Source: Actinomycetospora sp. TBRC 11914
GTDB taxonomy: Bacteria; Actinomycetota; Actinomycetes; Mycobacteriales; Pseudonocardiaceae
DNA: 64,000 nucleotides
NCBI RefSeq assembly: GCF_012933465.1
Contig: NZ_JABBND010000005.1
Span: 186,001-250,000 of the forward strand
Direction: 5' to 3'
This document shows, in pieces, positions 1 to 64,000 of the stretch. A program made the translations under genes and the position numbers. A model generated the notes under the pieces. It ran no database searches. It had not been told where the DNA came from and saw only the letters and a program-made list of their open reading frames with translations. Position 1 is the first letter of the stretch, and each line of letters opens with the position of its first letter.

Positions 1-257
1 TCCCGCCGCCGCCGGTGACGAAAGAGCGAGAGGCCCAGGGCTCCCCCGGCCACCGACGCGGCCCCGAGCGCCGGCGCCCGCCCGCGCCCCCGCCGCGCCG
101 CGACGGCCAGCCCCGCGAGCCCGGTCCCGACGGCGAGGCGGCGCCGGAAGGCGACCACGAGCGGCCAGGGCGGCGTGCGGTCGAGCCCCAGGACCTCCGG
201 GAGCAGCACGAGCGCCCCCGCACCTGCTCCGACCAGGGCACCCGTCGTCGCCCGCAT
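1..257 (-). CDS. N-terminal part of a hydrophobic hypothetical protein (runs off the window)
   Basis: An ATG at 257 reads left without a stop to the window edge (about 85 codons). It has a strong ribosome binding site (GGAGGAGGTG) just upstream. The visible part is rich in Ala, Gly, Leu and Arg, with a hydrophobic first segment starting MRATTGALVGAGAG and a second around residues 42-55, so one or two membrane helices are likely. No family motif is visible and I do not assign a function. It lies upstream of, and in the same direction as, nothing else visible; the SARP gene on the same strand ends 125 bp upstream of it. Confidence 0.55.
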   Translation of the reverse strand, partial: MRATTGALVGAGAGALVLLPEVLGLDRTPPWPLVVAFRRRLAVGTGLAGLAVAARRGRGRAPALGAASVAGGALGLSLFRHRRRR

Positions 258-382
258 GCCGCACCTCCTCCCGACGATCATGCGCCTCGCGTCGTGGCCC
301 GCGTGTCACGTGCACGCGAAAGGATGGGGAAAGGCCGGTCGGCTTCGATCAGGACGTGGACGACGGTGGGGCGGAGGCGCGG

Positions 383-3300
383 TCAGCGCACCGGCCGGAG
401 TCCCAGCGGCGGGTTCGGTGCCGGCGTGGCGGGGGGCGACGCCGGCACCGTGCCCACGCCGTCGTGCCGGTGGGCGAGGCTCTCGGCCGCGTCCGCCCAC
501 GGCGTCCAGCCCAGGCGGGCGGCGGTCGACCCCGCGGCACGGAACAGCGTGACCGCGTCCCGGGCGGCCCCGTCGCCGAGAGCCGCCGTCGCGAGGCCCC
601 GGTAGAGGTCGAGGGGTCCGAAGAAGGCGGCACCGATCCCGACGACGACGGTGGACTCCGGGTCCTCCGGCAGCGCGTCGAGCACGAGTCGCGCGGTGAC
701 CGCGTCGCCGACGGCGTAGGCCGCGCACGCCGCGAGGCACAGGCCGGTGCGGTCGAAGAGCCCACCCTCGCGTCCGGCGCGCTGCTCGTGGAACTCGGTC
801 AAGCGGGTGCGGGCGGTCGCCGCGTCGCCGCCGTGCACCGCGTCGACGGCCGCGCAGGCACGCCAGGCCGAGACGCGCGGGTACATCCCGGCCGCGGTGG
901 CGGGCAGGCCGCCGAGGACGGTCATGTCGCCGGTGAGCAGGTGCCGCGCCACGAGGTGGCAGAAGAAGGCGCCGAGGGCGTCGGGGATGCCGAGCTCCTG
1001 ACCGCGGGCGAGCGCGTCCTGGGCGGCCTCGTCGGAGTCGGAGACCTTGCCCATCCCGAGCAGCAGCGCGGCGTCGACGAGCCGGGTCGCCCACATCGTG
1101 CGCGGCCGGTGGCGGCGCTCGGCCTCGGGGGCGAGATCGGCGTGCCGGGCGAGGGCGTCGTCGAGCCGCCCCGCGGTCACCAGCGCCGCGACCAGCAGCT
1201 CGTCGGCCTCGAAGCGCAGGGTGAGCTCGCCGGCGGCCTCGGCGAGCTCCCGCGCCCGCAGGCAGGTCCCGACGCGCTCGGCGGCCGGGACGGCCGCGTC
1301 GAGCTGCAGGAACGCCGTGGCCACGGCGACCTCGGCGGCGAGGTGGGGGTCGGCCTCGGCGCGGGAGTCGCCCAGCGCCATGAGCTCGGCCACCAGCGAG
1401 GGCGTCTCGGTGACGCCCACCAGCTGCTGCTCCTCGGTGATCATCCCGCGCAGCACGCGGGCGCGCTGCCGGTCGTCGAGGTCGAGGTCGCGCACCCGGC
1501 GCAGCCGCTCCAGGCGCCGCGGCCGGCCGGCGACCGAGGGCCCCTGGGCGTCGTCGCCCATGGCGGCGGCGACGGCGTCCGCGACGTCCGCGGTCGGGTC
1601 GGCGACCACCGCGTCGAACTCCTCCGCGGCCTCGTCGACCCGGCCCCGGGCCTCGAGCACCAGCCCCCGCAGCAGCCGCACCCGCCAGGGCCGGGTCGCG
1701 TGCTCGAGCCCGGTGTCGAGGAGCCGCTCCGCGTCGGCGAGGGCCCCGTCGCGGTAGGCCGCGAGGACGGCGGGCAGGTGCGCGTCGGCGACGGTGGCGG
1801 GCGGGAGCAGCGCGGCCGCGCCCACCGCGTGGCGCAGGACCGTGAACGGCGCCGCGTCCGCGGGCAGCGCCTCGTGGCGGGCCAGGTGCAGCTGGGCGGC
1901 GACGACCGCCGGCACGGTGTCGAGCACCGCGGCCGCGGTGAGCTCGTGACGGAAGGCGAAGCCGTCGGCCGTCGGTTCGACGAGCGTGTGGCTGACCGCG
2001 GGACGCAGGTCGCCCGCGAGGCGCCGCGCCGGCTCCCCGACGGCGTCCGCGAGCTCGGCCAGGGGCAGCGGGCCGAGGACCGCGAGGGCCTCGAGCCCGG
2101 CGCGGCAGGCCTCGGGCAGCTGCTCGAGCTGGTGGGCGAGCAGCGGCCGGAGCCGCTCGGGGACCCGGGCGGTGGCGGCGACCCGGGCCTCGTCGTCGGG
2201 AAGGCCCCGGACCTCGGCGAGCAGCGCGGACAGGTGCAGCGGGTGTCCGCCGGTGCGCGCCCACAGGGCGTCGGCGAGCGTCTCCCCCAGCTCGGCCCCG
2301 ACCAGCGCGCGGGTGCCCGCCTCGTCGAGCTCGCGCAGCACGGTGCGCTCCACGCCCTCGAGCGGCGCCAGGTCGGCGGCGGCCTCGCCCCAGGCGGGGT
2401 GGGCGACGGCGTCGGGCTCCCGGGCGGCGACGAGCACGACGACGCCGGGCGGCAGGCCCGCACGCCCGAGTGCGCGCAGCACGTCGAGCGAGGCCCGGTC
2501 GGCGCGATGGGCGTCGTCGAGGGTCACCAGGACGTGGCCCTCGTCGGCCGCCACGGCGAGCCGGCGGCGCAGCGTGCGGCCCGGGGCGGGGTCGCGCAGC
2601 GACGGCGGCTCCACCCCGACCCGGTGCAGCGCCTCCACCCAGGCCGCGAACGGCGCCTGGTCGTGCTCCCACAGTCCCCGCCCGACCCGGGCGCCCCGCC
2701 GCGACGCCTCCTCGGCCGCCGCCCCGAGCAGCGTCGACTTCCCGATCCCGGCCTCCCCGGCGACGAGCACGAGGCGCCCGGCCTCCGGGTCGTCGAGGCC
2801 CTCCCGGATCGTGGCCAGCGGGCCCTCGCGCCCGACGACCACGGGCCCGAGGGTCCGTTCGCGGGCCTCGAGGACGGACAGCTCGACGCCGCGCAGCTCG
2901 GGGCCGGGGTCGAGCCCGTGCTCGACCTTCAGCTCGCGGCGGGTGGCCGCGATCGTGCGCAGCGCCTCGCCGGAGCGCCCGACCCGGTGCAGGGCGGTCG
3001 CGACGAGCGCGGCGAGGTGCTCGCGGTCGAGGTGACCGGCCAGGGCGGGCGCCGCGACCGACAGCGCCGCGCCGGGCTGGTCGTCGTCGAGCAGGGCGCG
3101 GGCCCGGGCCTCGACGAGCTCCAGCCAGCGCACCTCGACCCGGCGGCGCTCGGTCTCCAGCCGCGGCGTGGACCGGCAGCCGGGGAACGGCTCGCCGTCG
3201 ATGTTGGCGAGGGCGACGAGCGGCTCGGCGTCGTGGAAGCGGCAGAGGTCGACCGCCGCGCGGGGCACCCCGAGCGCGTAGCCGCCGCCGATGCTCTCGA

Positions 3301-3526
3301 CGCGCGCGGGCGCCACCACCTTGCGCAGGCGGGTGATCTGGATCTGCAGCGCCGCGCGCGGATCCTGGGGCAGTGCCTCGCCGTAGATCTCGTCGATCAG
3401 CGTGGGCGTCGGGACCGGGCGACCGGGGTCGAGGGCGAGCAGCGCCAGGAGGGTGCGCAGCAGCTCGCTGCGCACGGGGTCGGCTCCGACGACCTCCACC
3501 GTGCCGAGCAGACGGATCTCCGTCAC
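383..3526 (-). CDS. SARP-type (AfsR-like) transcriptional regulator with ATPase and TPR-like region
   Basis: A 1047-residue regulator starting at GTG 3526 (MTEIRLLGTVEV). Residues about 1-95 form the OmpR-like winged-helix DNA-binding domain typical of SARPs, and 100-240 the bacterial transcriptional activator (BTAD) domain. An NTPase domain follows, with Walker A GEAGIGKST near residue 256 and Walker B LVTLDDAH near 333. The rest is helical and Ala-rich, like the TPR-like C-terminus of AfsR/large SARPs. Such proteins usually activate nearby secondary-metabolite or developmental genes; the target here is not shown by the sequence. It is transcribed divergently from the amidase-like gene, with start codons only about 15-27 bp apart, so the two must share promoter DNA. 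Family call is firm; biological role is open. Confidence 0.9.
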   Translation of the reverse strand: MTEIRLLGTVEVVGADPVRSELLRTLLALLALDPGRPVPTPTLIDEIYGEALPQDPRAALQIQITRLRKVVAPARVESIGGGYALGVPRAAVDLCRFHDAEPLVALANIDGEPFPGCRSTPRLETERRRVEVRWLELVEARARALLDDDQPGAALSVAAPALAGHLDREHLAALVATALHRVGRSGEALRTIAATRRELKVEHGLDPGPELRGVELSVLEARERTLGPVVVGREGPLATIREGLDDPEAGRLVLVAGEAGIGKSTLLGAAAEEASRRGARVGRGLWEHDQAPFAAWVEALHRVGVEPPSLRDPAPGRTLRRRLAVAADEGHVLVTLDDAHRADRASLDVLRALGRAGLPPGVVVLVAAREPDAVAHPAWGEAAADLAPLEGVERTVLRELDEAGTRALVGAELGETLADALWARTGGHPLHLSALLAEVRGLPDDEARVAATARVPERLRPLLAHQLEQLPEACRAGLEALAVLGPLPLAELADAVGEPARRLAGDLRPAVSHTLVEPTADGFAFRHELTAAAVLDTVPAVVAAQLHLARHEALPADAAPFTVLRHAVGAAALLPPATVADAHLPAVLAAYRDGALADAERLLDTGLEHATRPWRVRLLRGLVLEARGRVDEAAEEFDAVVADPTADVADAVAAAMGDDAQGPSVAGRPRRLERLRRVRDLDLDDRQRARVLRGMITEEQQLVGVTETPSLVAELMALGDSRAEADPHLAAEVAVATAFLQLDAAVPAAERVGTCLRARELAEAAGELTLRFEADELLVAALVTAGRLDDALARHADLAPEAERRHRPRTMWATRLVDAALLLGMGKVSDSDEAAQDALARGQELGIPDALGAFFCHLVARHLLTGDMTVLGGLPATAAGMYPRVSAWRACAAVDAVHGGDAATARTRLTEFHEQRAGREGGLFDRTGLCLAACAAYAVGDAVTARLVLDALPEDPESTVVVGIGAAFFGPLDLYRGLATAALGDGAARDAVTLFRAAGSTAARLGWTPWADAAESLAHRHDGVGTVPASPPATPAPNPPLGLRPVR

Positions 3527-3552
3527 CGGCCCCCCAGGACGTGTTACTCACA

Positions 3553-4506
3553 GTGACCTGTATCGACCACCGTACGACCGATCTCGCCATTCGACCAGAC
3601 CAGGTCAAGCCGGGCGACGTACTGCTGGTGACCCCCGTGGCCGGCGAGCCGCTCGGAGAGATGATCACACGGCTCGACGGGTCGGGCTTCTCGCACAGCG
3701 GCATCGCGCTCGGGAACGGCGCGATCGCCTCGGCCCGCAAGTCCTTCATCGCCGCCCAGCCGTTCGACCTCTCCGGGCTGCGCATCGAGAAGTTCGAGAA
3801 GTTCTGGGGCAAGGGGCAGTCGGTCTACCGGCTCGCCGTGCCCTCGCCGGAGGCGCGGGCCCGCGCGGTCGCGGCGGTCCGTGAGCTCCGGGTTCCCGAC
3901 GACGGGTCCTTCTCGGTCCCGAAGGTCCTCATCGTCGCGATCGCGCTGGCCTCCTTCGACCGCACCCTCTTCGACGAGGAGGCCGGCGCGACGATCCGGG
4001 CGCTCGCCATCGAGGCGGCCCGGGCCTGGGAGGGCGAGCCCGGCGAGCGGACGTTCTACTGCGCCGAGGCCGTCGCCCGCGCGTTCGGCGAGCGCTTCCC
4101 GCTCTCCGCGCTGGAGCCACCCGGCGGCGTCACGCCCGCGACGCGGCCGCCGGCGCAGGACGGCGTCCTCGGCACGATGATGAAGCTCTACCTCGACGTC
4201 GCGACGGGCGACGCGTGCCAGGAGGCGCTGGACCGCCTGGTCGACGGGCTCGACGTCGAGGCGCCCGCGTTCCTCGACACCGTCGCCCGGGACATCCTCG
4301 CGAGCGCCCGCCGGATCGGCACCGGGCGCCCGCTCGCCGGCCGCTACACGGGCCGCCGCGTCCCGTACAAGGGCTGGGAGACGACGGGGCTGCTCCTGCC
4401 CTCGGCGCTGGTCACCCCGCGGATGCTGCTCGACGCGCCGTGGACCGCCGACACCGTGGCGCGGGTCGACGGCCCCGGCGCGCCGCCGGCGCCGCTCGCG
4501 GCCTGA
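3553..4506 (+). CDS. Permuted papain-like (YiiX/NlpC-P60 superfamily) amidase or hydrolase
   Basis: About 317 residues from GTG 3553; GTG 3541 is an alternative in-frame start four codons earlier, and neither has a convincing ribosome binding site. The N-terminus has KPGDVLLVTP, then GFSHSGIALGNG with the likely catalytic His near residue 48. A later TFYCAEAVARAF carries the likely catalytic Cys near residue 169. His before Cys is the order of circularly permuted papain-fold enzymes (YiiX/YaeF, LRAT-like). These cleave amide or ester bonds in lipids, peptides or cell-wall material; the substrate cannot be told here. The C-terminal third (after residue 200) has no motif I recognise. No signal peptide is seen, so it is probably cytoplasmic. 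It ends in a hairpin shared with the convergent PPOX gene. Confidence 0.6.
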   Translation: MTCIDHRTTDLAIRPDQVKPGDVLLVTPVAGEPLGEMITRLDGSGFSHSGIALGNGAIASARKSFIAAQPFDLSGLRIEKFEKFWGKGQSVYRLAVPSPEARARAVAAVRELRVPDDGSFSVPKVLIVAIALASFDRTLFDEEAGATIRALAIEAARAWEGEPGERTFYCAEAVARAFGERFPLSALEPPGGVTPATRPPAQDGVLGTMMKLYLDVATGDACQEALDRLVDGLDVEAPAFLDTVARDILASARRIGTGRPLAGRYTGRRVPYKGWETTGLLLPSALVTPRMLLDAPWTADTVARVDGPGAPPAPLAA

Positions 4507-4531
4507 CGGAGCCCGGTCCCCGGGCTCGTCA
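4504..4531. terminator. Bidirectional terminator hairpin containing both TGA stop codons
   Basis: The arms TGACGGAGCCCGG (4504-4516) and CCGGGCTCGTCA (4520-4531) pair over 12 bp with one bulged G and a 3-nt loop. The outermost TGA on each strand is the stop codon of the amidase-like gene (+) and of the PPOX gene (-), so the two genes end inside one hairpin. No clear U-tract follows, as is usual in high-GC actinomycetes. Confidence 0.7.
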
Positions 4532-4951
4532 GTTCTCGGGGTTGTCGCTGGCCTTCAGCCCGCCCCAGCCGTGCCAGCGGTCGACCTCGATCCAGGCGCT
4601 GACCCGGCGGCGGTCGCGCACCGGGTACGCGCTGCCGCGGTAGTGCTGCGAGATCCGGTCGATGTCGGCGAGGTCGGTGTCGTCGGCCCACTTCACGACC
4701 CGACCCTGCATCGAGACGTGGGTGTACCAGTCGTCCTCGGCGAGCACGGTGATCGTCGTGCGGGGGTCCTCGCGCAGGTAGCGCACCCGCGTGCGGGCCT
4801 CGTCCATGTTCACCAGGACGCGGCCGTCCTCCCACAGGTACCAGGTGGCCACCGACACGGGCGAGCCGTCGGGGCGCAGCGAGGTGATCACGCTCGGGTT
4901 GGGGCGGGCGAGGAGCTGCTGGACCTCGTCGGGCAGGGGCGGCTTCGGCAT
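4529..4951 (-). CDS. PPOX-class (probably F420-dependent) pyridoxamine-oxidase-like protein
   Basis: A complete 140-residue protein from ATG 4951 with AGGAAGG-type ribosome binding sequence upstream. The start (PDEVQQLLARPNPSVITSLR, then DGSPVSVATWYLWEDG) is the split-barrel fold seen in the FMN/F420-binding PPOX superfamily. The spacing fits the actinobacterial Rv1155-like group, many members of which bind F420 and reduce small organic substrates. The C-terminus has the WxGWGG-like segment DRWHGWGGLKASDNPEN. It appears to be a single-gene unit convergent with the upstream amidase gene. Its 5' side faces a 400-bp repeat-rich region. Cofactor choice (F420 or flavin) is inferred from family, not from a decisive residue. 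Confidence 0.85.
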   Translation of the reverse strand: MPKPPLPDEVQQLLARPNPSVITSLRPDGSPVSVATWYLWEDGRVLVNMDEARTRVRYLREDPRTTITVLAEDDWYTHVSMQGRVVKWADDTDLADIDRISQHYRGSAYPVRDRRRVSAWIEVDRWHGWGGLKASDNPEN

Positions 4952-5100
4952 CCGGGGCCTTCCTCCAGGGATCGTGCGGTCGCCCGGAGGGTGCCCGGGG
5001 AGATCACGTCAATACCGGATAGGCCGCCGGAGACCTGGAATAGACCGGCGGCGGCTGTTGTCCGGATGACTACCGCCACGGATCCCGGACCACGTATCCA

Positions 5101-5215
5101 CTCCGGGTGCCACTTCCGCGCTCCCACCGCGCGCCGGTGCCGACGGGGGGACGCACGGCCCGGTGCTCGGGGGGAGCAACGGGCCGTGCGGCGGAGCGCG
5201 GGAGTGGCACCCCGG
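5101..5215. repeat. Nested inverted repeat with a strong inner hairpin, in the 403-bp gap before the HTH gene
   Basis: The outer arms at 5101-5123 and 5194-5215 share GAGCGCGG-AGTGGCACCC in inverted orientation, with one substitution and a 1-base shift near the end. Inside is a tight stem: GCACGGCCCG (5153-5162) pairs perfectly with CGGGCCGTGC (5180-5189), then TGCTC (5164-5168) with GAGCA (5174-5178) around a G-rich 5-nt loop. The whole fills the gap between the divergent PPOX gene (start 4951) and HTH gene (start 5355), next to a tandem array at 5216-5287. The rest of the gap (4952-5100 and 5288-5354) shows nothing I recognise. Likely a protein-binding or RNA-structural site. Confidence 0.75.
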
Positions 5216-5287
5216 CCCGGTGGTGACGACCCCGGCGGTACGACCCCGGTGGTACGACCCCGGCGGTGACGACCCGGCGGTGACGAC
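5216..5287. repeat. Tandem array of five 14-15 bp iteron-like units upstream of the HTH gene
   Basis: Five head-to-tail units of the form CCCGGYGGT(G)ACGAC lie at about 5216-5230, 5231-5244, 5245-5258, 5259-5273 and 5274-5287, followed by a partial sixth. They end 67 bp before the ATG of the membrane-tethered HTH protein. The unit length is not a multiple of three throughout and no gene covers it. Multiple phased sites like these are typical of operators or iterons; autoregulation by the adjacent HTH protein is an inference. Confidence 0.7.
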
Positions 5288-5354
5288 CCCGCCGACCCGC
5301 CGGCGGACCCGCGGGTCGACACTCGGTCGACGGCCGACTCCGGGGGGACCGCCG

Positions 5355-6224
5355 ATGCCCAGACCGCAGCGCGACCTCGACCCCAGGGGCGGGCCGCTGG
5401 TCGAGTTCGCGCGTGACCTGCGCGCGCTGCGGGAGGCCGCCGGCACCCCGAAGTTCGCGACGATGGCCCGGCGCACCGGGCGGTCCAAGACCGCCCTCGC
5501 GGACGCCGCCGGCGGCCAGCACCTGCCCCGCTGGGAGACCGTCGAGGACTTCGTCCGTGCCTGCGACGCCGACCCCGCGCCCTGGCACCGGCGCTGGCTC
5601 GCGCTCCGCGCCGGCGACGACGCGGCCGCGCCGGCTCCGGTGCCGCCGGAGGAGCCCGTCGTCGCGACCCCGGACCCGCCGGTCCCGGCTCCCGTGCCCC
5701 CCGCTCCGGTCAACGTGCCCGGACCTGCGGCCGCCCCGACCCCGCGGCGGCGTCGGGCCCTGCTCGTGGCGGCCGCCGTCGTGGGGGTCCTCGTCGTCGG
5801 CGTGCTGGGCTTCGTCCTCGGGCGCGTGACCGAGCCCGGGCCGCCGATCGTCCCGCAGACGGTGGAGGCCATCGTCGTGCAGAACAAGGTGGCGCTCGGC
5901 CCGGACCGGCTGGTCGAGGACCGCACCCCCGCCTACCTCTCGACCGAGGCGCTCGCCTACTGCGCCCAGCCCAGCCGCAACTGCAAGGTGCCGGGCACCG
6001 AGATGGGGTCCGGGGCCGCCGTCGTCGCCAACTGCTGGACGCAGGGGCAGATGATGTGGAACTGGGACCTCTCCGACCCCACCGCGCAGTCGAACCCCGA
6101 CGACGTGCGCTCCGACCTCTGGTACCGCGCCTCGTTCCCCGACGGGCGCACCGGCTACCTCTCCGAGGTCTACGTCGAGCGGGGTGACCGGGGCGGGCGC
6201 GGGCTGCCCCGCTGCAACCCCTGA
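5355..6224 (+). CDS. HTH-domain protein with one transmembrane helix and an exported SH3-like C-terminus
   Basis: 289 residues from ATG 5355, chosen because a GGGGGGA sequence lies 6-7 bp upstream and because in-frame residues before it look non-coding. Residues about 14-75 resemble the actinobacterial XRE-like helix-turn-helix (ARDLRALREAAGTPKFATMA, then TGRSKTALADAAGG). A Pro/Ala-rich linker follows, then a basic RRRR and one membrane helix at about 134-158. The exterior part has four Cys (YCAQ, NCK, NCW, RCN) and ends DLWYRASFPDGRTGYLSEVYV, which looks like a bacterial SH3-type wall-binding fold. This makes a membrane-spanning sensor/regulator a reasonable idea, but HTH domains of this type in such proteins may not bind DNA. 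The upstream repeat array is a candidate target. Confidence 0.75.
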   Translation: MPRPQRDLDPRGGPLVEFARDLRALREAAGTPKFATMARRTGRSKTALADAAGGQHLPRWETVEDFVRACDADPAPWHRRWLALRAGDDAAAPAPVPPEEPVVATPDPPVPAPVPPAPVNVPGPAAAPTPRRRRALLVAAAVVGVLVVGVLGFVLGRVTEPGPPIVPQTVEAIVVQNKVALGPDRLVEDRTPAYLSTEALAYCAQPSRNCKVPGTEMGSGAAVVANCWTQGQMMWNWDLSDPTAQSNPDDVRSDLWYRASFPDGRTGYLSEVYVERGDRGGRGLPRCNP

Positions 6225-6272
6225 GTCGGGAACTCCGCCCCGTCGGTGATCAACGCCGAGTTCCGGACACTG

Positions 6273-6301
6273 GACGTCCGGAACGTGGCGTTCCGGACGT
6301 C
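6273..6301. terminator. Perfect 13-bp palindrome terminator at a convergent gene end
   Basis: GACGTCCGGAACG (6273-6285) and CGTTCCGGACGTC (6289-6301) are perfect inverted arms around TGG. The minus-strand glycosyltransferase stop codon (TGA, 6300-6302) overlaps the arm. A further copy of the arm sequence (TTCCGGAC, 6261-6268) lies just upstream and can form an alternative pairing with GTCCGGAA. The 16 bases CCGGACGTCCAGTGTC read from 6279 down to 6264 on the minus strand also occur at 54991-55006 in the start of fepG. Confidence 0.75.
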
Positions 6302-7664
6302 AGGCCCGGACGAGCGCGCCGAGCCCCTCCACCCACGTGCAGTAGGCCCGGTGCGCGGCCGCCGCCCCCAGCGTGTCCTCGGCGTACGCCCGCCCCCGCA
6401 GTCCCGCCGCCGACGCCGCCGCGGGATCGGCCGCCGTCGTCGTCACCGCCTCCAGCAGCGCCACCGGCTCACCCGGGTCGACCCGCACCCCCGCGTCCGC
6501 CCGCGCCAGCTCGGCCGACGCCGCCGACCGCGGCCACGACGCCGCCACCACCGGCCGGCCCGCCGCGAAGTAGGAGGTCAGCTTCGAGGGCGCCGACATC
6601 TCGGCGACGGTCGCCGCCTCGTTGACCAGCAGCACGTCGGCGGCGGCCAGGGCGTCGGGGAAGCGGTCGCCGGGCAGCGGGTCGACGAACTCCAGCCGCT
6701 CGATCCCGGCGCCGAGCTCCTCGAGGCGGGCGCGCTGGTTGCCGGTCCCGAGGAGCACGAAGCGGACCCGGGCGCCGCGCGCGTCGGCCTCCCGGGCGGC
6801 CTCGACGACGTTCTCCAGCCCCTGCTTGACGCCCATGTTGCCGGCGTGCAGGACGATCACCTCGTCGTCACGCCAGCCGAGCCCGCGGCGCACGGCCGCC
6901 CGGTCGCCGGTGGGCGGGGCGATGTGCGACCAGTTCGGGATGGTCGTGATGCGCGCCGGGTCGACGCCGAGGTCGGCGAGCGGCCCGGAGAACTGGCGGT
7001 GCACGACGGCGACCCCGTCGGCCCGCGACAGCAGCGCCCCCTCGAGGCGGGCGCCCCAGTGGGCCAGCCGCGAGGACGTCATGCCGGTCTCGGTCAGCGC
7101 GCGGCTGTAGAGGTCCTGGGTGACGACGCCGAGGGCCGTCCGCCGGTCTCGCCGCCCGCGCAGCACAGCGGAGCCGGGCCATCGGGACCGCCACCGCAGT
7201 CCGGCGAGGACGGTGAGGAGCACGGGGCTCACCGCGACGACGACGTCGGGGCGCGGCCCGCCGACCAGCGCGGCGTGCGCGGTGAACGCGGCGTCCATGA
7301 CGATGCGGCGGCGCGCGTCGGGGACGGCGGGCACGGGGTGCCGGACGCGGGTGACCGGCACGCCGTCGAGGACCTCGTGGCGCCGCATCCCGGTGTAGCC
7401 CGCCGTGACCTCCCACGCCGGGTAGTGCGGGTAGCCGGTGACCACCCGCACCCGGTGCCCGGCGGCGTGCAGCGCGGCCACCATGCCGGTGGTGTAGGGC
7501 GCGTTGCCGGTGTGCTCGGGCGCGTAGTGCATCCCGACGACGCAGACGTCCAGCGGCCCGTCGGCCGGGCGGGAGACCGGGCGGGAGGCCGAGCCGGAGG
7601 ACGGGCGGGAGGACGGGCGCGCGGCCGGGCGCGCGACACCGGTCCGTGCAGGGGCCAGCGTCAT
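6300..7664 (-). CDS. GT4-family (WcaI/WbuB-like) glycosyltransferase
   Basis: 454 residues from ATG 7664, chosen for the GGAGGA sequence 7 bp upstream; longer in-frame starts to 7721 lack one. After a low-complexity Arg/Ser/Pro leader (to about residue 35), the GT-B fold starts with LDVCVVGMHYAPEHTGNAPY. The C-terminal donor-binding half has HAGNMGVKQGLENVVEAA and the PSKLTSYFAAGRPVVA signature of WcaI/WbuB-like GT4 enzymes, which transfer sugars to lipid-linked oligosaccharides at the inner face of the membrane. It is the first gene of the polysaccharide locus and is divergent from the GT2 gene at 7885. Its upstream region carries an operator-like motif also found upstream of the sugar-phosphate transferase at 13730. 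Sugar specificity is unknown. Confidence 0.88.
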   Translation of the reverse strand: MTLAPARTGVARPAARPSSRPSSGSASRPVSRPADGPLDVCVVGMHYAPEHTGNAPYTTGMVAALHAAGHRVRVVTGYPHYPAWEVTAGYTGMRRHEVLDGVPVTRVRHPVPAVPDARRRIVMDAAFTAHAALVGGPRPDVVVAVSPVLLTVLAGLRWRSRWPGSAVLRGRRDRRTALGVVTQDLYSRALTETGMTSSRLAHWGARLEGALLSRADGVAVVHRQFSGPLADLGVDPARITTIPNWSHIAPPTGDRAAVRRGLGWRDDEVIVLHAGNMGVKQGLENVVEAAREADARGARVRFVLLGTGNQRARLEELGAGIERLEFVDPLPGDRFPDALAAADVLLVNEAATVAEMSAPSKLTSYFAAGRPVVAASWPRSAASAELARADAGVRVDPGEPVALLEAVTTTAADPAAASAAGLRGRAYAEDTLGAAAAHRAYCTWVEGLGALVRA

Positions 7665-7728
7665 CGAGGTCCTCCGTCCGGGCAGCCGTCCACCGACGGA
7701 CGATCGTCGGGGGCGGGACACCCGGACG

Positions 7729-7767
7729 CCCTGGGATCTCTTCCCAGGACTGGCCGAGGTGGGTCAC
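7729..7767 (-). promoter_or_regulatory. Conserved operator-like motif upstream of the GT4 gene (copy 1)
   Basis: Read on the minus strand: GTGACCCA, then CCTGGGA-5 nt-TCCCAGG, a perfect 7-bp inverted repeat at 7730-7748. The same arrangement occurs upstream of the sugar transferase at 13730. Here it ends 65 bp before the ATG; there, 75 bp. Both are followed by CCCCGACGATC further downstream. Shared position and palindrome suggest one regulator acting on two exopolysaccharide genes. Confidence 0.6.
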
Positions 7768-7884
7768 AGGACTGGTGCGATCGACGGAGCCGATGTCCTG
7801 TTCATCCGGTTGACGGAGACGTAGCGCCGCGCGGACGATGGCACGGTGTCGCCCGAACGAGCCACTGACGCCCCGGAGATGACG

Positions 7885-8880
7885 ATGCGTCACACCCCGG
7901 GTGCCGTGCCCGTTCCCCGGGTCTCGGTGGTGGTGCCGCTGTACCAGAAGGAGCGCTACGTCGGCCGCACCGTCGCGAGCGTGCTGGCCCAGACGTTCAC
8001 CGACTTCGAGCTCGTCGTGCTCGACAACGCGTGCACCGACGGCTCCGCCGAGGTCGTCCGCGGCTTCGACGACCCCCGGGTCCGCGTCGAGCGCAACGAC
8101 GAGACCGTCCCCGTCACCGAGAACTTCCAGCGCGCCGTGCGCCACGCTCGCGCGCCCCTGGTCAAGGTCCTCAACGCCGACGACCTGCTGGCCCCGACGG
8201 TCCTCGCCGAGCAGATCGCGGTGATGGACGCGGACCCGACGCTCGCGCTGGTGTCCTGCCGGCACGACCTGGTCGACGACGACGACCGCGTGATCGCCCG
8301 CGGCCGCGCGCTGCGGACCACCGACCTGCTCGGGCGCCGGGACGCGACGACGGTGCTGCGGCGCATCGTGCGCCACCGCGGCAGCCCGATCGGGGTGCCC
8401 GGCAACATGCTGTTCCGCCGTGACGCGTTCGACGCCGTCGGCGGGTTCCCCGACAACGGCTACGCCCTCGACGTCGGGCTCGCGGCGCGGCTGGTGACCC
8501 AGGGCGGGTTCTACGGGATGCCGGAGTCGCTGTCCCGGTTCCGCCTGGCCAGCGGCTCGATCACCTCCACCGCCCGCCGCCGCAACATGGCGCTGCAGCA
8601 CCGCTTCCTGCGCGAGCTGCGCCGGGAGCACGCCGACGTGGTGCGCCGTCGCGACGTCGCCGTCGGGCTCGCCCGCGAGCCGGTCACCTGGCTGCGCCAG
8701 CGGATCATGGTGGTCGCGTCGACCGACCCGTCGTCGTGGCGGCACCGGCTCGCCGCGGCGCTGCTGGCACCGCGGCGTCCGGCGACGGACGGGTCGGCGG
8801 CCGGGTCGGCGGCCGGGTCGGCGGACGGGTCGGGGGCGGCGCCGCGACGGGCACACCAGGCACCCGTCGAGGCCCCCTGA
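7885..8880 (+). CDS. GT2-family glycosyltransferase
   Basis: 331 residues from ATG 7885, preferred because GGAG lies 6 bp upstream; GTG 7846 and ATG 7879 are possible longer starts. VSVVVPLYQKERYVGRTVAS and the following ELVVLDNACTDGSAEVV are the typical GT-A nucleotide-sugar binding start, with VKVLNADDLLAP supplying the DXD-like metal motif near residue 95. The middle has GGFPDNGYALDVGLAARL, as in rhamnosyl/galactosyl-transferase-like GT2 members. The last 40 residues are a Gly/Ser/Ala-rich tail encoded by a short 12-bp repeat (GGGTCGGCGGCC, about 8800-8835). It is divergent from the GT4 gene and belongs to the same polysaccharide locus. Confidence 0.88.
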   Translation: MRHTPGAVPVPRVSVVVPLYQKERYVGRTVASVLAQTFTDFELVVLDNACTDGSAEVVRGFDDPRVRVERNDETVPVTENFQRAVRHARAPLVKVLNADDLLAPTVLAEQIAVMDADPTLALVSCRHDLVDDDDRVIARGRALRTTDLLGRRDATTVLRRIVRHRGSPIGVPGNMLFRRDAFDAVGGFPDNGYALDVGLAARLVTQGGFYGMPESLSRFRLASGSITSTARRRNMALQHRFLRELRREHADVVRRRDVAVGLAREPVTWLRQRIMVVASTDPSSWRHRLAAALLAPRRPATDGSAAGSAAGSADGSGAAPRRAHQAPVEAP

Positions 8881-8924
8881 CCTGCCCCCCGTGCCCGTGA
8901 TCACCCGGGGCTGGGCCGTCAGGG
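8875..8924. terminator. Probable terminator stem between convergent GT2 and sortase genes
   Basis: CCCTGAC (8875-8881) pairs with GTCAGGG (8918-8924), and the interior is strongly G/C complementary. The left arm includes the TGA stop of the GT2 gene. The stem is shorter and less perfect than the other terminators in the window. Confidence 0.4.
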
Positions 8925-8933
8925 TCCGGGCGG

Positions 8934-10475
8934 TCAGCGCGGCGTCGCGAACACCACGATGTTGTCGCGGTAGTTCAGGGTCGCCTGGTCGAACGGCCCG
9001 CCGCAGGTCATGAGCCGCAGGCTCGGCGTCGTCGTCGGGCCGTAGACCCGCTCGGTCGGCAGGTTGTCCTTCCCGAACGTCTCGACCGAGTCGACGCCGA
9101 AGCGGGCCGTCCCGCCGTCGGAGCGCCCGACCTCGATGGTGTCGCCGGGCTTGAGGTCGTCGAGCCGGCCGAACACCGCCGGGCCGTTGCGGTCGTCGAC
9201 GTGGCCGACCATCACCGACGAGCCCGGGTCGCCGGGCACCGCCGACGAGGTGAACCAGCCGACCTGCGTGTAGTCGGTCGGGACCTGCAACGCGCCGCGG
9301 TAGTCGATGCGCAGGTCGATCGGGTTCCCGACGTCGAGGCCGATCGCGGGGATGTCGAGACTCGTCGGGTGCGGGCCGCCGGCCGGCGGGGCGGTCGCGA
9401 TGGCCAGCGGCATGCGCACCGCGAACGGCGCTCCGGGGTCGGCCTCGCTGCCGGCGCCGAACCAGCTCTCGATCGTGTCCCAGATGCCGCCGGCGGCGAA
9501 CACCCCGAGGTCCTCGCGCGACGTGCCGCCCAGGCCCGCGCCGATCCCGCCGTCGGGCGGCGAGGGCGCCTTGGGAGCGGGCGGGGTGGAGGTCTCGGGA
9601 GCGGCCTGCGCGCTCGGGGGCTGCGGGGCCTGCGAGCCGGGGGCGACCGGCGCGGCCGACGACTCGGCGGTGCGCGGCGCGGGCGGCGCGGCCACCGGGG
9701 GCGCCCCCGGGGCGGGTGAGGGGACGCCGGCCGCGGAGGCCGCGTCGGGGACGACCTGCGCGGCGAGGTCACCGTCGGCGCCGCGGGTGACGACGAGGGA
9801 CGCGACCGAGGTGCTGGTGACCGGCACCTGCAGCGTCGACTCCTTCCCGCTCCGGGTGGTCAGGCGCAGCGACCACGGGTGGGCCGCGACCGTCGCGTAG
9901 GGCGTCGCCGAGCCGTAGAAGAGGGTGCGGGCGAGCGGGATGTCCGCGTCGTGCCCGGACGGGTCGCTGGCCTCGACGTCGAGCGGGCCGACCTCGGCGG
10001 CGGCCTGCACGATGCGCAGCGCCCCCGACCCGGCCGCGGCGGGCGCGGTCTCGTCGTCGAGCACCTGCGCCTGGGTGGCGCCGTTCGGGCCGATGTCGAC
10101 GAAGGTCGCCGTCTGTGCGGAGCCGGCGGGCAGGTCGACGGCCACGTCGAACAGGGGCGGGCTCGACGCGGGCGCGCCGGCCGTCCGGCCCTGGATGCGG
10201 TAGGTGCCGGCCGGCTCGGTGAGGTACGGGCTCACCGCCCGGTAGGAGACGTCGCTCGCGACCTTGGTGAGCGGCAGCGTCGAGCCCGTCGCGTACATGT
10301 CGACGGCCGGGGTGTTCGGCGAGAGGTGCGCCAGGCGCAGCATCCCGGTACCCGGGTCGGCGGTCGCCTCACGGACGCCGACGACGCCCACGGTCCCGAC
10401 CGCGACGGCGAGCACGGCGACCGCCGACCCACCGATCCAGAGCCACCGCCGGTGTCCTGCGCGCTGTCGCCCCAT
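8934..10475 (-). CDS. Membrane-anchored DUF4397 domain fused to a class E/F-type sortase
   Basis: 513 residues from ATG 10475 (GGGGGAC upstream); ATG 10493 is an alternative. After a basic start (MGRQRAGHRRW) comes one membrane helix (about 11-33). Residues about 45-240 are a DUF4397 domain (LRLAHLSPNTPAVDMYATG). A Pro/Ala-rich linker follows to about 330, then a sortase domain (SLDIPAIGLD). The catalytic residues are visible: His in VMVGHVDD near 423, Cys in LRLMTCGG near 489 and Arg in LNYRDN near 503. Such actinobacterial sortases link proteins or pili to the wall or process surface proteins, but no LPXTG-type substrate is seen nearby. The fusion partner is unusual. It lies 38 bp downstream of the LuxR-type gene on the same strand and may be co-transcribed with it. 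Confidence 0.85.
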   Translation of the reverse strand: MGRQRAGHRRWLWIGGSAVAVLAVAVGTVGVVGVREATADPGTGMLRLAHLSPNTPAVDMYATGSTLPLTKVASDVSYRAVSPYLTEPAGTYRIQGRTAGAPASSPPLFDVAVDLPAGSAQTATFVDIGPNGATQAQVLDDETAPAAAGSGALRIVQAAAEVGPLDVEASDPSGHDADIPLARTLFYGSATPYATVAAHPWSLRLTTRSGKESTLQVPVTSTSVASLVVTRGADGDLAAQVVPDAASAAGVPSPAPGAPPVAAPPAPRTAESSAAPVAPGSQAPQPPSAQAAPETSTPPAPKAPSPPDGGIGAGLGGTSREDLGVFAAGGIWDTIESWFGAGSEADPGAPFAVRMPLAIATAPPAGGPHPTSLDIPAIGLDVGNPIDLRIDYRGALQVPTDYTQVGWFTSSAVPGDPGSSVMVGHVDDRNGPAVFGRLDDLKPGDTIEVGRSDGGTARFGVDSVETFGKDNLPTERVYGPTTTPSLRLMTCGGPFDQATLNYRDNIVVFATPR

Positions 10476-10513
10476 GTGGAACTTGTCCCCCATTCGGGGG
10501 CGGACTATGCGTC

Positions 10514-13462
10514 CTAGAACCGTCGTCCCCACAGTTGACGACGCGACGTGACGCCGAGCTTCGCGAAGACGTTCCCCAGGTGGTAGCTGATGGCCTTCGG
10601 CGTCACGTAGAGCGCTGCCGCCACCTCGCGGCTCGTCATGCCCTGGGCGACGAGCCGGACGACCTCCCGCTCCCGCGGCGTCAGCGACGCGTGCTCGCCA
10701 GGCGACTCCGCCTCGTCGACCGGCGGGAGCTCACCGAGCGCGCGCGCCCCGTCCGGGCCGGGTCCCGACGAGGTCCCGGGTCCGGACGGGTCGGTCGGTG
10801 CGGCCGCCGCGGCCGCCAGAGCGGGGTGCTCCGTCGGCGTGCGGGCGGCCGGCACGTCGGGCGCCGCGGCGGACCCGGCGCCGATCCGCTCCGCGAACGG
10901 CCGGGCCCCGAGCGCGACGTAGGTCTGCCGGGCCACCGCGAGGTCGGCGGCCGCGTCGCGCCGCCCGCGGATGTGGCCCAGGGCGCCCGCCGCGGCGCGC
11001 ACCGCCGCGACCTCGGCCGGGCACCACGCCGCGCCCTCCGGATCGGCCTCGACCAGGCGCAGCCCGGCCCGGTAGTAGGACGTCGCCGTCCCGTCGTCGC
11101 CGGCGTGCTCCGCCAGCCGCCCGAGCAGCCGCTGGCGCGCGAGCGCGAACCACAGCGGCGTGCCGAACCCCGGCCAGCCGTCCACCTCCTGCGCCGCGAT
11201 CGCGGGGTGCCCGGCGTCGAGCGCGACCTCCGCGCGCAGCACGCGCCACGGTGCGGTCGGCGAGCCGAGCAGCGGTGGGACGGGCTCGTCGGCCAGCGCC
11301 CCGAGCACGCGGTGGGCGCGCTCGTGGTCGCCGAGCACGTGGGCCACGAGCGCCTCGCTGATCCGGACCATCGCCAGCCCGAGCGCGTGCGGCGAGCCCC
11401 GCAGGTCCTCCCGGGCCCTCCGCAGCTGCTCCGCGGCCTCGGCGGCCTCGCCGCGCACCGCGAGCACGCCCGCCCGGAGCGCCCGCGACGCCGGGCCGAT
11501 CCAGGCGCTGCCGACCTGCTGCGAGGTCGTCGCGCCCACCCGCGCCTCGGCCTCGGCCTCGTCGAGCCGGCCGGTGCGGAACGCGGCCTCGGCGAGGTAG
11601 AGGTGCACGAGGCGCCCCGTCGTCGTCATGGCCCCGGAGCGGACCCGGTCGAGACCCTCGCGCAGCCGGGTGTAGCCCTCCGCGGTGCGGCCGGCCGCGA
11701 GGTGCAGCCGCCCGGCGATCACCGCGGCGTCCGCGCCGTAGGCGCTCGGCAGCACCGGCTCGAGGACCTCCAGCCCGGCTTCCGGCCCCCACTGCTGGGC
11801 GCGCCCGACCGCCGTCACCACCAGCGCCTGCTCGCGGCGCCGCGGTTCCTCGGTGAGCTCGGGGACCCGGGCCACCGCCTCGACCGCCCGGGCCCCGCGG
11901 CCGTGCAGCGCGTGGTCGGTGCCGAGCAGCACCGCGGCGAGGGCGGTCACGCGGGCCGGGGCGTCGGGGTCCGCGACCGCGGCCTCCAGCCAGGTGTGGG
12001 CCTGCGGGTCGGAGGCCTCGGAGAGCAGCAGGCCCAGCGCGAGGTCGCGCTCGGCGCAGGGGCGGGCCTCGCGCAGCGCCGGTTCCAGGGCGCGCAGCCG
12101 CGCGGGGGCGCCGGCCCGGACGAGGCGCACCGCCGCGGCCAGCACGCGCGCCTCCCGCTCGGCGCCGGTGGGGCTGAGCTCGGCCGCCCACAGCAGGCGG
12201 GTCGCGGCCTCGTCGTGGTCGATGGTCTCCGCGGTGGCGGACTCCTCGAGCGCGTCGGCGAGCGCGGGGTAGGGGCGCCCGGCGGACCCGGCGACGGCGT
12301 GCGCGAACCCGGACCGGCCACCCACCGCGACGGACGCGGCGCAGTGCAGCGTCCCGACCTGCTCGGAGGGCAGGCCGGCCAGCACCGCGGCGCGCACCAG
12401 GGCGTGCACGACGTGCAGCACCACCCGGGCACCGTCGCGCGCGACGCCGACGAGGCCGGACGCGGCGAGGTCGTCGACGTCGGCGTCGCCCACGTCGCCG
12501 GCCTCCAGGTCGGCCACCCGCTCGACGAGGGCGAGCGGCGTCGGCTCGCCCAGCACGGCCAGCGCGCCGAGCAGGCGCCGCGCGACCGGGCGGAGCGCAC
12601 CGACGGCGAGCGCCACGTCGGCGGGGAGGTCGCGCCAGGGCGGGGCCGCCGCGGTGCCGGCGAGCACGTCGTCGGGCAGGCCCCGCACCAGCAGCGCGAG
12701 GTGGACCGGGTGTCCCCGGGTGGCGGCGGCGAGCCGGCCGGCGACGCCGGGCCCGAGGGCCGGTGCGGCCGGGCGCCGGGACGCCACGAACGCCGCCACG
12801 GCGGGCGCGTCGAGGCCCGCGACGGGGACCGTCCGCGTCTCGGCCGGGGTCCGGTCGGCGCCGGCGGTGTCCTCGGTGAAGAGCCACGGCCACCACGCCC
12901 GCGTGCCCGGGGGCAGGAGATCGGGCTCGGTGGCGGTGGCGACGACGAGCAGGCCGTCGCCGCACAGCCGGCTCAGCAGATCGGTCAGGACGGCCGCCGA
13001 CGCCGGGTCCGCGTGCTGCAGGTCGTGGAGCACGAGGACGACGCGTCGCGGTCCGCGCGGACCGCGACGCACGCGCTCGAGGGCCTCGTCCAGGCCCGGC
13101 GCGGAGCGGGCCGACGTGGGCCGGCCGGGGGCCGCGACCGCGTCGAGGGCGCGGGCCAGGCGGTCGGCCGTGGCGTAGGCGACGGGCACGTCGTCCGGAC
13201 CCGCCACCGGCGCGGGCGCGGCCACCCGGACGACCACCGGCCCGCCGGGCCCCTCGGCGGCGAGCTGCGCGCAGAACGTGTCGGCGAGGGACGAGGTCCC
13301 GACGCCGGGCTCCCCGGTGAGCAGGACGCGGGCGGAGCCCCCGCGGCGCACCCGGTCGAAGGTCTCGTGCAGGCCGGCGATCTCGGCGCCGCGGCCGACG
13401 GGCGGCAGGGACGCGGGCGTCCCGGGAACGATTCCCGTCCCGCGCGACGCCGTCGCCGACAC
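10514..13462 (-). CDS. Large LuxR-family (LAL-like) regulator with an AAA domain lacking the Walker A lysine
   Basis: 982 residues from GTG 13462 (AGGGAGG 7 bp upstream). An N-terminal NTPase domain has GEPGVGTSSL at about residue 50, where the usual GKS/T lysine is Thr; the Walker B-like segment VVLVLHDLQHAD is near 142. A long helical, Ala-rich TPR-like region follows. The C-terminus (about 920-980) is a standard LuxR HTH: LTPREREVVRLVAQGMTSRE and VTPKAISYHLGNVFAKLGV. This is the LAL architecture (MalT-like), in which ATP binding usually gates activity; the missing Lys suggests weak or absent ATP hydrolysis. It is divergent from the sugar-transferase gene and sits in the polysaccharide locus, so control of that locus is plausible but unproven. 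Confidence 0.88.
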   Translation of the reverse strand: MSATASRGTGIVPGTPASLPPVGRGAEIAGLHETFDRVRRGGSARVLLTGEPGVGTSSLADTFCAQLAAEGPGGPVVVRVAAPAPVAGPDDVPVAYATADRLARALDAVAAPGRPTSARSAPGLDEALERVRRGPRGPRRVVLVLHDLQHADPASAAVLTDLLSRLCGDGLLVVATATEPDLLPPGTRAWWPWLFTEDTAGADRTPAETRTVPVAGLDAPAVAAFVASRRPAAPALGPGVAGRLAAATRGHPVHLALLVRGLPDDVLAGTAAAPPWRDLPADVALAVGALRPVARRLLGALAVLGEPTPLALVERVADLEAGDVGDADVDDLAASGLVGVARDGARVVLHVVHALVRAAVLAGLPSEQVGTLHCAASVAVGGRSGFAHAVAGSAGRPYPALADALEESATAETIDHDEAATRLLWAAELSPTGAEREARVLAAAVRLVRAGAPARLRALEPALREARPCAERDLALGLLLSEASDPQAHTWLEAAVADPDAPARVTALAAVLLGTDHALHGRGARAVEAVARVPELTEEPRRREQALVVTAVGRAQQWGPEAGLEVLEPVLPSAYGADAAVIAGRLHLAAGRTAEGYTRLREGLDRVRSGAMTTTGRLVHLYLAEAAFRTGRLDEAEAEARVGATTSQQVGSAWIGPASRALRAGVLAVRGEAAEAAEQLRRAREDLRGSPHALGLAMVRISEALVAHVLGDHERAHRVLGALADEPVPPLLGSPTAPWRVLRAEVALDAGHPAIAAQEVDGWPGFGTPLWFALARQRLLGRLAEHAGDDGTATSYYRAGLRLVEADPEGAAWCPAEVAAVRAAAGALGHIRGRRDAAADLAVARQTYVALGARPFAERIGAGSAAAPDVPAARTPTEHPALAAAAAAPTDPSGPGTSSGPGPDGARALGELPPVDEAESPGEHASLTPREREVVRLVAQGMTSREVAAALYVTPKAISYHLGNVFAKLGVTSRRQLWGRRF

Positions 13463-13615
13463 TCGGTACCTCCCTGCGCACGCTGTGTACTCAACGTCAG
13501 CCGCCTGGTGGGCTCATCGATTCCACCAGACGACGGAGCGGAGATCCAGCATTACCTCCATGTGGTTGTCTACTACACGTTCGGAGTAATCAAGGTCTCC
13601 TGTGTCCACGGAGGA

Positions 13616-13654
13616 GTGACCCAGCTGGGAGAGACCTGGGAACACCTTCCAGGG
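13616..13654 (+). promoter_or_regulatory. Conserved operator-like motif upstream of the sugar-phosphate transferase (copy 2)
   Basis: GTGACCCA at 13616 is followed by CCTGGGAA-4 nt-TTCCAGG (13635-13653), an inverted repeat with one mismatch, matching the motif at 7729-7767. It ends 75 bp before ATG 13730 and lies in the 267-bp gap shared with the divergent LuxR regulator gene. The gap is noticeably more AT-rich than its surroundings, as expected of a promoter region. Confidence 0.6.
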
Positions 13655-13729
13655 CCATCCGCCCGTCCGGTCCCCGACGATCCCGGACGACGTTCCCCAC
13701 CGCTCACGGGTCCCGGAGGCTGACCGCGC

Positions 13730-15217
13730 ATGACCGCTGCCCGGACCCCCGCGGGCGCACCACCCCCGAGACGGGTCGTGCCCGCGCGTGCTTCCGGCCT
13801 CCCCGCGACGCGCGCCCGGCGGGAGCAGCCGCTGGAACCCCCGCCGGCCCGTGCCCTGCTCGGCGTCCGGCGGGCCGGATCGATGCAGGCGTGGATGCTG
13901 GTGCTCCCCGTGGACGCGGTGATGACCGCGGCGCCGATGATCTGGGCGCCCCACTACTTCAAGGCCTTCGGCGCACTCGGTCTGCTCATCGTCGCGCTGG
14001 TCTGCGGCGGCGGGCGCTACCGGGCCCGGCTGCACCTCTCGGTGCTCGACGAACTGCCCGCCCTGCTCGGTCGGCTGCTGGTGGCGATCGCGCTGGTGGC
14101 CGCGGTGTTCGCGCTGCGCCACGACGACCTGGGCGTCATGGAGTTCGTCGGGGCGTCGCTCGCCTCGGTCGCGCTCGCGGTGCTCGGCCGGTTCCTGACG
14201 ACGGCGGTGGTGCTCACCGCGCGCCGGCGGCGCATCGTCGCGCACCGCACCGTCGTCATCGGGGGCGGCGCGGTGTCGCGGGAGGTGGCGACGCTGCTCG
14301 CCCGCTACCCGCGCTACGGCCTCGCCGTCGTCGGGCACGTCGACGGCCCGGACCGTCCGACGCGGGCCGGGGACCTGCCCCGGGGGCCGGGCCTCCCCCA
14401 CCTCGGCAGCCTCGACGACCTCGACGACCTGGTGCGCGCCCACGGCGTCGACGTCCTGCTCGTCGGCGACGGCACCTTCCGCGAGGAGGACCTGCTCGAC
14501 CGGGTCCGCACCCCCGCCACCGAGCACTGCGACCTGCTCGTCGTCCCCCGCCTGCACGCCTTCGCGACGGCCACCGGGCACTCCGACCACATCGGCTCGC
14601 TGCCGGTCATGCGCATCCGCACCCCCGCGCTGGACGGGCCGGCGTGGGCGCTCAAGCGGGCGTTCGACGTCGTGGTCAGCGGCCTGCTGCTCGTGCTCCT
14701 CTCGCCCGTGCTGCTGGCCTGCGCGGTCGCCGTGCGCCGGGAGGGCGGGCCCGGGGTGCTCTTCCGCCAGGTGCGCGTCGGACGCGACGGCCGCCGGTTC
14801 GAGTGCCTCAAGTTCCGCTCGATGCGCCCGGCCTCGGAGAGCGAGTCGGCGACGCAGTGGACCGTCGCGCGGGACCCCCGCATCGGTCCGGTGGGCCGCG
14901 TGCTGCGGGCGACCTCGCTCGACGAGCTGCCGCAGCTGTGGAACATCCTGCGCGGCGAGATGACGATCGTCGGGCCCCGCCCGGAACGTCCCCACTTCGT
15001 GGAACGGTTCTCCGCTGAGCACCCGCGCTACGGTCATCGCCACCGCGTCCCGGCCGGGCTCACCGGGCTCGCGCAGGTCTCGGGCCTGCGCGGCGACACC
15101 CCCATCTCCGACCGCGCGCGCTTCGACAACTACTACATCGAGAACTGGTCGCTGTGGCTCGACGCGAAGGTCCTGCTCCGCACGGTCGCCGAGGTGGTGC
15201 TCGCCCGCGGCCGGTGA
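13730..15217 (+). CDS. Polyprenyl-phosphate sugar-1-phosphate transferase (WbaP/WcaJ-like initiating enzyme)
   Basis: 495 residues from ATG 13730 with GGAGG upstream. After a basic, Pro-rich start come about four membrane helices (roughly residues 50-165). A soluble NAD-binding-like domain follows (VVIGGGAVSREVATLLARY near 180). The C-terminal bacterial sugar transferase domain starts with KRAFDVVVSGLLLVLLSPV. It has FRQVRVGRDGRRF, LKFRSM, DELPQLWNIL and GEMTIVGPRPERPHF, the signature of enzymes that load a sugar-1-phosphate onto undecaprenyl phosphate. This is the committed first step of a Wzx/Wzy polysaccharide pathway, whose other parts lie downstream. Its upstream region has the operator-like motif shared with the GT4 gene. 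The sugar is not identifiable; glucose or galactose is usual for the family. Confidence 0.92.
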   Translation: MTAARTPAGAPPPRRVVPARASGLPATRARREQPLEPPPARALLGVRRAGSMQAWMLVLPVDAVMTAAPMIWAPHYFKAFGALGLLIVALVCGGGRYRARLHLSVLDELPALLGRLLVAIALVAAVFALRHDDLGVMEFVGASLASVALAVLGRFLTTAVVLTARRRRIVAHRTVVIGGGAVSREVATLLARYPRYGLAVVGHVDGPDRPTRAGDLPRGPGLPHLGSLDDLDDLVRAHGVDVLLVGDGTFREEDLLDRVRTPATEHCDLLVVPRLHAFATATGHSDHIGSLPVMRIRTPALDGPAWALKRAFDVVVSGLLLVLLSPVLLACAVAVRREGGPGVLFRQVRVGRDGRRFECLKFRSMRPASESESATQWTVARDPRIGPVGRVLRATSLDELPQLWNILRGEMTIVGPRPERPHFVERFSAEHPRYGHRHRVPAGLTGLAQVSGLRGDTPISDRARFDNYYIENWSLWLDAKVLLRTVAEVVLARGR

Positions 15218-15244
15218 GCCCCGTCCTGGCGAGCCCGCTCCCGG

Positions 15245-15293
15245 CGCGAGGGGAACCCCCGTGCCGCTAGAGCGACCGGATCCTCCCCTCGCG
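15245..15293 (+). repeat. 49-bp palindromic element, family A, copy 1 (overlaps gene start)
   Basis: Begins CGCGAGGGGA and ends TCCCCTCGCG (10-bp perfect terminal inverted repeat) with core TAGAGCGACCG. It lies in the 43-bp gap after the sugar transferase and extends into the next gene: GAGGGGA would act as its ribosome binding site and the internal GTG (15261) as its start codon. Confidence 0.9.
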
Positions 15294-16562
15294 TCCCGGG
15301 CGCTCGCCCTGACCCGCCGTCGTGCCCTCGCGCTCGGGGCGGGCCTGGCCGCCGTCGTGGGCGGGGCACTGTCCTGCGGGGCCTCGCCGTCGGGACCTCC
15401 CGCGACCGACCCCGACCTGCCGCGGCCGTCGGGCCCGCCGTTGTCGCGCGGGACGGTGCACGACGTGCGCGCCTCGGGCGCCGTCGGCGACGGGCGCGCC
15501 GACGACGCGGCCGCCTTCACCCGGGCGCTCGGGCTCGCGACGCCGGGCGACACCGTCCGGGTGCCCGCGGGTACCTACCGGCTCGTGCTGCCCCGGCCGC
15601 TGCGCGTGCCGGCCGGCGTGCTGCTGGCCGGCGACCCGGGTCGGACGACGCTGCGGGTGGCCGCCGGGGCGACCGCCGCGCTGCTGGTCGGCGGGGACGA
15701 CGTCACCCTCGACGGCCTGGAGATCGTGCGCGCCGACGACGCCGAGACGGTGCTGGTGCGCGTCGGGCAGGTCGCGCGGCTGACGCTGTCGCGGCTGGTG
15801 CTGGCCGGGGCCACCGACGTCGTCGACGCCTTCTGCCACGGCATCCAGCTGGGGGTCGACAACGGCGTCTCGAACGGTGTCACCATGTCCGGCTGCCTGC
15901 TGCACCGGCTGACCTACGGGCTCTACCAGGCCAACGAGTCGTCCGCGGTGACCGTCGGGGTGTCGGTGACCGGCTGCACTTTCGCGCGCAACACCAACAC
16001 CGACCTGGAGTTCAACAGCCCCTCGGGCTCGTTCCGGCACGTCCGCGTGCAGGGGTGCACGTTCCGGGACAACGACTCCCCCGGTTTCGCCGTCGGGATC
16101 GCCTACTGCGCGGACGTCGTCGTCTCCGGCTGCACGGTGACGAACTACCGGATGGAGGCGGTCCATATCGAGGACTGGTCCAGCGATGTCACCGTCTCGG
16201 GCTGCACGTTCTCGGCGTGCGGGCTGCGCGAGTTCGCGCACGTCCAGATCATCTCCGGGTCGGCCCGCGTGACGGCACGCGCCAACACCCACGACGCGAC
16301 GATGAACACCCGCCGGATCGCCCTCGTCAACGCGCTCGCCGGTGGGGACGGGCAGACCGCGGGCGGGCGGGACGTGGTGCCGCCGAGCGCGGTGACCGTC
16401 ACCGGGAACACCTTCCGCTGCTCCGACACCGTCGTCGCGGTGTCCTTCCACGGCGTCGCGGGCGGGTCGATCACCGGCAACCTCGTCACCGGGATCGCGC
16501 CCGAGGACGCGCTGGACCTGGACGGGGCGACGGGAATCCAGGTAGGTCCCTTCGGCTCGTGA
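15261..16562 (+). CDS. Secreted right-handed beta-helix (pectate-lyase-like) protein
   Basis: 433 residues from GTG 15261, the only in-frame start before the signal sequence; this codon and its GAGGGG ribosome binding site lie inside a family-A repeat. Residues about 15-40 (ALTRRRALALGAGLAAVVGG) look like a Tat-type signal, followed by ALSCG, which may be a lipidation site. The mature part starts VHDVRASGAVGDGRADDAAA and then shows repeated short turns ending in Gly-Cys or Ser-Gly-Cys (MSGCLL, VTGCTF, VQGCTF, VSGCTV). These are the rungs of a parallel beta-helix. Such proteins in polysaccharide loci are often lyases, epimerases or binding proteins. No catalytic residues can be named with confidence. 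The stop codon lies in a family-B terminator. Confidence 0.8.
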   Translation: MPLERPDPPLASRALALTRRRALALGAGLAAVVGGALSCGASPSGPPATDPDLPRPSGPPLSRGTVHDVRASGAVGDGRADDAAAFTRALGLATPGDTVRVPAGTYRLVLPRPLRVPAGVLLAGDPGRTTLRVAAGATAALLVGGDDVTLDGLEIVRADDAETVLVRVGQVARLTLSRLVLAGATDVVDAFCHGIQLGVDNGVSNGVTMSGCLLHRLTYGLYQANESSAVTVGVSVTGCTFARNTNTDLEFNSPSGSFRHVRVQGCTFRDNDSPGFAVGIAYCADVVVSGCTVTNYRMEAVHIEDWSSDVTVSGCTFSACGLREFAHVQIISGSARVTARANTHDATMNTRRIALVNALAGGDGQTAGGRDVVPPSAVTVTGNTFRCSDTVVAVSFHGVAGGSITGNLVTGIAPEDALDLDGATGIQVGPFGS

Positions 16563-16598
16563 GCAGAAAGTGTCGGTATACCGACAGTTAGTGCTCAC
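16559..16598. terminator. 40-bp family-B palindromic terminator, copy 1, between convergent genes
   Basis: GTGAGCA...TGCTCAC outer arms with inner AGTGTCGGTATACCGACAGT form a long stem. The TGA of the left arm is the stop of the beta-helix gene (16560-16562) and the TAA read from the other strand (16588-16590) is the stop of the GT4 gene. The same 40-bp layout recurs at 27008 and 29506. Confidence 0.8.
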
Positions 16599-17697
16599 GA
16601 GCGCGGAGCGCACCTGCCAGCACGTCGTCGGCGGCCCGCTTCGGTGATGCCGCCTCGGCGGGGATCTCCTCGGTCCAGCCGGTCCACGCCGTGCGGGCGG
16701 CCTCCAGGCCCTGGCGCACACCCTCGACGTCCGGCTCCACGACCCACGCGCCGGCGGTGTCCGCGAGGTTCTCCGCGATCCCGGCCCGCGCCGAGACCAC
16801 GACCTGCAGCCCGGCCACCTGCGCCTCGAGCGCGGTGAAGCCGTAGACCTCCTCGGTGGAGGGCAGCACGAGCGTCTGGGTGCGCGCGAGCACCTCCACG
16901 ACCCCGGCCTCGTCGAGGAACCCGTGGAAGGTGACGCGGTCGGCGACGCCGAGCGCCCGGGCGGCCGCCTCGAGCTCGTCGCGCAGCACCCCGTCGCCGG
17001 CGACGTCGAGGGTGGGCGCGCCGTCGAGGGCGGCGAACGCCTCGAGCAGCGTCCCGACGTTCTTGCGCGCGATCAGCTGCCCGACGACGACGAAGCGGTG
17101 GTGGGCCGCGCCGGGACCGGCGCCGCGACCCGCGCGCAGCTCCCGCGGCCGCGTCCCGAACGCCTCGAGGTCGACCGAGTTGACCGACTCGACGATCCGG
17201 TCGGGCGCCACCCCGGTGTGCAGCGCGGCCTCGCGCGCCGACGGTCCCGGGACGACGACGGCCCCGGCGCGGGTGAACAGGCGGGTCCGCAGCCAGGCGA
17301 TGGGGCCGCGGTCGAACTGGCGGGAGTCCAGCGTCGACTCGGAGAAGATCACGTAGGGCACCCCCCGACGCCGGGCCCGCAGCATGGTCCAGGCGCTCGC
17401 GACCTGGGCCCAGGTGGGGATCACGACGACGTCGGCGGCGTCGAGCACCCGTCGGGTCCACCCCGGGCGCAGCGCGGCCTGGTAGGAATCCAGCCGGCTC
17501 GCGATCCGGCGCGGCAGCGGGATGCGCACGGAGGGCAGGACCGCCGACGAGTAGCCGGAGTGGGCCCGGTAGACGAAGTGGCGCTCGGGCTCCTCGGCGA
17601 ACAGGAAGTGGACGTGGAAGTCGCACCGGGAGGCGAGCTCGCAGAACAGCGGTTCCCGGTAGGGCGCCTGGGCGTCGGTGAGCCACGCGACCCTCAT
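16588..17697 (-). CDS. GT4-family glycosyltransferase
   Basis: 369 residues from ATG 17697 (MRVAWLTDAQAPYREPLFCE). The donor-binding half has HRFVVVGQLIARKNVGTLLE (about residue 205) and a conserved E-x7-E region, TEEVYGFTALEAQVAGLQVV (about 284-303), typical of GT4 retaining transferases. It would add a hexose to a lipid-linked repeat unit on the cytoplasmic side. It is convergent with the beta-helix gene, sharing a family-B terminator, and divergent from the glycosyltransferase-like gene at 17804; the two 5' regions are about 100 bp apart. Sugar specificity cannot be read from sequence. Confidence 0.9.
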   Translation of the reverse strand: MRVAWLTDAQAPYREPLFCELASRCDFHVHFLFAEEPERHFVYRAHSGYSSAVLPSVRIPLPRRIASRLDSYQAALRPGWTRRVLDAADVVVIPTWAQVASAWTMLRARRRGVPYVIFSESTLDSRQFDRGPIAWLRTRLFTRAGAVVVPGPSAREAALHTGVAPDRIVESVNSVDLEAFGTRPRELRAGRGAGPGAAHHRFVVVGQLIARKNVGTLLEAFAALDGAPTLDVAGDGVLRDELEAAARALGVADRVTFHGFLDEAGVVEVLARTQTLVLPSTEEVYGFTALEAQVAGLQVVVSARAGIAENLADTAGAWVVEPDVEGVRQGLEAARTAWTGWTEEIPAEAASPKRAADDVLAGALRAREH

Positions 17698-17803
17698 GTC
17701 AGACCACTCAGCATGCCGAACCTTCCGCGCCGTGACCTACGGTCGTCGTCACGAGGAAAGTATCGCCCGTCCGGGCGATCCCGAACACCTGGATGTGGGT
17801 CAC

Positions 17804-18949
17804 GTGTCACACCCGTGTGCGGTAGCCGTCGCCGAGATGGAGGCCGCCGGCCACCGGTTGCGCTACGTGCGTCTCCTGCTCGCGGCCGTGCCGCCCGCGC
17901 GCCGCGTGCTGCTCGTCCCGCGGTCGGTCCGCGGCTCCGCGGAGTTCGCCGAGCACCTGGCGGACGTGGAGGCCGACGTCGTCGAGCTCCCGGAGTCGCG
18001 CCGACCCGCGATGGCGCTCGCGCTGGCGACGGCGGCGGCCCGCGGCGCCCGGCTGGTGGTCCCCGACGGCGACAAGAACGTCGCGCCGCTCCTGCTCGCG
18101 CTGGCCCGGTCGGGGTTCCGCCGCGCACCGGTGTCGCTGCTGCTCATGCGGACCGCCCTACCCGGCGGCCCGGAGCCGGCGACGGCGGGCATGGCGCTGA
18201 AGCCCGCGCTCGCGGGGGTCCTCGCCCGGGTCCCCGGCGCGCGGGTCCGGTTCCTCACCGACGCCTTCGGGGTGGTCGTGCGCCGCCGCGGCTTCCCCGG
18301 GATCGAGCCGGTGCGCGACCCGGTCGAGCCCCCCGCCGCAGCCCTCGAGCGCGAGGGGAACCCTCGGGCCGGTAGAGCGACCGGATCCTCCCCTCGCGAG
18401 TCGGGTGAGCCGTTCCGTGTCGGGGTGTTCGGCGTGGTCAGCGCCCGCAAGAACGTGCCCGTGCTCCTCGCCGCCCTGGCCGGCGCCCGTGACGACGACG
18501 CGGCGGCGGGGGCGCACCTCGTCGTCGGCGGTCGGTGCGAGCCCGACGTTCGCGAGTTCCTCGGCTCCTCCCCCGACGCGGCCGTCCTCACCGCCGCCGG
18601 GCGGCTGCACGTCGACGACCGCCTGCTCACCGAGGACGAGTTCGACACCGCGGTCGCCGGCGTCGACGCCGTCGCGGTGCTGCACGACAACGACGCCCCG
18701 AGCGGGGTCGTCGCCGAGGCGGCCGCCCGCGGCGTCCCGGTGCTGGGCCCGGCCCGGGGCTGGGCGTCGAGCATGGTGACCGGGACCGGGATCGGGGAGG
18801 TCGCCGAGGTGGACGACCCGGACGACGTGCGCGCCGCCCTCGGCCGGCTCGTGGACGCGCACCCGCGTCGCGCGGCCGCCGCCCGCCGGGCCCGCACGCG
18901 TCTCGGCACGAACCACTTCGTTCGGGGACTGCTCGGCAACGTGACGTAG
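17804..18949 (+). CDS. Glycosyltransferase-like protein carrying an in-frame family-A repeat
   Basis: About 381 residues from GTG 17804; GTG 17795 and ATG 17837 are close alternatives, and a longer in-frame extension to 17678 would overlap the divergent gene. EMEAAGHRLRYVRLLLAAVP matches the start of a GT-B group in exopolysaccharide loci (AGHRxRYVRLL). The C-terminal half begins FRVGVFGVVSARKNVPVLLA and has DNDAPSGVVAEAAARGVPVL in the place of the GT4 E-x7-E region, so it may be a divergent GT4 enzyme. Between the two halves, at about residues 183-199, lies EGNPRAGRATGSSPRE, translated straight from a 49-bp family-A element. This sits in the interdomain linker, where an insertion is tolerable. 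Confidence 0.75.
   Translation: MSHPCAVAVAEMEAAGHRLRYVRLLLAAVPPARRVLLVPRSVRGSAEFAEHLADVEADVVELPESRRPAMALALATAAARGARLVVPDGDKNVAPLLLALARSGFRRAPVSLLLMRTALPGGPEPATAGMALKPALAGVLARVPGARVRFLTDAFGVVVRRRGFPGIEPVRDPVEPPAAALEREGNPRAGRATGSSPRESGEPFRVGVFGVVSARKNVPVLLAALAGARDDDAAAGAHLVVGGRCEPDVREFLGSSPDAAVLTAAGRLHVDDRLLTEDEFDTAVAGVDAVAVLHDNDAPSGVVAEAAARGVPVLGPARGWASSMVTGTGIGEVAEVDDPDDVRAALGRLVDAHPRRAAAARRARTRLGTNHFVRGLLGNVT
18350..18398 (+). repeat. 49-bp palindromic element, family A, copy 2 (in frame inside glycosyltransferase)
   Basis: Full 49-bp copy with the CGCGAGGGGA/TCCCCTCGCG ends and TAGAGCGACCG core, in the same direction as the host gene. It is read as EGNPRAGRATGSSPRE without a stop or frameshift, in the linker between the two halves of the enzyme. 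Confidence 0.92.
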
Positions 18950-19017
18950 TCGCCTCCCCCGAGCGGTTCACGGATCTTCACCCATCCGATAGTCTCGCCG
19001 CGCTCGGACTGCAGACG

Positions 19018-20394
19018 GTGATCGCCCCGGGGGAGGTGGCGACGGGTTTGACGACGTTCACCCCCGGCCGCGCCACGGCCCGCCGTGCCCGTGGCACCGC
19101 CACCACGCCCCGGGTGCCCGCGGCCGTGCCCGCCGGTCTGCTGCTCGTCTCGGTCGTCCTGCTGCGCCCCGGCACGCTGGGCGAGTACACCGCGCTCGTC
19201 GGCTGCGGTCTCGCCCTGGCGGCGGGCGTGGCCGCGATGCTGCGCCGCGAGCTCGCGCCGCCGCGGCCGGTGCGGGCGATCTCGGCCCTGCTCGCGCTGA
19301 TGGCCCTGGCCTACCTGTGGATGGTGCTGCACGGGGTCTGGGTCGACGACCTGGACCGCATCCGCAGCCTGTTCCAGGACTTCGTGCTGACGATCGGCTC
19401 GCTCACGGCCGCCGTGCTGGTGCTCGCCGACCCCCGCGCCCGCCTCGCGCTCGGCCGGGGCTTCGTCGTGCTGCTGTGCGTCATCGGCGCGATGTGGGTC
19501 GTCACGGCGCTGTACTGGTCGGTGACCTACGCCGGCGCCGGGCAGGTCATGACGATCCCCGTCGGCACCGTCGGCCCGCAGCCGGTCTACTTCCCGTTCA
19601 CCGTCAGCTACTCGACGTCCGAGGTGTTCGGCACCGGCGTCCCGCGGCTGACCGGGATCGGGCGGGAGTCCGGGTGGATGGCGATGTACTGCGCGGCGGG
19701 CTGGTTCGTCGCCGACGCGGTCGGCTACCGCTCCTGGGTCGTGAAGGCGCTGCTGCTCGCGGGCCTCGTCGGGACCCTCTCGACGGCGGGCTTCGGCGTC
19801 TTCGTCGTCGTCCTCGCCCTCGACGTGTTCCTGCGCCCGCGCGGCGGCATCCGACTGTCGGGGATGGTCCGCCAGCTCGGCGGGCTCATCGCGATCGGCG
19901 TCGCGGGCTGGGTGGCCTTCTACGCGCCGGTGCTCGGGGTGGCGGCGAAGCAGACCAGCAACGAGACCTCGCTCGACGAGCGCTCGGACGCCACCGCCGC
20001 GGGGGTGCGGGCGCTGACCCAGTCGCCGTGGGGCGGTCACGGCACCGAGAAGCAGGCGGGGATCAACCTCGTCTCCGACATCGCGGTGAACGGGCTGCCG
20101 TTCGTGCTGCTCGTCAGCGCGGCGCTGCTCGTGCCGCTGCTCCTGCTGCGGCGTCCCGCCGGGACCCGCGGCCGGGCCGCCCCCGTGGCCCTCGTCGTGT
20201 TCGCGACGCTCCTGACCTCCCAGCCGGCCGCCGCGTCGACCTGGGTCTTCATCCTCGTCGCGCTCGCCCTGGCGTGCGACGAACTGACCGAGGCCGAGCG
20301 CACCGCGCCCGGCAGCCTCCTCCCCCGCCGGCTCCAGGGTGTCCTGGGCGTGCGGGAGCCCGCGATCCCCAGCAACCCGGGAGAACCGTCGTGA
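19018..20394 (+). CDS. O-antigen ligase/Wzy-like polysaccharide polymerase (integral membrane)
   Basis: About 458 residues from GTG 19018; GTG 19036 and TTG 19048 (with GGGGGAGG upstream) are close alternatives. About 10-11 hydrophobic helices are spread over the protein. A large loop (roughly residues 175-225) holds RLTGIGRESGWMAMYCAAGW, like the Arg-bearing periplasmic loop of Wzy/WaaL enzymes, and near the C-terminus is WGGHGTEKQAGINLVSDIAV. Such enzymes link lipid-borne repeat units into long chains at the outer face of the membrane. It overlaps the following Wzz-like gene by four bases (GTGA), so the two are translationally coupled. The sequence is too divergent to separate polymerase from ligase. 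Confidence 0.75.
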   Translation: MIAPGEVATGLTTFTPGRATARRARGTATTPRVPAAVPAGLLLVSVVLLRPGTLGEYTALVGCGLALAAGVAAMLRRELAPPRPVRAISALLALMALAYLWMVLHGVWVDDLDRIRSLFQDFVLTIGSLTAAVLVLADPRARLALGRGFVVLLCVIGAMWVVTALYWSVTYAGAGQVMTIPVGTVGPQPVYFPFTVSYSTSEVFGTGVPRLTGIGRESGWMAMYCAAGWFVADAVGYRSWVVKALLLAGLVGTLSTAGFGVFVVVLALDVFLRPRGGIRLSGMVRQLGGLIAIGVAGWVAFYAPVLGVAAKQTSNETSLDERSDATAAGVRALTQSPWGGHGTEKQAGINLVSDIAVNGLPFVLLVSAALLVPLLLLRRPAGTRGRAAPVALVVFATLLTSQPAAASTWVFILVALALACDELTEAERTAPGSLLPRRLQGVLGVREPAIPSNPGEPS

Positions 20395-22703
20395 ACGTGC
20401 GCGAGTACATGACCGTGCTGCGCGAGGACAAGTGGCTCATCGGCAGCGTCCTGGTCGTCTGCGTGGTGATCGCCGCCGCGGTCGCCTTCCTGCTCCCCCG
20501 CACGTACACCTCGACCGCGATCTTCTACGTGGCCTCGCCCCAGACCGCGTCGAGCTCGCAGGACTCCTACCAGGGCGCGCAGCTGTCCACGGAGCGGGTC
20601 AAGTCCTACACCGAGCTGATCACCGGCCCCCGGGTCGCGGCGGACGCCTCGGCGCTGCTGGGCGGCGTCCCCTCGGCGCAGGACATCCAGAAGGCGGTGA
20701 GCGCGGACGCCGTCGACGAGACCGTCGTGCTCAACCTCGGCGTCACCGAGTCGACCCCGCAGGACGCCCAGCTCGTCGGCACCGCCGTCGCGACCTCGTT
20801 CACCCGGCTGGTCAACAGCATCGAGTCCACCGGCCAGCCGGTGAACCGGCCGATCGTCTCGACCGAGCTCATCTACCCGCCGACGCTCCCGACCTTCCCC
20901 GCCGGCCCGGGCACGACGATGCTGCTGGCCGCGGGCCTGCTCGCCGGTGTGGTCCTCGGCGTCGGCGCCGCGCTGGGGCGCCGGGCGCTGCGGCGGGCCG
21001 TCGACGGCTCCGAGGCCCTCGAGGCCGCCCTCGACGCCCCCGTGCTCGCCGCCGTCCCCGGCCTGCCCCGGCGCCCGGACCGCCCCGCCCTGCTCCTCGA
21101 GCCCGCTCCCGGACGACGCGGCCGCCGCGCCACCCGCGCCCGGACCCGTGCCGCCGCCGTGCGCCGGCTGCGCACCGCGGTGGTGGCCGCCGCCGGGGAC
21201 CGGCGCTGCCTCGTCGTCGCCGGCGTGCGCGCCGGGCAGGGCACGACGACGGCGGCCGTCGACCTCGCCGTCGCCCTCGCCCTGGCCGGCGAGTCGGTGC
21301 TGCTCGTCGACGCCGACCTGCGCCGTCCCGCGCTCGCCCGCCGCCTGGAGCTCGACGCCGACCGCGGGCTCGCGACGGTGCTCGACGGCGGGGCGCTGCG
21401 GGGCGCGGTGCAGCGCTGGACGCCGGGCGCACTCGACGTGCTCCCCGCCGGCCCCGGAGTGGAGCGGCCCGGCGAGGCGTGGGGGACGACCCGGGCCACC
21501 ACCGCGCTGCGGGAGCTGCGGGACGCGTACTCGTGGGTGCTGCTTGACGCGGCCCCGGTCGCGAGCAGCCCCGAGTCGGTCGACCTGGCGCGGCTCGCCG
21601 ACGCGGTCGTGCTCGTCGCCCGCCGCGGGTCGGCCCGTCCCGAGGACCTCGACGCCGCGGCCGCCGGGCTGCGCACCGTCGGCGCCCCGCTGCTGGGCTC
21701 GGTGTTCACGTTCGCGGTCGACGTCCCGCCGGCCCCCGTCGAGGCCCCGCGGGCGCTGCCGCCCGGGCGGGGGTCCGTGTCGGAGCCCGTGTCGGAGCCC
21801 GTGTCGGAGCCCGTGTCGGAGCCCGTGTCGGAGGAGCCCGCCGTCACCGAGCCGGTCCCGGCGCCCGTCGTCGAGCCGCGGAAGCGCCGCGCCGGCACGC
21901 GGAAGACCGCGGAGAAGGTCGTGGCCTCCGAGCCGGCCACCCCCGAGCCGGCCACCCCCGAGCCGGCCACGTCGGTCGCGGCGGACCCGACGCCGCCCCC
22001 GGCGACGCCGCCCACGCGCACCCGCAAGCCACGCACCACGGCGGCCTCGGCCGTCCCGGCCGCCGTCGAACCCGCCGCCGACTCGCCCGCCGTCGCCGAG
22101 CCGGTCACCCCGCCGAAGCCGACCCGGAAGCCGCGCGCGCCCCGCAAGACCACCGCCACGAGCGCGACGCCGGCCACCACGACGCCGGCCACCACGACGC
22201 CTGCCACCGAGCCGGCCGAGGTCCCGCCGACGCCGGCGCCCGCGGAGGCGTCCGCGAGCAACGGGACGGCGCTGCCCACCAACGGCACTGCGCCCACGCC
22301 CACGAACGGCACCGCCCCCACCAACGGCACCGCGCCCACCAACGGCAGCGCCCCCACCAACGGCACTGCGCCCACGCCCACGAACGGCTCCGCGCCCACC
22401 AACGGCACCGCAGCGTCGGCGGCGCCGGACGCAGCCTCGTCGTCGGGAACGACGGGCAGCACCGGGACCCGCCCGCGGCGGGCGACCCGCGCGACGACCC
22501 GCGCCTCCGCGCCCGACGACGCGACCACCACGGTCGAGGGCGAGCCGACGGAGAAGCCCGCCCGAGCACGGACCACCCGCACCCGGACCACCCGCACCGC
22601 CACCACCGGGCGCGGCCCCGAGTCGACCGACGACGCCGCCACCCGGCCGACGCGCATCCGCTCGCCCCGGCCGAGCACCAACAGCCCCGCCTCGGGCTCC
22701 TGA
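20391..22703 (+). CDS. Wzz/BY-kinase-like chain-length protein with degenerate Walker A and a long repetitive tail
   Basis: 770 residues from GTG 20391, overlapping the polymerase stop (GTGA). Residues 1-200 are a Wzz-type domain: VREYMTVLREDKWLIGSVLV opens with a membrane helix, and a second lies near 175-195 after the Pro-rich YPPTLPTFPAGPG. A BY-kinase-like ATPase domain follows (about 250-440). Its Walker A reads GVRAGQGTTTAAVD, with Thr where the catalytic Lys is expected, but Walker A' (VLLVDADLRRP) and Walker B (WVLLDAAP) are kept. The last 300 residues are low-complexity (VSEP, ATPEP and TNGTAPT repeats, Arg/Lys/Thr) and contain no Tyr cluster. It probably regulates chain length, but kinase activity is doubtful. 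Confidence 0.8.
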   Translation: MNVREYMTVLREDKWLIGSVLVVCVVIAAAVAFLLPRTYTSTAIFYVASPQTASSSQDSYQGAQLSTERVKSYTELITGPRVAADASALLGGVPSAQDIQKAVSADAVDETVVLNLGVTESTPQDAQLVGTAVATSFTRLVNSIESTGQPVNRPIVSTELIYPPTLPTFPAGPGTTMLLAAGLLAGVVLGVGAALGRRALRRAVDGSEALEAALDAPVLAAVPGLPRRPDRPALLLEPAPGRRGRRATRARTRAAAVRRLRTAVVAAAGDRRCLVVAGVRAGQGTTTAAVDLAVALALAGESVLLVDADLRRPALARRLELDADRGLATVLDGGALRGAVQRWTPGALDVLPAGPGVERPGEAWGTTRATTALRELRDAYSWVLLDAAPVASSPESVDLARLADAVVLVARRGSARPEDLDAAAAGLRTVGAPLLGSVFTFAVDVPPAPVEAPRALPPGRGSVSEPVSEPVSEPVSEPVSEEPAVTEPVPAPVVEPRKRRAGTRKTAEKVVASEPATPEPATPEPATSVAADPTPPPATPPTRTRKPRTTAASAVPAAVEPAADSPAVAEPVTPPKPTRKPRAPRKTTATSATPATTTPATTTPATEPAEVPPTPAPAEASASNGTALPTNGTAPTPTNGTAPTNGTAPTNGSAPTNGTAPTPTNGSAPTNGTAASAAPDAASSSGTTGSTGTRPRRATRATTRASAPDDATTTVEGEPTEKPARARTTRTRTTRTATTGRGPESTDDAATRPTRIRSPRPSTNSPASGS
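21777..21836 (+). repeat. 12-bp coding tandem repeat (VSEP) in the chain-length protein
   Basis: Four exact units of GTGTCGGAGCCC and a partial fifth encode Val-Ser-Glu-Pro repeats at the start of the low-complexity tail. The unit keeps the reading frame, so copy number can change without a frameshift. Confidence 0.9.
22261..22410 (+). repeat. Coding repeat (Asn-Gly-Thr-Ala-Pro type) in the chain-length protein tail
   Basis: Repeated AACGG-C-ACY-GC-CCCACC units encode a run of TNGTAPT/TNGSAPT motifs. Repeats of this kind are seen in disordered tails of actinobacterial wall-associated proteins; no specific function is shown. Confidence 0.75.
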
Positions 22704-22714
22704 CCGGCGAGTGC

Positions 22715-22780
22715 CCAGGCAGTCGATCATGGATCCCGGCACGACCTCCCCGTGCCGCGATTCATGATCATCTGCCTAGG
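22715..22780. repeat. Family-C palindromic element, copy 1 (terminator-like)
   Basis: GGCAGTCGATCATGGAT opens a long imperfect palindrome that closes with GATTCATGATCATCTGCC; the inner arms are GGCACG and CGTGCC. It lies between the convergent Wzz-like and Wzx-like genes. A second, similar element is at 51584-51647. Confidence 0.75.
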
Positions 22781-22861
22781 GAGGGCAGACGAGGTCCCGC
22801 CGGCCAGCCCTCCACCACCGAGGGAGCACCCGCGGCCCGACCCGCTCGGTGAGCCCACGGG

Positions 22862-24163
22862 TCAGCTGATCTCCGGCCCCTCCGGTACGACGGGCGCGAC
22901 GCCGGCCACCCCGTTCCGCCGCGCGCGACGCGCCGCGAGCCCCAGCAGCACGAAGATGACCACCTGGCTGACCACGTAGCCGACGGCCGCCCACACCGCG
23001 CCGCCCCACCAGGAGAGCACCAGGGTCGCCAGCAGGCCGATCGTCAGGCCGATCGCGATCCCGGCCGCCACGGCCCGCTGGTGGCCCCGGTTCTGGGCGA
23101 TCACCGCGAACGGCTGGTTGAGGGTGACCACCGCCGCGCCGAGGGCGAGGACCGCGAACACCGTGCCCGAGCTCGCGTACTCGGGACCGAGCAGCAACGG
23201 GATGAGCGGCGGTCCGGCCACCGCCGCCACCAGGGGCGCGAGGCAGAGCCCGGCGCCGACCCGCAGGACCCGGCGCTCCTCGCCGCGCAGGGCAGCGTCG
23301 TCGGCGCCGGCCCGGGCGAGCCAGGGGGCAGCGACCATGCCGAGAGAGTTGGCGAGGAAGGTCAGCGGCCCCAGCAGCCGGCCGCCCGCGGCGTAGAGAC
23401 CGGCCTGGTAGGCGCCGGCGCCCGCGGTCACCAGGGGGGTGTCCAGCTGCTGGGCCGACGCCGCGAGGTTCGCCAGCCCGAAGCCGAGCGACTCGCGGTG
23501 GTGGCCGATCAGCTCTCGTCCCGGCCGTCGGCGCTCCCCGGCCGGGCCGAGGAAGACGCGGTCGAGCAGGGCCTCGAGCAGGAAGGACGCGGGCAGGGCG
23601 GCCGCGAGCGCGAGCGTCCCCACCCCGAGGAGCGCGAGGACGACGGCGACGACGAGGCCGCCCACCCGGCCGACGAGCTGGCCGGTCGACGCGCGGGCGA
23701 AGCGCTCCCGGGCCCGGAGCAGCCCGTTGGCGTTCTGCGCCTCCCAGACGCCGATCCCGACGACCGCGAGCAGGATCGCGCTCACGACGTCGGGCGCGAG
23801 GACCAGGCTCGTCGCCAGGCCGACGACGAGCAGCAGCGCGAGCGCCCACGGCCGCTTGGCGGCGACGACGGCCCGGGCCCGGGCGTCGTCGAGCCGTCCG
23901 GCCGCCGTCTCGCGGACCAGGTAGTTGACGAGCCCGAGGTCGACGACGGTGGCCGCGACCTGCCCGATCGCCGCGCAGGTCGCGACCAGGCCGAGCGTGG
24001 CCGGCGAGATCGCGCGGGCGCCCACGACGTAGGTGACGCCGAGGACGACCTGCCCGACGACGAGCGCCCCGGCCACCCCACCGATCCGGCCGAGGAAGAG
24101 CGACAGGGTGCCGCCGGGCCGCCGGCCGGACGTCGGCGGCGAGTCCGGCTCGGCCTCGGTCAC
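22862..24163 (-). CDS. Wzx-like polysaccharide flippase
   Basis: 433 residues from GTG 24163, which overlaps the gmd stop by four bases (GTGA). About 12-14 hydrophobic helices run through the protein with few charged loops. [19 protein letters not shown] and [16 protein letters not shown] sit at typical places for the MATE/MOP-family polysaccharide transporters. The protein would move lipid-linked repeat units across the membrane to the Wzy-like enzyme. It is the third gene of the fcl-gmd-wzx unit and ends 158 bp from the convergent chain-length gene, with a family-C element between. Substrate is not deducible; fucose-containing units are a reasonable guess given gmd-fcl. Confidence 0.85.
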
Positions 24164-25143
24164 CGCGCGGAGCCGGCGTCCTGGAGCTCGGCGTCGACCA
24201 TGACGTGGGCGAGGTGCTCGGGCATCGTCGTGGCCTTCCAGCCCAGCTCGCGCTGGGCCTTGGAAGCGTCCCCGATCAGCGCGTCGACCTCGGTCGGGCG
24301 CAGGTAGGTCTCGTCGAACCGCACGTGGTCCTCCCACTCCAGGCCCACGTGGGAGAAGCAGTACTCGACGAACTCCCGCACCGTGGTCGCCGTCCCGGTG
24401 GCGAGCACGTAGTCATCGGCGTGCTCGGCCTGCAGCATCCGCCACATGCCCTCCACGTACTCCGGGGCATACCCCCAGTCCCGGACCGCGTCGAGATTGC
24501 CGAGGTAGACGAACTCCTCCTTGCCCTGCGCGATCCGCGCCGCCGCCCGCGCGATCTTGCGGGTCACGAACGTCTCCCCACGCCGCGGCGACTCGTGGTT
24601 GAACAGGATCCCGTTCACCGCGAACATCCCGTGCGCCTCACGGTAGTTCCGCGCCATCCAGTACCCGTACACCTTCGCCGCCCCGTACGGACTGCGCGGA
24701 TAGAACGGCGTCACCTCGCTCTGCGGCGGCGGCGTCGCCCCGAACATCTCCGACGAGCTCGCCTGGTAGTACCGCGTCGAGATCCCCACCATCCGGATCG
24801 CCTCGAGCAGCCGCGCCGTCCCGACCCCGGTGGTGTTCCCGGTGTACTCCGGCTCGTCGAAACTCACGCGCACGTGCGACTGCGCCGCCAGGTGGTACAC
24901 CTCGTCCGGGCGCACCTTCTCGATCAACGTCACCAGACGGCTCGAGTCGGTCAGGTCCCCGTAGTGCAGCACCAGACGCTGCTCCGGATCGTGCGGATCC
25001 TGGTAGAGATGCTCGATCCGCCCGGTGTTGAACGTCGAGGCACGCCGGATGATCCCGTGCACCTCGTAGCCCTTCCCCAGCAACAACTCCGTCAGGTACG
25101 ACCCGTCCTGCCCGGTGATCCCGGTGATGAGCGCGCGCTTCAC
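24160..25143 (-). CDS. gmd: GDP-mannose 4,6-dehydratase
   Basis: 327 residues from ATG 25143, overlapping the stop of the fcl-like gene (ATGA). The start [20 protein letters not shown] is the Rossmann NAD(P)-binding motif of Gmd, and [17 protein letters not shown] follows. The catalytic TxxxYxxxK is seen as [20 protein letters not shown] with [40 protein letters not shown] is highly conserved in the family. It makes GDP-4-keto-6-deoxymannose, the precursor of GDP-L-fucose, in the cytoplasm. It lies between fcl and wzx, all overlapping, as one unit. Confidence is high since the whole length matches the family. Confidence 0.97.
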
Positions 25144-26087
25144 TTCTCCTCCGCGATGTTGTCCAGGTACCAGCGGTAGGTGGCGGCCAGCCCCTCGGCC
25201 AGCCCGATCCGCGGCTTCCAGCCCGTGGCGGCGATCCGCGAGACGTCGAGGACCTTGCGCGGGGTTCCGTCCGGCCGCGACGTGTCGTAGACGATCTCCC
25301 CGGAGAACCCGACGGTCTCGGCGACCAGCGAGGCCAGCTCCGCGATCGTCACGTCCTCACCGGTGCCCACGTTGATCGGCGACGGGTCGTCGTAGACGTC
25401 CAGCAGGTGCACACACGCCGCCGCGAGGTCGTCCACGTGCAGGAACTCCCGCCGCGGCGTCCCAGTGCCCCACACGGTGACGGTGGCCGCCGACGTCGAT
25501 TTCGCCTCGTGGAACTTCCGGATCAACGCCGGCAGCACGTGCGAGGACTCCAGGTCGAAGTTGTCCCCCGGCCCGTACAGGTTCGTCGGCATCGCCGAGA
25601 CCCACGCCAGCCCGTACTCCCGGCGGTAGGACTGCACCCCCATGATCCCGGCGATCTTCGCGATCGCGTAGGCGTCGTTGGTGGCCTCCAGCGGCCCCGT
25701 CAACAACGAGTCCTCCCGGATCGGCTGCTCGGCGAACTTCGGGTAGATGCACGACGACCCCAGGAACAGGAACCGCTCGGTCCCCGCCGCCGCGGCCGCG
25801 TCCAGCAGGTTCGCCTGGATCCGCAGGTTGTCGTGCAGGAACTCCACCGGCCGCGCCGCGTTCGCCGCGATCCCCCCGACCCGCGCCGCCGCGTCCACCA
25901 CCGCGGTCGGAGCCACCCGGGCGACGAACTCCCGCGCCGCCGACGCGTCCCGCAGATCCACCTGCGCCGACCGGGCCCCCACCACATCCGAGAACCCCGC
26001 CGCCCCCAGCGCCCGCACCACCGCGGACCCCACCAGCCCCCCCGAGCCCGCCACCAGGACGCGCGCGGACCGATCCAGCTCGACCAT
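25140..26087 (-). CDS. fcl: GDP-L-fucose synthase (GDP-4-keto-6-deoxymannose epimerase/reductase)
   Basis: 315 residues from ATG 26087 ([20 protein letters not shown]), the first Met before the Rossmann motif. The family signatures are present: [16 protein letters not shown] with the catalytic Ser, [20 protein letters not shown] with the YxxxK pair, and [20 protein letters not shown]. It catalyses the 3,5-epimerisation and 4-reduction that make GDP-L-fucose (or a related 6-deoxy sugar). It is the first gene of the fcl-gmd-wzx unit; the next ATG overlaps its TGA. The 318-bp gap upstream presumably holds its promoter. Confidence 0.96.
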
Positions 26088-26405
26088 GGTGGAGACGGTA
26101 GCGGAGCGTGGCCGGATCTCCGATGGTTGCGCCGTCCGGTGATGGTCACAGCGTCCCGGAGTCACGGGGAGCCCCGTTCGGAGCAGGAGCGCCGCGGCGG
26201 GTGGCGGCCCGGCCCGAGGCCCGTTCGGAGCCGTGCCCGGACGGAGCAGACCGCGGTCCGACCGCTCGCCGTCCCGCTCGCCGACGCGTTCTGTGACGTC
26301 CCGTGTGATCTGCGTGATCTCCGCGAGGCCGGGGTAGCCGCTGCGCCAGGAGCAGCGAGGGGTGCGGGTCCGTGACGCGTGGACCCGTGGCAGGAGGGAT
26401 GGCCC
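26088..26405. other. Intergenic region between fcl and a small membrane protein gene
   Basis: This 318-bp gap separates the divergent fcl unit and the gene at 26406. It contains a direct repeat GTGATCT at 26305-26311 and 26314-26320 (9 bp apart) and two copies of CCGTTCGGAGC (about 26173 and 26222). No convincing promoter or gene could be assigned; the repeats may be regulatory. Confidence 0.35.
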
Positions 26406-27011
26406 ATGTCGGCCGGAGAGTTCGCCCGGGACGAGTCCGCCCCCGACGGTCAGCACGACCGGTTCGACGCCCTCCGACCGCAGGTGCCCCTCGAGCGCGT
26501 GCCGCGCGAGCGGTTCACGCTCCCCGGGACGCGGGGGCTGCGGCTGCGCTCCCGGGTGCTCATCGCGACGTGCAGCCCGACGACGCGGCCCTGGGCCGCG
26601 GTCGGCCTCTGCCTAGCGGGCCTGGTGGGCCTCTTCCTCCCCCTGCTGCGCGGGGTGACGGGGCACGGCTGGACGGCGATCGAGCTGGCCAAGGGCCCGA
26701 GCCTGGTCGCGCTCGGCGTCTTCGTGCTGCTGACGCTCGTCCCGGTGGTCGACCTGGTCCTCGGACGCGAGCGCCTGACCCCGTGGCTGGCGTTCCCCGC
26801 CGCGCTGGGCGTGCAGGTCTCGACGGCGCTCGCGGTCGTCGCCTCGGCCCGCGGGGCGGGAGGGCTGCACCCGGTCCTGTCGTCGGGTGTGACGGGCGTC
26901 GGCGCCGGGCTCGTGCTGCTGGTCGTCGCGGAGCTGGGGCTGGCGGTCGTCGGCGGGGTCGGGTTCGCGCGGCAGGCGGGGCGTCGTCGGTCGGGAGTCG
27001 CCGGCTGGTGA
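26406..27011 (+). CDS. Four-helix membrane protein of unknown function
   Basis: 201 residues from ATG 26406 (GGAGGG 6 bp upstream). The first 60 residues are soluble and charged. Four hydrophobic segments follow: starting WAAVGLCLAGLVGLFLP, SLVALGVFVLLTLVPVV, WLAFPAALGVQVSTALAVV and GAGLVLLVVAELGLAVVGG. No family motif is visible. Its stop codon (TGA 27009-27011) lies in a family-B terminator. It looks like a single-gene unit; I do not assign a function. Confidence 0.7.
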   Translation: MSAGEFARDESAPDGQHDRFDALRPQVPLERVPRERFTLPGTRGLRLRSRVLIATCSPTTRPWAAVGLCLAGLVGLFLPLLRGVTGHGWTAIELAKGPSLVALGVFVLLTLVPVVDLVLGRERLTPWLAFPAALGVQVSTALAVVASARGAGGLHPVLSSGVTGVGAGLVLLVVAELGLAVVGGVGFARQAGRRRSGVAGW

Positions 27012-27047
27012 GCACCGAGCGTCACCGTGACGACACCTTTTGCTCAC
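27008..27047. terminator. 40-bp family-B palindromic terminator, copy 2 (diverged)
   Basis: GTGAGCAC opens and GCTCAC closes the element; the interior differs from copies 1 and 3 but keeps GTC...GAC pairing. As in the other copies, the TGA of the opening arm is the stop codon of the upstream gene. Confidence 0.6.
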
Positions 27048-27151
27048 GCAGCGAAGCCACCTACCCGGGGAAAACTGTTCACCCACGACGGTGGTGATCC
27101 TCGTCAAGGGGTGCGGGCGTGCCGTTACCGATCTGTGATGGCATCGTCGGC

Positions 27152-27171
27152 CGGGGTCCCCGAGGACCCCG
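27152..27171. other. Hairpin in the 5' region of the GNAT-like gene
   Basis: CGGGGTCC (27152-27159) and GGACCCCG (27164-27171) form a perfect 8-bp stem with a CCGA loop, 28 bp upstream of ATG 27200. No U-tract follows. It may be an mRNA leader structure or a regulator site. Confidence 0.45.
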
Positions 27172-27199
27172 ACCCTCGCTCCCCGAGGAAAGGTCGTTG

Positions 27200-28006
27200 A
27201 TGACGGCACTGCAGCCCTACACCCCGGTCGACCCCCTGCCGCCGATCGAGCCGGTCGCGTCCCGGCTGCGCGACGACCGGTTCGTCGCCCTCGCCGACGG
27301 CCTGCAGCGGCGCGGTGGGCTGCGCGGCCGCGCCGGACGATTCACGGCGCGCGCCCGGGTGGCCGCGGCGCGGACCGCCCTCGCCCCGCGCGTCGCGGCT
27401 CCGCTCGCCGACCTGCCGCACGTCGCGGTGACGGTCCCGGACACCCGCAGCGGACGCCGGCTCGCGGCCAAGTACTCGGGCCGCGACCGCGGCGTGCCCC
27501 GCGACCTCGCCGTCTCCGTCCTCCCGCTCCCCGAGGAGCCCGAGGCCTACCTCCGCGGGAAGTCCAAGCAGGCGCTGCGCACCAACAGCCGCCGTGCCCG
27601 CGAGCAGGGCGTCACGTGCCGCACCATCGACCCCGTCGAGACCGCCCGCCGTCTCGAGCAGGTCGTCCCCGGTCCCTGGTACCAGGCGGTCGTGCCCGGC
27701 GCGGTGGCCGACCTGACCGCCGGGCTGTGCACCGGGTGGGTGGCCGAGGACGCCGAGGGCACCACCGAGGTCCTGGCCCTCACCAGCGCGGCCGGACCGC
27801 TCGCGCGCCTCGACCTCATGCTCTCCGCCCCGGGCCGGGAGGGCGACGCGCGCTACCTGCTCTCCGCCCACGTCGTCACCGAGCTCGCCGCGACGGACGC
27901 GCGCCTGCTCGCCGTCGAGGGTGCGCTGCTGCTCTCCCCCGGGCTGCGCCACTTCCAGCACCTGCTGGGCTTCGGACAGGCGGAGCTCGAGGTGCGGGTG
28001 GCCTGA
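27200..28006 (+). CDS. GNAT-like (possibly FemX-type) protein of unknown specificity
   Basis: 268 residues from ATG 27200, with GAGGAAAGG upstream; an in-frame ATG-like start at 27119 would be much longer and lacks one. The middle KSKQALRTNSRRAREQGVTC resembles the substrate-side helix of FemX/GNAT acyltransferases (K-x-RxxxRxA), followed by VVPGPWYQAVVPG. The C-terminal part has RLDLMLSAPGREGDARYLLS and LLLSPGLRHFQHLLGFGQAE, the end pattern of a GNAT fold. Its acyl donor and acceptor are unknown. It precedes the DinB gene on the same strand by 56 bp. Confidence 0.5.
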   Translation: MTALQPYTPVDPLPPIEPVASRLRDDRFVALADGLQRRGGLRGRAGRFTARARVAAARTALAPRVAAPLADLPHVAVTVPDTRSGRRLAAKYSGRDRGVPRDLAVSVLPLPEEPEAYLRGKSKQALRTNSRRAREQGVTCRTIDPVETARRLEQVVPGPWYQAVVPGAVADLTAGLCTGWVAEDAEGTTEVLALTSAAGPLARLDLMLSAPGREGDARYLLSAHVVTELAATDARLLAVEGALLLSPGLRHFQHLLGFGQAELEVRVA

Positions 28007-28062
28007 ACGCGTCGCGTGGGGTACTCCGGACGGGACATCCACCCGCGAGGAGGAGCTGACGC

Positions 28063-28575
28063 GTGAACAGCATCGACGTCCTGGTCGAGACCTTCGGCCG
28101 GGTCCGCGAGCACGTCCACGGCACCGTCGAGGGGCTCGACGAGAAGGCGCTGAACCTGCAGGTCGACGCCGAGGCCAACCCCATCGGCTGGCTCGTGTGG
28201 CATCTGACGCGGGTGCAGGACGACCACGTCGCGGAGCTCGCCGGGACCGAGCAGGCGTACACGGCCGACGGCTGGGCCGACCGCTTCGGCTTCGACCTGC
28301 CCCCGTCCTCCATCGGCTACGGGCACACCCCCGCCCAGGTCGCCGCCGTCCACGTCACCGACCCGGCGTTGCTCACCGGGTACTACGACGCGGTGCACGA
28401 CCGCACGCTCGCCTACCTGCGCACCCTCGCCGACGCCGACCTCGACGAGGTGATCGACGACCGCTGGGATCCGCCGGTGACCCGCGGTGTGCGGCTCGTC
28501 AGCGTCGCCGACGACGACATCCAGCACGCCGGTCAGGCGGCCTACGTCGCGGGGATCGCCCGACGCGGGTCGTGA
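28063..28575 (+). CDS. DinB/DUF664-family protein (possible mycothiol-dependent enzyme)
   Basis: 170 residues from GTG 28063 with GAGGAGGAG upstream. NPIGWLVWHLTRVQDDHVAE (about residues 43-62) and DDIQHAGQAAYVAGIARRG (about 150-168) carry His in the positions used for divalent metal binding in the four-helix DinB fold. In actinobacteria this group includes mycothiol-dependent isomerases and transferases, often used for detoxification. The substrate is not known. No signal peptide is present, so it is cytoplasmic. Confidence 0.85.
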   Translation: MNSIDVLVETFGRVREHVHGTVEGLDEKALNLQVDAEANPIGWLVWHLTRVQDDHVAELAGTEQAYTADGWADRFGFDLPPSSIGYGHTPAQVAAVHVTDPALLTGYYDAVHDRTLAYLRTLADADLDEVIDDRWDPPVTRGVRLVSVADDDIQHAGQAAYVAGIARRGS

Positions 28576-28769
28576 TCGGGTCCCGGGACCGCCCCGCCCG
28601 GCGAATGTGACCTGCGACACATCTACTGGCCAGGGCCGAACGGCCCAGCGGATCCCCGTCCCGATGAGCAGGCAATCCGTCCGACCGGAGAGGTGCAGGT
28701 CGGACAACGGTGCCCGAACCACGTTGCCCGGTTCCTCCGGTTCCTGGCGCTCCGTCCGCGGCACGAATC

Positions 28770-28799
28770 TTGCACTTGCTGATGATCTCCGGATATGAG
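28770..28799 (+). promoter_or_regulatory. Candidate promoter for the acetate transporter gene
   Basis: TTGCAC (28770-28775) and TATGAG (28794-28799) are separated by 18 bp and lie 68 bp before ATG 28867. They match SigA-type -35 and -10 hexamers reasonably and stand out in an otherwise GC-rich gap. Position and sequence only; no direct evidence. Confidence 0.4.
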
Positions 28800-28866
28800 G
28801 TGCGCGTAACCCGTCGCCCGACCGGGCATGTGACGGGCCACACCCACACCCGAGGGAAGGACGTCG

Positions 28867-29490
28867 ATGTCCACGACCGTCAACGAGCCCGGAGCCGTCA
28901 CCACCGGTGACGTCGCCGCCGATCCCACGAGGGGGTTCGCCGACCCCGGTCCGCTGGGCCTCGCGGCCTTCGCGCTGACCACCTTCCTGCTGAGCCTGTT
29001 CAACGCGGGCATCGCCCCGGAGAACCTGGAGAAGACGGTCCTCCCGCTCGCGTTGTTCTACGGCGGGCTCGCCCAGCTCATCGCCGGCCTGTTCGAGTTC
29101 CGCAAGGCCAACACCTTCGGCGCGACGGCGTTCGTCTCCTACGGGGCGTTCTGGCTGTCGTTCGCGGCGTTCGTGCAGTTCGTCGAGCCGGCGATCCCCG
29201 AGTCGAGCGCCAAGACCGCGACCGGGCTCTTCCTGCTCGGCTGGGCGATCTTCACGCTCTACATGTTCGTCGCGTCGCTGCGCACCAACGGTGCCCTCAT
29301 CGCGGTGTTCGCGTTCCTGTTCCTGACGTTCCTGTTCCTGGTGCTCGGGACGCTGGCCGGCGTCTCGTCGCTCGCGACGATCGGCGGGATCCTCGGCATC
29401 GTCACGGCGATCGCCGCCTGGTACGCGTCGTTCGCGGTGGTGACGAACTCGACCTACGGTCGCACCGTGCTGCCGGTCGGCCCCCGGTAG
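28867..29490 (+). CDS. satP: Acetate/succinate transporter of the GPR1/FUN34/YaaH (SatP) family
   Basis: 207 residues from ATG 28867 with GAGGGAAGG upstream. Residues about 20-40 carry the family motif (FADPGPLGLAAFALTTFLLS, from the NPAPLGL-type signature). Six hydrophobic helices follow, including LFYGGLAQLIAGLFEFRKAN, which is the second conserved motif of the family. These proteins import acetate and other small acids by proton symport or channel-like flow through the inner membrane. The gene appears alone. It ends upstream of a family-B terminator shared with the convergent binding-protein gene. Confidence 0.93.
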   Translation: MSTTVNEPGAVTTGDVAADPTRGFADPGPLGLAAFALTTFLLSLFNAGIAPENLEKTVLPLALFYGGLAQLIAGLFEFRKANTFGATAFVSYGAFWLSFAAFVQFVEPAIPESSAKTATGLFLLGWAIFTLYMFVASLRTNGALIAVFAFLFLTFLFLVLGTLAGVSSLATIGGILGIVTAIAAWYASFAVVTNSTYGRTVLPVGPR

Positions 29491-29500
29491 GTGCGCTTCG

Positions 29501-29550
29501 CGCTCGTGAGCACTAACTGTCGGTATAGCGACAGTTAGTGCTCACGAGCG
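29501..29550. terminator. Family-B palindromic terminator, copy 3 (perfect 22-bp arms)
   Basis: The arms 29501-29522 and 29529-29550 are perfect inverted repeats (CGCTCGTGAGCAC..., 22 bp) around GTATAG; the 40-bp core 29506-29545 matches copy 1. The TGA of the right arm (29542-29544 on the minus strand) is the stop of the siderophore-binding protein gene. It also follows the transporter gene closely, so it likely terminates both. Confidence 0.85.
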
Positions 29551-30528
29551 GAGCACCTGCTCGAGCGTCGTGAGCACGGCGTCGCCCTGGCGGTAGTGCG
29601 TCGTGTAGTAGTTCGGCAGCGGGAACGCCCGGCCGGCGCGGACCGCCGGTAGCGCGGCGAAGGCCGGCTGGGCGAGCAGCGTCCTCGTGCTCGCCTCGAC
29701 CTGACCCTGCGCGTCGGCGAGGTAGAGCAGGACGTCGCAGTCGGCGAGCTGCGAGGCCTGCTCGTAGGACAGCCGCGCTCCTGCACCCCGCTTCCCGGCC
29801 GTCGCCTGGCCGAAGCGGGCCCCGGCGTCGGCGAGGACGACCCCGCTCCACGAGGTCGGGTAGTCCGCGAAGAACGCCCCGCCGGAGCTGCCGCGGACCA
29901 GGCCCCAGGTCGTGCGCCCGAGTGTCGCCGCGAACCGTTCCCTGATCGCCGCCGCGTGCTGGGCGTACTGCGCCGCCACCTGCCGGCCCTGCGGGAGCCG
30001 GTCGACGGCGTCGGCCGTCGCGAGGGCCCGCTGCTTCCACGTCCCCGGCTCGCTGCCGGCGTCGAAGAGCGCGTACGGCGCGATCTGCCCCAGGTCCGCC
30101 TCGAGCCCCGGCTGCATCGTCGGGACCTTGGTGCCGAGGACGAGGTCCGGGTTCGCCGCGGCGAGAGCCTCGACGTTGATCGAGGTCGGCTGGCCGAGCT
30201 TGGGGATCGCGTCGTAGGCCTGCTGGTAGGGCGCGTACACCCCGCCGACGGTCGCCTGCGCGGTCGCGACCGGCGTGACGCCGACGTCGAGCAGCGCGTA
30301 GGTCGTGTAGAAGTCGATGCACGCCACCCGCTGCGGGTTCGCCGGGATCGTCACGGGCCCGTTCGCGGCCTGGATCTGCCGCGTGGGGCCCTGGATCCCG
30401 CTGCCGCCGCCCGTGTCGCCCCCGCCGCACGCGGCCAGCGCGCCGACGGCGGCGATCCCCCCGAGTCCGGCGAGGAACCCGCGGCGCGAGACGCCGGGCG
30501 GCACGGGCAGGGAGCGGGGGGACGTCAC
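29542..30528 (-). CDS. Iron-siderophore ABC transporter substrate-binding lipoprotein
   Basis: 328 residues from GTG 30528, overlapping the stop of the large NRPS by four bases (GTGA). The start has a Tat-like SRRGFLAG and a lipobox (GALAACGGG), so it is a lipoprotein on the outside of the membrane. The mature protein has the two-lobed periplasmic-binding fold of class III (FepB/FhuD-type): [19 protein letters not shown] and [20 protein letters not shown]. It would capture the ferric siderophore and hand it to FepDG. Being coupled to the NRPS supports a role in recovering the cluster product. Confidence 0.92.
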
Positions 30529-33500
30529 GGAATCTCCTCGGGATCAAGTGCTCGGGTCAGCGTCTGATGGACGTGCTCGGCGACGCGCTCCACCGCACCG
30601 GGCCGCAGCAGACCGAGGTGCGTCGCGTCGACCGTGACGAACCGGGCGTCGGCCGGCAGGACGGGCGCCCAGAGCTCACGCGCGCGCTCCGGGGCACCGT
30701 CAGGAACGACGCGTTCCTGACGCCGGCCGGGCTCCCCCGCGGCGACGACGACGGTGACCGCCAGGCGGGCGTCGGTCGGGAGCGGCCGCGGGGTGTGCGC
30801 GGCCAGGTGCGCGCGCGCGTGCTCGACGTGGCGGACGGCGCCCGCGAGGACCGGCGGCGGGTAGAGCGCGGCGAGGTCGGGACGGGCGGCGACCGCCGCG
30901 GCGAGCCCGTCTGGGTCCTCGACCGGCCCGACCCCGAGCACGCCGCCGAGGAAGGCCGCCGCCGGCCCCTGTCCGTCGGACACGGTCTGCGCGGGCCCGG
31001 GTCCGGTCGCCGGACCGAGGCCGGCGCGATCCGTGCCGGAACGACCGGGTCGTGGCGACTCGGTCGCCCCACGGCGGTTCTCGTCGCCGGTCGCCTCGCC
31101 GGCCCCGGACGGACCTGCCCCGGGCCACGCGTCGAGCAGCACCAGCGACGCGACCCGCCCCCGCGACGACGCCGCGACCGCCTGCGCGAGCACCCCGCCG
31201 TAGGACCACCCGACGAGGTCCACCACCCCGCCCAGCTCGTCGATCCGCGCGAGCACGTCGGCCACCGCCGCGCCCAGGTCCGGCGCGGCCACCGACGCGT
31301 CCGCCAGCTCGGGGGCCTGCAGCGCCCACACCGCGCGGTCGGCCGGCAGCGCCCCCGCCAGCGGGCCGAACGGCAGCGCGACCCCACCCGCGCCGGGCAG
31401 CAGCAGCACCGGGCGGCCGCCGGCCCGCCGCAGCGGGACCAGGCGCGGCGCCGCGCCGCCCTCGCCGTCGTCGGGACCCGGGCGCCCCCGCACCAGCTCG
31501 GCCACCTCCGCGGCCGACGGCCGCCGCAGCAGCTCCCCCACCGACACGGTGACGCCGAGCCGTTCGCGCAGCCGCGTCCGCAGCGCGGCGAGCAGCAGCG
31601 AGTGCCCGCCGAGATCGGCGAACCCGGCGTGGACGTCGGGGGGCGCGTCGAGGTCCAGGACGTCGGCGTAGACCTGCGCGACCGCGCGCTCCGCGTCGTC
31701 GCGGGGCGGGGTCCCGGCCGGGCTCGACGACGGGGGCTCCGGCAGGGCAGCGCGGTCGGTCTTGCCGGAGGGCAGCGTCGGGATCCCGTCGACGACGACG
31801 AGGTCCGCGGGCACCATCGGGGCCGGCAGCACCGACGTGAGGTGCCGGCGCACGACGTCGAGGCTCGTCCCGCGGCGCGCCCCGGCGAGCACCAGCCACG
31901 CCACCAGCCGCCGGGTCCCGCCGGGTGCGGGGCGGGTGTCCGCGACCGCCCGCGCGACGCCGGGCGCGCCGGCCACGGCGGCGGCCACCTCGCCGAGCTC
32001 GATCCGGTGTCCCCGGATCTTGACCTGGTCGTCGGCGCGGCCGAGGTGGTCCAGCCGCCCGTCGGGCAGGCGGCGCACCACGTCGCCGGTGCGGTACAGG
32101 CGGGCGCCGGGCTCGTCGGCGAAGGGGTCGGCGACGAAGCGTTCGGCGGTCAGGTCCGGACGTCCCAGGTAACCGCGGGCGAGCCCCGCCCCGCCGAGGT
32201 AGAGCTCGCCCACCCCGCCGGGCGGGACCGGCCGCAGCGCGGGGTCGAGGACCAGCGCGCGGGTGTTCGGGTCCGGCACCCCGATCGGCACCCGGCCGCT
32301 CGCCCCCGACGTCGGGTCGGTCTCGCCCAGCGTCGAGTTCACGGCCACCTCGGTGGGCCCGTAGGCGTTGAACACCCGCAGCCGGCCCGCCCACCGCTCG
32401 GTCACCGCCGGCGGCACGGCCTCCGTCCCGACCAGCAGCACCGCGCCCTCGGGCAGCGCCGCGTCGGCCGGCAGGGCCGCGACCAGCGCGGGCGGGAGGA
32501 TCATGACGTCGCCGCGGCCCACGTCGTGCTCGGCGAGGAAGTCGGTGAGCGCGTGGTCGGGCAGCCGTACCCGCGAGGGCGCGACGACGAGGGTGGCGCC
32601 GACCCCGAGCGCCATCGTCAGCTCCCAGAACGCCACGTCGAACCCGGGTGAGGCGAACTGCAGCACCCGCGCCCCGGGCCGCAGGCCGAGCCGCCCGGTC
32701 GCCGTCGCGATCAGCGAGGGCACGACGCGGTGGGGCACGACGACGCCCTTGGGCCGCCCCGTCGAGCCCGAGGTGTGGATGACGTAGGCGGCGTGGTCCG
32801 GGGAGAGCTCGACGGTCGGGGCCACCGCATCGGGCAGGTCCTCGACGCAGAGCAGTTCGACGTCCTCGAGCGGCAGGTCCGCGGCGACGGCGCGGGTGGT
32901 GACGACGAGCCGCACCCCCGCGTCGGCGGCGGTGAACCGGAGCCGGTCGGCCGGGTAGTCGGGGTCCAGGGGCAGGTAGGCCGTCCCGGCGCGCAGCACC
33001 CCGGCGAGGCCGGCGACGAGGTCGGGCGTGCGCGGCAGCGCGACCCCGACGACGTCCTCCGGCCCGCTCCCCCGCGCCGCCAGCGCCGCCGCGATCGCCG
33101 CGGTCCGGGCGTCGAGCTCGCGGTAGGTCCACCTCACGGTGCCGTCCGGGGTCTCCCCGACGACGGCGGGCGCGTCCGGCCGCGTCGCGACCTGCGCGGC
33201 GAACCACGTGGGCCACGGGTCGGTGCCCGCGTCCACGGCGGTGTCGTTCCAGTCGTGCACCACCAGCCGCCGCTCGGCCTCCCCCAGCGGGTCGATCCGG
33301 CCGACCGGCAGGGACTCGCCGTCGGCCATCGTCGTGAGCACCCGCGCGAGCCGGGCGGCCCACGCGGCGCCCTCGGCGTCGTCGAGGTGGTGGGCGACGT
33401 GCACGTCGAGCCCGTCGGTCCCGGCCGCCACCACGCAGAGCGGGTAGTGGGTGCCGTCCTCGGCGGCGACGCGGCCGACCCCGATCCCGGCCGGCCCGGC

Positions 33501-36500
33501 GAGCGCCGCCCCGTCGACGGGATAGTTCTCGACGACCAGGAGGGTGTCGGCGAGCTGGGTGTGCCCGGCGGCGCGGGTGATGCGGGCGAGGCCGACGTGC
33601 GTGCGGTCGGCCAGCGCCGCCTGCTCGTCGCGGACCTGCTCGAGGAGGGTCCCGACGCGGGTCGACGGGGCCGGCCGCACCCGCACCGGGACGGTGTCGA
33701 TGAACAGCCCCACGGTGCCGGTGTCCTCGCCGCCGCGCCCGGACACCGTCTGGAGCAGGACGACGTCGCCAGTCCCGGTCGCCCAGCCGAGGACGATCCC
33801 CCACGCGACCTGGAGCAGCGTCGCGGGCGTGACCCGACGACGGCGGGCGAGGGCGCGCAGACCGTGCCGGGTCCGGTCGTCGAGGGTGACGGGGGTGCGG
33901 GCCGGTACGGGGTCGTCGACGACGTCCTGCGGCGCCACCAGCGTGGGCCCGGCCAGTCCGGCGAGGTGCTCCCGCCAGGCGTCGAGATCCTCGGCGGGGT
34001 CGCGGGCGGCCAGCCGGGCGAGGTGGTCGCGGTGCGCCGGGGCGGGGCGGGCGGGGGCGCGGCGGGCCCAGGTGTCGAGCAGGTCGCGCACGAGGATCGG
34101 CATCGACCAGCCGTCCACGGCGACGTGGTGGACAGTGAGCACGAGGTGGTGGCGGTCGGCACCGCGGACGAGGGTGGCGCGCAGCAGGGGGCCGCGGGCG
34201 AGGTCGAAGGTGCGCCGGTCGTCGGCCCGCACCTGCGCGAGGGGAACCCTCGTGTCCGTAGAGCGACCGGATGTTCCCCTCGCGTCGGTCGGGTGGTCGA
34301 GCTCGACGACGCGGAACGCCCCGTGGGGCGGGTCGGCGAGCACGACGGCGAGGGGGCGGCCGTCGGCGCCGGCGGGCAGGACCGTGCGCAGGGCGTCGTG
34401 CCGGGCGACGGTCGCGGTCACCGCCTCGCCCAGCGCGCCGACGGATTCGTCGTCGAGGTCGCCGGACAGCGGCAGCGTGAGCTGGATCGTGTAGGGGTCC
34501 GAGCCCTCGCCGCCGCGGAGCATCAGCCCCTCGGCGAGCGGGGCGGGCGGGAGGACGTCGACGACCCGGGCCGGGGCGACGACGCCGAGCACCCGCTCCA
34601 GGTCCTGCTCGTCGAGGGGGGCGGTGACGGCGGCCGGGGTCGGGTTGGCGAGCACGCCCAGGTCGTGGCCGGGGAGTGCGGCGAGCGCTGGGAGGGCGTC
34701 GGCAAGGGCGTCGAGGAGCGCGTCGACGTCGTCGTCGTGCAGGGTCGGCCCCGGCCACGCGGCGCGCACGACGAGGTCGTCGCCCTCGAGGACCGTGTCG
34801 AGGGTGAGGTGGGCCGGGGTCGGGCGGTCGGGGTCGCCGCCGCCGTGCAGGCCCGGGGCCTCGGGGGCGGGGTCGCCGGGGCGCGTCGCACCGGGGACGA
34901 CGGCGGGCGCGCGCCCCAGGTGGTTGAGGACCACCTCGGGCGGCGGCAGCGCGCCCAGCACGCGCGCGCCCTCGTCGTCGAGGTGGCGCAGCACCCCGAA
35001 CGCCGAGTCCGGACCGGGCAGCCCGTGGCGGGCCGTGACGACGCGGCGCAGCACGCGGGCCAGGAGCACGAACGGCCGGTTCGTGACCATCGAGGGTGCC
35101 GAACCGGCCGTTCGTCCCGGCAGGTCGGGCGGGTATGGCGGGTCCGGCAGCTCGAGCCCGCGCAGGTCCACCCGGACCGGGACGACCGTGGTGAACCAGC
35201 CGACCGCGTCGGACCCGGCCCCGCCGTCCCCGCGCCCGTGCCCCTCGACCTCGACGACCAGCGGCCCACCCCGCCCGACCCGGCCGGCCGCGAGGGCCAG
35301 CGCGGCGAGCACGACGTCCTCGCCGGTCCCGCCGACGAGCGCGCCCGCCGCGGTGAGCCCGGCCGCGCCGGCGATCCGGCGTTCGCGGCGGTGCAGGGCG
35401 GCGGCGACGTCGCGGGTGGGGTCGAGCGGGCCGCGCAGCGGCAGGGCGGGCGCGTCGCGGCGCAGGACGGCGGCCCAGCCGGGGAGCTGGTCGCGGAGTG
35501 CGGCGGCCCCCTCGGCGAGCCGGCGGGCGTGCGCGAGGTAGCCGGGGGCGGGTGCCGGGTCGGGGTCGGTCAGGTCCCGGGCGAGGCGCTGCCAGGACAC
35601 GGCGTCGACGGCGACGTGGTGCGCGACGAGCACGAGCCGCCCCGCCCCGCCGTCGCCACCGCCGTCCCCGACGACGTGGACCGCCTCGAGCACGTGCCCG
35701 CGCTCCGGGTCGAGCCGGTCCGCGGCCCGGGCGGCCTCGTCGTCCAGCACCGCGGCGAGGTCGCGGTCTCCGGCGTCGACCCGGCGCAGCGCGACCTCGC
35801 CGGGTTCGGTCCGCACCATCCTGTGCGCTGTGAGGTCGACGCGCACCGACAGCGCGGGGTGCCGGGCGAGGAGGCCCGTGAGGGTGCGGCGCAGCTGCTC
35901 GGTGTCGCCCTCGACCACGAACGCCCGCCACTGGTGGAACCGCCGCCACGGACCGGCCGCGACGAGGGCCTGCGCGACGGGGAGCAGCGGGGCGTCGTCG
36001 GGGTCGGTCGCGGTGGCCGGCTGCTCCGTCGGCGTCCCGGCGACGGCGGCCAGCGCGGCGACCGTGCGCTGCTGGAGCACCTGCCGCGGGGTGACGACGA
36101 CGCCGGCCGCCCGTGCCCGGGCGACCACCGCGATCGCGAGGATGCTGTCGCCGCCGAGGGCGAGGAAGTCGGCGTCGACGGGCACGGCGTCGACGCCGAG
36201 CACCTCGCCGACGGCGCCGGCCAGCGACGCCTCCACCGCGCCCGCTGGACCCCGGCCGGCGTCGTCGGGACCCGTGGTCGGATCCGGCAGCGCGCCGCGG
36301 TCGACCTTGCCGCTCGGCGAGAGCGGCACCGCGTCCACGACGGCGAGGGCGCGGGGGACCATGTGCTCGGGGAGGCGGTCGGCGACGCCGGCGAGGAGGG
36401 CGTCGCGGTCGATGTCCGCGCCGGGCGCGGGGACGACGTGGGCGACGAGGCGGACGGCGCCGGCGGGGGTCGTGCGCACCGAGGCGACGGCCTGCCCGAC

Positions 36501-39500
36501 GCCGGGCTGCGCGGCCAGCGCCGCCTCGACCTCGCCGAGCTCGACGCGGAAGCCCCGGATCTTGACCTGGTCGTCGACGCGGCCGAGGTGGTCGAGCTCG
36601 CCGGCGCGGGGGTCACCGGGCGGGCGGCGGCGGGCGCGGTCGCCGGTGCGGTACATGCGGGTGCCGGGCGGGCCGTCGGGGTCGGCGACGAAGCGGGCGG
36701 CGGTCAGGGCGGGCCGGCCGAGGTAGCCGCGGGCGAGCTGGACGCCGGTCAGGTAGAGCTCGCCGGTGACGCCGGGCGCGACGGGGCGCAGGCGGTGGTC
36801 GAGGACGCGGACGCCGGTGTTGGCGACCGGCGCGCCGATCGGGACGGTCGGTTCGCCGCCGGGAATCTCGGTGGCGGTGACATCGACGGCGGCCTCGGTC
36901 GGGCCGTAGAGGTTGTGGAGCGCGGCGTGGGGCACCACGGTGCGCGCACGGGTGGCGAGCGCGGGCGGGAGGCCCTCGCCGGAGCAGACGATGCGGCGCA
37001 GGGTCCCGACGGCGGCGTCGGTGCGCTCGACGTGGTCGAGGAACGGCCGCAGCATCGACGGGACGAAGTGCATCGTCGTGACGCCGTGGGCGGTGATCAC
37101 CGCGGCGAGGTGCTCGGGGTCGCCGTGGCGGCCGGGCTCGGCGAGGACGAGGCGCGCGCCGTCGACCAGCGGCCAGAAGAACTCCCACACCGAGACGTCG
37201 AAGCTGGACGGCGTCTTCTGGAGCACGGCGTCGGCGGGGCCGAGCCCGAACCGGTCCTGCATCCAGACGAGGCGGTTGACGATCGCCTCGTGGGTGACGA
37301 CGACGCCCTTCGGCCGGCCGGTGGAGCCCGAGGTGTAGAGGACGTAGGCGGCGTCGGCGGGGTCGGGTGGTGATGGCAGCGGTGTCGCATCGCAGACGTT
37401 GAGTGTCTGCGATGCGACACCGCTGCCATCGAGCACGAGCTTCGCGCCCGAGTCGGCGAGCATGAACGCGACCCGGTCGGCCGGGTAGTCGGGGTCGAGC
37501 GGCAGGTAGGCGGCGCCGGCGCGGAGCACTCCGACGAGGGCCACGATCAGCTCGGCCGACCGCGGCAGCGCCACCCCGACGACGTCCCCGCGCCCGATCC
37601 CCCGGGCCGCCAGCCCCGCCGCGAGCGCCGCCGACCGGCCGTCGAGCTCGCCGCGGGTCAGCGTCTCCCCCGTCGGCGTCACCACCGCGACCGCGTCCGG
37701 TGCCGCCGCGAGCCCCGCCTCGAGCATCGCGGTGAGCGTCGTCGGCGCGATCGACCGCACCGGGCCGGGCGCGAGCGCGGCGGCGCGGGCGGCGTCGTCG
37801 AGGAGGTCGAGCGCCCCGACCGTCTCGTCCGGGGTGCGGGCCAGCGCGGTGAGCGCGACCAGCAGCCGGTCGAGCAGGCCGGGGCCGTCGGCGACGTCGG
37901 GCCGGTGCGTCAGCGCGAGGTGCAGCCGGCCGTCGCCCGGGGTCGCGACGAGGCTCGCCGGATAGTGCGGCGCGTCGTGGTGGCGGACCGCGGTCACGTG
38001 CAGCCCGGGCGGGGCGGCGTCGTCGACGGCGGACGGGTCGAGGGGGTAGTTCTCGACGACGAGCAGGGTGTCGAACAGCTCGCCCGACCCGGCCGGCGCC
38101 GCCCGCTGGATCGCCGGCAGCCCGATCTCGGCGTGCTCGGCCAGCGCCGCCTGCTCCCCCTGCACGCGCCCGGCCAGGTCCGCCACGGCCTCGTCGTCGT
38201 CGAGCCGGACCCGCACCGGCACCGTGGTGATGTAGAGCCCGACCGCGGTGTCGACCCCGTCGACCTCCGGTGGCCGCCCGGACACGGTCTGGCCGAGCAC
38301 GACGTCGTCGCGCCCCGTGCTGCGCGCGAGCACCAGCGCCCAGGCGACCTGCAGCAGCGTCGCGAGCGTGACCCCGCGGGACCGGGCGAGCGCCTGGAGG
38401 TCGGACGCGAGCTCCGGGTCGACGTCCCGCTCGAGCGCCTCGACCGGACCCTGCGCCTCGGCCGGACCCTCCGACCCGGCCGGGGCGAGCAGCGTCGGGC
38501 CGTCCAGCCCGGCCAGCGCCTCGGCCCAGGCCGCCCGGGCGGCCGCACCCTCGGGGCCGGCCGCGCGGGCGGCGAGGCGGGCGAGGTGGGCGCGGTGCGG
38601 GTGGGTGGGGCCGAGACCGGCGGCGGCGACGAGGTCGGTCGCGTCCGGGTGCGCGAGCGCCGCGGTCCAGAGCGCGAACCACTCGCGGACGAGGACCGGC
38701 GTCGACCAGCCGTCGAGGATCGCGTGGTGGGCGCTCAGGACGAGGCCCTGCGGCGTCGTCCGGTAGCTCCACAGCGCACTGCGCGGCTCGGCCCCGATCG
38801 CGGTCACCCACCGGCCCGAGGAGACCTGCGGGAAGGTCTCGCGCAGCGCGTCGTGCCGGGCGACCAGGGCGGTCGCGGCGCGCTCGAGGGCGGCGCGGTG
38901 CTCGTCGGTCAGCGGGGCGGAGAGCTCGATCTCGAGGGCGACGGCGTACACGTCGTCGTCACCGGTGAGCGCCGCCGTCGCCAGCAGCCCCTCGGCCAGC
39001 GGCGCCGGGGCGAGGACGTCCTCGGCGCCCTGCGCGGTGAGGGCGTCGACGTCGTCCTGGGTGAGCGCCACCGTCGGGAAGTCCGACGGCGTCGCTCCCC
39101 CGATCCCGCTGCGGGCGGCGACGAGCTCCCGGCACGCGGCAGTGAAGGCGTCGGCGAGGGCCTCGACGGCGGCCGCGTCGAGCCGGGTCGTGTCGAACGA
39201 CCACCGCGCCACCAGGTGCGGCCCGTCGTCGCGGTCCTCGGTGCGGGCGTTGACCTCGAGCGGGTGCGCGAGCGGCATCCCCGGGTCGGCGCCGCCGCTC
39301 ATCGCCGGGGCCTCGGGGGCGGGAGCGAACGGACCGGCCGCGTGCGTGCCCGTCCGGCCCAGGTAGTTGACGAGCAGCTCGGGGGTCTCGGCGTCGACCC
39401 CGCCCCGGAGCCCGTACCCCGCACCGTCGCCCGGTGTCGCGCGCAGCTGTTCCTTGACGGCCTTGAGGAGCCGGTCCGGCGTCGGATCCTCCGGCAGCGC

Positions 39501-42500
39501 GAGCCGGACCGGGTGCACGACGGTGAACCACCCGACGGTGCGCGAGAGGTCCGGACCGTCGGCGGGCACCTCGCGGCCGTACCGCTCCCGGTCGACGACG
39601 AGGCCCTCCCCGCCGGCGTGCCGTGTCACCGCGAGGAGGACGGCGGCGACGAGCACGTCGTCGACGCCGCCGCGGACGCTCGCGGGCAGCTCGCCGAGGA
39701 GCGGCCCGGTGACCTCCGGCGGCAGGGTCACGTGGTGGTGGGACTGGGTCCCGACGGTGCCGGGGGCACCCGCCGTCGTCGTGAGGCGGGCGTCGCCGGA
39801 CCGGGGGGCGGTGGTGCGCCAGTGGTCCTGCTCGGGTTCCCGGGCGGCGGCCGCGGCGGGGAGGTCGGCCGTCCAGGTGCGGAAGGAGGTCGGGACGGGA
39901 TCGAGGGCGGGTGGGTGGCCGGCGGCGAGCGCCGCGTGCGCCGCGCGCAGGTCGTCGGTGAGGACGCGCCAGGAGACGGCGTCGACGACGAGGTGGTGTG
40001 CGGCGAGGACGAGCCGGTCCCCGACGAGGGTCGCGGCGAGCATGCGCCCGCCCTCGGGGTCGAGCCGGGCGACGGCGTCCTCGACGGCGGCGTCGAGCGC
40101 ATGATCATCGGGATGGGGTGGCTGCGGACCTGCGTCGCGCGGGGCGATGGCGTCCCGGTCGAGCGTCCGGAGCACGTCGGCGGCGGTGACGGCGCCGGCG
40201 GCCGGGACCTCGAGCATCGGTTCCTCGCCGCGCACGAGGCGGGCGCGCAGCAGGTCGTGGCGGGCGAGGACCGCGTCGAGCGCCTCGACGACCCGCGCCC
40301 CGGCCGGGACGGTCAGCACCACCCGCTGGTGGTACCGCGCGATCGGCCCACCCACCGCGGCGCACCGCGCGAGCCAGGCCCGGGCGACCGGCAGCAGCGC
40401 GACGGTCCCGGTGCCGTCGTCGACCGGCGCGGGGGCGTCGTCGCCGATCCGCACCGCCACCGCGGCGAGCTCCCGGGCGGTGCGGCGCTCGACGACCTGC
40501 CGCGGCGTCACGGTCCATCCGGCCCGCCGTGCGCGGGTGACCAGCGCGAGCGCGACGATGGAGTCGCCGCCGAGGGCGAAGAAGTCGTCGTCGACCCCCA
40601 CGGTGTCGAGCTCGAGCACGTCGGCGACCACCCCGACGAGGTCGTGCTCGGCCGGCGTCGTCGGCTCCCCGCCCGCCCCCGCCGTCGTCGTGCTCCTCTG
40701 GATCTCCTTGAAGGCGGGCGCGGGGAGCGTCGCGCGGTCGATCTTGTTGTTGGCGGTGACCGGGAAGGCGTCGAGCACGACGACGGCCGCCGGGATCATG
40801 TGCTCGGGGAGCCGCTCGGCGGCGCGGCGGCGGAGCGCGGCGGGGTCGGGGTCGCGGCCGGTGACGTACCCGACCAGCTGCGGCCGGCCCCCGTCGCGCC
40901 GGACGACGACGAGGGCCTGGGTCACCGCCGGGTCCTCCGCGAGGACCGCCGACACCTCGCCGGGCTCGATCCGGAACCCGCGCAGCGACACCTGCTCGTC
41001 GGCGCGGCCGAGGTAGTCGAGCTCGCCGGGCCAGGGGTCGGGCTCGCCGCTGGGCAGCGTGCGGGGGCGGCGGCGGACGAGGTCGCCGGTGCGGTACATC
41101 CGGGCGCCGGGCTCGTCGAACGCAGCGCCGAAGGGGTCGGCGAGGAAGCGCTCGGCGGTGAGGTCGGGCCGGTCGAGGTAGCCGCGTGCCAGGCCGGCGC
41201 CGGCGAGGTAGAGCTCCCCGACGACGCCGTCGGGCACCGGGCGCAGCCGCCGGTCCAGCACGTAGGCGCGGCCACCGACGTCGACCCGGCCGATCGGTGC
41301 GGCGCCGGTCTTCCGGACCGACTCGGGGTCCAGGCGCCCGAGCGTGGCGTTGACGGTGACCTCGGTGGGGCCGTACGCGTCGAAGAGCCGCCGGGTGTGG
41401 CCCCACCGCGCGACGAGCTCCGGGGGCACGGCCTCGGTCCCGACGAGGATCGTCATGCCCTCGGGCAGCGGGGCGTCGGCGGGGAGCGCGCCGGACACGC
41501 TGGGCGGGAGCGCGGCGTGGGTGACGCCCTCGTCGCGCAGGTAGGCGGCGAGCGCGTGGTCGGGGCTGCGCAGCGCGGTGGGGACGAGCACGCAGGTCCC
41601 ACCGACGCAGAGCGCCATCGACATCTCGAAGAACGCGAGGTCGAAGCTGACGCTCGCGAACATCGCGACCCGGGAGTCCGGGGTGACCGCGAGGCGGGGC
41701 GGGTCGGTGGCGGTGGCGACGAGGTCGGCGACCCCGGCGTGGGGCACGACGACGCCCTTCGGCCGGCCGGTGGAGCCCGAGGTGAAGATCAGGTAGGCGG
41801 CGTCGTCGGGGTGGGGCTCGGGGAGGGGGTCGCCGTCCCGTGCAAGCGGAGCGTCGTTGCTTGCATCCAGTGACAGGAAAGCCACGTCGTCGAATCCCGG
41901 ATCCGAGCCGTCCGTGATCACCACGACCGGCTCGGCCTCGCGGACCATGAGCGCCAGCCGGTCGGCCGGGTAGTCGAGGTCGAGCGCGAGGTACGCCGAC
42001 CCGGAGCGCAGCACCGCGGTGAGCGCGACGACGAGGTCGACCGTCCGCGGCAGCGCCACCCCGACGACCGCGCCCGGCCCGGCTCCGCGCGCCACCAGCG
42101 CCCGGGCGAGCCGCCCCGACCCCTCCTCGAGCTCGGCCCACGTCACCGTCCGCTCGCCGTCGCGCACCGCGGGCTTCGCGGGGTCGAGCGCCGCGGCGCG
42201 GGCGAAGAGCGCGGGCCACGTCGTCGGGACGCTGCGGTGGGGTTCGTCCGGCGCCGGGGTGTTGGGTGCGACGACGAGGCGGTGCCGTTCGTCCTCGTCC
42301 GTCACCTCGATGTCGACGAGCCGCCGCGCCGGGTCGGCGCCGACGGCCGTGAGCACCCGCAGCACCCGGTCGGCCAGCACCTCGGCGTCGGCGGTGGACA
42401 GCGCGTCGGGCCGGTACACCACCCGCAGCCGGGCCGGCGCGTCGCCGTGCGCGGGGAGCGCGACGACGCTGACTGGGTAGTGCGTCGCGTCCCGGATGCC

Positions 42501-43595
42501 CACCTCCCGCACTCCCAGCCCGGGGGCGAGCGCGGCGAGGGCCGACGGGTCGAGCCCGACGTTCTCGACCACGAGCAGCGTGTCGAACGGCTCCCCCTCG
42601 ATCCCGGCCAGCCGCGAGACGGTCGCCAGGTCGGCCTGCTCGTCGGCGAGCCGGGACCGGCCGCGGGCCCCGAGCGCGTCGATCAGGTCCGCGACGGTGC
42701 GCCCGCCGTCGGGACCCGGCGACGCGTCGACGCGCACCGGCAGCGTCGCCACGAACGGCCCGATCATCTCCTCGACGCCGTCGAGCGCCGCGGGGCGACC
42801 CGAGACGGTCGTGCCGAACACGACGTCGTCGCGCCCGGTCAGCCGCGCGAGCGTGAGCCCCCACGCGGCCTGGAGGAGCGTCGCCAGCGTCCACCGGGAG
42901 GTGTCGAGCGCGGGGAGCGCGCGGGTGACCGCCGACGGCAGGTCGGGCGGAGTGTCGGGCAGTGCCGGCACCAGCCGCGTCGGTTCGTCGAGCCCGGCGA
43001 GGTCGGCGGCGACGCGGCGGGCGGCGGCGTCGCGGTCCAGCGTCGCGAGGTGCTCGAGGTGGCGGCGGAACGGGACGGGTGCCGCCGACGACGCGGCGCC
43101 GGTGTCCGCCGTCGTCAGCAGCTCGCGCAGCAGCGGGCCCAGCGACCAGCCGTCGACGACGAGGTGGTGCAGCGTGATCGCGAGCCGCCAACCGGTGCCG
43201 CGCCTGATCAGCAGCGCGCGGACCAGCGGCGGGGTGGCGAGGTCGAAGGGCCGGCGGCGCTCGTCGAGGCAGCGCTCCTCGACCTCGTCGTCGGTCTCGG
43301 CCGACGTCTCCTGCCACGGCACCCGCGCGCGGGTGGGGACGACGGCGACCGGCTCGCCCCGCGTGCGGTCCCGCACCGCGGCGCGGAGCACGTCGTGGCG
43401 GGCGAGCACGGCGTCGAGCGCGGCGTGGAGGCGCTCGGGGCGCGGGCCATCGCCGTCGACGACGAGCTGGATGGTGTACGGGTCGACGGCTCGCTCGTCG
43501 GTCGAGCCGTCCCGTCGGGCGAGGTAGAGCAGGCCGCGCTGCAGCCCGGTGAGCGGCAGGACGTCGGAGACGCCGCGCCGGGAGGCTCCGGTCAC
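30525..43595 (-). CDS. Nonribosomal peptide synthetase, three modules (C-A-T-E / C-A-T-E / C-A-T-TE)
   Basis: 4356 residues from GTG 43595, overlapping the stop of the first NRPS (GTGA). Module 1: C (HHLVVDGWS near 147), A (450-950), T (LGGDSI near 1007), E ([10 protein letters not shown] near 1202). Module 2: C (HHAILDGWS near 1622), A (1950-2430), T (near 2482), E ([10 protein letters not shown] near 2660). Module 3: C (HHVAVDGWS near 3158), A (3465-3950), T (LGGHSLL near 3998), TE (GWSYGG near 4130). The A2 code reads DVWHFSLVDK, so Ser (made D by E2). A1 and A3 read DLFALGAVNK and DVWILGAVNK, similar to each other; ornithine or hydroxyornithine is a guess supported by the monooxygenase gene. 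Several palindromic elements (A, E, F, G, H) lie in frame. It elongates the DHB-peptide and releases the siderophore. Confidence 0.95.
30698..30722. repeat. Perfect 10-bp palindrome (H) in the thioesterase-domain end of the NRPS
   Basis: CGTCAGGAAC (30698-30707) and GTTCCTGACG (30713-30722) are perfect inverted arms, read in frame as RQERVVPDG about 55 residues before the C-terminus. It may be a small relative of the other in-gene palindromes; alone, a 10-bp palindrome is weak evidence. Confidence 0.45.
34236..34284 (+). repeat. 49-bp palindromic element, family A, copy 3 (antisense, in frame inside NRPS C domain)
   Basis: Full 49-bp copy with both ends and the TAGAGCGACCG core on the plus strand, i.e. 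antisense to the host gene. It is read through as [18 protein letters not shown] in the N-terminal half of the third C domain (about residue 3110). Orientation and frame differ from copy 2, yet no stop codon results. Confidence 0.92.
35068..35115. repeat. Family-E palindrome, copy 1, in frame inside the second epimerase domain
   Basis: ACGAACGGCCGGTTCG (35068-35083) and CGAACCGGCCGTTCGT (35100-35115) are perfect 16-bp arms with a 16-bp loop. It is read as [17 protein letters not shown] at about residue 2830. The arm closely resembles that of copy 2 in dhbC (14 of 16 bases). Confidence 0.85.
37372..37430. repeat. Family-F perfect 26-bp palindrome, in frame just before the A3 motif of the Ser A domain
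   Basis: GATGGCAGCGGTGTCGCATC (start of the 26-bp left arm, 37372-37397) pairs perfectly with 37405-37430 around GTTGAGT. It is read as [19 protein letters not shown], about 20 residues before [10 protein letters not shown] of the serine A domain. A 24-bp half copy is in the start of fepG. Confidence 0.9.
41841..41894 (-). repeat. Family-G 54-bp repeat, copy 1 (sense orientation in A domain of NRPS module 1)
   Basis: Read on the minus strand it encodes [18 protein letters not shown], about 30 residues before TSGSTG. The sequence suits an A domain at that place, so this could be the original copy. The same 54 bases (50 identical) occur inverted at 46698-46751. Confidence 0.85.
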
Positions 43596-46500
43596 CGCGG
43601 GCTCGGCAGGGCGTCGTCGGGCTCGTCGTCGAGGTCCTCGAAGCCGAGGTCGTCGAGCTCGTCGTCGTCGAGGTCCACGAGCGGGGCGGGCGTGTCGTCA
43701 GCGGCGGCGGGTGTCCCGGTGGGCCGGGCGACGGCGGCCAGCGCGGTCGGGGTGCGCAGGTCCAATACGTCCGCGACCTCGACGGTCCAGCCCGCCGCGC
43801 GCGCCCGCGCCACGACCCGGATCGACGCGATGCTGTCGCCGCCGAGGGAGAAGAAGTCGGCGTCGGGGTCGGCGGAGGGCACGCCGAGGACGTCGGCGAA
43901 CACTGCGGCGAGCGCGCGGGCGGCCTCCTCCGCGGCGCGAGGGGAGGATTCGGTCGCTCTATCCGCCCCAAGGGTCCCCTCGCGCAAGAGGGTCGCCGCC
44001 TCGGCCGGGCCGCGAGGGGAGGATTCGGTCGCTCTAGTCGCCCGAAGGGTCCCCTCGCGCGGAACGGTGGGCACCGGACCGTCCGCGTCCGCGGCCATCT
44101 CCCGCAGCGCCGCCACCAGCGCGTCGACCACCCCGCGCGCCGTCGCCTCGTCGTACAGCGCGCTCGCGTACTCCAGCCGGCCGCGGACCCCGTCCGCGCC
44201 GCGGGTCTCGGTGAGCTCCACGGTGAGGTCGAGCTTCGCCGTCCCGGTGCCGCGCAGCTCGGTGCGCGCCGGCCGGCCACCGAGCGGCGGGACGTCCGCC
44301 CGGACCTCCCGGTGGGTGAGCATCACCTGGAACAACGGGTGCCGTCCCGGCCGGCGCGGCGGCGCCACCGCGGCCACCACCTCGTCGAACGGCACGCCGG
44401 CGTCGGCGACGGCGCTTAGGTCGGCGTCGCGCACCCGCCCCAGCAGCTCCCGCACGGTCGCCACGCCGTCGAGACGCACCCGCAGCGCGACCAGCCCGAC
44501 GAAGAGCCCCACCAACGGCTCGGCGGCCGCCTCGTCCCGCCGCGCCACCGGCGTCCCGACGACGACGTCGCTCCCGCCCAGCACCGCGACGAGCGCCGCG
44601 TGCACGACCATGAACGTCGTCGTCCCGGTCTCCCGCGCGAGCGCCCGGACGCCGCGGTGCAGCGCCGCGTCGATCTCGACCGGGACCTCCCCACCGGCGG
44701 GCGACGGCCGGGCGGGACGCGGTCGGTCGGGCGGCACCGTGACCTCGACGGGCGCGTCGGCGAGGCGCGCCCGCCACCGCGCCAGCCCGTCCGCCGGGTC
44801 GCCGCGGCGGGACGCGGCCGCCCGCGTCGTGCGGGCGTAGGTCGTCGGCAGCGGGGCGAACGACGGCGCGTGCCCGGCGAGGCGGGCGGCGTGGGCGGTG
44901 GCGAGATCGTCGTAGAGCGTCGCGAGCGACCACTCGTCCCCCGCGAGGTGGTGCACGACGACGACGAGCGCGGCCCGCCCCGGCGCCCGCACCAGCGTGG
45001 CGCGCACCGGGATCGTCGTCGCGACGTCGATCGGGGTGCGGGCGGCGGCGTCGACGGCGGCGTCGAGGGCCGCGTCGTCCTCGGCCTCGACCCGGTCCAG
45101 GCACACCTCGGGTGCGTCGAGCACGTCCTGCCACACGGTCCCGGGGTCGTCCGGGTCCTCCCGCGGGATCGTGCGCAGCGGTTCGTGGCGCGCGACGACG
45201 TCGCCGATCGCCGCCACGAGCGCGTCGGCCTCGTCGTCGGCGAGCGCCCCGTCGAGGTGGACGACGAGCGGGATGTTCCACGTCGCGGTCGGGCCCTGCA
45301 GCCGGTGGAGGAACCACAGGCTGCGCTGGGCCGGGGACAGCGGAGCGCGGCCCGGATCATCGACACGGCCCTCGTCGTCGGGAACCACCGCGGCGCTGCC
45401 GGGGGTGAGGCGCGCGGCGAGGTCGGCGAGGGTCGGGGCGTCGAACACGTCACGCACCGAGAGCTCCGCGGCGAGCCGCTCCCCGACCCGCGCGGCCAGC
45501 CGCGCCGCGAGCAGCGAGTGCCCGCCGAGGGCGAAGAAGTCGTCGTCGGGCCCGGCCTCGGCGCCCAGCAGCGTCGTCGCGACCTCGCACACCGCCGTCT
45601 CGGCCGGCCCCTCGGCGGCCCGGCCGGCCGCCGTCGTCGTGCCCGGCGCGGGCAGGCGGGCGCGGTCGACCTTGCCGTTGGCGGTCTCGGGGAAGGCGTC
45701 GAGCACGACGACGGCCGAGGGCAGCAGGTGGGCGGGCAGGGTGTCCGCGAGCCGGGCGCGCACGGTCGCCGTCGTGAGGTCCCCGGTCCCCACGACGTAG
45801 GCGACGAGCCGTCCGCCGGTGTCGTCCTTCACCAGGGTCACGACGCTGCGGGTCACCCCGTCCAGCCCGTCGAGGGTGGCCTCGATCTCGCCGGGCTCGA
45901 CGCGGTGGCCGCGCACCTTGATCTGCTGGTCGGCCCGGCCGACGTAGTGGAGGGTGCCGTCGGGGTCGCGGCGGGCGAGGTCACCGGTGCGGTACATGCG
46001 GGTGCCGGCCGGGCCGTGGGGGTCGGCGACGAACCGCTCGGCGGTGAGCGCGGGCCGGCCGAGGTAGCCGCGGGCCAGTCCGGCGCCGGCGAGGTGGAGC
46101 TCCCCGACGACGCCGTCGGGCACCGGCTGCAGCGCCGCGTCGAGGACGTGGGCGCCGGCGCCGGTGATGGGGCGGCCGATCGCGGGGCTGTGCGAGGTGG
46201 TCGCCCAGACGGTCGCCTCGGTGGGGCCGTAGAGGTTAGTGACGGCGGCGCCGGCGGCGGTGAGCTCCGCGTGCAGCGACGCGGGCAGGGCCTCGCCCCC
46301 GACGAGGACGGTGACGCCGTCGAGCACGTCGGGGCGGTCGTCCGGCCCCAGCACGTCCAGCAGCGCCCGGTAGAGCGTCGGGGTGGCCTGGACGGTGAGG
46401 GGCTCGTGCCGCCGTGCGGTGCGCAGGAGGGCGGCGAGGGCCGTCGGGTCCTGGACCGTGCGCCGGGGCGCGACGACGAGGCGGGCGCCGGCGAGGAGCG

Positions 46501-48610
46501 GGGTGAGCAGTTCCAGGGCGGCGATGTCGAACCCGACCGTGGTGACCGCGACGAGCGTGGCGCCCGGCGCGAGGCCGGTGCGGGGCAGCATGTCGAGCAG
46601 GAAGGTGCGCAGCGCGTCGCGGGGGACGACGACGCCCTTGGGCCGGCCGGTCGAGCCCGAGGTGTGGATGACGTGGGCGGGGTGCCCGTCCTCGGAGTTC
46701 GACGACGGGGCTTTTCTGCCACTGGATGCAAGCAACGACGCTCCGCTGGCATCGAGGGTGGGCACATCCGGCGCCGCCGCCGCGAACGTCGCCGCCGTCT
46801 CGTCCGTGACCACCCCGACGACGGGGTCCGCGTCCTGGAGGATCTGCGCCAGCCGGGCGGCGGGGGCGTCGAGGTCGAGCGGCACCCACCCGCACCCGGC
46901 GTGCACCGCGGCGAGCACCCCGACGACGAGGTCCACCGTCCGCGGCAGCGCCAGCGCCACCAGCGACTCCGGGCCGGCCCCCGCCTCGACGAGCGACAGC
47001 GCCACGGCCCGGGCCCGGGCGTCGAGCTCGGCGTGCATCAGCTCGGACCCACCCGGCTCGGCCACCGCGACCCGCTCGCCGTGCTCGCCCGCCGCCGCGG
47101 TGAACAGCTCCGCGAGCGACCGCTCCGACCACGCCGCCGGCACCGAGGGCCCGGCCCCCGCCGCCAGCACCGCGTCCCGCTCGGCCGCGCCGAGCAGCGG
47201 CAGCGACCCGACCCGGCGCTCGGGCGCGCTGTCCGCCAGCTCCTCGAGCAGCCCCGCGAGCCGGCGCGCGTGCCCGGCGAGCTCGTCGGCCGTGTAGGTG
47301 GCCGGGTTGGCGTCGACGTCGAGGGCGAGCGAGCCGTCGGGGGCGCGCTGGACGTTGACGGCGAGGTCGTGCACCGGCCCGCCCGAGACCGGGCGGGCGG
47401 TCCCGGAGACGGTCGCGCCGGCCGTGCCGCCCACCCGGAGCTCGTCGGCGAACGGCTTCACGTTCACCCACGGCCCCACCAGCGCCGACCCGCCGGGCGA
47501 CCCCTCCGCCCGCACCCGCAGGTCCCGTCGGAGATCCTCCACGGCGTAGCGGGCGTGCCCGCGGACCGCGGCGATCTCGGCGGCGACACCGGCCACGAGC
47601 GCGGCGACCGGCGCCCCGGGGTCGACGGTCACGCGCACCGGCACGATCGTCACGAGCATCCCGGGGGTGCGGGACGCGACGGCGCGGTGCGGGCCGGACA
47701 GCCGGTTCATCATCGGCACGCCGAGCACGACACCGCCGGAGCCGGAGCCGGCGCCGGAGCTGCCCGACCCGCCGTCGGGACCCCCGGAGCCGTGCCGCGC
47801 CAGCAGCACCGCGACCGCCGCGAGGACCGCGTCGGGCCACGAGGCGTCGTCCGCGAGCCGGTCCAGGCCGTCGACCACCGCGGAGGGCAGCGTCGTGCCC
47901 TCCCGCCGGAAGGTCCGCGACGTGAGCGCGGTGCCACGGCCGAGCGTCGCGGGCTCGGGGGCCGCCGGGAAGCGGCCGGCGAAGAAGTCCCGGTCGGTCT
48001 CCCGGGTCGCGGTCGCCGCCTCGCGCTCGCCGGTCACGAGGTCGGCCAGCGACCCGAACCGCCGCGGCGGCACCTCCGCACCCGCCGCCAGCGCGCTCGA
48101 CACCGCGGCCACCCGTCGGGCGATCAGCGAGAACCCGTACGCGTCGGTGACGAGGTGGTGGTAGCGGTGGAACCAGACGTGGTGGTCGTCGGCGAGGCGC
48201 AGCAGGGCCTGACCGAACAGCGGTTCGCCCGAGGACGGGTCCACCGGCCGCTCCAGCGCGGCGCGCATCCACCCGACGGCGGCCGCGTCCGGGTCGGGCT
48301 CGCCCGCGAGGTCGACGCGCTCGACCCGCCACCCCGGGCGCTCCGCCGGCGCGAGCGGCTGCTGGCGCGGCTCCCCGTCGACCTCCACGACCCGCACGTG
48401 CAGGGCGTCGGCCTCGTCGACCGCGACCCGGACGGCCCGCACGAAGGCCTCGACGTCGAGCGGCCCGCGCAGGTCGACGCGCTCGCCGGTGGTGTAGATC
48501 GGGTTCCCCGGATCGAGCCGCTGCGCGAACCAGATGCCCGCCTGCGCGGTCGTCACCGGGAGCGTGCCCCTGGTGTCCGCCGTGCCCACCCTGGCACGCA
48601 CCTCCCTCAC
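43592..48610 (-). CDS. Nonribosomal peptide synthetase, C-A(Gly)-T-C-T (second module lacks an A domain)
   Basis: 1672 residues from GTG 48610. Domains: C (HHLVTDAYG near 154), A (about 490-960; [10 protein letters not shown] near 656), T (LGGHSLL near 1027), C (starts [12 protein letters not shown] near 1089; HHLAGDEWS near 1220) and a final T (LGGDSIA near 1590) with an acidic tail. The A code reads DILQLGLVWK, the Gly type, as in DhbF of bacillibactin synthesis, so the first C probably joins dihydroxybenzoate to Gly. The second module goes straight from C to T; two tandem family-A elements ([16 protein letters not shown] and [16 protein letters not shown]) fill the junction. Its T must be loaded from elsewhere, or the module is skipped. 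It is followed directly (GTGA) by the three-module NRPS. An imperfect iron box lies upstream. Confidence 0.95.
43936..43984 (-). repeat. 49-bp palindromic element, family A, copy 4 (NRPS C-T junction)
   Basis: Full element in the sense direction, read as [16 protein letters not shown] at about residue 1550. It is the second of a tandem pair, separated from copy 5 by 26 bp; the two differ at 3 of 49 positions. It directly precedes the T-domain helix. Confidence 0.93.
44011..44059 (-). repeat. 49-bp palindromic element, family A, copy 5 (NRPS C-T junction)
   Basis: Full element in the sense direction, read as [16 protein letters not shown] at about residue 1525, immediately after the end of the C domain. 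With copy 4 it occupies exactly the place where the missing A domain would start and end. Confidence 0.93.
46698..46751 (+). repeat. Family-G 54-bp repeat, copy 2 (antisense orientation in the Gly A domain)
   Basis: On the plus strand it would encode [18 protein letters not shown], matching copy 1, but the gene runs on the minus strand, where it is read as [16 protein letters not shown]. The same DNA thus sits in opposite orientation in two paralogous A domains, 15-25 residues before TSGSTG. Confidence 0.88.
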
Positions 48611-48632
48611 GAGCGGTCATCTCGTCCGGACC

Positions 48633-48651
48633 GCGAGTAAAGCAACCCTAA
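48633..48651 (-). promoter_or_regulatory. Weak IdeR/DmdR1-like iron box upstream of the first NRPS
   Basis: On the minus strand TTAGGGTTGCTTTACTC matches the first half of the iron-box consensus TTAGGTTAGSCTAACCTAA and little of the second. It lies 23 bp upstream of GTG 48610, a fitting place for iron repression of the NRPS operon. The match is only partial. Confidence 0.4.
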
Positions 48652-48779
48652 GCGGAACCGGACAAGGATCGCGGCGGAGCGACGTGCGCCACGTTCCGTC
48701 GGGCGCGCCTCGGCGGCCGCTCACCGCGGAGCGTGAGGAGCCGACTGCGCTGCGGTGGCTAGATCCTCAGCCCGCGTGG

Positions 48780-48798
48780 TATGGGTAGCCTCACCTAC
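48780..48798 (+). promoter_or_regulatory. IdeR/DmdR1-like iron box upstream of the MFS exporter
   Basis: TATGGGTAGCCTCACCTAC matches the iron-box consensus at 14 of 19 positions, with the central TAGCCT and ACCTA kept; flanking GGTA and TACC extend the palindrome. It lies 45 bp upstream of ATG 48843. It likely makes exporter expression iron-repressed along with synthesis. Confidence 0.6.
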
Positions 48799-48842
48799 CA
48801 GGACCGATCACGGCCGGGTCACCGCGCCGGAGGGGGTGGCCG

Positions 48843-50186
48843 ATGCGCTCGCTGATCATCGACGTGTCGCCGCTGCGCGCCAGCCCCGAGTTCCGTCTGG
48901 TGTTCGCGGCCCGGGTGGTGTCGCTGTTCGGGATCGCGCTGACCACGGTCGGGGTGCCCTGGCAGGTCTACGCGATGACCCACTCCTCGCTCGACGTCAG
49001 CCTCGCCGCCGCCCTCGTCGGCGGGACGACCCTCGTCGGCACCCTCGCCGGCGGCGTCGTCTCCGACCGCTGCGACCGGCGCGTCGTCATCCTCACGTGC
49101 CGGGCGATGGCGGCCCTGGTGTTCACCGTGCTGGCCGTCAACGCCGCGCTCCCCTCCCCCCAGCTGTGGCTGCTCTACCTCTGCGTCGCCGTCAACGGGG
49201 CGACCGCGGTGAGCCAGTCCGCCCTCATGGCCGTGACCCCGGCGATCGTGCGCCGCGAGCAGCTCGCGGCCGCGGGCGCGCTGGTCGCCCTCTCGACGCA
49301 GATCGGCGCGGTCGTCGGTCCCTCCGTCGCCGGCCTGCTGATCGCCGGCCCCGGGCTGACGGTGAACTTCGCGCTGTGCGCCGCGGCGTCCGCGGTGACG
49401 ACGGGGCTGCTGTGGTTCCTGCCGTCCCTGCCGCCGCAGGGCGGGACGACGGCGCACCCCCTCAGCGCGATCCGCGAGGGCGCGGCCTTCGTCGCGCGGA
49501 ACCGGGTGGTGCGCGGGGTCCTGCTGATCGACGCGGCCGCGATGCTGTTCGCGCTGCCCCAGGTGCTGTTCCCGCAGGTCGTCGTCGAGGTCCTCGGCCG
49601 CGGGCCGGAGGTGGCCGGCCTCCTCTACACCGCGCCGGCGATCGGGGCGATGGTCGCGGCCCTGACCAGCGGCTGGACGACGACGGTGCGCCGCACCGGC
49701 CGGGTGCTGCTCCTCGCCGTCGCGCTCTACGGCGTCGCGATCGGGCTGTTCGGGCTCTCCCCGCTGGCGCCGGTGGGCGACCCGCTGGTCTGGGCGTGCG
49801 CGTTCCTCGTCGTCGCCGGGGCGAGCGACATGGTCTCGGAGATCCTGCGCCGCGCCCTGCTCGCCGACGTCACCCCCGACCACCTGCAGGGCCGGGTCTC
49901 CAGCGTCTGGCTCGCCCAGGCCACCGTCGGGCCCTCGGCGGGCGGCGTCGAGGCGGGCGTCGCCTCGCGGCTCCTCGGTCCCGGCCCGGCGATCGCGGCC
50001 GGCGGCGGGGTGTGCGTGGTGGCGACGGCGGCCCTCGCCGCCCTCCTGCCCCCGCTGCGGCGGGCGAGCCTGCAGCCGCCCGCCCCGGAGGAGCCCCTGC
50101 CCGCCGGGGACCCGCTGCCCGGCGTCGCCGAGCACGCTCCCCTCGAGCCGGAGGTCGCCGCCCACGAGGCGGACGTGCGGCGGTAG
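48843..50186 (+). CDS. MFS transporter (EntS-like siderophore exporter)
   Basis: 447 residues from ATG 48843 with GGAGGGGG upstream. The start (SPLRASPEFRLVFAARVVSL) and the 12 hydrophobic helices match the EntS/MFS-2 type exporter, including the loop GGVVSDRCDRRVVILTCR between helices 2 and 3 (the conserved GxxxD-R-RR motif). It would export the finished siderophore. It is divergent from the NRPS operon, with an iron box in the shared 232-bp gap. Substrate is inferred from neighbours. The C-terminal 40 residues are Pro/Glu-rich and probably disordered. Confidence 0.9.
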   Translation: MRSLIIDVSPLRASPEFRLVFAARVVSLFGIALTTVGVPWQVYAMTHSSLDVSLAAALVGGTTLVGTLAGGVVSDRCDRRVVILTCRAMAALVFTVLAVNAALPSPQLWLLYLCVAVNGATAVSQSALMAVTPAIVRREQLAAAGALVALSTQIGAVVGPSVAGLLIAGPGLTVNFALCAAASAVTTGLLWFLPSLPPQGGTTAHPLSAIREGAAFVARNRVVRGVLLIDAAAMLFALPQVLFPQVVVEVLGRGPEVAGLLYTAPAIGAMVAALTSGWTTTVRRTGRVLLLAVALYGVAIGLFGLSPLAPVGDPLVWACAFLVVAGASDMVSEILRRALLADVTPDHLQGRVSSVWLAQATVGPSAGGVEAGVASRLLGPGPAIAAGGGVCVVATAALAALLPPLRRASLQPPAPEEPLPAGDPLPGVAEHAPLEPEVAAHEADVRR

Positions 50187-50191
50187 GCCGG

Positions 50192-51451
50192 TCAGCGGCC
50201 CGCGCGCACCGGCCCGACGCGGTCGGGACCGAACGCCGCCGCGGGGTGCGCGAGGTCGTGCGGCACCCCGGCGCGCCACACCGTGCGCAGCGCGCGGGTG
50301 GCCGTGACGTCGACCGTCGGGTCGCCGTCGACGAGCAGCAGATCCGCCCGTCGCCCGACCGCGATCCGGCCCCGATCGGCGAGCCCGAACACGGCGGCGG
50401 CCCGCGAGGTCGCGGCCGCGAGCACGTCCCCCGGCGCCATCCCGCAGCGCGCGAGGAGCTCGAGCTCGAGGTGCAGCGACGCCCCGTGCAGCACCGCCGC
50501 CGGGCGTCCGGGCACGTCGTTGGCGTCGGTCCCCGCGACCACGGTCGCCCCCGCCGCGAGGAGCCGCCGCAGGTTGTCCGCCGCGTGCTCGTAGGCGGCG
50601 CCGGGCGCGGAGCTCGTCGGGAGGCCGCCGCGGTCGCCCGCGCGCAGGGCGGCGACGACGTCGGAGGGCAGCCGCGCGGTCAGCCGCGGGTCGTCGAACA
50701 GCGCCCGCTGCGAGGTCGCGTCGGACAGCGCGGCCATCATCGTCATCGTCGGGACCACCGTGAGCCCGCCGAGCCCGCCGTCGTCCTCCAGCGGCCCGTC
50801 GAGGGGCAGGTGGGTGAGGACGTCGACGCCGGCCGCGCGGGCCGTCGCGAACGCCCACCGCGTCGGGGCGTGGGCGACGGTCGTCAGCCCCCGCGACCGC
50901 GCCGCCGCGCACACCGCCGCCACGGTCTCCGCCGAGAGGGTGGGGCGGGTGACGTCGGCGGCGTTCTCGACGAAGACCTTGAGGTAGTCCGAGCCCTCGC
51001 GCACGCGGTCGGCGACGAAGCGCTCGGCGTCCTGGGGACCGGACAGGCCCGGCATCCGCCAGCCGCTCGGGTCGGGCGGGAGCATGACGGCGGGCCACCC
51101 GTCGGCCGCCCCGGCCATCAGCCCCGAGCTGCGCAGATCCGCCTCGTCGTCCCGGCGCGCGGCGCGTGCCCGCAGCATCGCCGTGAACTGGGGCGGGGCG
51201 GAGAACATGTCGAGCACGGTGGTGACGCCGTGGCGGAGGTCCTGGCCGAGGTTGCCCGCGCCGCGCAGGTGGACGTGCCCGTCGACGAGCCCGGGCAGCA
51301 GCGTGGCGCCGCGCGCGTCCACCTCCCCGTCGGCCGGCTCCCGGACCCCCGGCTCGACGGCGGTGACGACGTCCCCGTCGACGACAACGGTGCCCACTCC
51401 CAGCGTCCGCTCACCGTCGAAGATCCGGGCGCCGCAGATCGTCGTGCTCAC
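50192..51451 (-). CDS. Amidohydrolase-family protein (imidazolonepropionase-like)
   Basis: 419 residues from GTG 51451 (MSTTICGARIFDGERTLGVG). The HxH metal site is in LLPGLVDGHVHLRGAGNL (about residues 58-60), a conserved Lys-containing SDYLKVFVENAADV follows, then THLPLDGPL and VVAGTDANDVPGRP with the active-site Asp. Such enzymes hydrolyse C-N bonds in rings or amides; peptidases of this group also exist. It lies between the siderophore exporter gene (convergent, 6 bp apart) and the SIP gene, so a part in siderophore processing is possible but not supported by any specific residue. Confidence 0.85.
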   Translation of the reverse strand: MSTTICGARIFDGERTLGVGTVVVDGDVVTAVEPGVREPADGEVDARGATLLPGLVDGHVHLRGAGNLGQDLRHGVTTVLDMFSAPPQFTAMLRARAARRDDEADLRSSGLMAGAADGWPAVMLPPDPSGWRMPGLSGPQDAERFVADRVREGSDYLKVFVENAADVTRPTLSAETVAAVCAAARSRGLTTVAHAPTRWAFATARAAGVDVLTHLPLDGPLEDDGGLGGLTVVPTMTMMAALSDATSQRALFDDPRLTARLPSDVVAALRAGDRGGLPTSSAPGAAYEHAADNLRRLLAAGATVVAGTDANDVPGRPAAVLHGASLHLELELLARCGMAPGDVLAAATSRAAAVFGLADRGRIAVGRRADLLLVDGDPTVDVTATRALRTVWRAGVPHDLAHPAAAFGPDRVGPVRAGR

Positions 51452-51583
51452 TGCGCCGAGTGTGGACCGTCGCGGACGGGCCCGCGACGCCCGATCGCGC
51501 CATCCCGGCCCGGACCACCCCGGCGCGGGGGTGGCCCGGCGGCGTCGCACGAGGTGGGGATCCCGCCCGGACCCGTCCCGACA

Positions 51584-51647
51584 CTAGGCAGTCGATCATG
51601 GAAATCAGCACGGCGGGACGTGCCGATTTCCATGATCAACGGCCTGG
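51584..51647. repeat. Family-C palindromic element, copy 2 (terminator-like)
   Basis: TAGGCAGTCGATCATGGAAA opens and TTTCCATGATCAACGGCC closes a long stem, with inner arms GCACG and CGTGC. It shares GGCAGTCGATCATGG with copy 1. It lies 84 bp beyond the stop of the SIP gene and would terminate that unit before the amidohydrolase gene. Confidence 0.75.
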
Positions 51648-51730
51648 CGCGCCGGAACCCCCAGCCTGCCCGAACCCTTCGGAGCGGCCCCGCCGTCGCG
51701 TCCCGGGGCCGCGGGCGCCCCGTCGGCTCG

Positions 51731-52615
51731 TCAGTCCTCGCCGCCGTGGTGGTCGTGGTTGACGACGCCGCGGCGCCAGTAGCCGTCCACGTCCACGCAC
51801 CGCGCGTCGAGGGCCGGGTGGTTGCGCAGCATCCGCCGGATCGGCTTGAGCGCCCCGGACTCGCCCGCGACCCAGACGAACCCGCGCCCCGTCGGGAACT
51901 CGAACTCGAAGTCCGCCAGCGCGTCGGCCAGCAGCGTCGATTCCCCCGCCGCGACCCCGTCGCGGTGGAGCCAGCGGACGTCGACGTCGGCGGCGGAGAC
52001 CAGCTGCTGCTCCTCGCCCGCGTCGGCCACCTCGATCACCGCGCGCACCGACACCCCGCTCGGCAGCTCGGAGAGCCAGCGGGCGATGGCGGGCAGCGCG
52101 GTCTCGTCGCCGGCGAGCACCAGCCAGTCCAGCGACGGGTCGACGACCTCCGAACCCCGCGGGCCCAGCACGCCCACCTTCATGCCCGGCGCCGCCGCCG
52201 CGGCCCACGTCGAACCCAGCCCGCCCGCGTGCAGGACCATGTCGACGTCGATCTCGCGGGCGGCGCGGTCGACCCGGCGCAGCGTGTAGTCGCGGAACCG
52301 GCGGGGCGTCCCGGGCGGCGGCGGGACGAGGCCGTTGGGCCCGACCTGCGGCATCACCGGGAGCTCCTCGCCCTCCGGCGGGAAGAAGATCTTGACGTGG
52401 TCGGTGGGCGCGCAGCCGAGGAGCTCGGCGAAGTCGCCGCCGAGGGTCACCCGGACCATCCGCGGCGTCACCGGCACGACGCGGCGCACCTCGGCGAGCC
52501 GCGGGGTCACCGCGTAGAGCCGGCGGTCGACGGGGGCCGGCGCGGCCTCGATCCACGGGTGGACCGTGCCCTCCGCTCGGACCGTGCCCTGTGCGGTCGT
52601 CTCGCTGCTCGTCAT
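51731..52615 (-). CDS. Siderophore-interacting protein (ferric-siderophore reductase, SIP/ViuB family)
   Basis: 294 residues from ATG 52615, overlapping the MbtH stop (ATGA). [17 protein letters not shown] and [20 protein letters not shown] are the FAD-binding parts of the SIP family; [20 protein letters not shown] (about residues 165-184) is the NAD(P)H-binding motif. The enzyme would reduce Fe(III) in the imported siderophore so iron is released in the cytoplasm. It is the third gene of an ArCP-MbtH-SIP unit with its own iron box. The C-terminus ([20 protein letters not shown]) is also typical. Confidence 0.96.
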
Positions 52616-52866
52616 CCCTCGCCGTCCCCCGCTCCGGTCGCCGGCCGTGCTCCGCTGCGCTCCCGCAGGCTGCGGGGCCGCAGGTCCGTCCAGTGCTCCT
52701 CGACGTAGGCGACGGCCTCGGGGCGGGACACGCCCTCGTCGTCGTCACCCAGCACCACCCGCCACCCGGCGGGCACCTCGGCGAACACGGGCCAGAGGCT
52801 GTGCTGGTCCTCGTCGTTGACGAGCACCCGGAACCGGCCGTCCTCGTCGTCGAAGGGGTTGGTCAC
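52612..52866 (-). CDS. mbtH: MbtH-like NRPS accessory protein
   Basis: 84 residues from GTG 52866, overlapping the aryl carrier protein stop (GTGA). [36 protein letters not shown] and the conserved end [16 protein letters not shown] match the family closely; the three Trp found in MbtH proteins are present. MbtH proteins bind A domains and are often needed for their folding or activity, here most likely those of the two NRPSs. The last 12 residues are a short Gly/Ala-rich extension. Confidence 0.97.
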
Positions 52867-53111
52867 CGCGGGCTCCCCAGCAGTCGGGTCCAGGCCTCGA
52901 GGGTCGGGGTGTCGGCGAGGTCGATGAAGCCAACCTCAGCCCCCTCGGCCCGCCAGCGCTCCACGAGGCTCATGAGGCGGATCGAGTCGAGCCCGCGGTC
53001 GAGCAGGTCGTCGGCCTCGTCGAGGTCCTCCGGGGGCTCGCCCAGGGCCTCCGCCACGTCGGCGCGGATGCGCTCCGGGGTGAGGGCCGCGGTCGCGTCC
53101 GGGACGGCCAC
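52863..53111 (-). CDS. Free-standing aryl carrier protein (ArCP)
   Basis: 82 residues from GTG 53111 with AAGGAG upstream. [20 protein letters not shown] carries the Ser that takes phosphopantetheine (in GLDSIR, near residue 42), and [17 protein letters not shown] matches the end of the carrier domain of EntB/DhbB. In those enzymes this domain is fused to the isochorismatase, but here the isochorismatase (56151-56864) lacks it, so the two functions are split. It would carry dihydroxybenzoate from DhbE to the first NRPS C domain. An iron box lies just upstream. Confidence 0.93.
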
Positions 53112-53135
53112 ACCGGCTCCTTCCTGCTCGTCGAG

Positions 53136-53154
53136 TTAGCTGACCCTAACCTAA
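53136..53154 (-). promoter_or_regulatory. IdeR/DmdR1-like iron box upstream of the ArCP-MbtH-SIP unit
   Basis: TTAGCTGACCCTAACCTAA (plus strand) matches the iron-box consensus at 16 of 19 positions. It lies 24 bp upstream of GTG 53111 and overlaps the TAG stop codon of fepC (53151-53153), so a regulator bound here would sit at the end of the upstream operon. Confidence 0.75.
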
Positions 53155-53972
53155 GGAGAAGTCGACGCGACAGTGCCCGAACGGCGGGCCTCCCGCCCGG
53201 CCGGCACGACCATCGGCGTGCCGGTCTGCGGGTCGGGCACCACCTCGCCGACGAGCCCGAACACCTCGCGGAGGAGCGCCGCGTCGACGATCTCCGAGGG
53301 CGGCCCGGCGGCCACCACCGCGCCGGCCCGCACCGCGACGAGGTGCGTGGCGTAGCGGCAGGCCTGGTTGAGGTCGTGCAGCACCGCGACGAGGGTCTTC
53401 TCGCCGCCCGCGTGCAGGTCGGCGAGCAGGTCGAGCACCTCGAGCTGGTAGGCGATGTCGAGGAAGGTGGTCGGCTCGTCGAGCAGCAGCAGCGGGGTGT
53501 CCTGGGCGAGCACCATCGCGATCCACACCCGCTGGCGCTGCCCGCCGGAGAGCTCGCCGACGACGCGCTCGGCGAGCTCGGCCACGCCGGTCGCCCCCAT
53601 GGCCCGCCGCACCGCCTCCTCGTCGGCCCGCGACCACTGCCGCAGCAGCGACTGGTGCGGGTAGCGGCCCCGGGCCACGAGGTCGAGCACCGTGATGCCG
53701 TCCGGGGCCACCGGGCTCTGCGGCAGCAGCGCCAGCCGGCGGGCCGCCTCCTTCGCGCCGTACGAGGAGATGGGCGCGCCGTCGAGCAGCACCTGTCCCG
53801 CCGCCGGCCGGATCATCCGCGCCAGCCCGCGCAGCAGCGTCGACTTCCCGCACGCGTTCGGGCCCACGACGACGGTGAAGGAGCCGTCCGGGATCGCGAG
53901 GTCCAGGTCCTCGACGACGGTCCGCTGGTCGTAGGCGAGCGTGATCCCCCGCGCCTCGAGCCTGCTCGTCAT
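53151..53972 (-). CDS. fepC: ABC transporter ATP-binding protein for ferric siderophore (FepC-like)
   Basis: 273 residues from ATG 53972, overlapping the fepG stop (ATGA). Walker A is VVGPNACGKST (about residue 38), the signature is ELSGGQRQRVWIAMVLAQ and Walker B is LLLLDEPTTFLDIAYQLEV; the H-loop follows in VAVLHDLNQACRYA. It powers import of the ferric siderophore through FepD-FepG, taking it from the lipoprotein coded at 29542. It ends the operon that runs from the monooxygenase gene. Confidence 0.96.
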   Translation of the reverse strand: MTSRLEARGITLAYDQRTVVEDLDLAIPDGSFTVVVGPNACGKSTLLRGLARMIRPAAGQVLLDGAPISSYGAKEAARRLALLPQSPVAPDGITVLDLVARGRYPHQSLLRQWSRADEEAVRRAMGATGVAELAERVVGELSGGQRQRVWIAMVLAQDTPLLLLDEPTTFLDIAYQLEVLDLLADLHAGGEKTLVAVLHDLNQACRYATHLVAVRAGAVVAAGPPSEIVDAALLREVFGLVGEVVPDPQTGTPMVVPAGREARRSGTVASTSP

Positions 53973-55045
53973 CTCCCCGCCCTCCACTCGCGCGCCAACA
54001 ACCACACCAGGTACAGCCCCCCGATCGCCGCGGTCATCGTCCCGGCGGGGAACTGCGCCGGGGCGGCCAGCCGCTGTCCGAGCACGTCCCCGGCGAGCAG
54101 CAGCAGCCCGCCGAGCACCGCCGCGGCGACGAGGCCGGGGCCGGTCGTCCCGGTCAGCCGCCGGGCGAGCTGCGGGGCCGCCAGCGCCACGAACGCGATC
54201 GGGCCGACGGCCGCCGTCGCGATCCCGACGAGCACCACCCCGACGCCGAGCGCGACCGCCCGCGTCGAGGCCACCGGCACCCCGACCGACCCGGCCGCCT
54301 CGTCGCCCATCGCGAGCAGGTCCAGCCGCCGGGAGATGCCCAGCGCGGGCACCAGCAGCACGGCGAGGCCGGTCCCGACGACGGCGACCGTGGTCCGGTC
54401 GCCCCCGGTGAGGCTCCCGACGAGCCAGGTCTGGGCCGCCGTCGCGACGGTGAGGTCCGAGCGCAGGATGAGGTAGTTGTCGACGGCCACGAGGATCGCG
54501 TTCAGCCCGATCCCGACGAGCACCAGCCGGTACCCGCCGGTGGCCCCGCCGAGCAGGGCGAGCGCGACGAGGGCCGTGGCCAGCGTGCCGACGACCGCCC
54601 CGACCGCCGTCCCGCCCGCCCCGGCGCCGAAGACCACGATCGCGATCAGCGCGCCGGTGGCCGCCCCGGTGGTGAAGCCGAGCAGGTCCGGGCTCGCGAG
54701 CGAGTTGCGGGCCAGCGACTGGAACACCGCCCCCGCGACGCCGAGCGAGGCCCCGACCACCAGCGCGAGCGCGACCCGGGGCGCCCGCAGGTCGAGCACC
54801 ACGAAGCGATCGACCCGCGAGCCGGAGCCCGCGAGCGTCGCGAGCACCCGCGACAGCGGCAGCGGGAAGTCCCCCAGGGTCAGCGCGACCGCCCCGAGCG
54901 CCACCGCGACGACGGCGAGCCCGACGACGACCGCGACGGCCCGCGGGTGCACCCGGACGGTCCAGGGGCCGGCCCCGACGGTGTGGATTTCCGGACGTCC
55001 AGTGTCTGCGATGCGACACCGCTGACTCTCCGCCGGGGCACTCAC
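53969..55045 (-). CDS. fepG: FecCD-family ferric-siderophore permease (FepG-like)
   Basis: 358 residues from GTG 55045, overlapping the fepD stop (GTGA). Nine or ten hydrophobic helices are visible, beginning VAVVVGLAVVAVALGAVALT. LRAPRVALALVVGASLGVAG, FQSLARNSLASPDLLGFTTG and FVALAAPQLARRLTGTTGPG are the usual FecCD signatures, the last being the loop that touches the ATPase. The first 20 codons ([17 protein letters not shown]) are not family sequence: they come from a half copy of the F repeat. FepD and FepG would form the channel for the cluster's siderophore. Confidence 0.95.
   Translation of the reverse strand: MSAPAESQRCRIADTGRPEIHTVGAGPWTVRVHPRAVAVVVGLAVVAVALGAVALTLGDFPLPLSRVLATLAGSGSRVDRFVVLDLRAPRVALALVVGASLGVAGAVFQSLARNSLASPDLLGFTTGAATGALIAIVVFGAGAGGTAVGAVVGTLATALVALALLGGATGGYRLVLVGIGLNAILVAVDNYLILRSDLTVATAAQTWLVGSLTGGDRTTVAVVGTGLAVLLVPALGISRRLDLLAMGDEAAGSVGVPVASTRAVALGVGVVLVGIATAAVGPIAFVALAAPQLARRLTGTTGPGLVAAAVLGGLLLLAGDVLGQRLAAPAQFPAGTMTAAIGGLYLVWLLAREWRAGR
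54980..55024. repeat. Family-F half copy at the 5' end of fepG
   Basis: Positions 55001-55024 are identical to 37402-37425 (24 bp) in the Ser A domain of the NRPS. The adjoining CCGGACGTCCAGTGTC (54991-55006) also occurs, inverted, at the 6273 terminator region. It is read in frame as RCRIADTGRPEI in FepG. Confidence 0.8.
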
Positions 55046-56160
55046 AGCGCCACCACCCGCCGTCGTCGCGCGATCGCCAGGAACACCGGGGCGCCGACGA
55101 ACGCCGTCACCACCCCGACCTCCAGCTCGGCCGGCGCCGCCACCACGCGGCCCACGACATCGGCGGCCACCACCAGCACCGCGCCGAGCACCATCGAGTA
55201 CGGCACCACCCACCGCTGGTCCGGCCCGGTGACGAACCGCGCCAGGTGCGGCACCGCGAGGCCGACGAACGCCACCGGCCCGCACGCCGCCGTCGCGCCC
55301 CCGCACAGCAGCACGATCGCGATCCCGGTCGCCGCCCGCACCCGCGGGACCCGCACGCCCAGCGCCCGCCCGGTCTCCTCCCCCAGCGCGAGCGCGTTGA
55401 GCGCCCGGCACAGCCCCAGCGCCACCAGCACCCCGACGACGAGGAACGGCAGCACCTCGAGCAGCCCGCCGGGGTCGCGGCCGGTCAGCGACCCGACCCG
55501 CCACACCCGGAACCGGTCGAACGCCCGGGAATCCGTCAGCACCACCGCGTACACGACGCCCTGCAGCGACGCCCCGATCGCGGTCCCGGCGAGCGCCAGC
55601 CGCGCCGGCGTCGCGCCCGAGCGCCCGGACTGCCCGAGCAGGTAGACCACCACCGCGACGAGCGCCGACCCGGCCAGCGAGAACCACACGTACCCCGAGG
55701 TCGAGGCCACCCCGAACACCACGATCCCGGCGACGATGGCCGCGGAGGCGCCCCACGTGATCCCGAGGACGCCGGGGTCGGCGAGCGGGTTGCGGGTCAG
55801 CGCCTGCATCAGCGCCCCCGCCCCGCCCAGCGCGACCCCGCAGGCGAGCCCGAGGAGCGTCCGCGGCAGCCGCTGCTCGAGCACGACGATCGCGTCGGTC
55901 GCCGTCGGGGACGCCGCCGGACCGAGCCGCAGCGACGGGTGCAGCACGACGTCGAGGACGGTCCCCGGGGCGATCCCCCGCGAGCCGACCGCGAGGCTCG
56001 CCAGGAGCACCACGACGAGACCGGCAAGCGTCGCGACCAGCCCGAGCGCCCGGCGCGACCACGGCCTCGGCGACTCCTCCCGCGACTCCGCCGCGGGCGC
56101 CGCGGTCCGGGTCCGCCCGGCCCCGTCCGCGAGGGGAGGATCCGGTCGCTCTAGCCGCAC
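55042..56160 (-). CDS. fepD: FecCD-family ferric-siderophore permease (FepD-like)
   Basis: 372 residues from GTG 56160, chosen because it is the only start before the first membrane helix and because GAGGGGA lies 6 bp upstream. Both are inside a family-A element, and the start overlaps the isochorismatase stop by 10 bases. The protein has nine or ten helices; LEQRLPRTLLGLACGVALGG, ALTRNPLADPGVLGITWGAS and FVGLAVPHLARFVTGPDQRW are the FecCD family signatures. It pairs with FepG. The first 30 residues (MRLERPDPPLADGAGRT) are element-derived and resemble the start of the beta-helix protein. Confidence 0.95.
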   Translation of the reverse strand: MRLERPDPPLADGAGRTRTAAPAAESREESPRPWSRRALGLVATLAGLVVVLLASLAVGSRGIAPGTVLDVVLHPSLRLGPAASPTATDAIVVLEQRLPRTLLGLACGVALGGAGALMQALTRNPLADPGVLGITWGASAAIVAGIVVFGVASTSGYVWFSLAGSALVAVVVYLLGQSGRSGATPARLALAGTAIGASLQGVVYAVVLTDSRAFDRFRVWRVGSLTGRDPGGLLEVLPFLVVGVLVALGLCRALNALALGEETGRALGVRVPRVRAATGIAIVLLCGGATAACGPVAFVGLAVPHLARFVTGPDQRWVVPYSMVLGAVLVVAADVVGRVVAAPAELEVGVVTAFVGAPVFLAIARRRRVVAL

Positions 56161-56176
56161 GAGGGTTCCCCTCGCG
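56128..56176 (-). repeat. 49-bp palindromic element, family A, copy 6 (dhbB stop / fepD start junction)
   Basis: Full element on the minus strand. Its core TAG gives the stop codon of the isochorismatase gene (56151-56153), and its GAGGGGA and GTG give the likely ribosome binding site and start codon of fepD (56160). Copy 1 at 15245 is placed in the same way at a gene start. Confidence 0.93.
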
Positions 56177-56864
56177 CCAGGCCGGGCACGAGCTCGCCCT
56201 CGAGCGCCGCGGCCGACAGCGACGCGAGCACGGCCGCCGTCGTCGTCACCACCCCGCACCGCGACGCGGTCCACTCGAGGGCCTGGTCGTGGTGGTCGCG
56301 GGAGAAGTCGGCGACGGCGTCGGCGACCAGGAAGGGCTGCACGTCGCGCATGAAGGCGTCCACCGCGGTCACCATGCACCCGATGTGCGCGTAGATCCCG
56401 GTGACGAGGAGCTGGTCACGTCCCCAGGCGTCGAGCCGGTCGGCCAGCGGGCTGCGCTGGAACGCCGAGTACCGCCACTTGGTGAGCACCTCGTCGCCCG
56501 GGTGCGGCGCGACGGCGTCGAGGATCCCGACGACGTCCGGGTCGTCCCGGTAGGCCGCCGCCGGCCCGGCGCCCCAGAACTCCGCGAGCAGCGCCCGGTC
56601 GGCCGGGGGCTGCTCCCCGGGCTGGGCGGTGTAGACGACCGGCACGCCGAGCTCGCGCGCCCGCCGCAGCAGCGACGCGAGGTGCGCGACGAGCACGCTG
56701 ACCGGCTCGGCGTCGTGGTCGAAGGGGGCGAGGAAGTAGCGCTGCATGTCGTGCACGAGCAGGACGGCGCGTCGGGGGTCGGGGGTCCACGACGCCCGCC
56801 CGGCCGGCAGCTCGTCGGAGCGCGGCATCGCGTAGGGCGCGATCGTCGGGAGGCTGGTGCTCAT
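56151..56864 (-). CDS. dhbB: Isochorismatase (2,3-dihydro-2,3-dihydroxybenzoate synthase) without carrier domain
   Basis: 237 residues from ATG 56864, overlapping the dhbE stop (ATGA). AVLLVHDMQRYFLAPFD holds the catalytic Asp, VLTKWRYSAFQRSPL the Lys and VTGIYAHIGCMVTAVDAFMR the third conserved segment, in the order of EntB/DhbB. It cleaves the vinyl ether of isochorismate to give dihydro-dihydroxybenzoate. The family usually continues into an aryl carrier domain; here it stops after LARGEPSCG, whose codons are part of a family-A element. The carrier is a separate gene at 52863. Either the domain was lost to the insertion, or the split is older. Confidence 0.95.
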   Translation of the reverse strand: MSTSLPTIAPYAMPRSDELPAGRASWTPDPRRAVLLVHDMQRYFLAPFDHDAEPVSVLVAHLASLLRRARELGVPVVYTAQPGEQPPADRALLAEFWGAGPAAAYRDDPDVVGILDAVAPHPGDEVLTKWRYSAFQRSPLADRLDAWGRDQLLVTGIYAHIGCMVTAVDAFMRDVQPFLVADAVADFSRDHHDQALEWTASRCGVVTTTAAVLASLSAAALEGELVPGLARGEPSCG

Positions 56865-58585
56865 CGCGGGGGCTCCTCTTCCACGGTGGACTCCTCGGCC
56901 AGGTGCGCCGCGAGCGCGGCCCGCAGCGCCCGGCGGCTGGTCTTGCCGACCCCGGTGACGGGGAACGCGTCCACGACCTGGACGCGGTCGGGCACCTTGA
57001 ACGCGGCCACGCCCCGGTCGCGCACGAAGCGCCGCAGCGCCGCGGGTGCGGGGGTCTCGACGCCCGGCCGGGCGACGACCCAGGCGTGGGTCCGCTCCCC
57101 GAGGAACGCGTCCGGCACGCCGACCAGCGCCGCGTCGAGCACGCCGGGATGGGCCATGAGGTGGTTCTCGACCTCCTCGGCCGCCACCTTCTCCCCGCCC
57201 CGGTTGATCTGCTCCTTGACCCGACCGGAGACGACGACGTCGCCGCGCCCGGTCAGCGCCACGAGGTCGCCGGTGCGGTAGAAGCCGTCGGCCGTGAACG
57301 CGGTCGCGTTGTGCTCCGCCGCCCGGAAGTAGCCGCGGATCGTGTAGGGCCCGCGGGTGAGCAGCGCCCCGACCTCGCCGCGGGGCACCTCGCGCTCGTC
57401 GGGGTCGTCGGGATCGACCACGCGGAGCTCGTCGTCGGGCGAGATGGGCCGGCCCTGGGTGTGGAGCACGACGTCGTCGGGGTCGTCGGCGCGGGTGTAG
57501 TTCACCAGGCCCTCGGCCATCCCGAACACCTGCTGCAGCCGGGCGCCGAGCGCGGGGCCGATCCGGGCGGCGAGCTCGGAGCCGCACTTCGCCCCGCCGA
57601 CCTGGAGCGTCGCCAGCGAGGAGAGGTCCCGGTCGGCGCGCTCCGCGGCGGTGCTCTCGGCCCGGCTGCGCTGCGCTTCGCGGGCGGCGACCCAGGCCGC
57701 CGCGAGCGGCGGCACCACGGCCGCGATCGTCACGCCCTCGGCGGCGATCAGCCCGAAGCAGGTGTCGGCGTCGGGCGAGGGCGCGAGCACGCTGCACCCG
57801 CCCGCGTGGGTCACCCCCAGCAGTCCCGGCGAGGACATCGTGAAGTTGTGCGCCGCGGGCAGGACGGCGAGGAACACCGATCCCGGCGTCAGCCCGCAGA
57901 TCTCCGCGCTGGCCCGGACGCTGTAGAGGTAGTCGTCGTGGGTCCGCGGGATGAGCTTGGGCAGCCCGGTCGTCCCGCCGGAGAGCTGCAGGAACGCGAC
58001 CCGCGACGGGTCGGGCGCGGCCGGCTCCCGCGGCGCCGCCTCCCGCAGCCGCGTCAGCCCGACCCCGCCGGCCGGCACGTCCTCGTCGCGGGCGACGACC
58101 ACCACGTCCCGCACCGGGGCGACGTCGTCGGCGACCCGCAGCGCCGTCGCGGCGTGGTCGTGCCGGTCGTGCCGCGCCACCGTCACCACCGCGACGGCGT
58201 CGGCGTGCTCGGCGAAGTAGCGGACCTCGCTCTCGCGGTGCGCGGGCAGCGCGAACACCGGCAGCGCGCCGAGCAGGAAGAGGCCCCAGACCACCTCGAG
58301 GTACTCGGGGACGTTCGGCAGCCACACCACCACCCGGTCCCCCGCCGCGACCCCCCGCTCGGCGAAGCCGCCGGCGAGCACCCGGGCCCGCCGGTCGAGC
58401 TCGGCGTAGGTCCACCGCTGCGGCCCCCACGGCCCGGTCCCGACGACGGCGGGTCGCTCCCCGTGGGCGGCGACGGCCCCGGCGAGCAGGTCGGGGAAGC
58501 TCTGGCCGGTCCAGTACCCGGCCTCGCGATACCGGCGGGCGACCTCGGGCGGGTAGGGGTTGGCGAGTTCGTCGGGAGCTGTCAC
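56861..58585 (-). CDS. dhbE: 2,3-dihydroxybenzoate-AMP ligase
   Basis: 574 residues from GTG 58585, overlapping the dhbC stop (GTGA). Adenylation motifs: LQLSGGTTGLPKLIPRTHDD near residue 200, then SVFLAVLPAAHNFTMSSPGL with the Asn that marks DHB-specific ligases (AAHNF), then VFGMAEGLVNYTRADD and YRTGDLVALTGRGDVVVSGR. The end EQINRGGEKVAAEEVENHLM and VGKTSRRALRA holds the catalytic Lys. It activates dihydroxybenzoate as AMP ester and passes it to the aryl carrier protein. It is one of five overlapping DHB pathway genes. Confidence 0.96.
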   Translation of the reverse strand: MTAPDELANPYPPEVARRYREAGYWTGQSFPDLLAGAVAAHGERPAVVGTGPWGPQRWTYAELDRRARVLAGGFAERGVAAGDRVVVWLPNVPEYLEVVWGLFLLGALPVFALPAHRESEVRYFAEHADAVAVVTVARHDRHDHAATALRVADDVAPVRDVVVVARDEDVPAGGVGLTRLREAAPREPAAPDPSRVAFLQLSGGTTGLPKLIPRTHDDYLYSVRASAEICGLTPGSVFLAVLPAAHNFTMSSPGLLGVTHAGGCSVLAPSPDADTCFGLIAAEGVTIAAVVPPLAAAWVAAREAQRSRAESTAAERADRDLSSLATLQVGGAKCGSELAARIGPALGARLQQVFGMAEGLVNYTRADDPDDVVLHTQGRPISPDDELRVVDPDDPDEREVPRGEVGALLTRGPYTIRGYFRAAEHNATAFTADGFYRTGDLVALTGRGDVVVSGRVKEQINRGGEKVAAEEVENHLMAHPGVLDAALVGVPDAFLGERTHAWVVARPGVETPAPAALRRFVRDRGVAAFKVPDRVQVVDAFPVTGVGKTSRRALRAALAAHLAEESTVEEEPPR

Positions 58586-59850
58586 GGGGCCGCCTCCAGC
58601 CCGAGCGCGGTGAGCAGCGGCCGGAACTTCGCGGTGGTCTCCGCGACCTCGGCCTCGGGACGGGACCCCGCGACGATCCCGGCGCCCGCGTGCAGCCGCG
58701 CCGTCCGCCCGGCGATCTCGGCGCAGCGAATGGTCACCGCCCACTCGCCGTCGCCGGCGTCGTCGCACCACCCGACGAGCCCGCTGTAGAACCCGCGGGG
58801 CACCGCCTCGAGCTCGCCGATCGCCCGCCGCGCCTCGCCGGTCGGGGAACCGCAGACCGCCGCGGTCGGGTGCAGGGCCGTCGCGAGGTGCAGCGCGGAG
58901 GGCGCCGGGTCGCGCAGCTCGCCGGAGATGCGCGTGGAGAGGTGCCAGAGCGAGTCGGTGGCCCAGAGCGTGGGGGCGGCCGGCACGTCGAGGCGGCGGC
59001 AGAACGGGGCGAGGCGCTCGGCGACCTGCTCGACGACGAACGCGTGCTCGTGGCGGTCCTTGCCGGAGGCGGCGAGCGACGCGGCGCGGCGGGCGTCCTC
59101 GGCCGGGTCGGCGCTGCGGGCGACGGTGCCGGCCAGCGGGTTGGACACCACGGTGCCGCCCCGCCGCGAGGCCAGGAGCTCGGGGCTGGCGCCGACGAGC
59201 GTGCGGTGCGGTGGGACGAACGACCCGTTCGTGCACCTGGAAGCCACGAACGGGTCGTTCGTCCCGCGCGGGGTGGTGTCGACCGCGAACGCGTACGCCT
59301 CGGGGTGGCCGGCGGCGAGCCGGGCCAGCACCTCGCCGACGTCGAGCGCGGCCGGCGCCGTGACCGCCAGCGAGCGGGCGAGCACGACCTTCGCGAAGGC
59401 CCCCTCGTCGATGCGCGCCAGCGCCGTCGCGACGGCGGCCGCGTACCCGGCGGCGGACGGCTCGGCCCGCTGGTCCCAGCGGGTGCCGACCCCCGCGGGC
59501 GCGGTCGGCGGCCGGTCCGTGGGCCGCGCGGGCGAGCTCGGCCGCAGGTCGCCCCGCCCCGACCGCTCCCCCCACGAGCACGCGGCGGGCACGGTGAGCG
59601 CGTGGGTGGCCGGGTCGAACCCGACCGCGCCCACGACGAGCGACCCGGGCCCGGCGTCGGCGAGCGCCCGCCGGGCGGCGTCGGCGACCGGTTCCCCGGG
59701 TGCGGCCATGACGGGGGCGGAGGCGCCGGCGGCGCGCAGCGTCCCGTGCGGCCCGACGAACACGAACCCCCCTGGCTCGGTGGGCACGGCCGGTCCTTCC
59801 CCGAGCACGGTGGGCGGGTGGTCCTGCGCGGCGGCGAGTTCAGGGCCCAA
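58582..59850 (-). CDS. dhbC: Isochorismate synthase with an in-frame family-E palindrome
   Basis: 422 residues from TTG 59850, which overlaps the dhbA stop by 11 bases and has GGGGGAG 6 bp upstream. KVVLARSLAV and LVGASPELLASRRGGTVVSN begin the chorismate-binding domain; STRISGELRDPAPSALHLAT, GSPTGEARRAIGELEAVPRG and RLHAGAGIVAGSRPEAEVAE follow in the family order. It isomerises chorismate to isochorismate. Between AYAFAVDTTPRG and RTLVGASPELL lies about 20 residues (TNDPFVASRCTNGSFV) encoded by a perfect 21-bp palindrome, where family members usually have a short loop. Confidence 0.95.
   Translation of the reverse strand: MGPELAAAQDHPPTVLGEGPAVPTEPGGFVFVGPHGTLRAAGASAPVMAAPGEPVADAARRALADAGPGSLVVGAVGFDPATHALTVPAACSWGERSGRGDLRPSSPARPTDRPPTAPAGVGTRWDQRAEPSAAGYAAAVATALARIDEGAFAKVVLARSLAVTAPAALDVGEVLARLAAGHPEAYAFAVDTTPRGTNDPFVASRCTNGSFVPPHRTLVGASPELLASRRGGTVVSNPLAGTVARSADPAEDARRAASLAASGKDRHEHAFVVEQVAERLAPFCRRLDVPAAPTLWATDSLWHLSTRISGELRDPAPSALHLATALHPTAAVCGSPTGEARRAIGELEAVPRGFYSGLVGWCDDAGDGEWAVTIRCAEIAGRTARLHAGAGIVAGSRPEAEVAETTAKFRPLLTALGLEAAP
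59213..59265. repeat. Family-E palindrome, copy 2, in frame inside dhbC
   Basis: GGGACGAACGACCCGTTCGT (start of the 21-bp left arm, 59213-59233) pairs perfectly with 59245-59265 around an 11-bp loop. It is read as TNDPFVASRCTNGSFVP. The arms resemble those of copy 1 at 35068 (14 of 16 bases). Confidence 0.88.
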
Positions 59851-60592
59851 GGGAGGCTCCCCCGTCCACGTAGAGGGTCTGGAGGGTGACGTGCCGGGCC
59901 GCGTCGGAGAGCAGGAACGCGACCGTCCCGGCGACGTCGTCGGGGTCGGCGACCCGGCCGAGCGGGATGCCGAGCTTGAAGCTCTCCGGGGTGCCGGCGA
60001 CCAGCGCCGACGGGGCCGCCGGCATCCCGGCGAGCATGGCCGTGTCGGTGGAGCCGGGGCAGACGACGTTGGCCCGCACCCCGAGGGCCGCCAGCTCGAG
60101 CCCGGTGCAGCGGGTCACGGCGAGCGCGGCCGCCTTCGACGCGGCGTAGGCGGCCATCCCGGCGCGCGGCACGCCGGCCGCGTTGGAGGCCACGGTGACG
60201 ATCGCCCCGCCGTCGGGGGGCGGTGCCGCGGTCCAGCGGCGGGCGACGGCGCGGCAGGCGTGCATCACGCCGGTGGCGTTGGTCGCGAGGCAGGCGGCCC
60301 AGTCGTCGTCGGTGAGCCCGGCGACGGACCCGGTCCGCAGCACGCCGGCCACGTTCGCGAGGGCGTCCACCGGCCCCAGCGCCGCCGCGGCCTCGTCGCA
60401 CGCCTGCTCGAGCGCGGCCGCGTCGGTGACGTCCACGCCGAGCCCGACGGCGCCCGGACCGAGCGACGCCGCGGTGCGTGCCGCGGCCCCGCCGTCGACG
60501 TCGAGCAGCGCGACCGGGGTGCCGCGGGCGGCGAGCAGCCGCGCGACGGCGGCACCGATCCCGCGTCCGGCGCCGGTGACGATCGTGCTCAC
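59840..60592 (-). CDS. dhbA: 2,3-dihydro-2,3-dihydroxybenzoate dehydrogenase (SDR family)
   Basis: 250 residues from GTG 60592, overlapping the monooxygenase stop (GTGA). STIVTGAGRGIGAAVARLL is the SDR cofactor-binding start; the catalytic Ser-Tyr-Lys is seen as TVASNAAGVPRAGMAAYAAS followed by KAAALAVTRC, and NVVCPGSTDTAMLAGM matches EntA/DhbA. It oxidises the diol to 2,3-dihydroxybenzoate with NAD. Its place among DHB genes, in the same overlapping chain, makes the specific name likely, though SDRs are hard to tell apart by sequence alone. Confidence 0.93.
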   Translation of the reverse strand: MSTIVTGAGRGIGAAVARLLAARGTPVALLDVDGGAAARTAASLGPGAVGLGVDVTDAAALEQACDEAAAALGPVDALANVAGVLRTGSVAGLTDDDWAACLATNATGVMHACRAVARRWTAAPPPDGGAIVTVASNAAGVPRAGMAAYAASKAAALAVTRCTGLELAALGVRANVVCPGSTDTAMLAGMPAAPSALVAGTPESFKLGIPLGRVADPDDVAGTVAFLLSDAARHVTLQTLYVDGGASLGP

Positions 60593-62016
60593 GGGCGGCC
60601 CCGGGCCCACGTGCCCCGGGCCGAGAGCACCGCGTCGCGGATCTCCCCGGCGCGCACCGCGACGTTCGAGAGCAGCGTCGAGGAGATGCCGTGGGTGTGC
60701 TCGGTGGGGCCCTGCAGGAAGATCGGGACGTCGAGCGGGTCGGCCGTCGCGAGCCGGTAGTCCCGCTCCACGAGCAGCTCGCCGTCGGTGCCCCGCCGGC
60801 ACCACGCGCCCACCTCGCCGAGCAGTCCGGTCGGGTCGACGGGCCGGTAGCCGGTGGCGTAGACGACGGCGTCGACGTCGAGGGTCGTGGCCTCGCCGGT
60901 CGGGAGGAACTCGACGTCGAGCTCGACGCCGGCGTGGGCCCAGTCCGGCCGCGGGCCGTCGTCGGGGACGTGGAGCTTGGTGGGCCGGCTGGCCCGGTGG
61001 ACGTGCAGCCGCTGGTCCCCGGCGACCTTCTCGGCGTAGAGGCGGCGGAACAGCTCGGTGATGAGCTCGCCGTCGACGGCCGAGTAGTTCGTGTTGGCGT
61101 GGTAGCCCAGCAGCATCTCGCGGACGCCGGGCGGGGCGCGGTGGAAGTCGTCGACCGCCTCGGGGTCGAAGATCCGGTTGGCGAACGCCGAGTCGTCGGC
61201 CGGGCTGTAGCCGTAGCGGGAGAAGACGGCGTGGACCTCGGCGCCGGGCCGGGCGTGCAGGTGGCCCGCCGCCTCCGCGGCGCTCTGCCCGGCGCCGATG
61301 ACGGCGAACCGGCGCGGACCCGACCCATCGGCGCCGGCGTCCGCCTCGGCCAGGCGCGGGAGCAGCTCGCTGGTGTGCCACACCCGCCCGCCGCGCTCGA
61401 CGCCCTCGGGCAGCACCGGCTGCAGGCCCGTCGCGACGACGAGGGTCCGGGTGCGCACGGTCCGCGTCGCCCCGTCGCTGCCCGACGCGTCCCGGAGCAC
61501 GACGTCGAGCGCGCGGACCGGTCCGTCGCCGTCGCCGCCGCGCACGGGCAGGACCGCGACCGCCCGCGTGCCGTAGTCGACGAGGTGCTCCACGCGGCGC
61601 GCGGCCCACGCGAAGTAGTCGTGGAACTCCAGCCGCGTCGGCGTGGACGTGCCGGTGTTGATGAAGTCGGCGATGCGCCCGTTGGCGTGCAGGTAGGACA
61701 GGAACGACGACGGGCTCGTCGGGTCCCGCATCGTCACGAGGTCCTTGAGGTAGGACACCTGCATCGTCGCGCCCGGGAGCAGCATCCCGGTGTGCCAGCC
61801 GAAGGCGGCCTGCTGCTCGACGAACCGCGCCCGGATCCGTCCGCCCGGAGCGCAGCGCTCGGCGTGCTCCTCGATCGCGATGGCCAGGGCGAGGTTGGAG
61901 GGCCCGAACCCGACGCCGAGCACGTCGTAGTCGTCGGCCCCGTCCTCCTCGGCCACGTCCACCCCGGCGTCGTCCACCCCGGCCTGCCCCGCACCTGTCG
62001 CCGACACGGCGTCCAT
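60589..62016 (-). CDS. L-ornithine N5-monooxygenase (SidA/IucD family)
   Basis: 475 residues from ATG 62016. VLGVGFGPSNLALAIAIEEH is the FAD-binding start, FVEQQAAFGWHTGMLLPGAT and SYLKDLVTMRDPTSPSSFLS match the substrate-side family motifs, and FAVIGAGQSAAEAAGHLHA is the NADPH-binding motif; DAVVYATGYRPVDP is near residue 395. It hydroxylates the side-chain nitrogen of ornithine (or lysine), making a hydroxamate precursor. It leads the eight-gene operon down to fepC, and an iron box lies 27 bp upstream. No formyl- or acyltransferase gene is seen nearby, so how the hydroxyornithine is completed is open. Confidence 0.95.
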   Translation of the reverse strand: MDAVSATGAGQAGVDDAGVDVAEEDGADDYDVLGVGFGPSNLALAIAIEEHAERCAPGGRIRARFVEQQAAFGWHTGMLLPGATMQVSYLKDLVTMRDPTSPSSFLSYLHANGRIADFINTGTSTPTRLEFHDYFAWAARRVEHLVDYGTRAVAVLPVRGGDGDGPVRALDVVLRDASGSDGATRTVRTRTLVVATGLQPVLPEGVERGGRVWHTSELLPRLAEADAGADGSGPRRFAVIGAGQSAAEAAGHLHARPGAEVHAVFSRYGYSPADDSAFANRIFDPEAVDDFHRAPPGVREMLLGYHANTNYSAVDGELITELFRRLYAEKVAGDQRLHVHRASRPTKLHVPDDGPRPDWAHAGVELDVEFLPTGEATTLDVDAVVYATGYRPVDPTGLLGEVGAWCRRGTDGELLVERDYRLATADPLDVPIFLQGPTEHTHGISSTLLSNVAVRAGEIRDAVLSARGTWARGRP

Positions 62017-62042
62017 CAGCCTCCTCGTCCTCCGCGACGATC

Positions 62043-62061
62043 TTAGGGAAGCCTAACCATG
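62043..62061 (-). promoter_or_regulatory. IdeR/DmdR1-like iron box upstream of the monooxygenase-DHB-fep operon
   Basis: TTAGGGAAGCCTAACCATG on the plus strand matches the iron-box consensus at 14 of 19 positions, with a TTAGG/CCTAA palindrome. It lies 27 bp upstream of ATG 62016, placed to repress the long operon under iron sufficiency. Confidence 0.65.
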
Positions 62062-62264
62062 CCGGACCCGAAATCCGACATGTGTGTCACCCCCCGCACA
62101 CGCAGCGTCACCACGGCGGCGAACGGTGGTAGGGCCTCTTCCGCGTGCCCGGACGTCCTCGGCGGGTGGACGACCCCAGCGGCGAACCGCCGGGACGGCT
62201 CCGGGACCATCAGGCGCGCGGCGGGGTACTCCGCTCCTCGGGACGCGGCGGGAAGGGGACGACG

Positions 62265-62573
62265 ATGGCCGGTCGCCAATGGCTCCGCGCCGACCCGGTG
62301 CTCGCCTCGCTGTGGGTGGGGCTGGCGGTGATCGTCGTGATCTTCGCGATCGGCGTCCGGCTCGACACGGACTCCACGACCGATGAGGTGTGCGCCGCCC
62401 CGACGGCCGTGCGCGTGCCCGACACCGACTGCACCGCCCACCACCCCGGCGACACCTGGGTCTACTACCGCACGGGCACGGCGATCCCCGCGGTCGGCGC
62501 CCCGACGGCCGGCGCCTCGGCCGACCCGCCGGCCGGGGCCGCGGAGCCCGGGGTCCCCGACGCCGGGACGTAG
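62265..62573 (+). CDS. Small single-helix membrane protein of unknown function
   Basis: 102 residues from ATG 62265 with GGGAAGGGG upstream. After MAGRQWLRADP comes one membrane helix (starting VLASLWVGLAVIVVIFAIGV, about residues 12-33), then an exported region with two Cys (DEVCAAP and DTDCTAH) that may form a disulfide, and a Pro/Ala-rich end. It is divergent from the siderophore operon. I recognise no family. Confidence 0.65.
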   Translation: MAGRQWLRADPVLASLWVGLAVIVVIFAIGVRLDTDSTTDEVCAAPTAVRVPDTDCTAHHPGDTWVYYRTGTAIPAVGAPTAGASADPPAGAAEPGVPDAGT

Positions 62574-62655
62574 CACCACGCGGCGTCCCCGCGGGTTACC
62601 GTCGCCGGGACGGCCGGCTCGCACCGGGGTGGGTCGCCGTCGAGGAGGTCGACCG

Positions 62656-63870
62656 ATGCCGTCACGCCGGCTCCCGCGCTACGCCGAACTCAAGCCGCTC
62701 CTCCGGGTGCGCCCCCCGCGGCTCGACGGCACCCGCCGCCGGCTGGAGTCGGCCTTCACGATCGCCGACCTCCGCGAGACCGCCCGCCGCCGGGTGCCGC
62801 GGGCGGTGTTCGACTACGTCGACGGGGCCGCCGAGCAGGAGGTGAGCCTGCGGCGCGCCCGCGAGGCCTACGCCCGCGTCGAGTTCTCGCCGCGCATCCT
62901 GCGCGACGTCGGGTCGGTCGACACGTCGACGACCATCCTCGGGGCCTCCGCGTCGCTCCCGCTGGTCCTCGCGCCGACCGGGTTCACCCGGATGATGCAC
63001 CACGAGGGCGAGCGCGCCGTGGGTCGCGCCGCCGAGGCGGCGTCGCTGCCCTACGCGCTCTCGACCATGGGCACCACGTCCGTCGAGGACCTCGCCGCCG
63101 CCGCGCCGCTGGGCCGGCACTGGTTCCAGCTCTACCTCTGGCGCGACCGCGACGCCTCGACCGACCTCGTCGAGCGCGCCCGCAAGGCCGGCTACGACAC
63201 GCTCGTGCTCACCGTCGACACCCCCGTCGCCGGGGCCCGGCTCCGCGACTCCCACAACGGCCTGACGATCCCGCCGTCGTTGACCGCCCGCACCCTCGCC
63301 GACATGGCCCGCCACCCGGCCTGGTGGTCGAACCTGCTGACCACCGAGCCGCTCGAGTTCGCCTCGCTGAGCTCCTGGAGCGGCACGGTCGCCGAGCTGG
63401 TGGGCCACATGTTCGACCCGACCGCGGTGGCCGCCGACCTCACCTGGCTGCGCGAGCAGTGGCCCGGCCACCTCGTCGTCAAGGGCGTCCAGCACGTCGA
63501 GGACGCCCGGGCGGTGGTCGACCTCGGCGCCGACGCGGTCGTCGTGTCCAACCACGGCGGCCGCCAGCTCGACCGCGCCCCCACCCCGCTCGAGCTGCTG
63601 CCCGGCGTCGTCGCGGCCGTCGGGGACCGCGCCGAGGTCTTCGTCGACACCGGGGTGACGACGGGGGCCGACGTCATCGCCGCCCGTGCGCTCGGCGCCC
63701 GCGCCGCCCTGGTCGGCCGGGCCTACCTCTACGGCCTCATGGTCGGTGGCCAGGCGGGCGTGACCCGGGCGATCGACATCCTGCGCGCCGAGGCGATCCG
63801 CACCCTGCAGCTGCTCGGGGTGGAGCGCGTCGACGACCTCGACGACCGCCACGCGAAGCTCCGCATGTGA
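62656..63870 (+). CDS. FMN-dependent alpha-hydroxy-acid dehydrogenase/oxidase (LldD-like)
   Basis: 404 residues from ATG 62656 with GAGGAGGT upstream. DLRETARRRVPRAVFDYVDG starts the domain; PLVLAPTGFTRMMHHEGERA, FQLYLWRDRDASTDL, LTVDTPVAGARLRDSHNG, VVKGVQHVEDARAV and VVVSNHGGRQLDRAPTPLEL with the catalytic His follow in family order. The usual DGGIRRG FMN-phosphate motif reads DTGVTTGADV here, which is a notable change. It would oxidise lactate or a similar hydroxy acid; the exact substrate is unclear. It ends inside a perfect palindrome shared with the convergent gene. Confidence 0.9.
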   Translation: MPSRRLPRYAELKPLLRVRPPRLDGTRRRLESAFTIADLRETARRRVPRAVFDYVDGAAEQEVSLRRAREAYARVEFSPRILRDVGSVDTSTTILGASASLPLVLAPTGFTRMMHHEGERAVGRAAEAASLPYALSTMGTTSVEDLAAAAPLGRHWFQLYLWRDRDASTDLVERARKAGYDTLVLTVDTPVAGARLRDSHNGLTIPPSLTARTLADMARHPAWWSNLLTTEPLEFASLSSWSGTVAELVGHMFDPTAVAADLTWLREQWPGHLVVKGVQHVEDARAVVDLGADAVVVSNHGGRQLDRAPTPLELLPGVVAAVGDRAEVFVDTGVTTGADVIAARALGARAALVGRAYLYGLMVGGQAGVTRAIDILRAEAIRTLQLLGVERVDDLDDRHAKLRM

Positions 63871-63908
63871 ACGGATGTGGTCGCCCGGACGACCACATCC
63901 GTTCACAT
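63865..63908. terminator. Perfect 19-bp palindromic terminator holding both stop codons
   Basis: ATGTGAACGGATGTGGTCG (63865-63883) and its exact complement (63890-63908) flank CCCGGA. The TGA of the left arm (63868-63870) ends the dehydrogenase gene and the TGA of the right arm (63903-63905, minus strand) ends the next gene. Confidence 0.88.
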
Positions 63909-64000
63909 GGGCTTCGCCCACCGCCCGAGCACCATGAGCGTCTTGGTGCCGGTGACCGTGCCCGCGCGGCGCAGGCGGTCGATGGTCGCCTGGAGGTGCG
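63903..64000 (-). CDS. C-terminal end of an unidentified protein (runs off the window)
   Basis: Only the last 32 codons are present, ending LGRWAKPM before a TGA (63903-63905) inside the palindromic terminator. The piece reads HLQATIDRLRRAGTVTGTKT before that. It is too short for a family call. Its stop lies within the palindrome, matching the layout at other convergent ends. Confidence 0.55.
   Translation of the reverse strand, partial: HLQATIDRLRRAGTVTGTKTLMVLGRWAKPM

What the first reader, a model, noticed from the sequence alone, without database searches (positions are those of the whole stretch)
15245..56176. Family A: six copies of an exactly 49-bp palindromic element, mostly inside genes
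Copies at 15245-15293, 18350-18398, 34236-34284, 43936-43984, 44011-44059 and 56128-56176 all have CGCGAGGGGA/TCCCCTCGCG ends and a TAGAGCGACCG core. Four lie in frame within genes, in both orientations and in different frames, without giving stop codons; two lie at gene starts. This parallels the Rickettsia palindromic elements, which insert in coding genes, but I know of no actinomycete family with this sequence. Exact equal length suggests copying of a unit, not chance palindromes. It may be an undescribed mobile repeat.
Basis: partly seen in the sequence, partly recalled or inferred. Interest (0 to 1): 0.88.

Follow-up and report, generated by a model that had tools for sequence, protein, structure and literature searches.

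The report
Fixed-length DNA palindromes behind genes
A soil bacterium carries dozens of similar 49-letter mirror-image DNA repeats, often just behind genes and often in pairs whose spacing steps by about one turn of the DNA helix, which points to an unidentified protein that reads them.

Summary
In detail: six 49-bp palindromes lie at the stated places, and the genome has 57 copies with exact ends against 0 in the reversed-pattern control. The genus is Actinomycetospora.

The reading changes. Of 69 copies examined in this genome, 8 lie inside genes; 30 lie 5-45 nt behind a stop codon on that gene's strand (random 2.0%). All 18 held genomes of the genus give matches, some few and weak; other genera of the family have similar repeats. 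The conserved unit is G plus the 49-bp palindrome. None of the 18 genomes has a Y1/RAYT transposase.

Neighbouring copies are spaced in steps of about ten bases: 71 of 76 gaps of 8-60 bp are 5-7 modulo 10, mainly 15-17 and 25-27; in this genome alone 27 of 30. This suggests helical phasing and a DNA-binding protein. One copy within a gene is shared by eight species yet resembles its own genome's copies more than its orthologue.

My reading: a REP/BIME-like family without RAYT, recognised as double-stranded DNA. Its role at gene ends is open; mobility was not directly shown.

The parts
15245..15293 (+). 49-bp element, type a; 27 nt behind the stop codon of the sugar-transferase gene 13883-15217 (+)
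   Evidence: Bac_transf PF02397
18350..18398 (+). 49-bp element, type a, sense, codon offset 0, in a variable linker of gene 17837-18949 (+; no Pfam match at 1e-5); not seen in the 9 other orthologues read
34236..34284 (+). 49-bp element, type a, antisense inside the NRPS-like gene 30525-43595 (-; NRPS by reading, no family search); the G118 orthologue lacks it and is 18 residues shorter there
43936..43984 (-). 49-bp element, type a, sense in the NRPS-like gene 43592-48589 (-); second of a pair, gap 26 bp
44011..44059 (-). 49-bp element, type a, sense in the same gene; first of the pair. G118 has a type-b pair with the same 26-bp gap at this place
56128..56176 (-). 49-bp element, type a; supplies the end and stop codon of the isochorismatase gene 56151-56864 (-), in front of the FecCD gene 55042-56013 (-)

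Best explanation
A genome-dispersed family of REP/BIME-like repeats. The unit is a G followed by a 49-bp imperfect palindrome. I think it is recognised in double-stranded DNA by an unidentified sequence-specific protein, which often acts on two copies that lie on the same face of the helix (start-to-start about 65 or 75 bp, rarely about 85 or 95). Shown: the family, its fixed length, the 5' G, paired-arm covariation, position and strand behind genes, stepped spacing of pairs, no Y1 transposase found, and higher similarity among copies of a genome than to an orthologous copy. Inferred: that a protein binds it, that copies are made or homogenised within a genome, and that at gene ends it helps transcription termination or takes up supercoils. 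Copies inside genes are tolerated in variable protein linkers, where sense copies encode an REGxPRxxRAxxSSPR-like peptide.
For: 57 exact-ended copies, control 0. The base before the element is G in 111 of 113 type-a and 87 of 91 type-b copies, while the base after is free in type a. 30 of 69 G000 copies have a same-strand stop 5-45 nt upstream against 2.0% of random positions; 6 have an opposite-strand stop at that distance on the far side (4 have both). Pair gaps of 8-60 bp: 69 of 74 are 5-7 modulo 10; 71 of 76 with two mistyped model rows removed and an unselected 400-kb stretch of G118 added; within G000 alone 27 of 30 (P about 1e-11 against a uniform 30%); in unselected stretches and the window 6 of 8. 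G118 19 of 19 and G042 4 of 4 among the stretches taken for those genomes. Long-hairpin covariation: 17 of 22 pairs with double changes, score 0.433 against 0.154 in shuffles. The site-1 copy of G000 is 0.865 identical on average to other G000 copies but 0.69 to its G042 orthologue.
Against: No binding protein was identified and no experiment done. The period rests mainly on two peaks, near 16 and 26; gaps near 35 and 45 are 2 each, and the circular statistic is broad: 0.822 at period 9.5, 0.856 at 10.0, 0.854 at 10.5, 0.826 at 11.0. Pairs are not fully independent (orthologues, local duplications). In G000 gaps 19, 38 and 40 do not fit, two of them among the five gaps of the unselected 360 kb. 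The strand preference behind genes is hard to explain by a near-symmetric duplex site alone. Of the 42 sequences in the covariation test, 30 (8 congeneric and 22 of other genera) were found with a model that already holds part of the stem, and palindromes can also be kept perfect by template switching without selection (recalled).
Confidence: 0.6

Rival explanations
1. Transcription terminators or 3'-UTR RNA hairpins: the repeats act in RNA, ending transcription or protecting mRNA 3' ends.
For: 22 of the 30 same-strand distances of 5-45 nt are 14-23 nt behind the stop; at one conserved gene end, G178, G204, G205 and G206 have other strong GC-rich hairpins instead (by eye); MFE -24 to -29.9 kcal/mol for the six window copies, z -2.3 to -5.3; strong stem covariation. 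E. coli REPs are often 1-20 nt behind ORFs (PMC12306157, passage) and REPs are cited as helping Rho termination (PMC2817692, passage).
Against: Ten-base steps of pair spacing have no evident RNA reason. In 114 gene-oriented copies the outer stem has 57 A-C mismatches but 3 G-U pairs in the sense RNA, opposite to RNA-stem selection; 30 of the 57 sit at one pair position and look inherited. No U-tract: T is 0-19% at each of the 12 positions after 53 exact copies. Fixed length and loop sequence are not needed for termination; copies occur inside genes.
Confidence: 0.3
2. Non-autonomous mobile element (MITE) moved by an unknown non-Y1 transposase. The enzyme, bound to one copy, inserts the next at helically phased distances, which would produce the pairs.
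For: Many similar copies; lineage-specific copies such as window 18350 (1 of 10 orthologues); 3' edge without a conserved next base and near-invariant 5' G; phased pairs.
Against: No target duplication or clean empty site could be shown; no enzyme found and no Y1 transposase; some pairs look like local duplications, with identical or nearly identical members.
Confidence: 0.35
3. Gyrase or other topoisomerase loading sites at gene ends, like E. coli BIME-2.
For: Position behind genes and between convergent genes; pairs with gaps 16 and 26 span 114 or 124 bp, near the length of DNA that gyrase wraps (recalled). BIME-2 binding gyrase is stated in PMC2817692 (passage).
Against: No direct evidence here.
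Confidence: 0.2

Closest known systems
REP / BIME / REPIN elements with RAYT (enterobacteria, Pseudomonas)
   Same: Short dispersed palindromes in high copy, often behind genes, singly and in pairs; preferred pair distances (REPIN peaks at 71 and 110 bp, PMC3116915, passage).
   Different: No Y1 transposase in 18 of 18 held genomes; 49 bp rather than the 20-40 bp given for REPs (PMC3733652, start of abstract in the listing); no GTAG beside the ends; ten-base steps of spacing.
CGTC-type REPs
   Same: REP-like without a dedicated transposase (PMC3733652, passages).
   Different: The ends here are not CGTC; sequences of those families were not compared.
Rickettsia palindromic elements (RPE)
   Same: Copies inside genes, in frame, in one preferred frame (10 of 10 sense copies).
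   Different: RPEs are about 150 bp with nearly half in ORFs (PMC10969869, passage); here 49 bp and 8 of 69 inside genes.
Actinomycete intrinsic terminators without U-tract (recalled)
   Same: Position and hairpin strength.
   Different: Fixed length, conserved loop and 5' G, stepped spacing of pairs, copies inside genes.

Membership tests
REP with RAYT | RAYT / Y1 transposase (PF01797) encoded in the genome | tested here: not met
   0 of 18 held genomes of the genus (15 of them at least 90% complete and at most 5% contaminated); the control rings in 5 of 14 named genomes
REP with RAYT | Dispersed, mainly extragenic palindromes, over 50 copies | tested here: met
   57 exact copies; 8 of 69 examined copies inside genes
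REP with RAYT | GTAG tetranucleotide at one end | tested here: not met
   Flanks of 53 exact copies read by eye: pyrimidine-rich, then G, no GTAG next to an end
Rickettsia palindromic element | Copies inside genes in one preferred frame | tested here: met
   10 of 10 distinct sense copies inside genes of G000 and G042 at codon offset 0; 4 distinct antisense copies, 3 at offset 2 and 1 at 0
Rickettsia palindromic element | Element of about 150 bp, nearly half of copies in ORFs | tested here: not met
   49 bp; 8 of 69 inside genes
MITE | Target-site duplication and clean empty sites | tested here: inconclusive
   Flanks too diverged; at site 2, 8 congeners have a short linker without the element
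Intrinsic terminator | Hairpin behind stop codons followed by a U-tract | tested here: not met
   Hairpin and position met for part of the copies; U-tract absent
Known structured RNA (Rfam 15) | Match above gathering score | tested here: not met
   0 matches in the window

The most novel reading that the evidence does not exclude
A family-wide class of bipartite chromosomal DNA sites in Pseudonocardiaceae: 50-bp units of invariant length, set in pairs at whole helical turns behind genes, read by an undescribed protein, and kept alike within each genome without a RAYT. Sequence versions differ by genus, as if site and reader co-evolve.
Probability: 0.4. Interest if true: 0.86.

Novelty: new variant of a known kind. 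Interest (0 to 1): 0.7.

Why it matters
REP-like repeats are usually explained by RAYT transposases (recalled, and PMC3733652, passages). Here is a numerous family with no Y1 transposase found, whose paired copies keep a ten-base step and whose copies inside genes can be compared across species. It makes a testable case of whether such repeats are selfish passengers or sites for a chromosome- or transcription-acting protein, and shows short DNA repeats entering protein linkers in one preferred frame.

Tried and rejected
RAYT-driven REP: rejected, no PF01797 in 18 genomes. Solitary arms: in 360 kb of contig C12 four arms stand outside elements, at scattered places; I did not look for transposase genes beside them. 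Two mini-hairpins as the conserved fold: each arm is itself nearly palindromic, but that fold shows no excess covariation (0.141 against 0.134 in shuffles), unlike the long hairpin. Clean insertion gaps in the two window genes: junctions not resolvable. Published description: none seen in the listings (guessed a wrong genus); no proof of absence. Position analysis in G157 and G053: my pattern matched nothing, so no result.

Weak points. Gene calls come from my own codon-usage caller, not an annotation. The 69 G000 copies come from the window, 360 kb of C12 and stretches fetched around known copies, not from the whole genome. Counts are capped, and both strands of a palindrome are counted. The other-genus sequences were fetched with model R2, so their shared 47-nt core (47 of 47 palindromes) is partly selected. 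Length-free scan of unselected stretches: GCGAGGG arms in C12 (360 kb), 5 of 13 distances are 47 and the other 8 all differ; in G118 (400 kb) GCGAAGG arms 4 of 6, GTGAGGG 1 of 1, GCGAGGG none; in G053 (400 kb) GTGAAGG 2 of 2, GCGAAGG 0 of 2, two other arms none. Seed-free scans of strong hairpins give broad lengths with no dominant peak at 49 (49 leads in the window alone), so the fixed length belongs to this family, not to hairpins in general.

Full report
Check. In the whole 6.52-Mb genome the two ends, with a free distance of 20-40 bp, occur 57 times and 0 times in the reversed control; the list was cut, and all 50 distinct places it showed are 49 bp, with ten-base ends fixed by the search and a variable but recognisable interior. 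In a sample of the family 7 of 200 genomes match this exact pattern: G000, four congeners with 1-4 copies each, and two genomes (G120, G197) with one hairpin each of other length and sequence.

Who carries it. A covariance model from 37 copies gives matches at E up to 0.01 in 18 of 18 held genomes of the genus; several have few or weak matches (G205 two, best E 0.003; G178 one). Two types stand out: type a (CGCGAGGGGA or CGTGAGGGGA ends, asymmetric interior) and type b (AGCGAAGGGC...GCCCTTCGCT, often symmetric). Both are 49 bp; of 41 motif-anchored type-b matches with free span, 38 have the same span. A scan of named genomes found the type-a pattern in 24 stretches, 18 of them Actinomycetospora; the six others, in unrelated bacteria and one Amycolatopsis, are other hairpins. 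A type-b model matches 81 of 200 genomes and 26 of 46 genera of the family at E up to 1e-4, many of them with one to three matches. Ten genomes with many matches carry their own versions of the same length, a length that the model favours. That the family is Pseudonocardiaceae is inferred from the genus and from recall.

Where it lies. With my own gene caller, 30 of 69 type-a copies examined in G000 have a stop codon of a same-strand gene 5-45 nt upstream, 22 of them at 14-23 nt, against 2.0% of random positions; 6 have an opposite-strand stop at that distance on the far side; 8 lie inside genes, 6 sense and 2 antisense. The 39 other copies include those inside genes, second members of pairs, five whose gene ends inside the element, and intergenic copies with no stop nearby. 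In G042 9 of 23 copies and in G118 (type b) 16 of 36 have such a same-strand stop; in G118 11 have an opposite one, but the orientation of symmetric type-b copies is uncertain. Between convergent genes each gene often has its own copy.

The unit. The base before the element, in its own orientation, is G in 111 of 113 type-a and 87 of 91 type-b copies; the base after it is free in type a. Since that G has no regular partner in type a, the conserved unit is at least 50 bp. The outer stem covaries across types and genera: 17 of 22 pairs show changes on both sides; 30 of the 42 sequences were found with a model that holds part of this stem. In gene-oriented copies A-C mismatches outnumber G-U pairs 57 to 3, which does not look like selection on the sense RNA stem; 30 of the 57 come from one pair position.

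Pairs. Of 76 unique neighbouring pairs up to 120 bp apart, 74 have gaps of 8-60 bp, and 69 of these are 5-7 modulo 10: 29 at 15-17, 36 at 25-27, 2 at 35 and 2 at 45-46. After removal of two mistyped rows from the type-b matrix and addition of an unselected 400-kb stretch of G118 it is 71 of 76; in G000 alone 27 of 30; in unselected stretches and the window 6 of 8, the misses being 38 and 40. Direct and convergent pairs, and a-a and b-b pairs, behave alike; a-b and b-a pairs are too few (6) to judge. Spacer sequences look unrelated to each other by eye. The one pair seen in another genus has gap 26. This is the strongest sign of DNA-level geometry, although it rests mainly on two peaks.

Evolution. 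In a gene with the three thiamine-pyrophosphate enzyme domains (Pfam) an element sits in the same linker in G000 and 7 of 7 congeners read closely, while the stretch between fixed flank points, element included, varies from 67 to 124 nt; the A. soli copy has matching changes in both arms. Three more distant congeners (G201, G204, G207; 66-67% identity, possibly paralogues) show no element; the rest were not examined. The G000 and G042 copies there are 69% identical to each other but 86.5% and 82.6% on average to other copies of their own genomes: concerted evolution, or repeated replacement. In a second gene, which I read as an HldE/RfaE-like fusion from its sequence without a family search, G000 has one type-a and two type-b elements, G075 and G118 two type-b-like ones, G151, G098 and G042 one type-a, and 8 other congeners 29-68 nt between the flank points without any; of 16 loci given, 14 could be read. 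The copy at window 18350 is present in 1 of 10 orthologues; that at 34236 is absent in the G118 orthologue. The NRPS pair at 43936/44011 is matched in G118 by a type-b pair with the same gap. At one gene's 3' end (L093, gene ending at 8306) different species have type a, type b or an unrelated GC-rich hairpin, read by eye.

What it is not. No Y1/RAYT transposase found in the genus, no Rfam match in the window, no U-tract.

Conclusion. The family is real and I saw no description of it in the papers I could search. I read it as REP/BIME-like sites acting in duplex DNA with an unknown protein partner; termination, topology and insertion preference are the open choices for the gene-end position.

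Noticed in passing
window about 29502-29545 and 16556-16598; also contig C12 around 264196, 290442 and 209578: A second palindromic family, CTCGTGAGCACT...TGTCGGTATAGCGACA...AGTGCTCACGAG, about 48 bp, mostly near gene ends.
   Followed up: partly
G000 contig C12 275728-275781 and 276640-276691 (L087): Two nearly identical copies of another long palindrome, AGGGAGTCACTGTGCG...CGTGCAGTGACTCCCT, about 0.9 kb apart.
   Followed up: no
L118, L114, L112, L113 behind the orthologues of L092 gene 15882-17681 (-): Further hairpin repeats of another type (GCGAG(A/G)GTGACACCAGGCAG and its complement), seen in several congeners at the same gene end.
   Followed up: no
L288 (G202), linker beside the element: A Pro-Ser-type linker expansion (repeated CCCTCG) directly beside the element inside the gene.
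   Followed up: no
G000, five type-a copies including window 56128-56176: Genes whose stop codon lies in the element core (distance -26): the element supplies the gene's end.
   Followed up: partly
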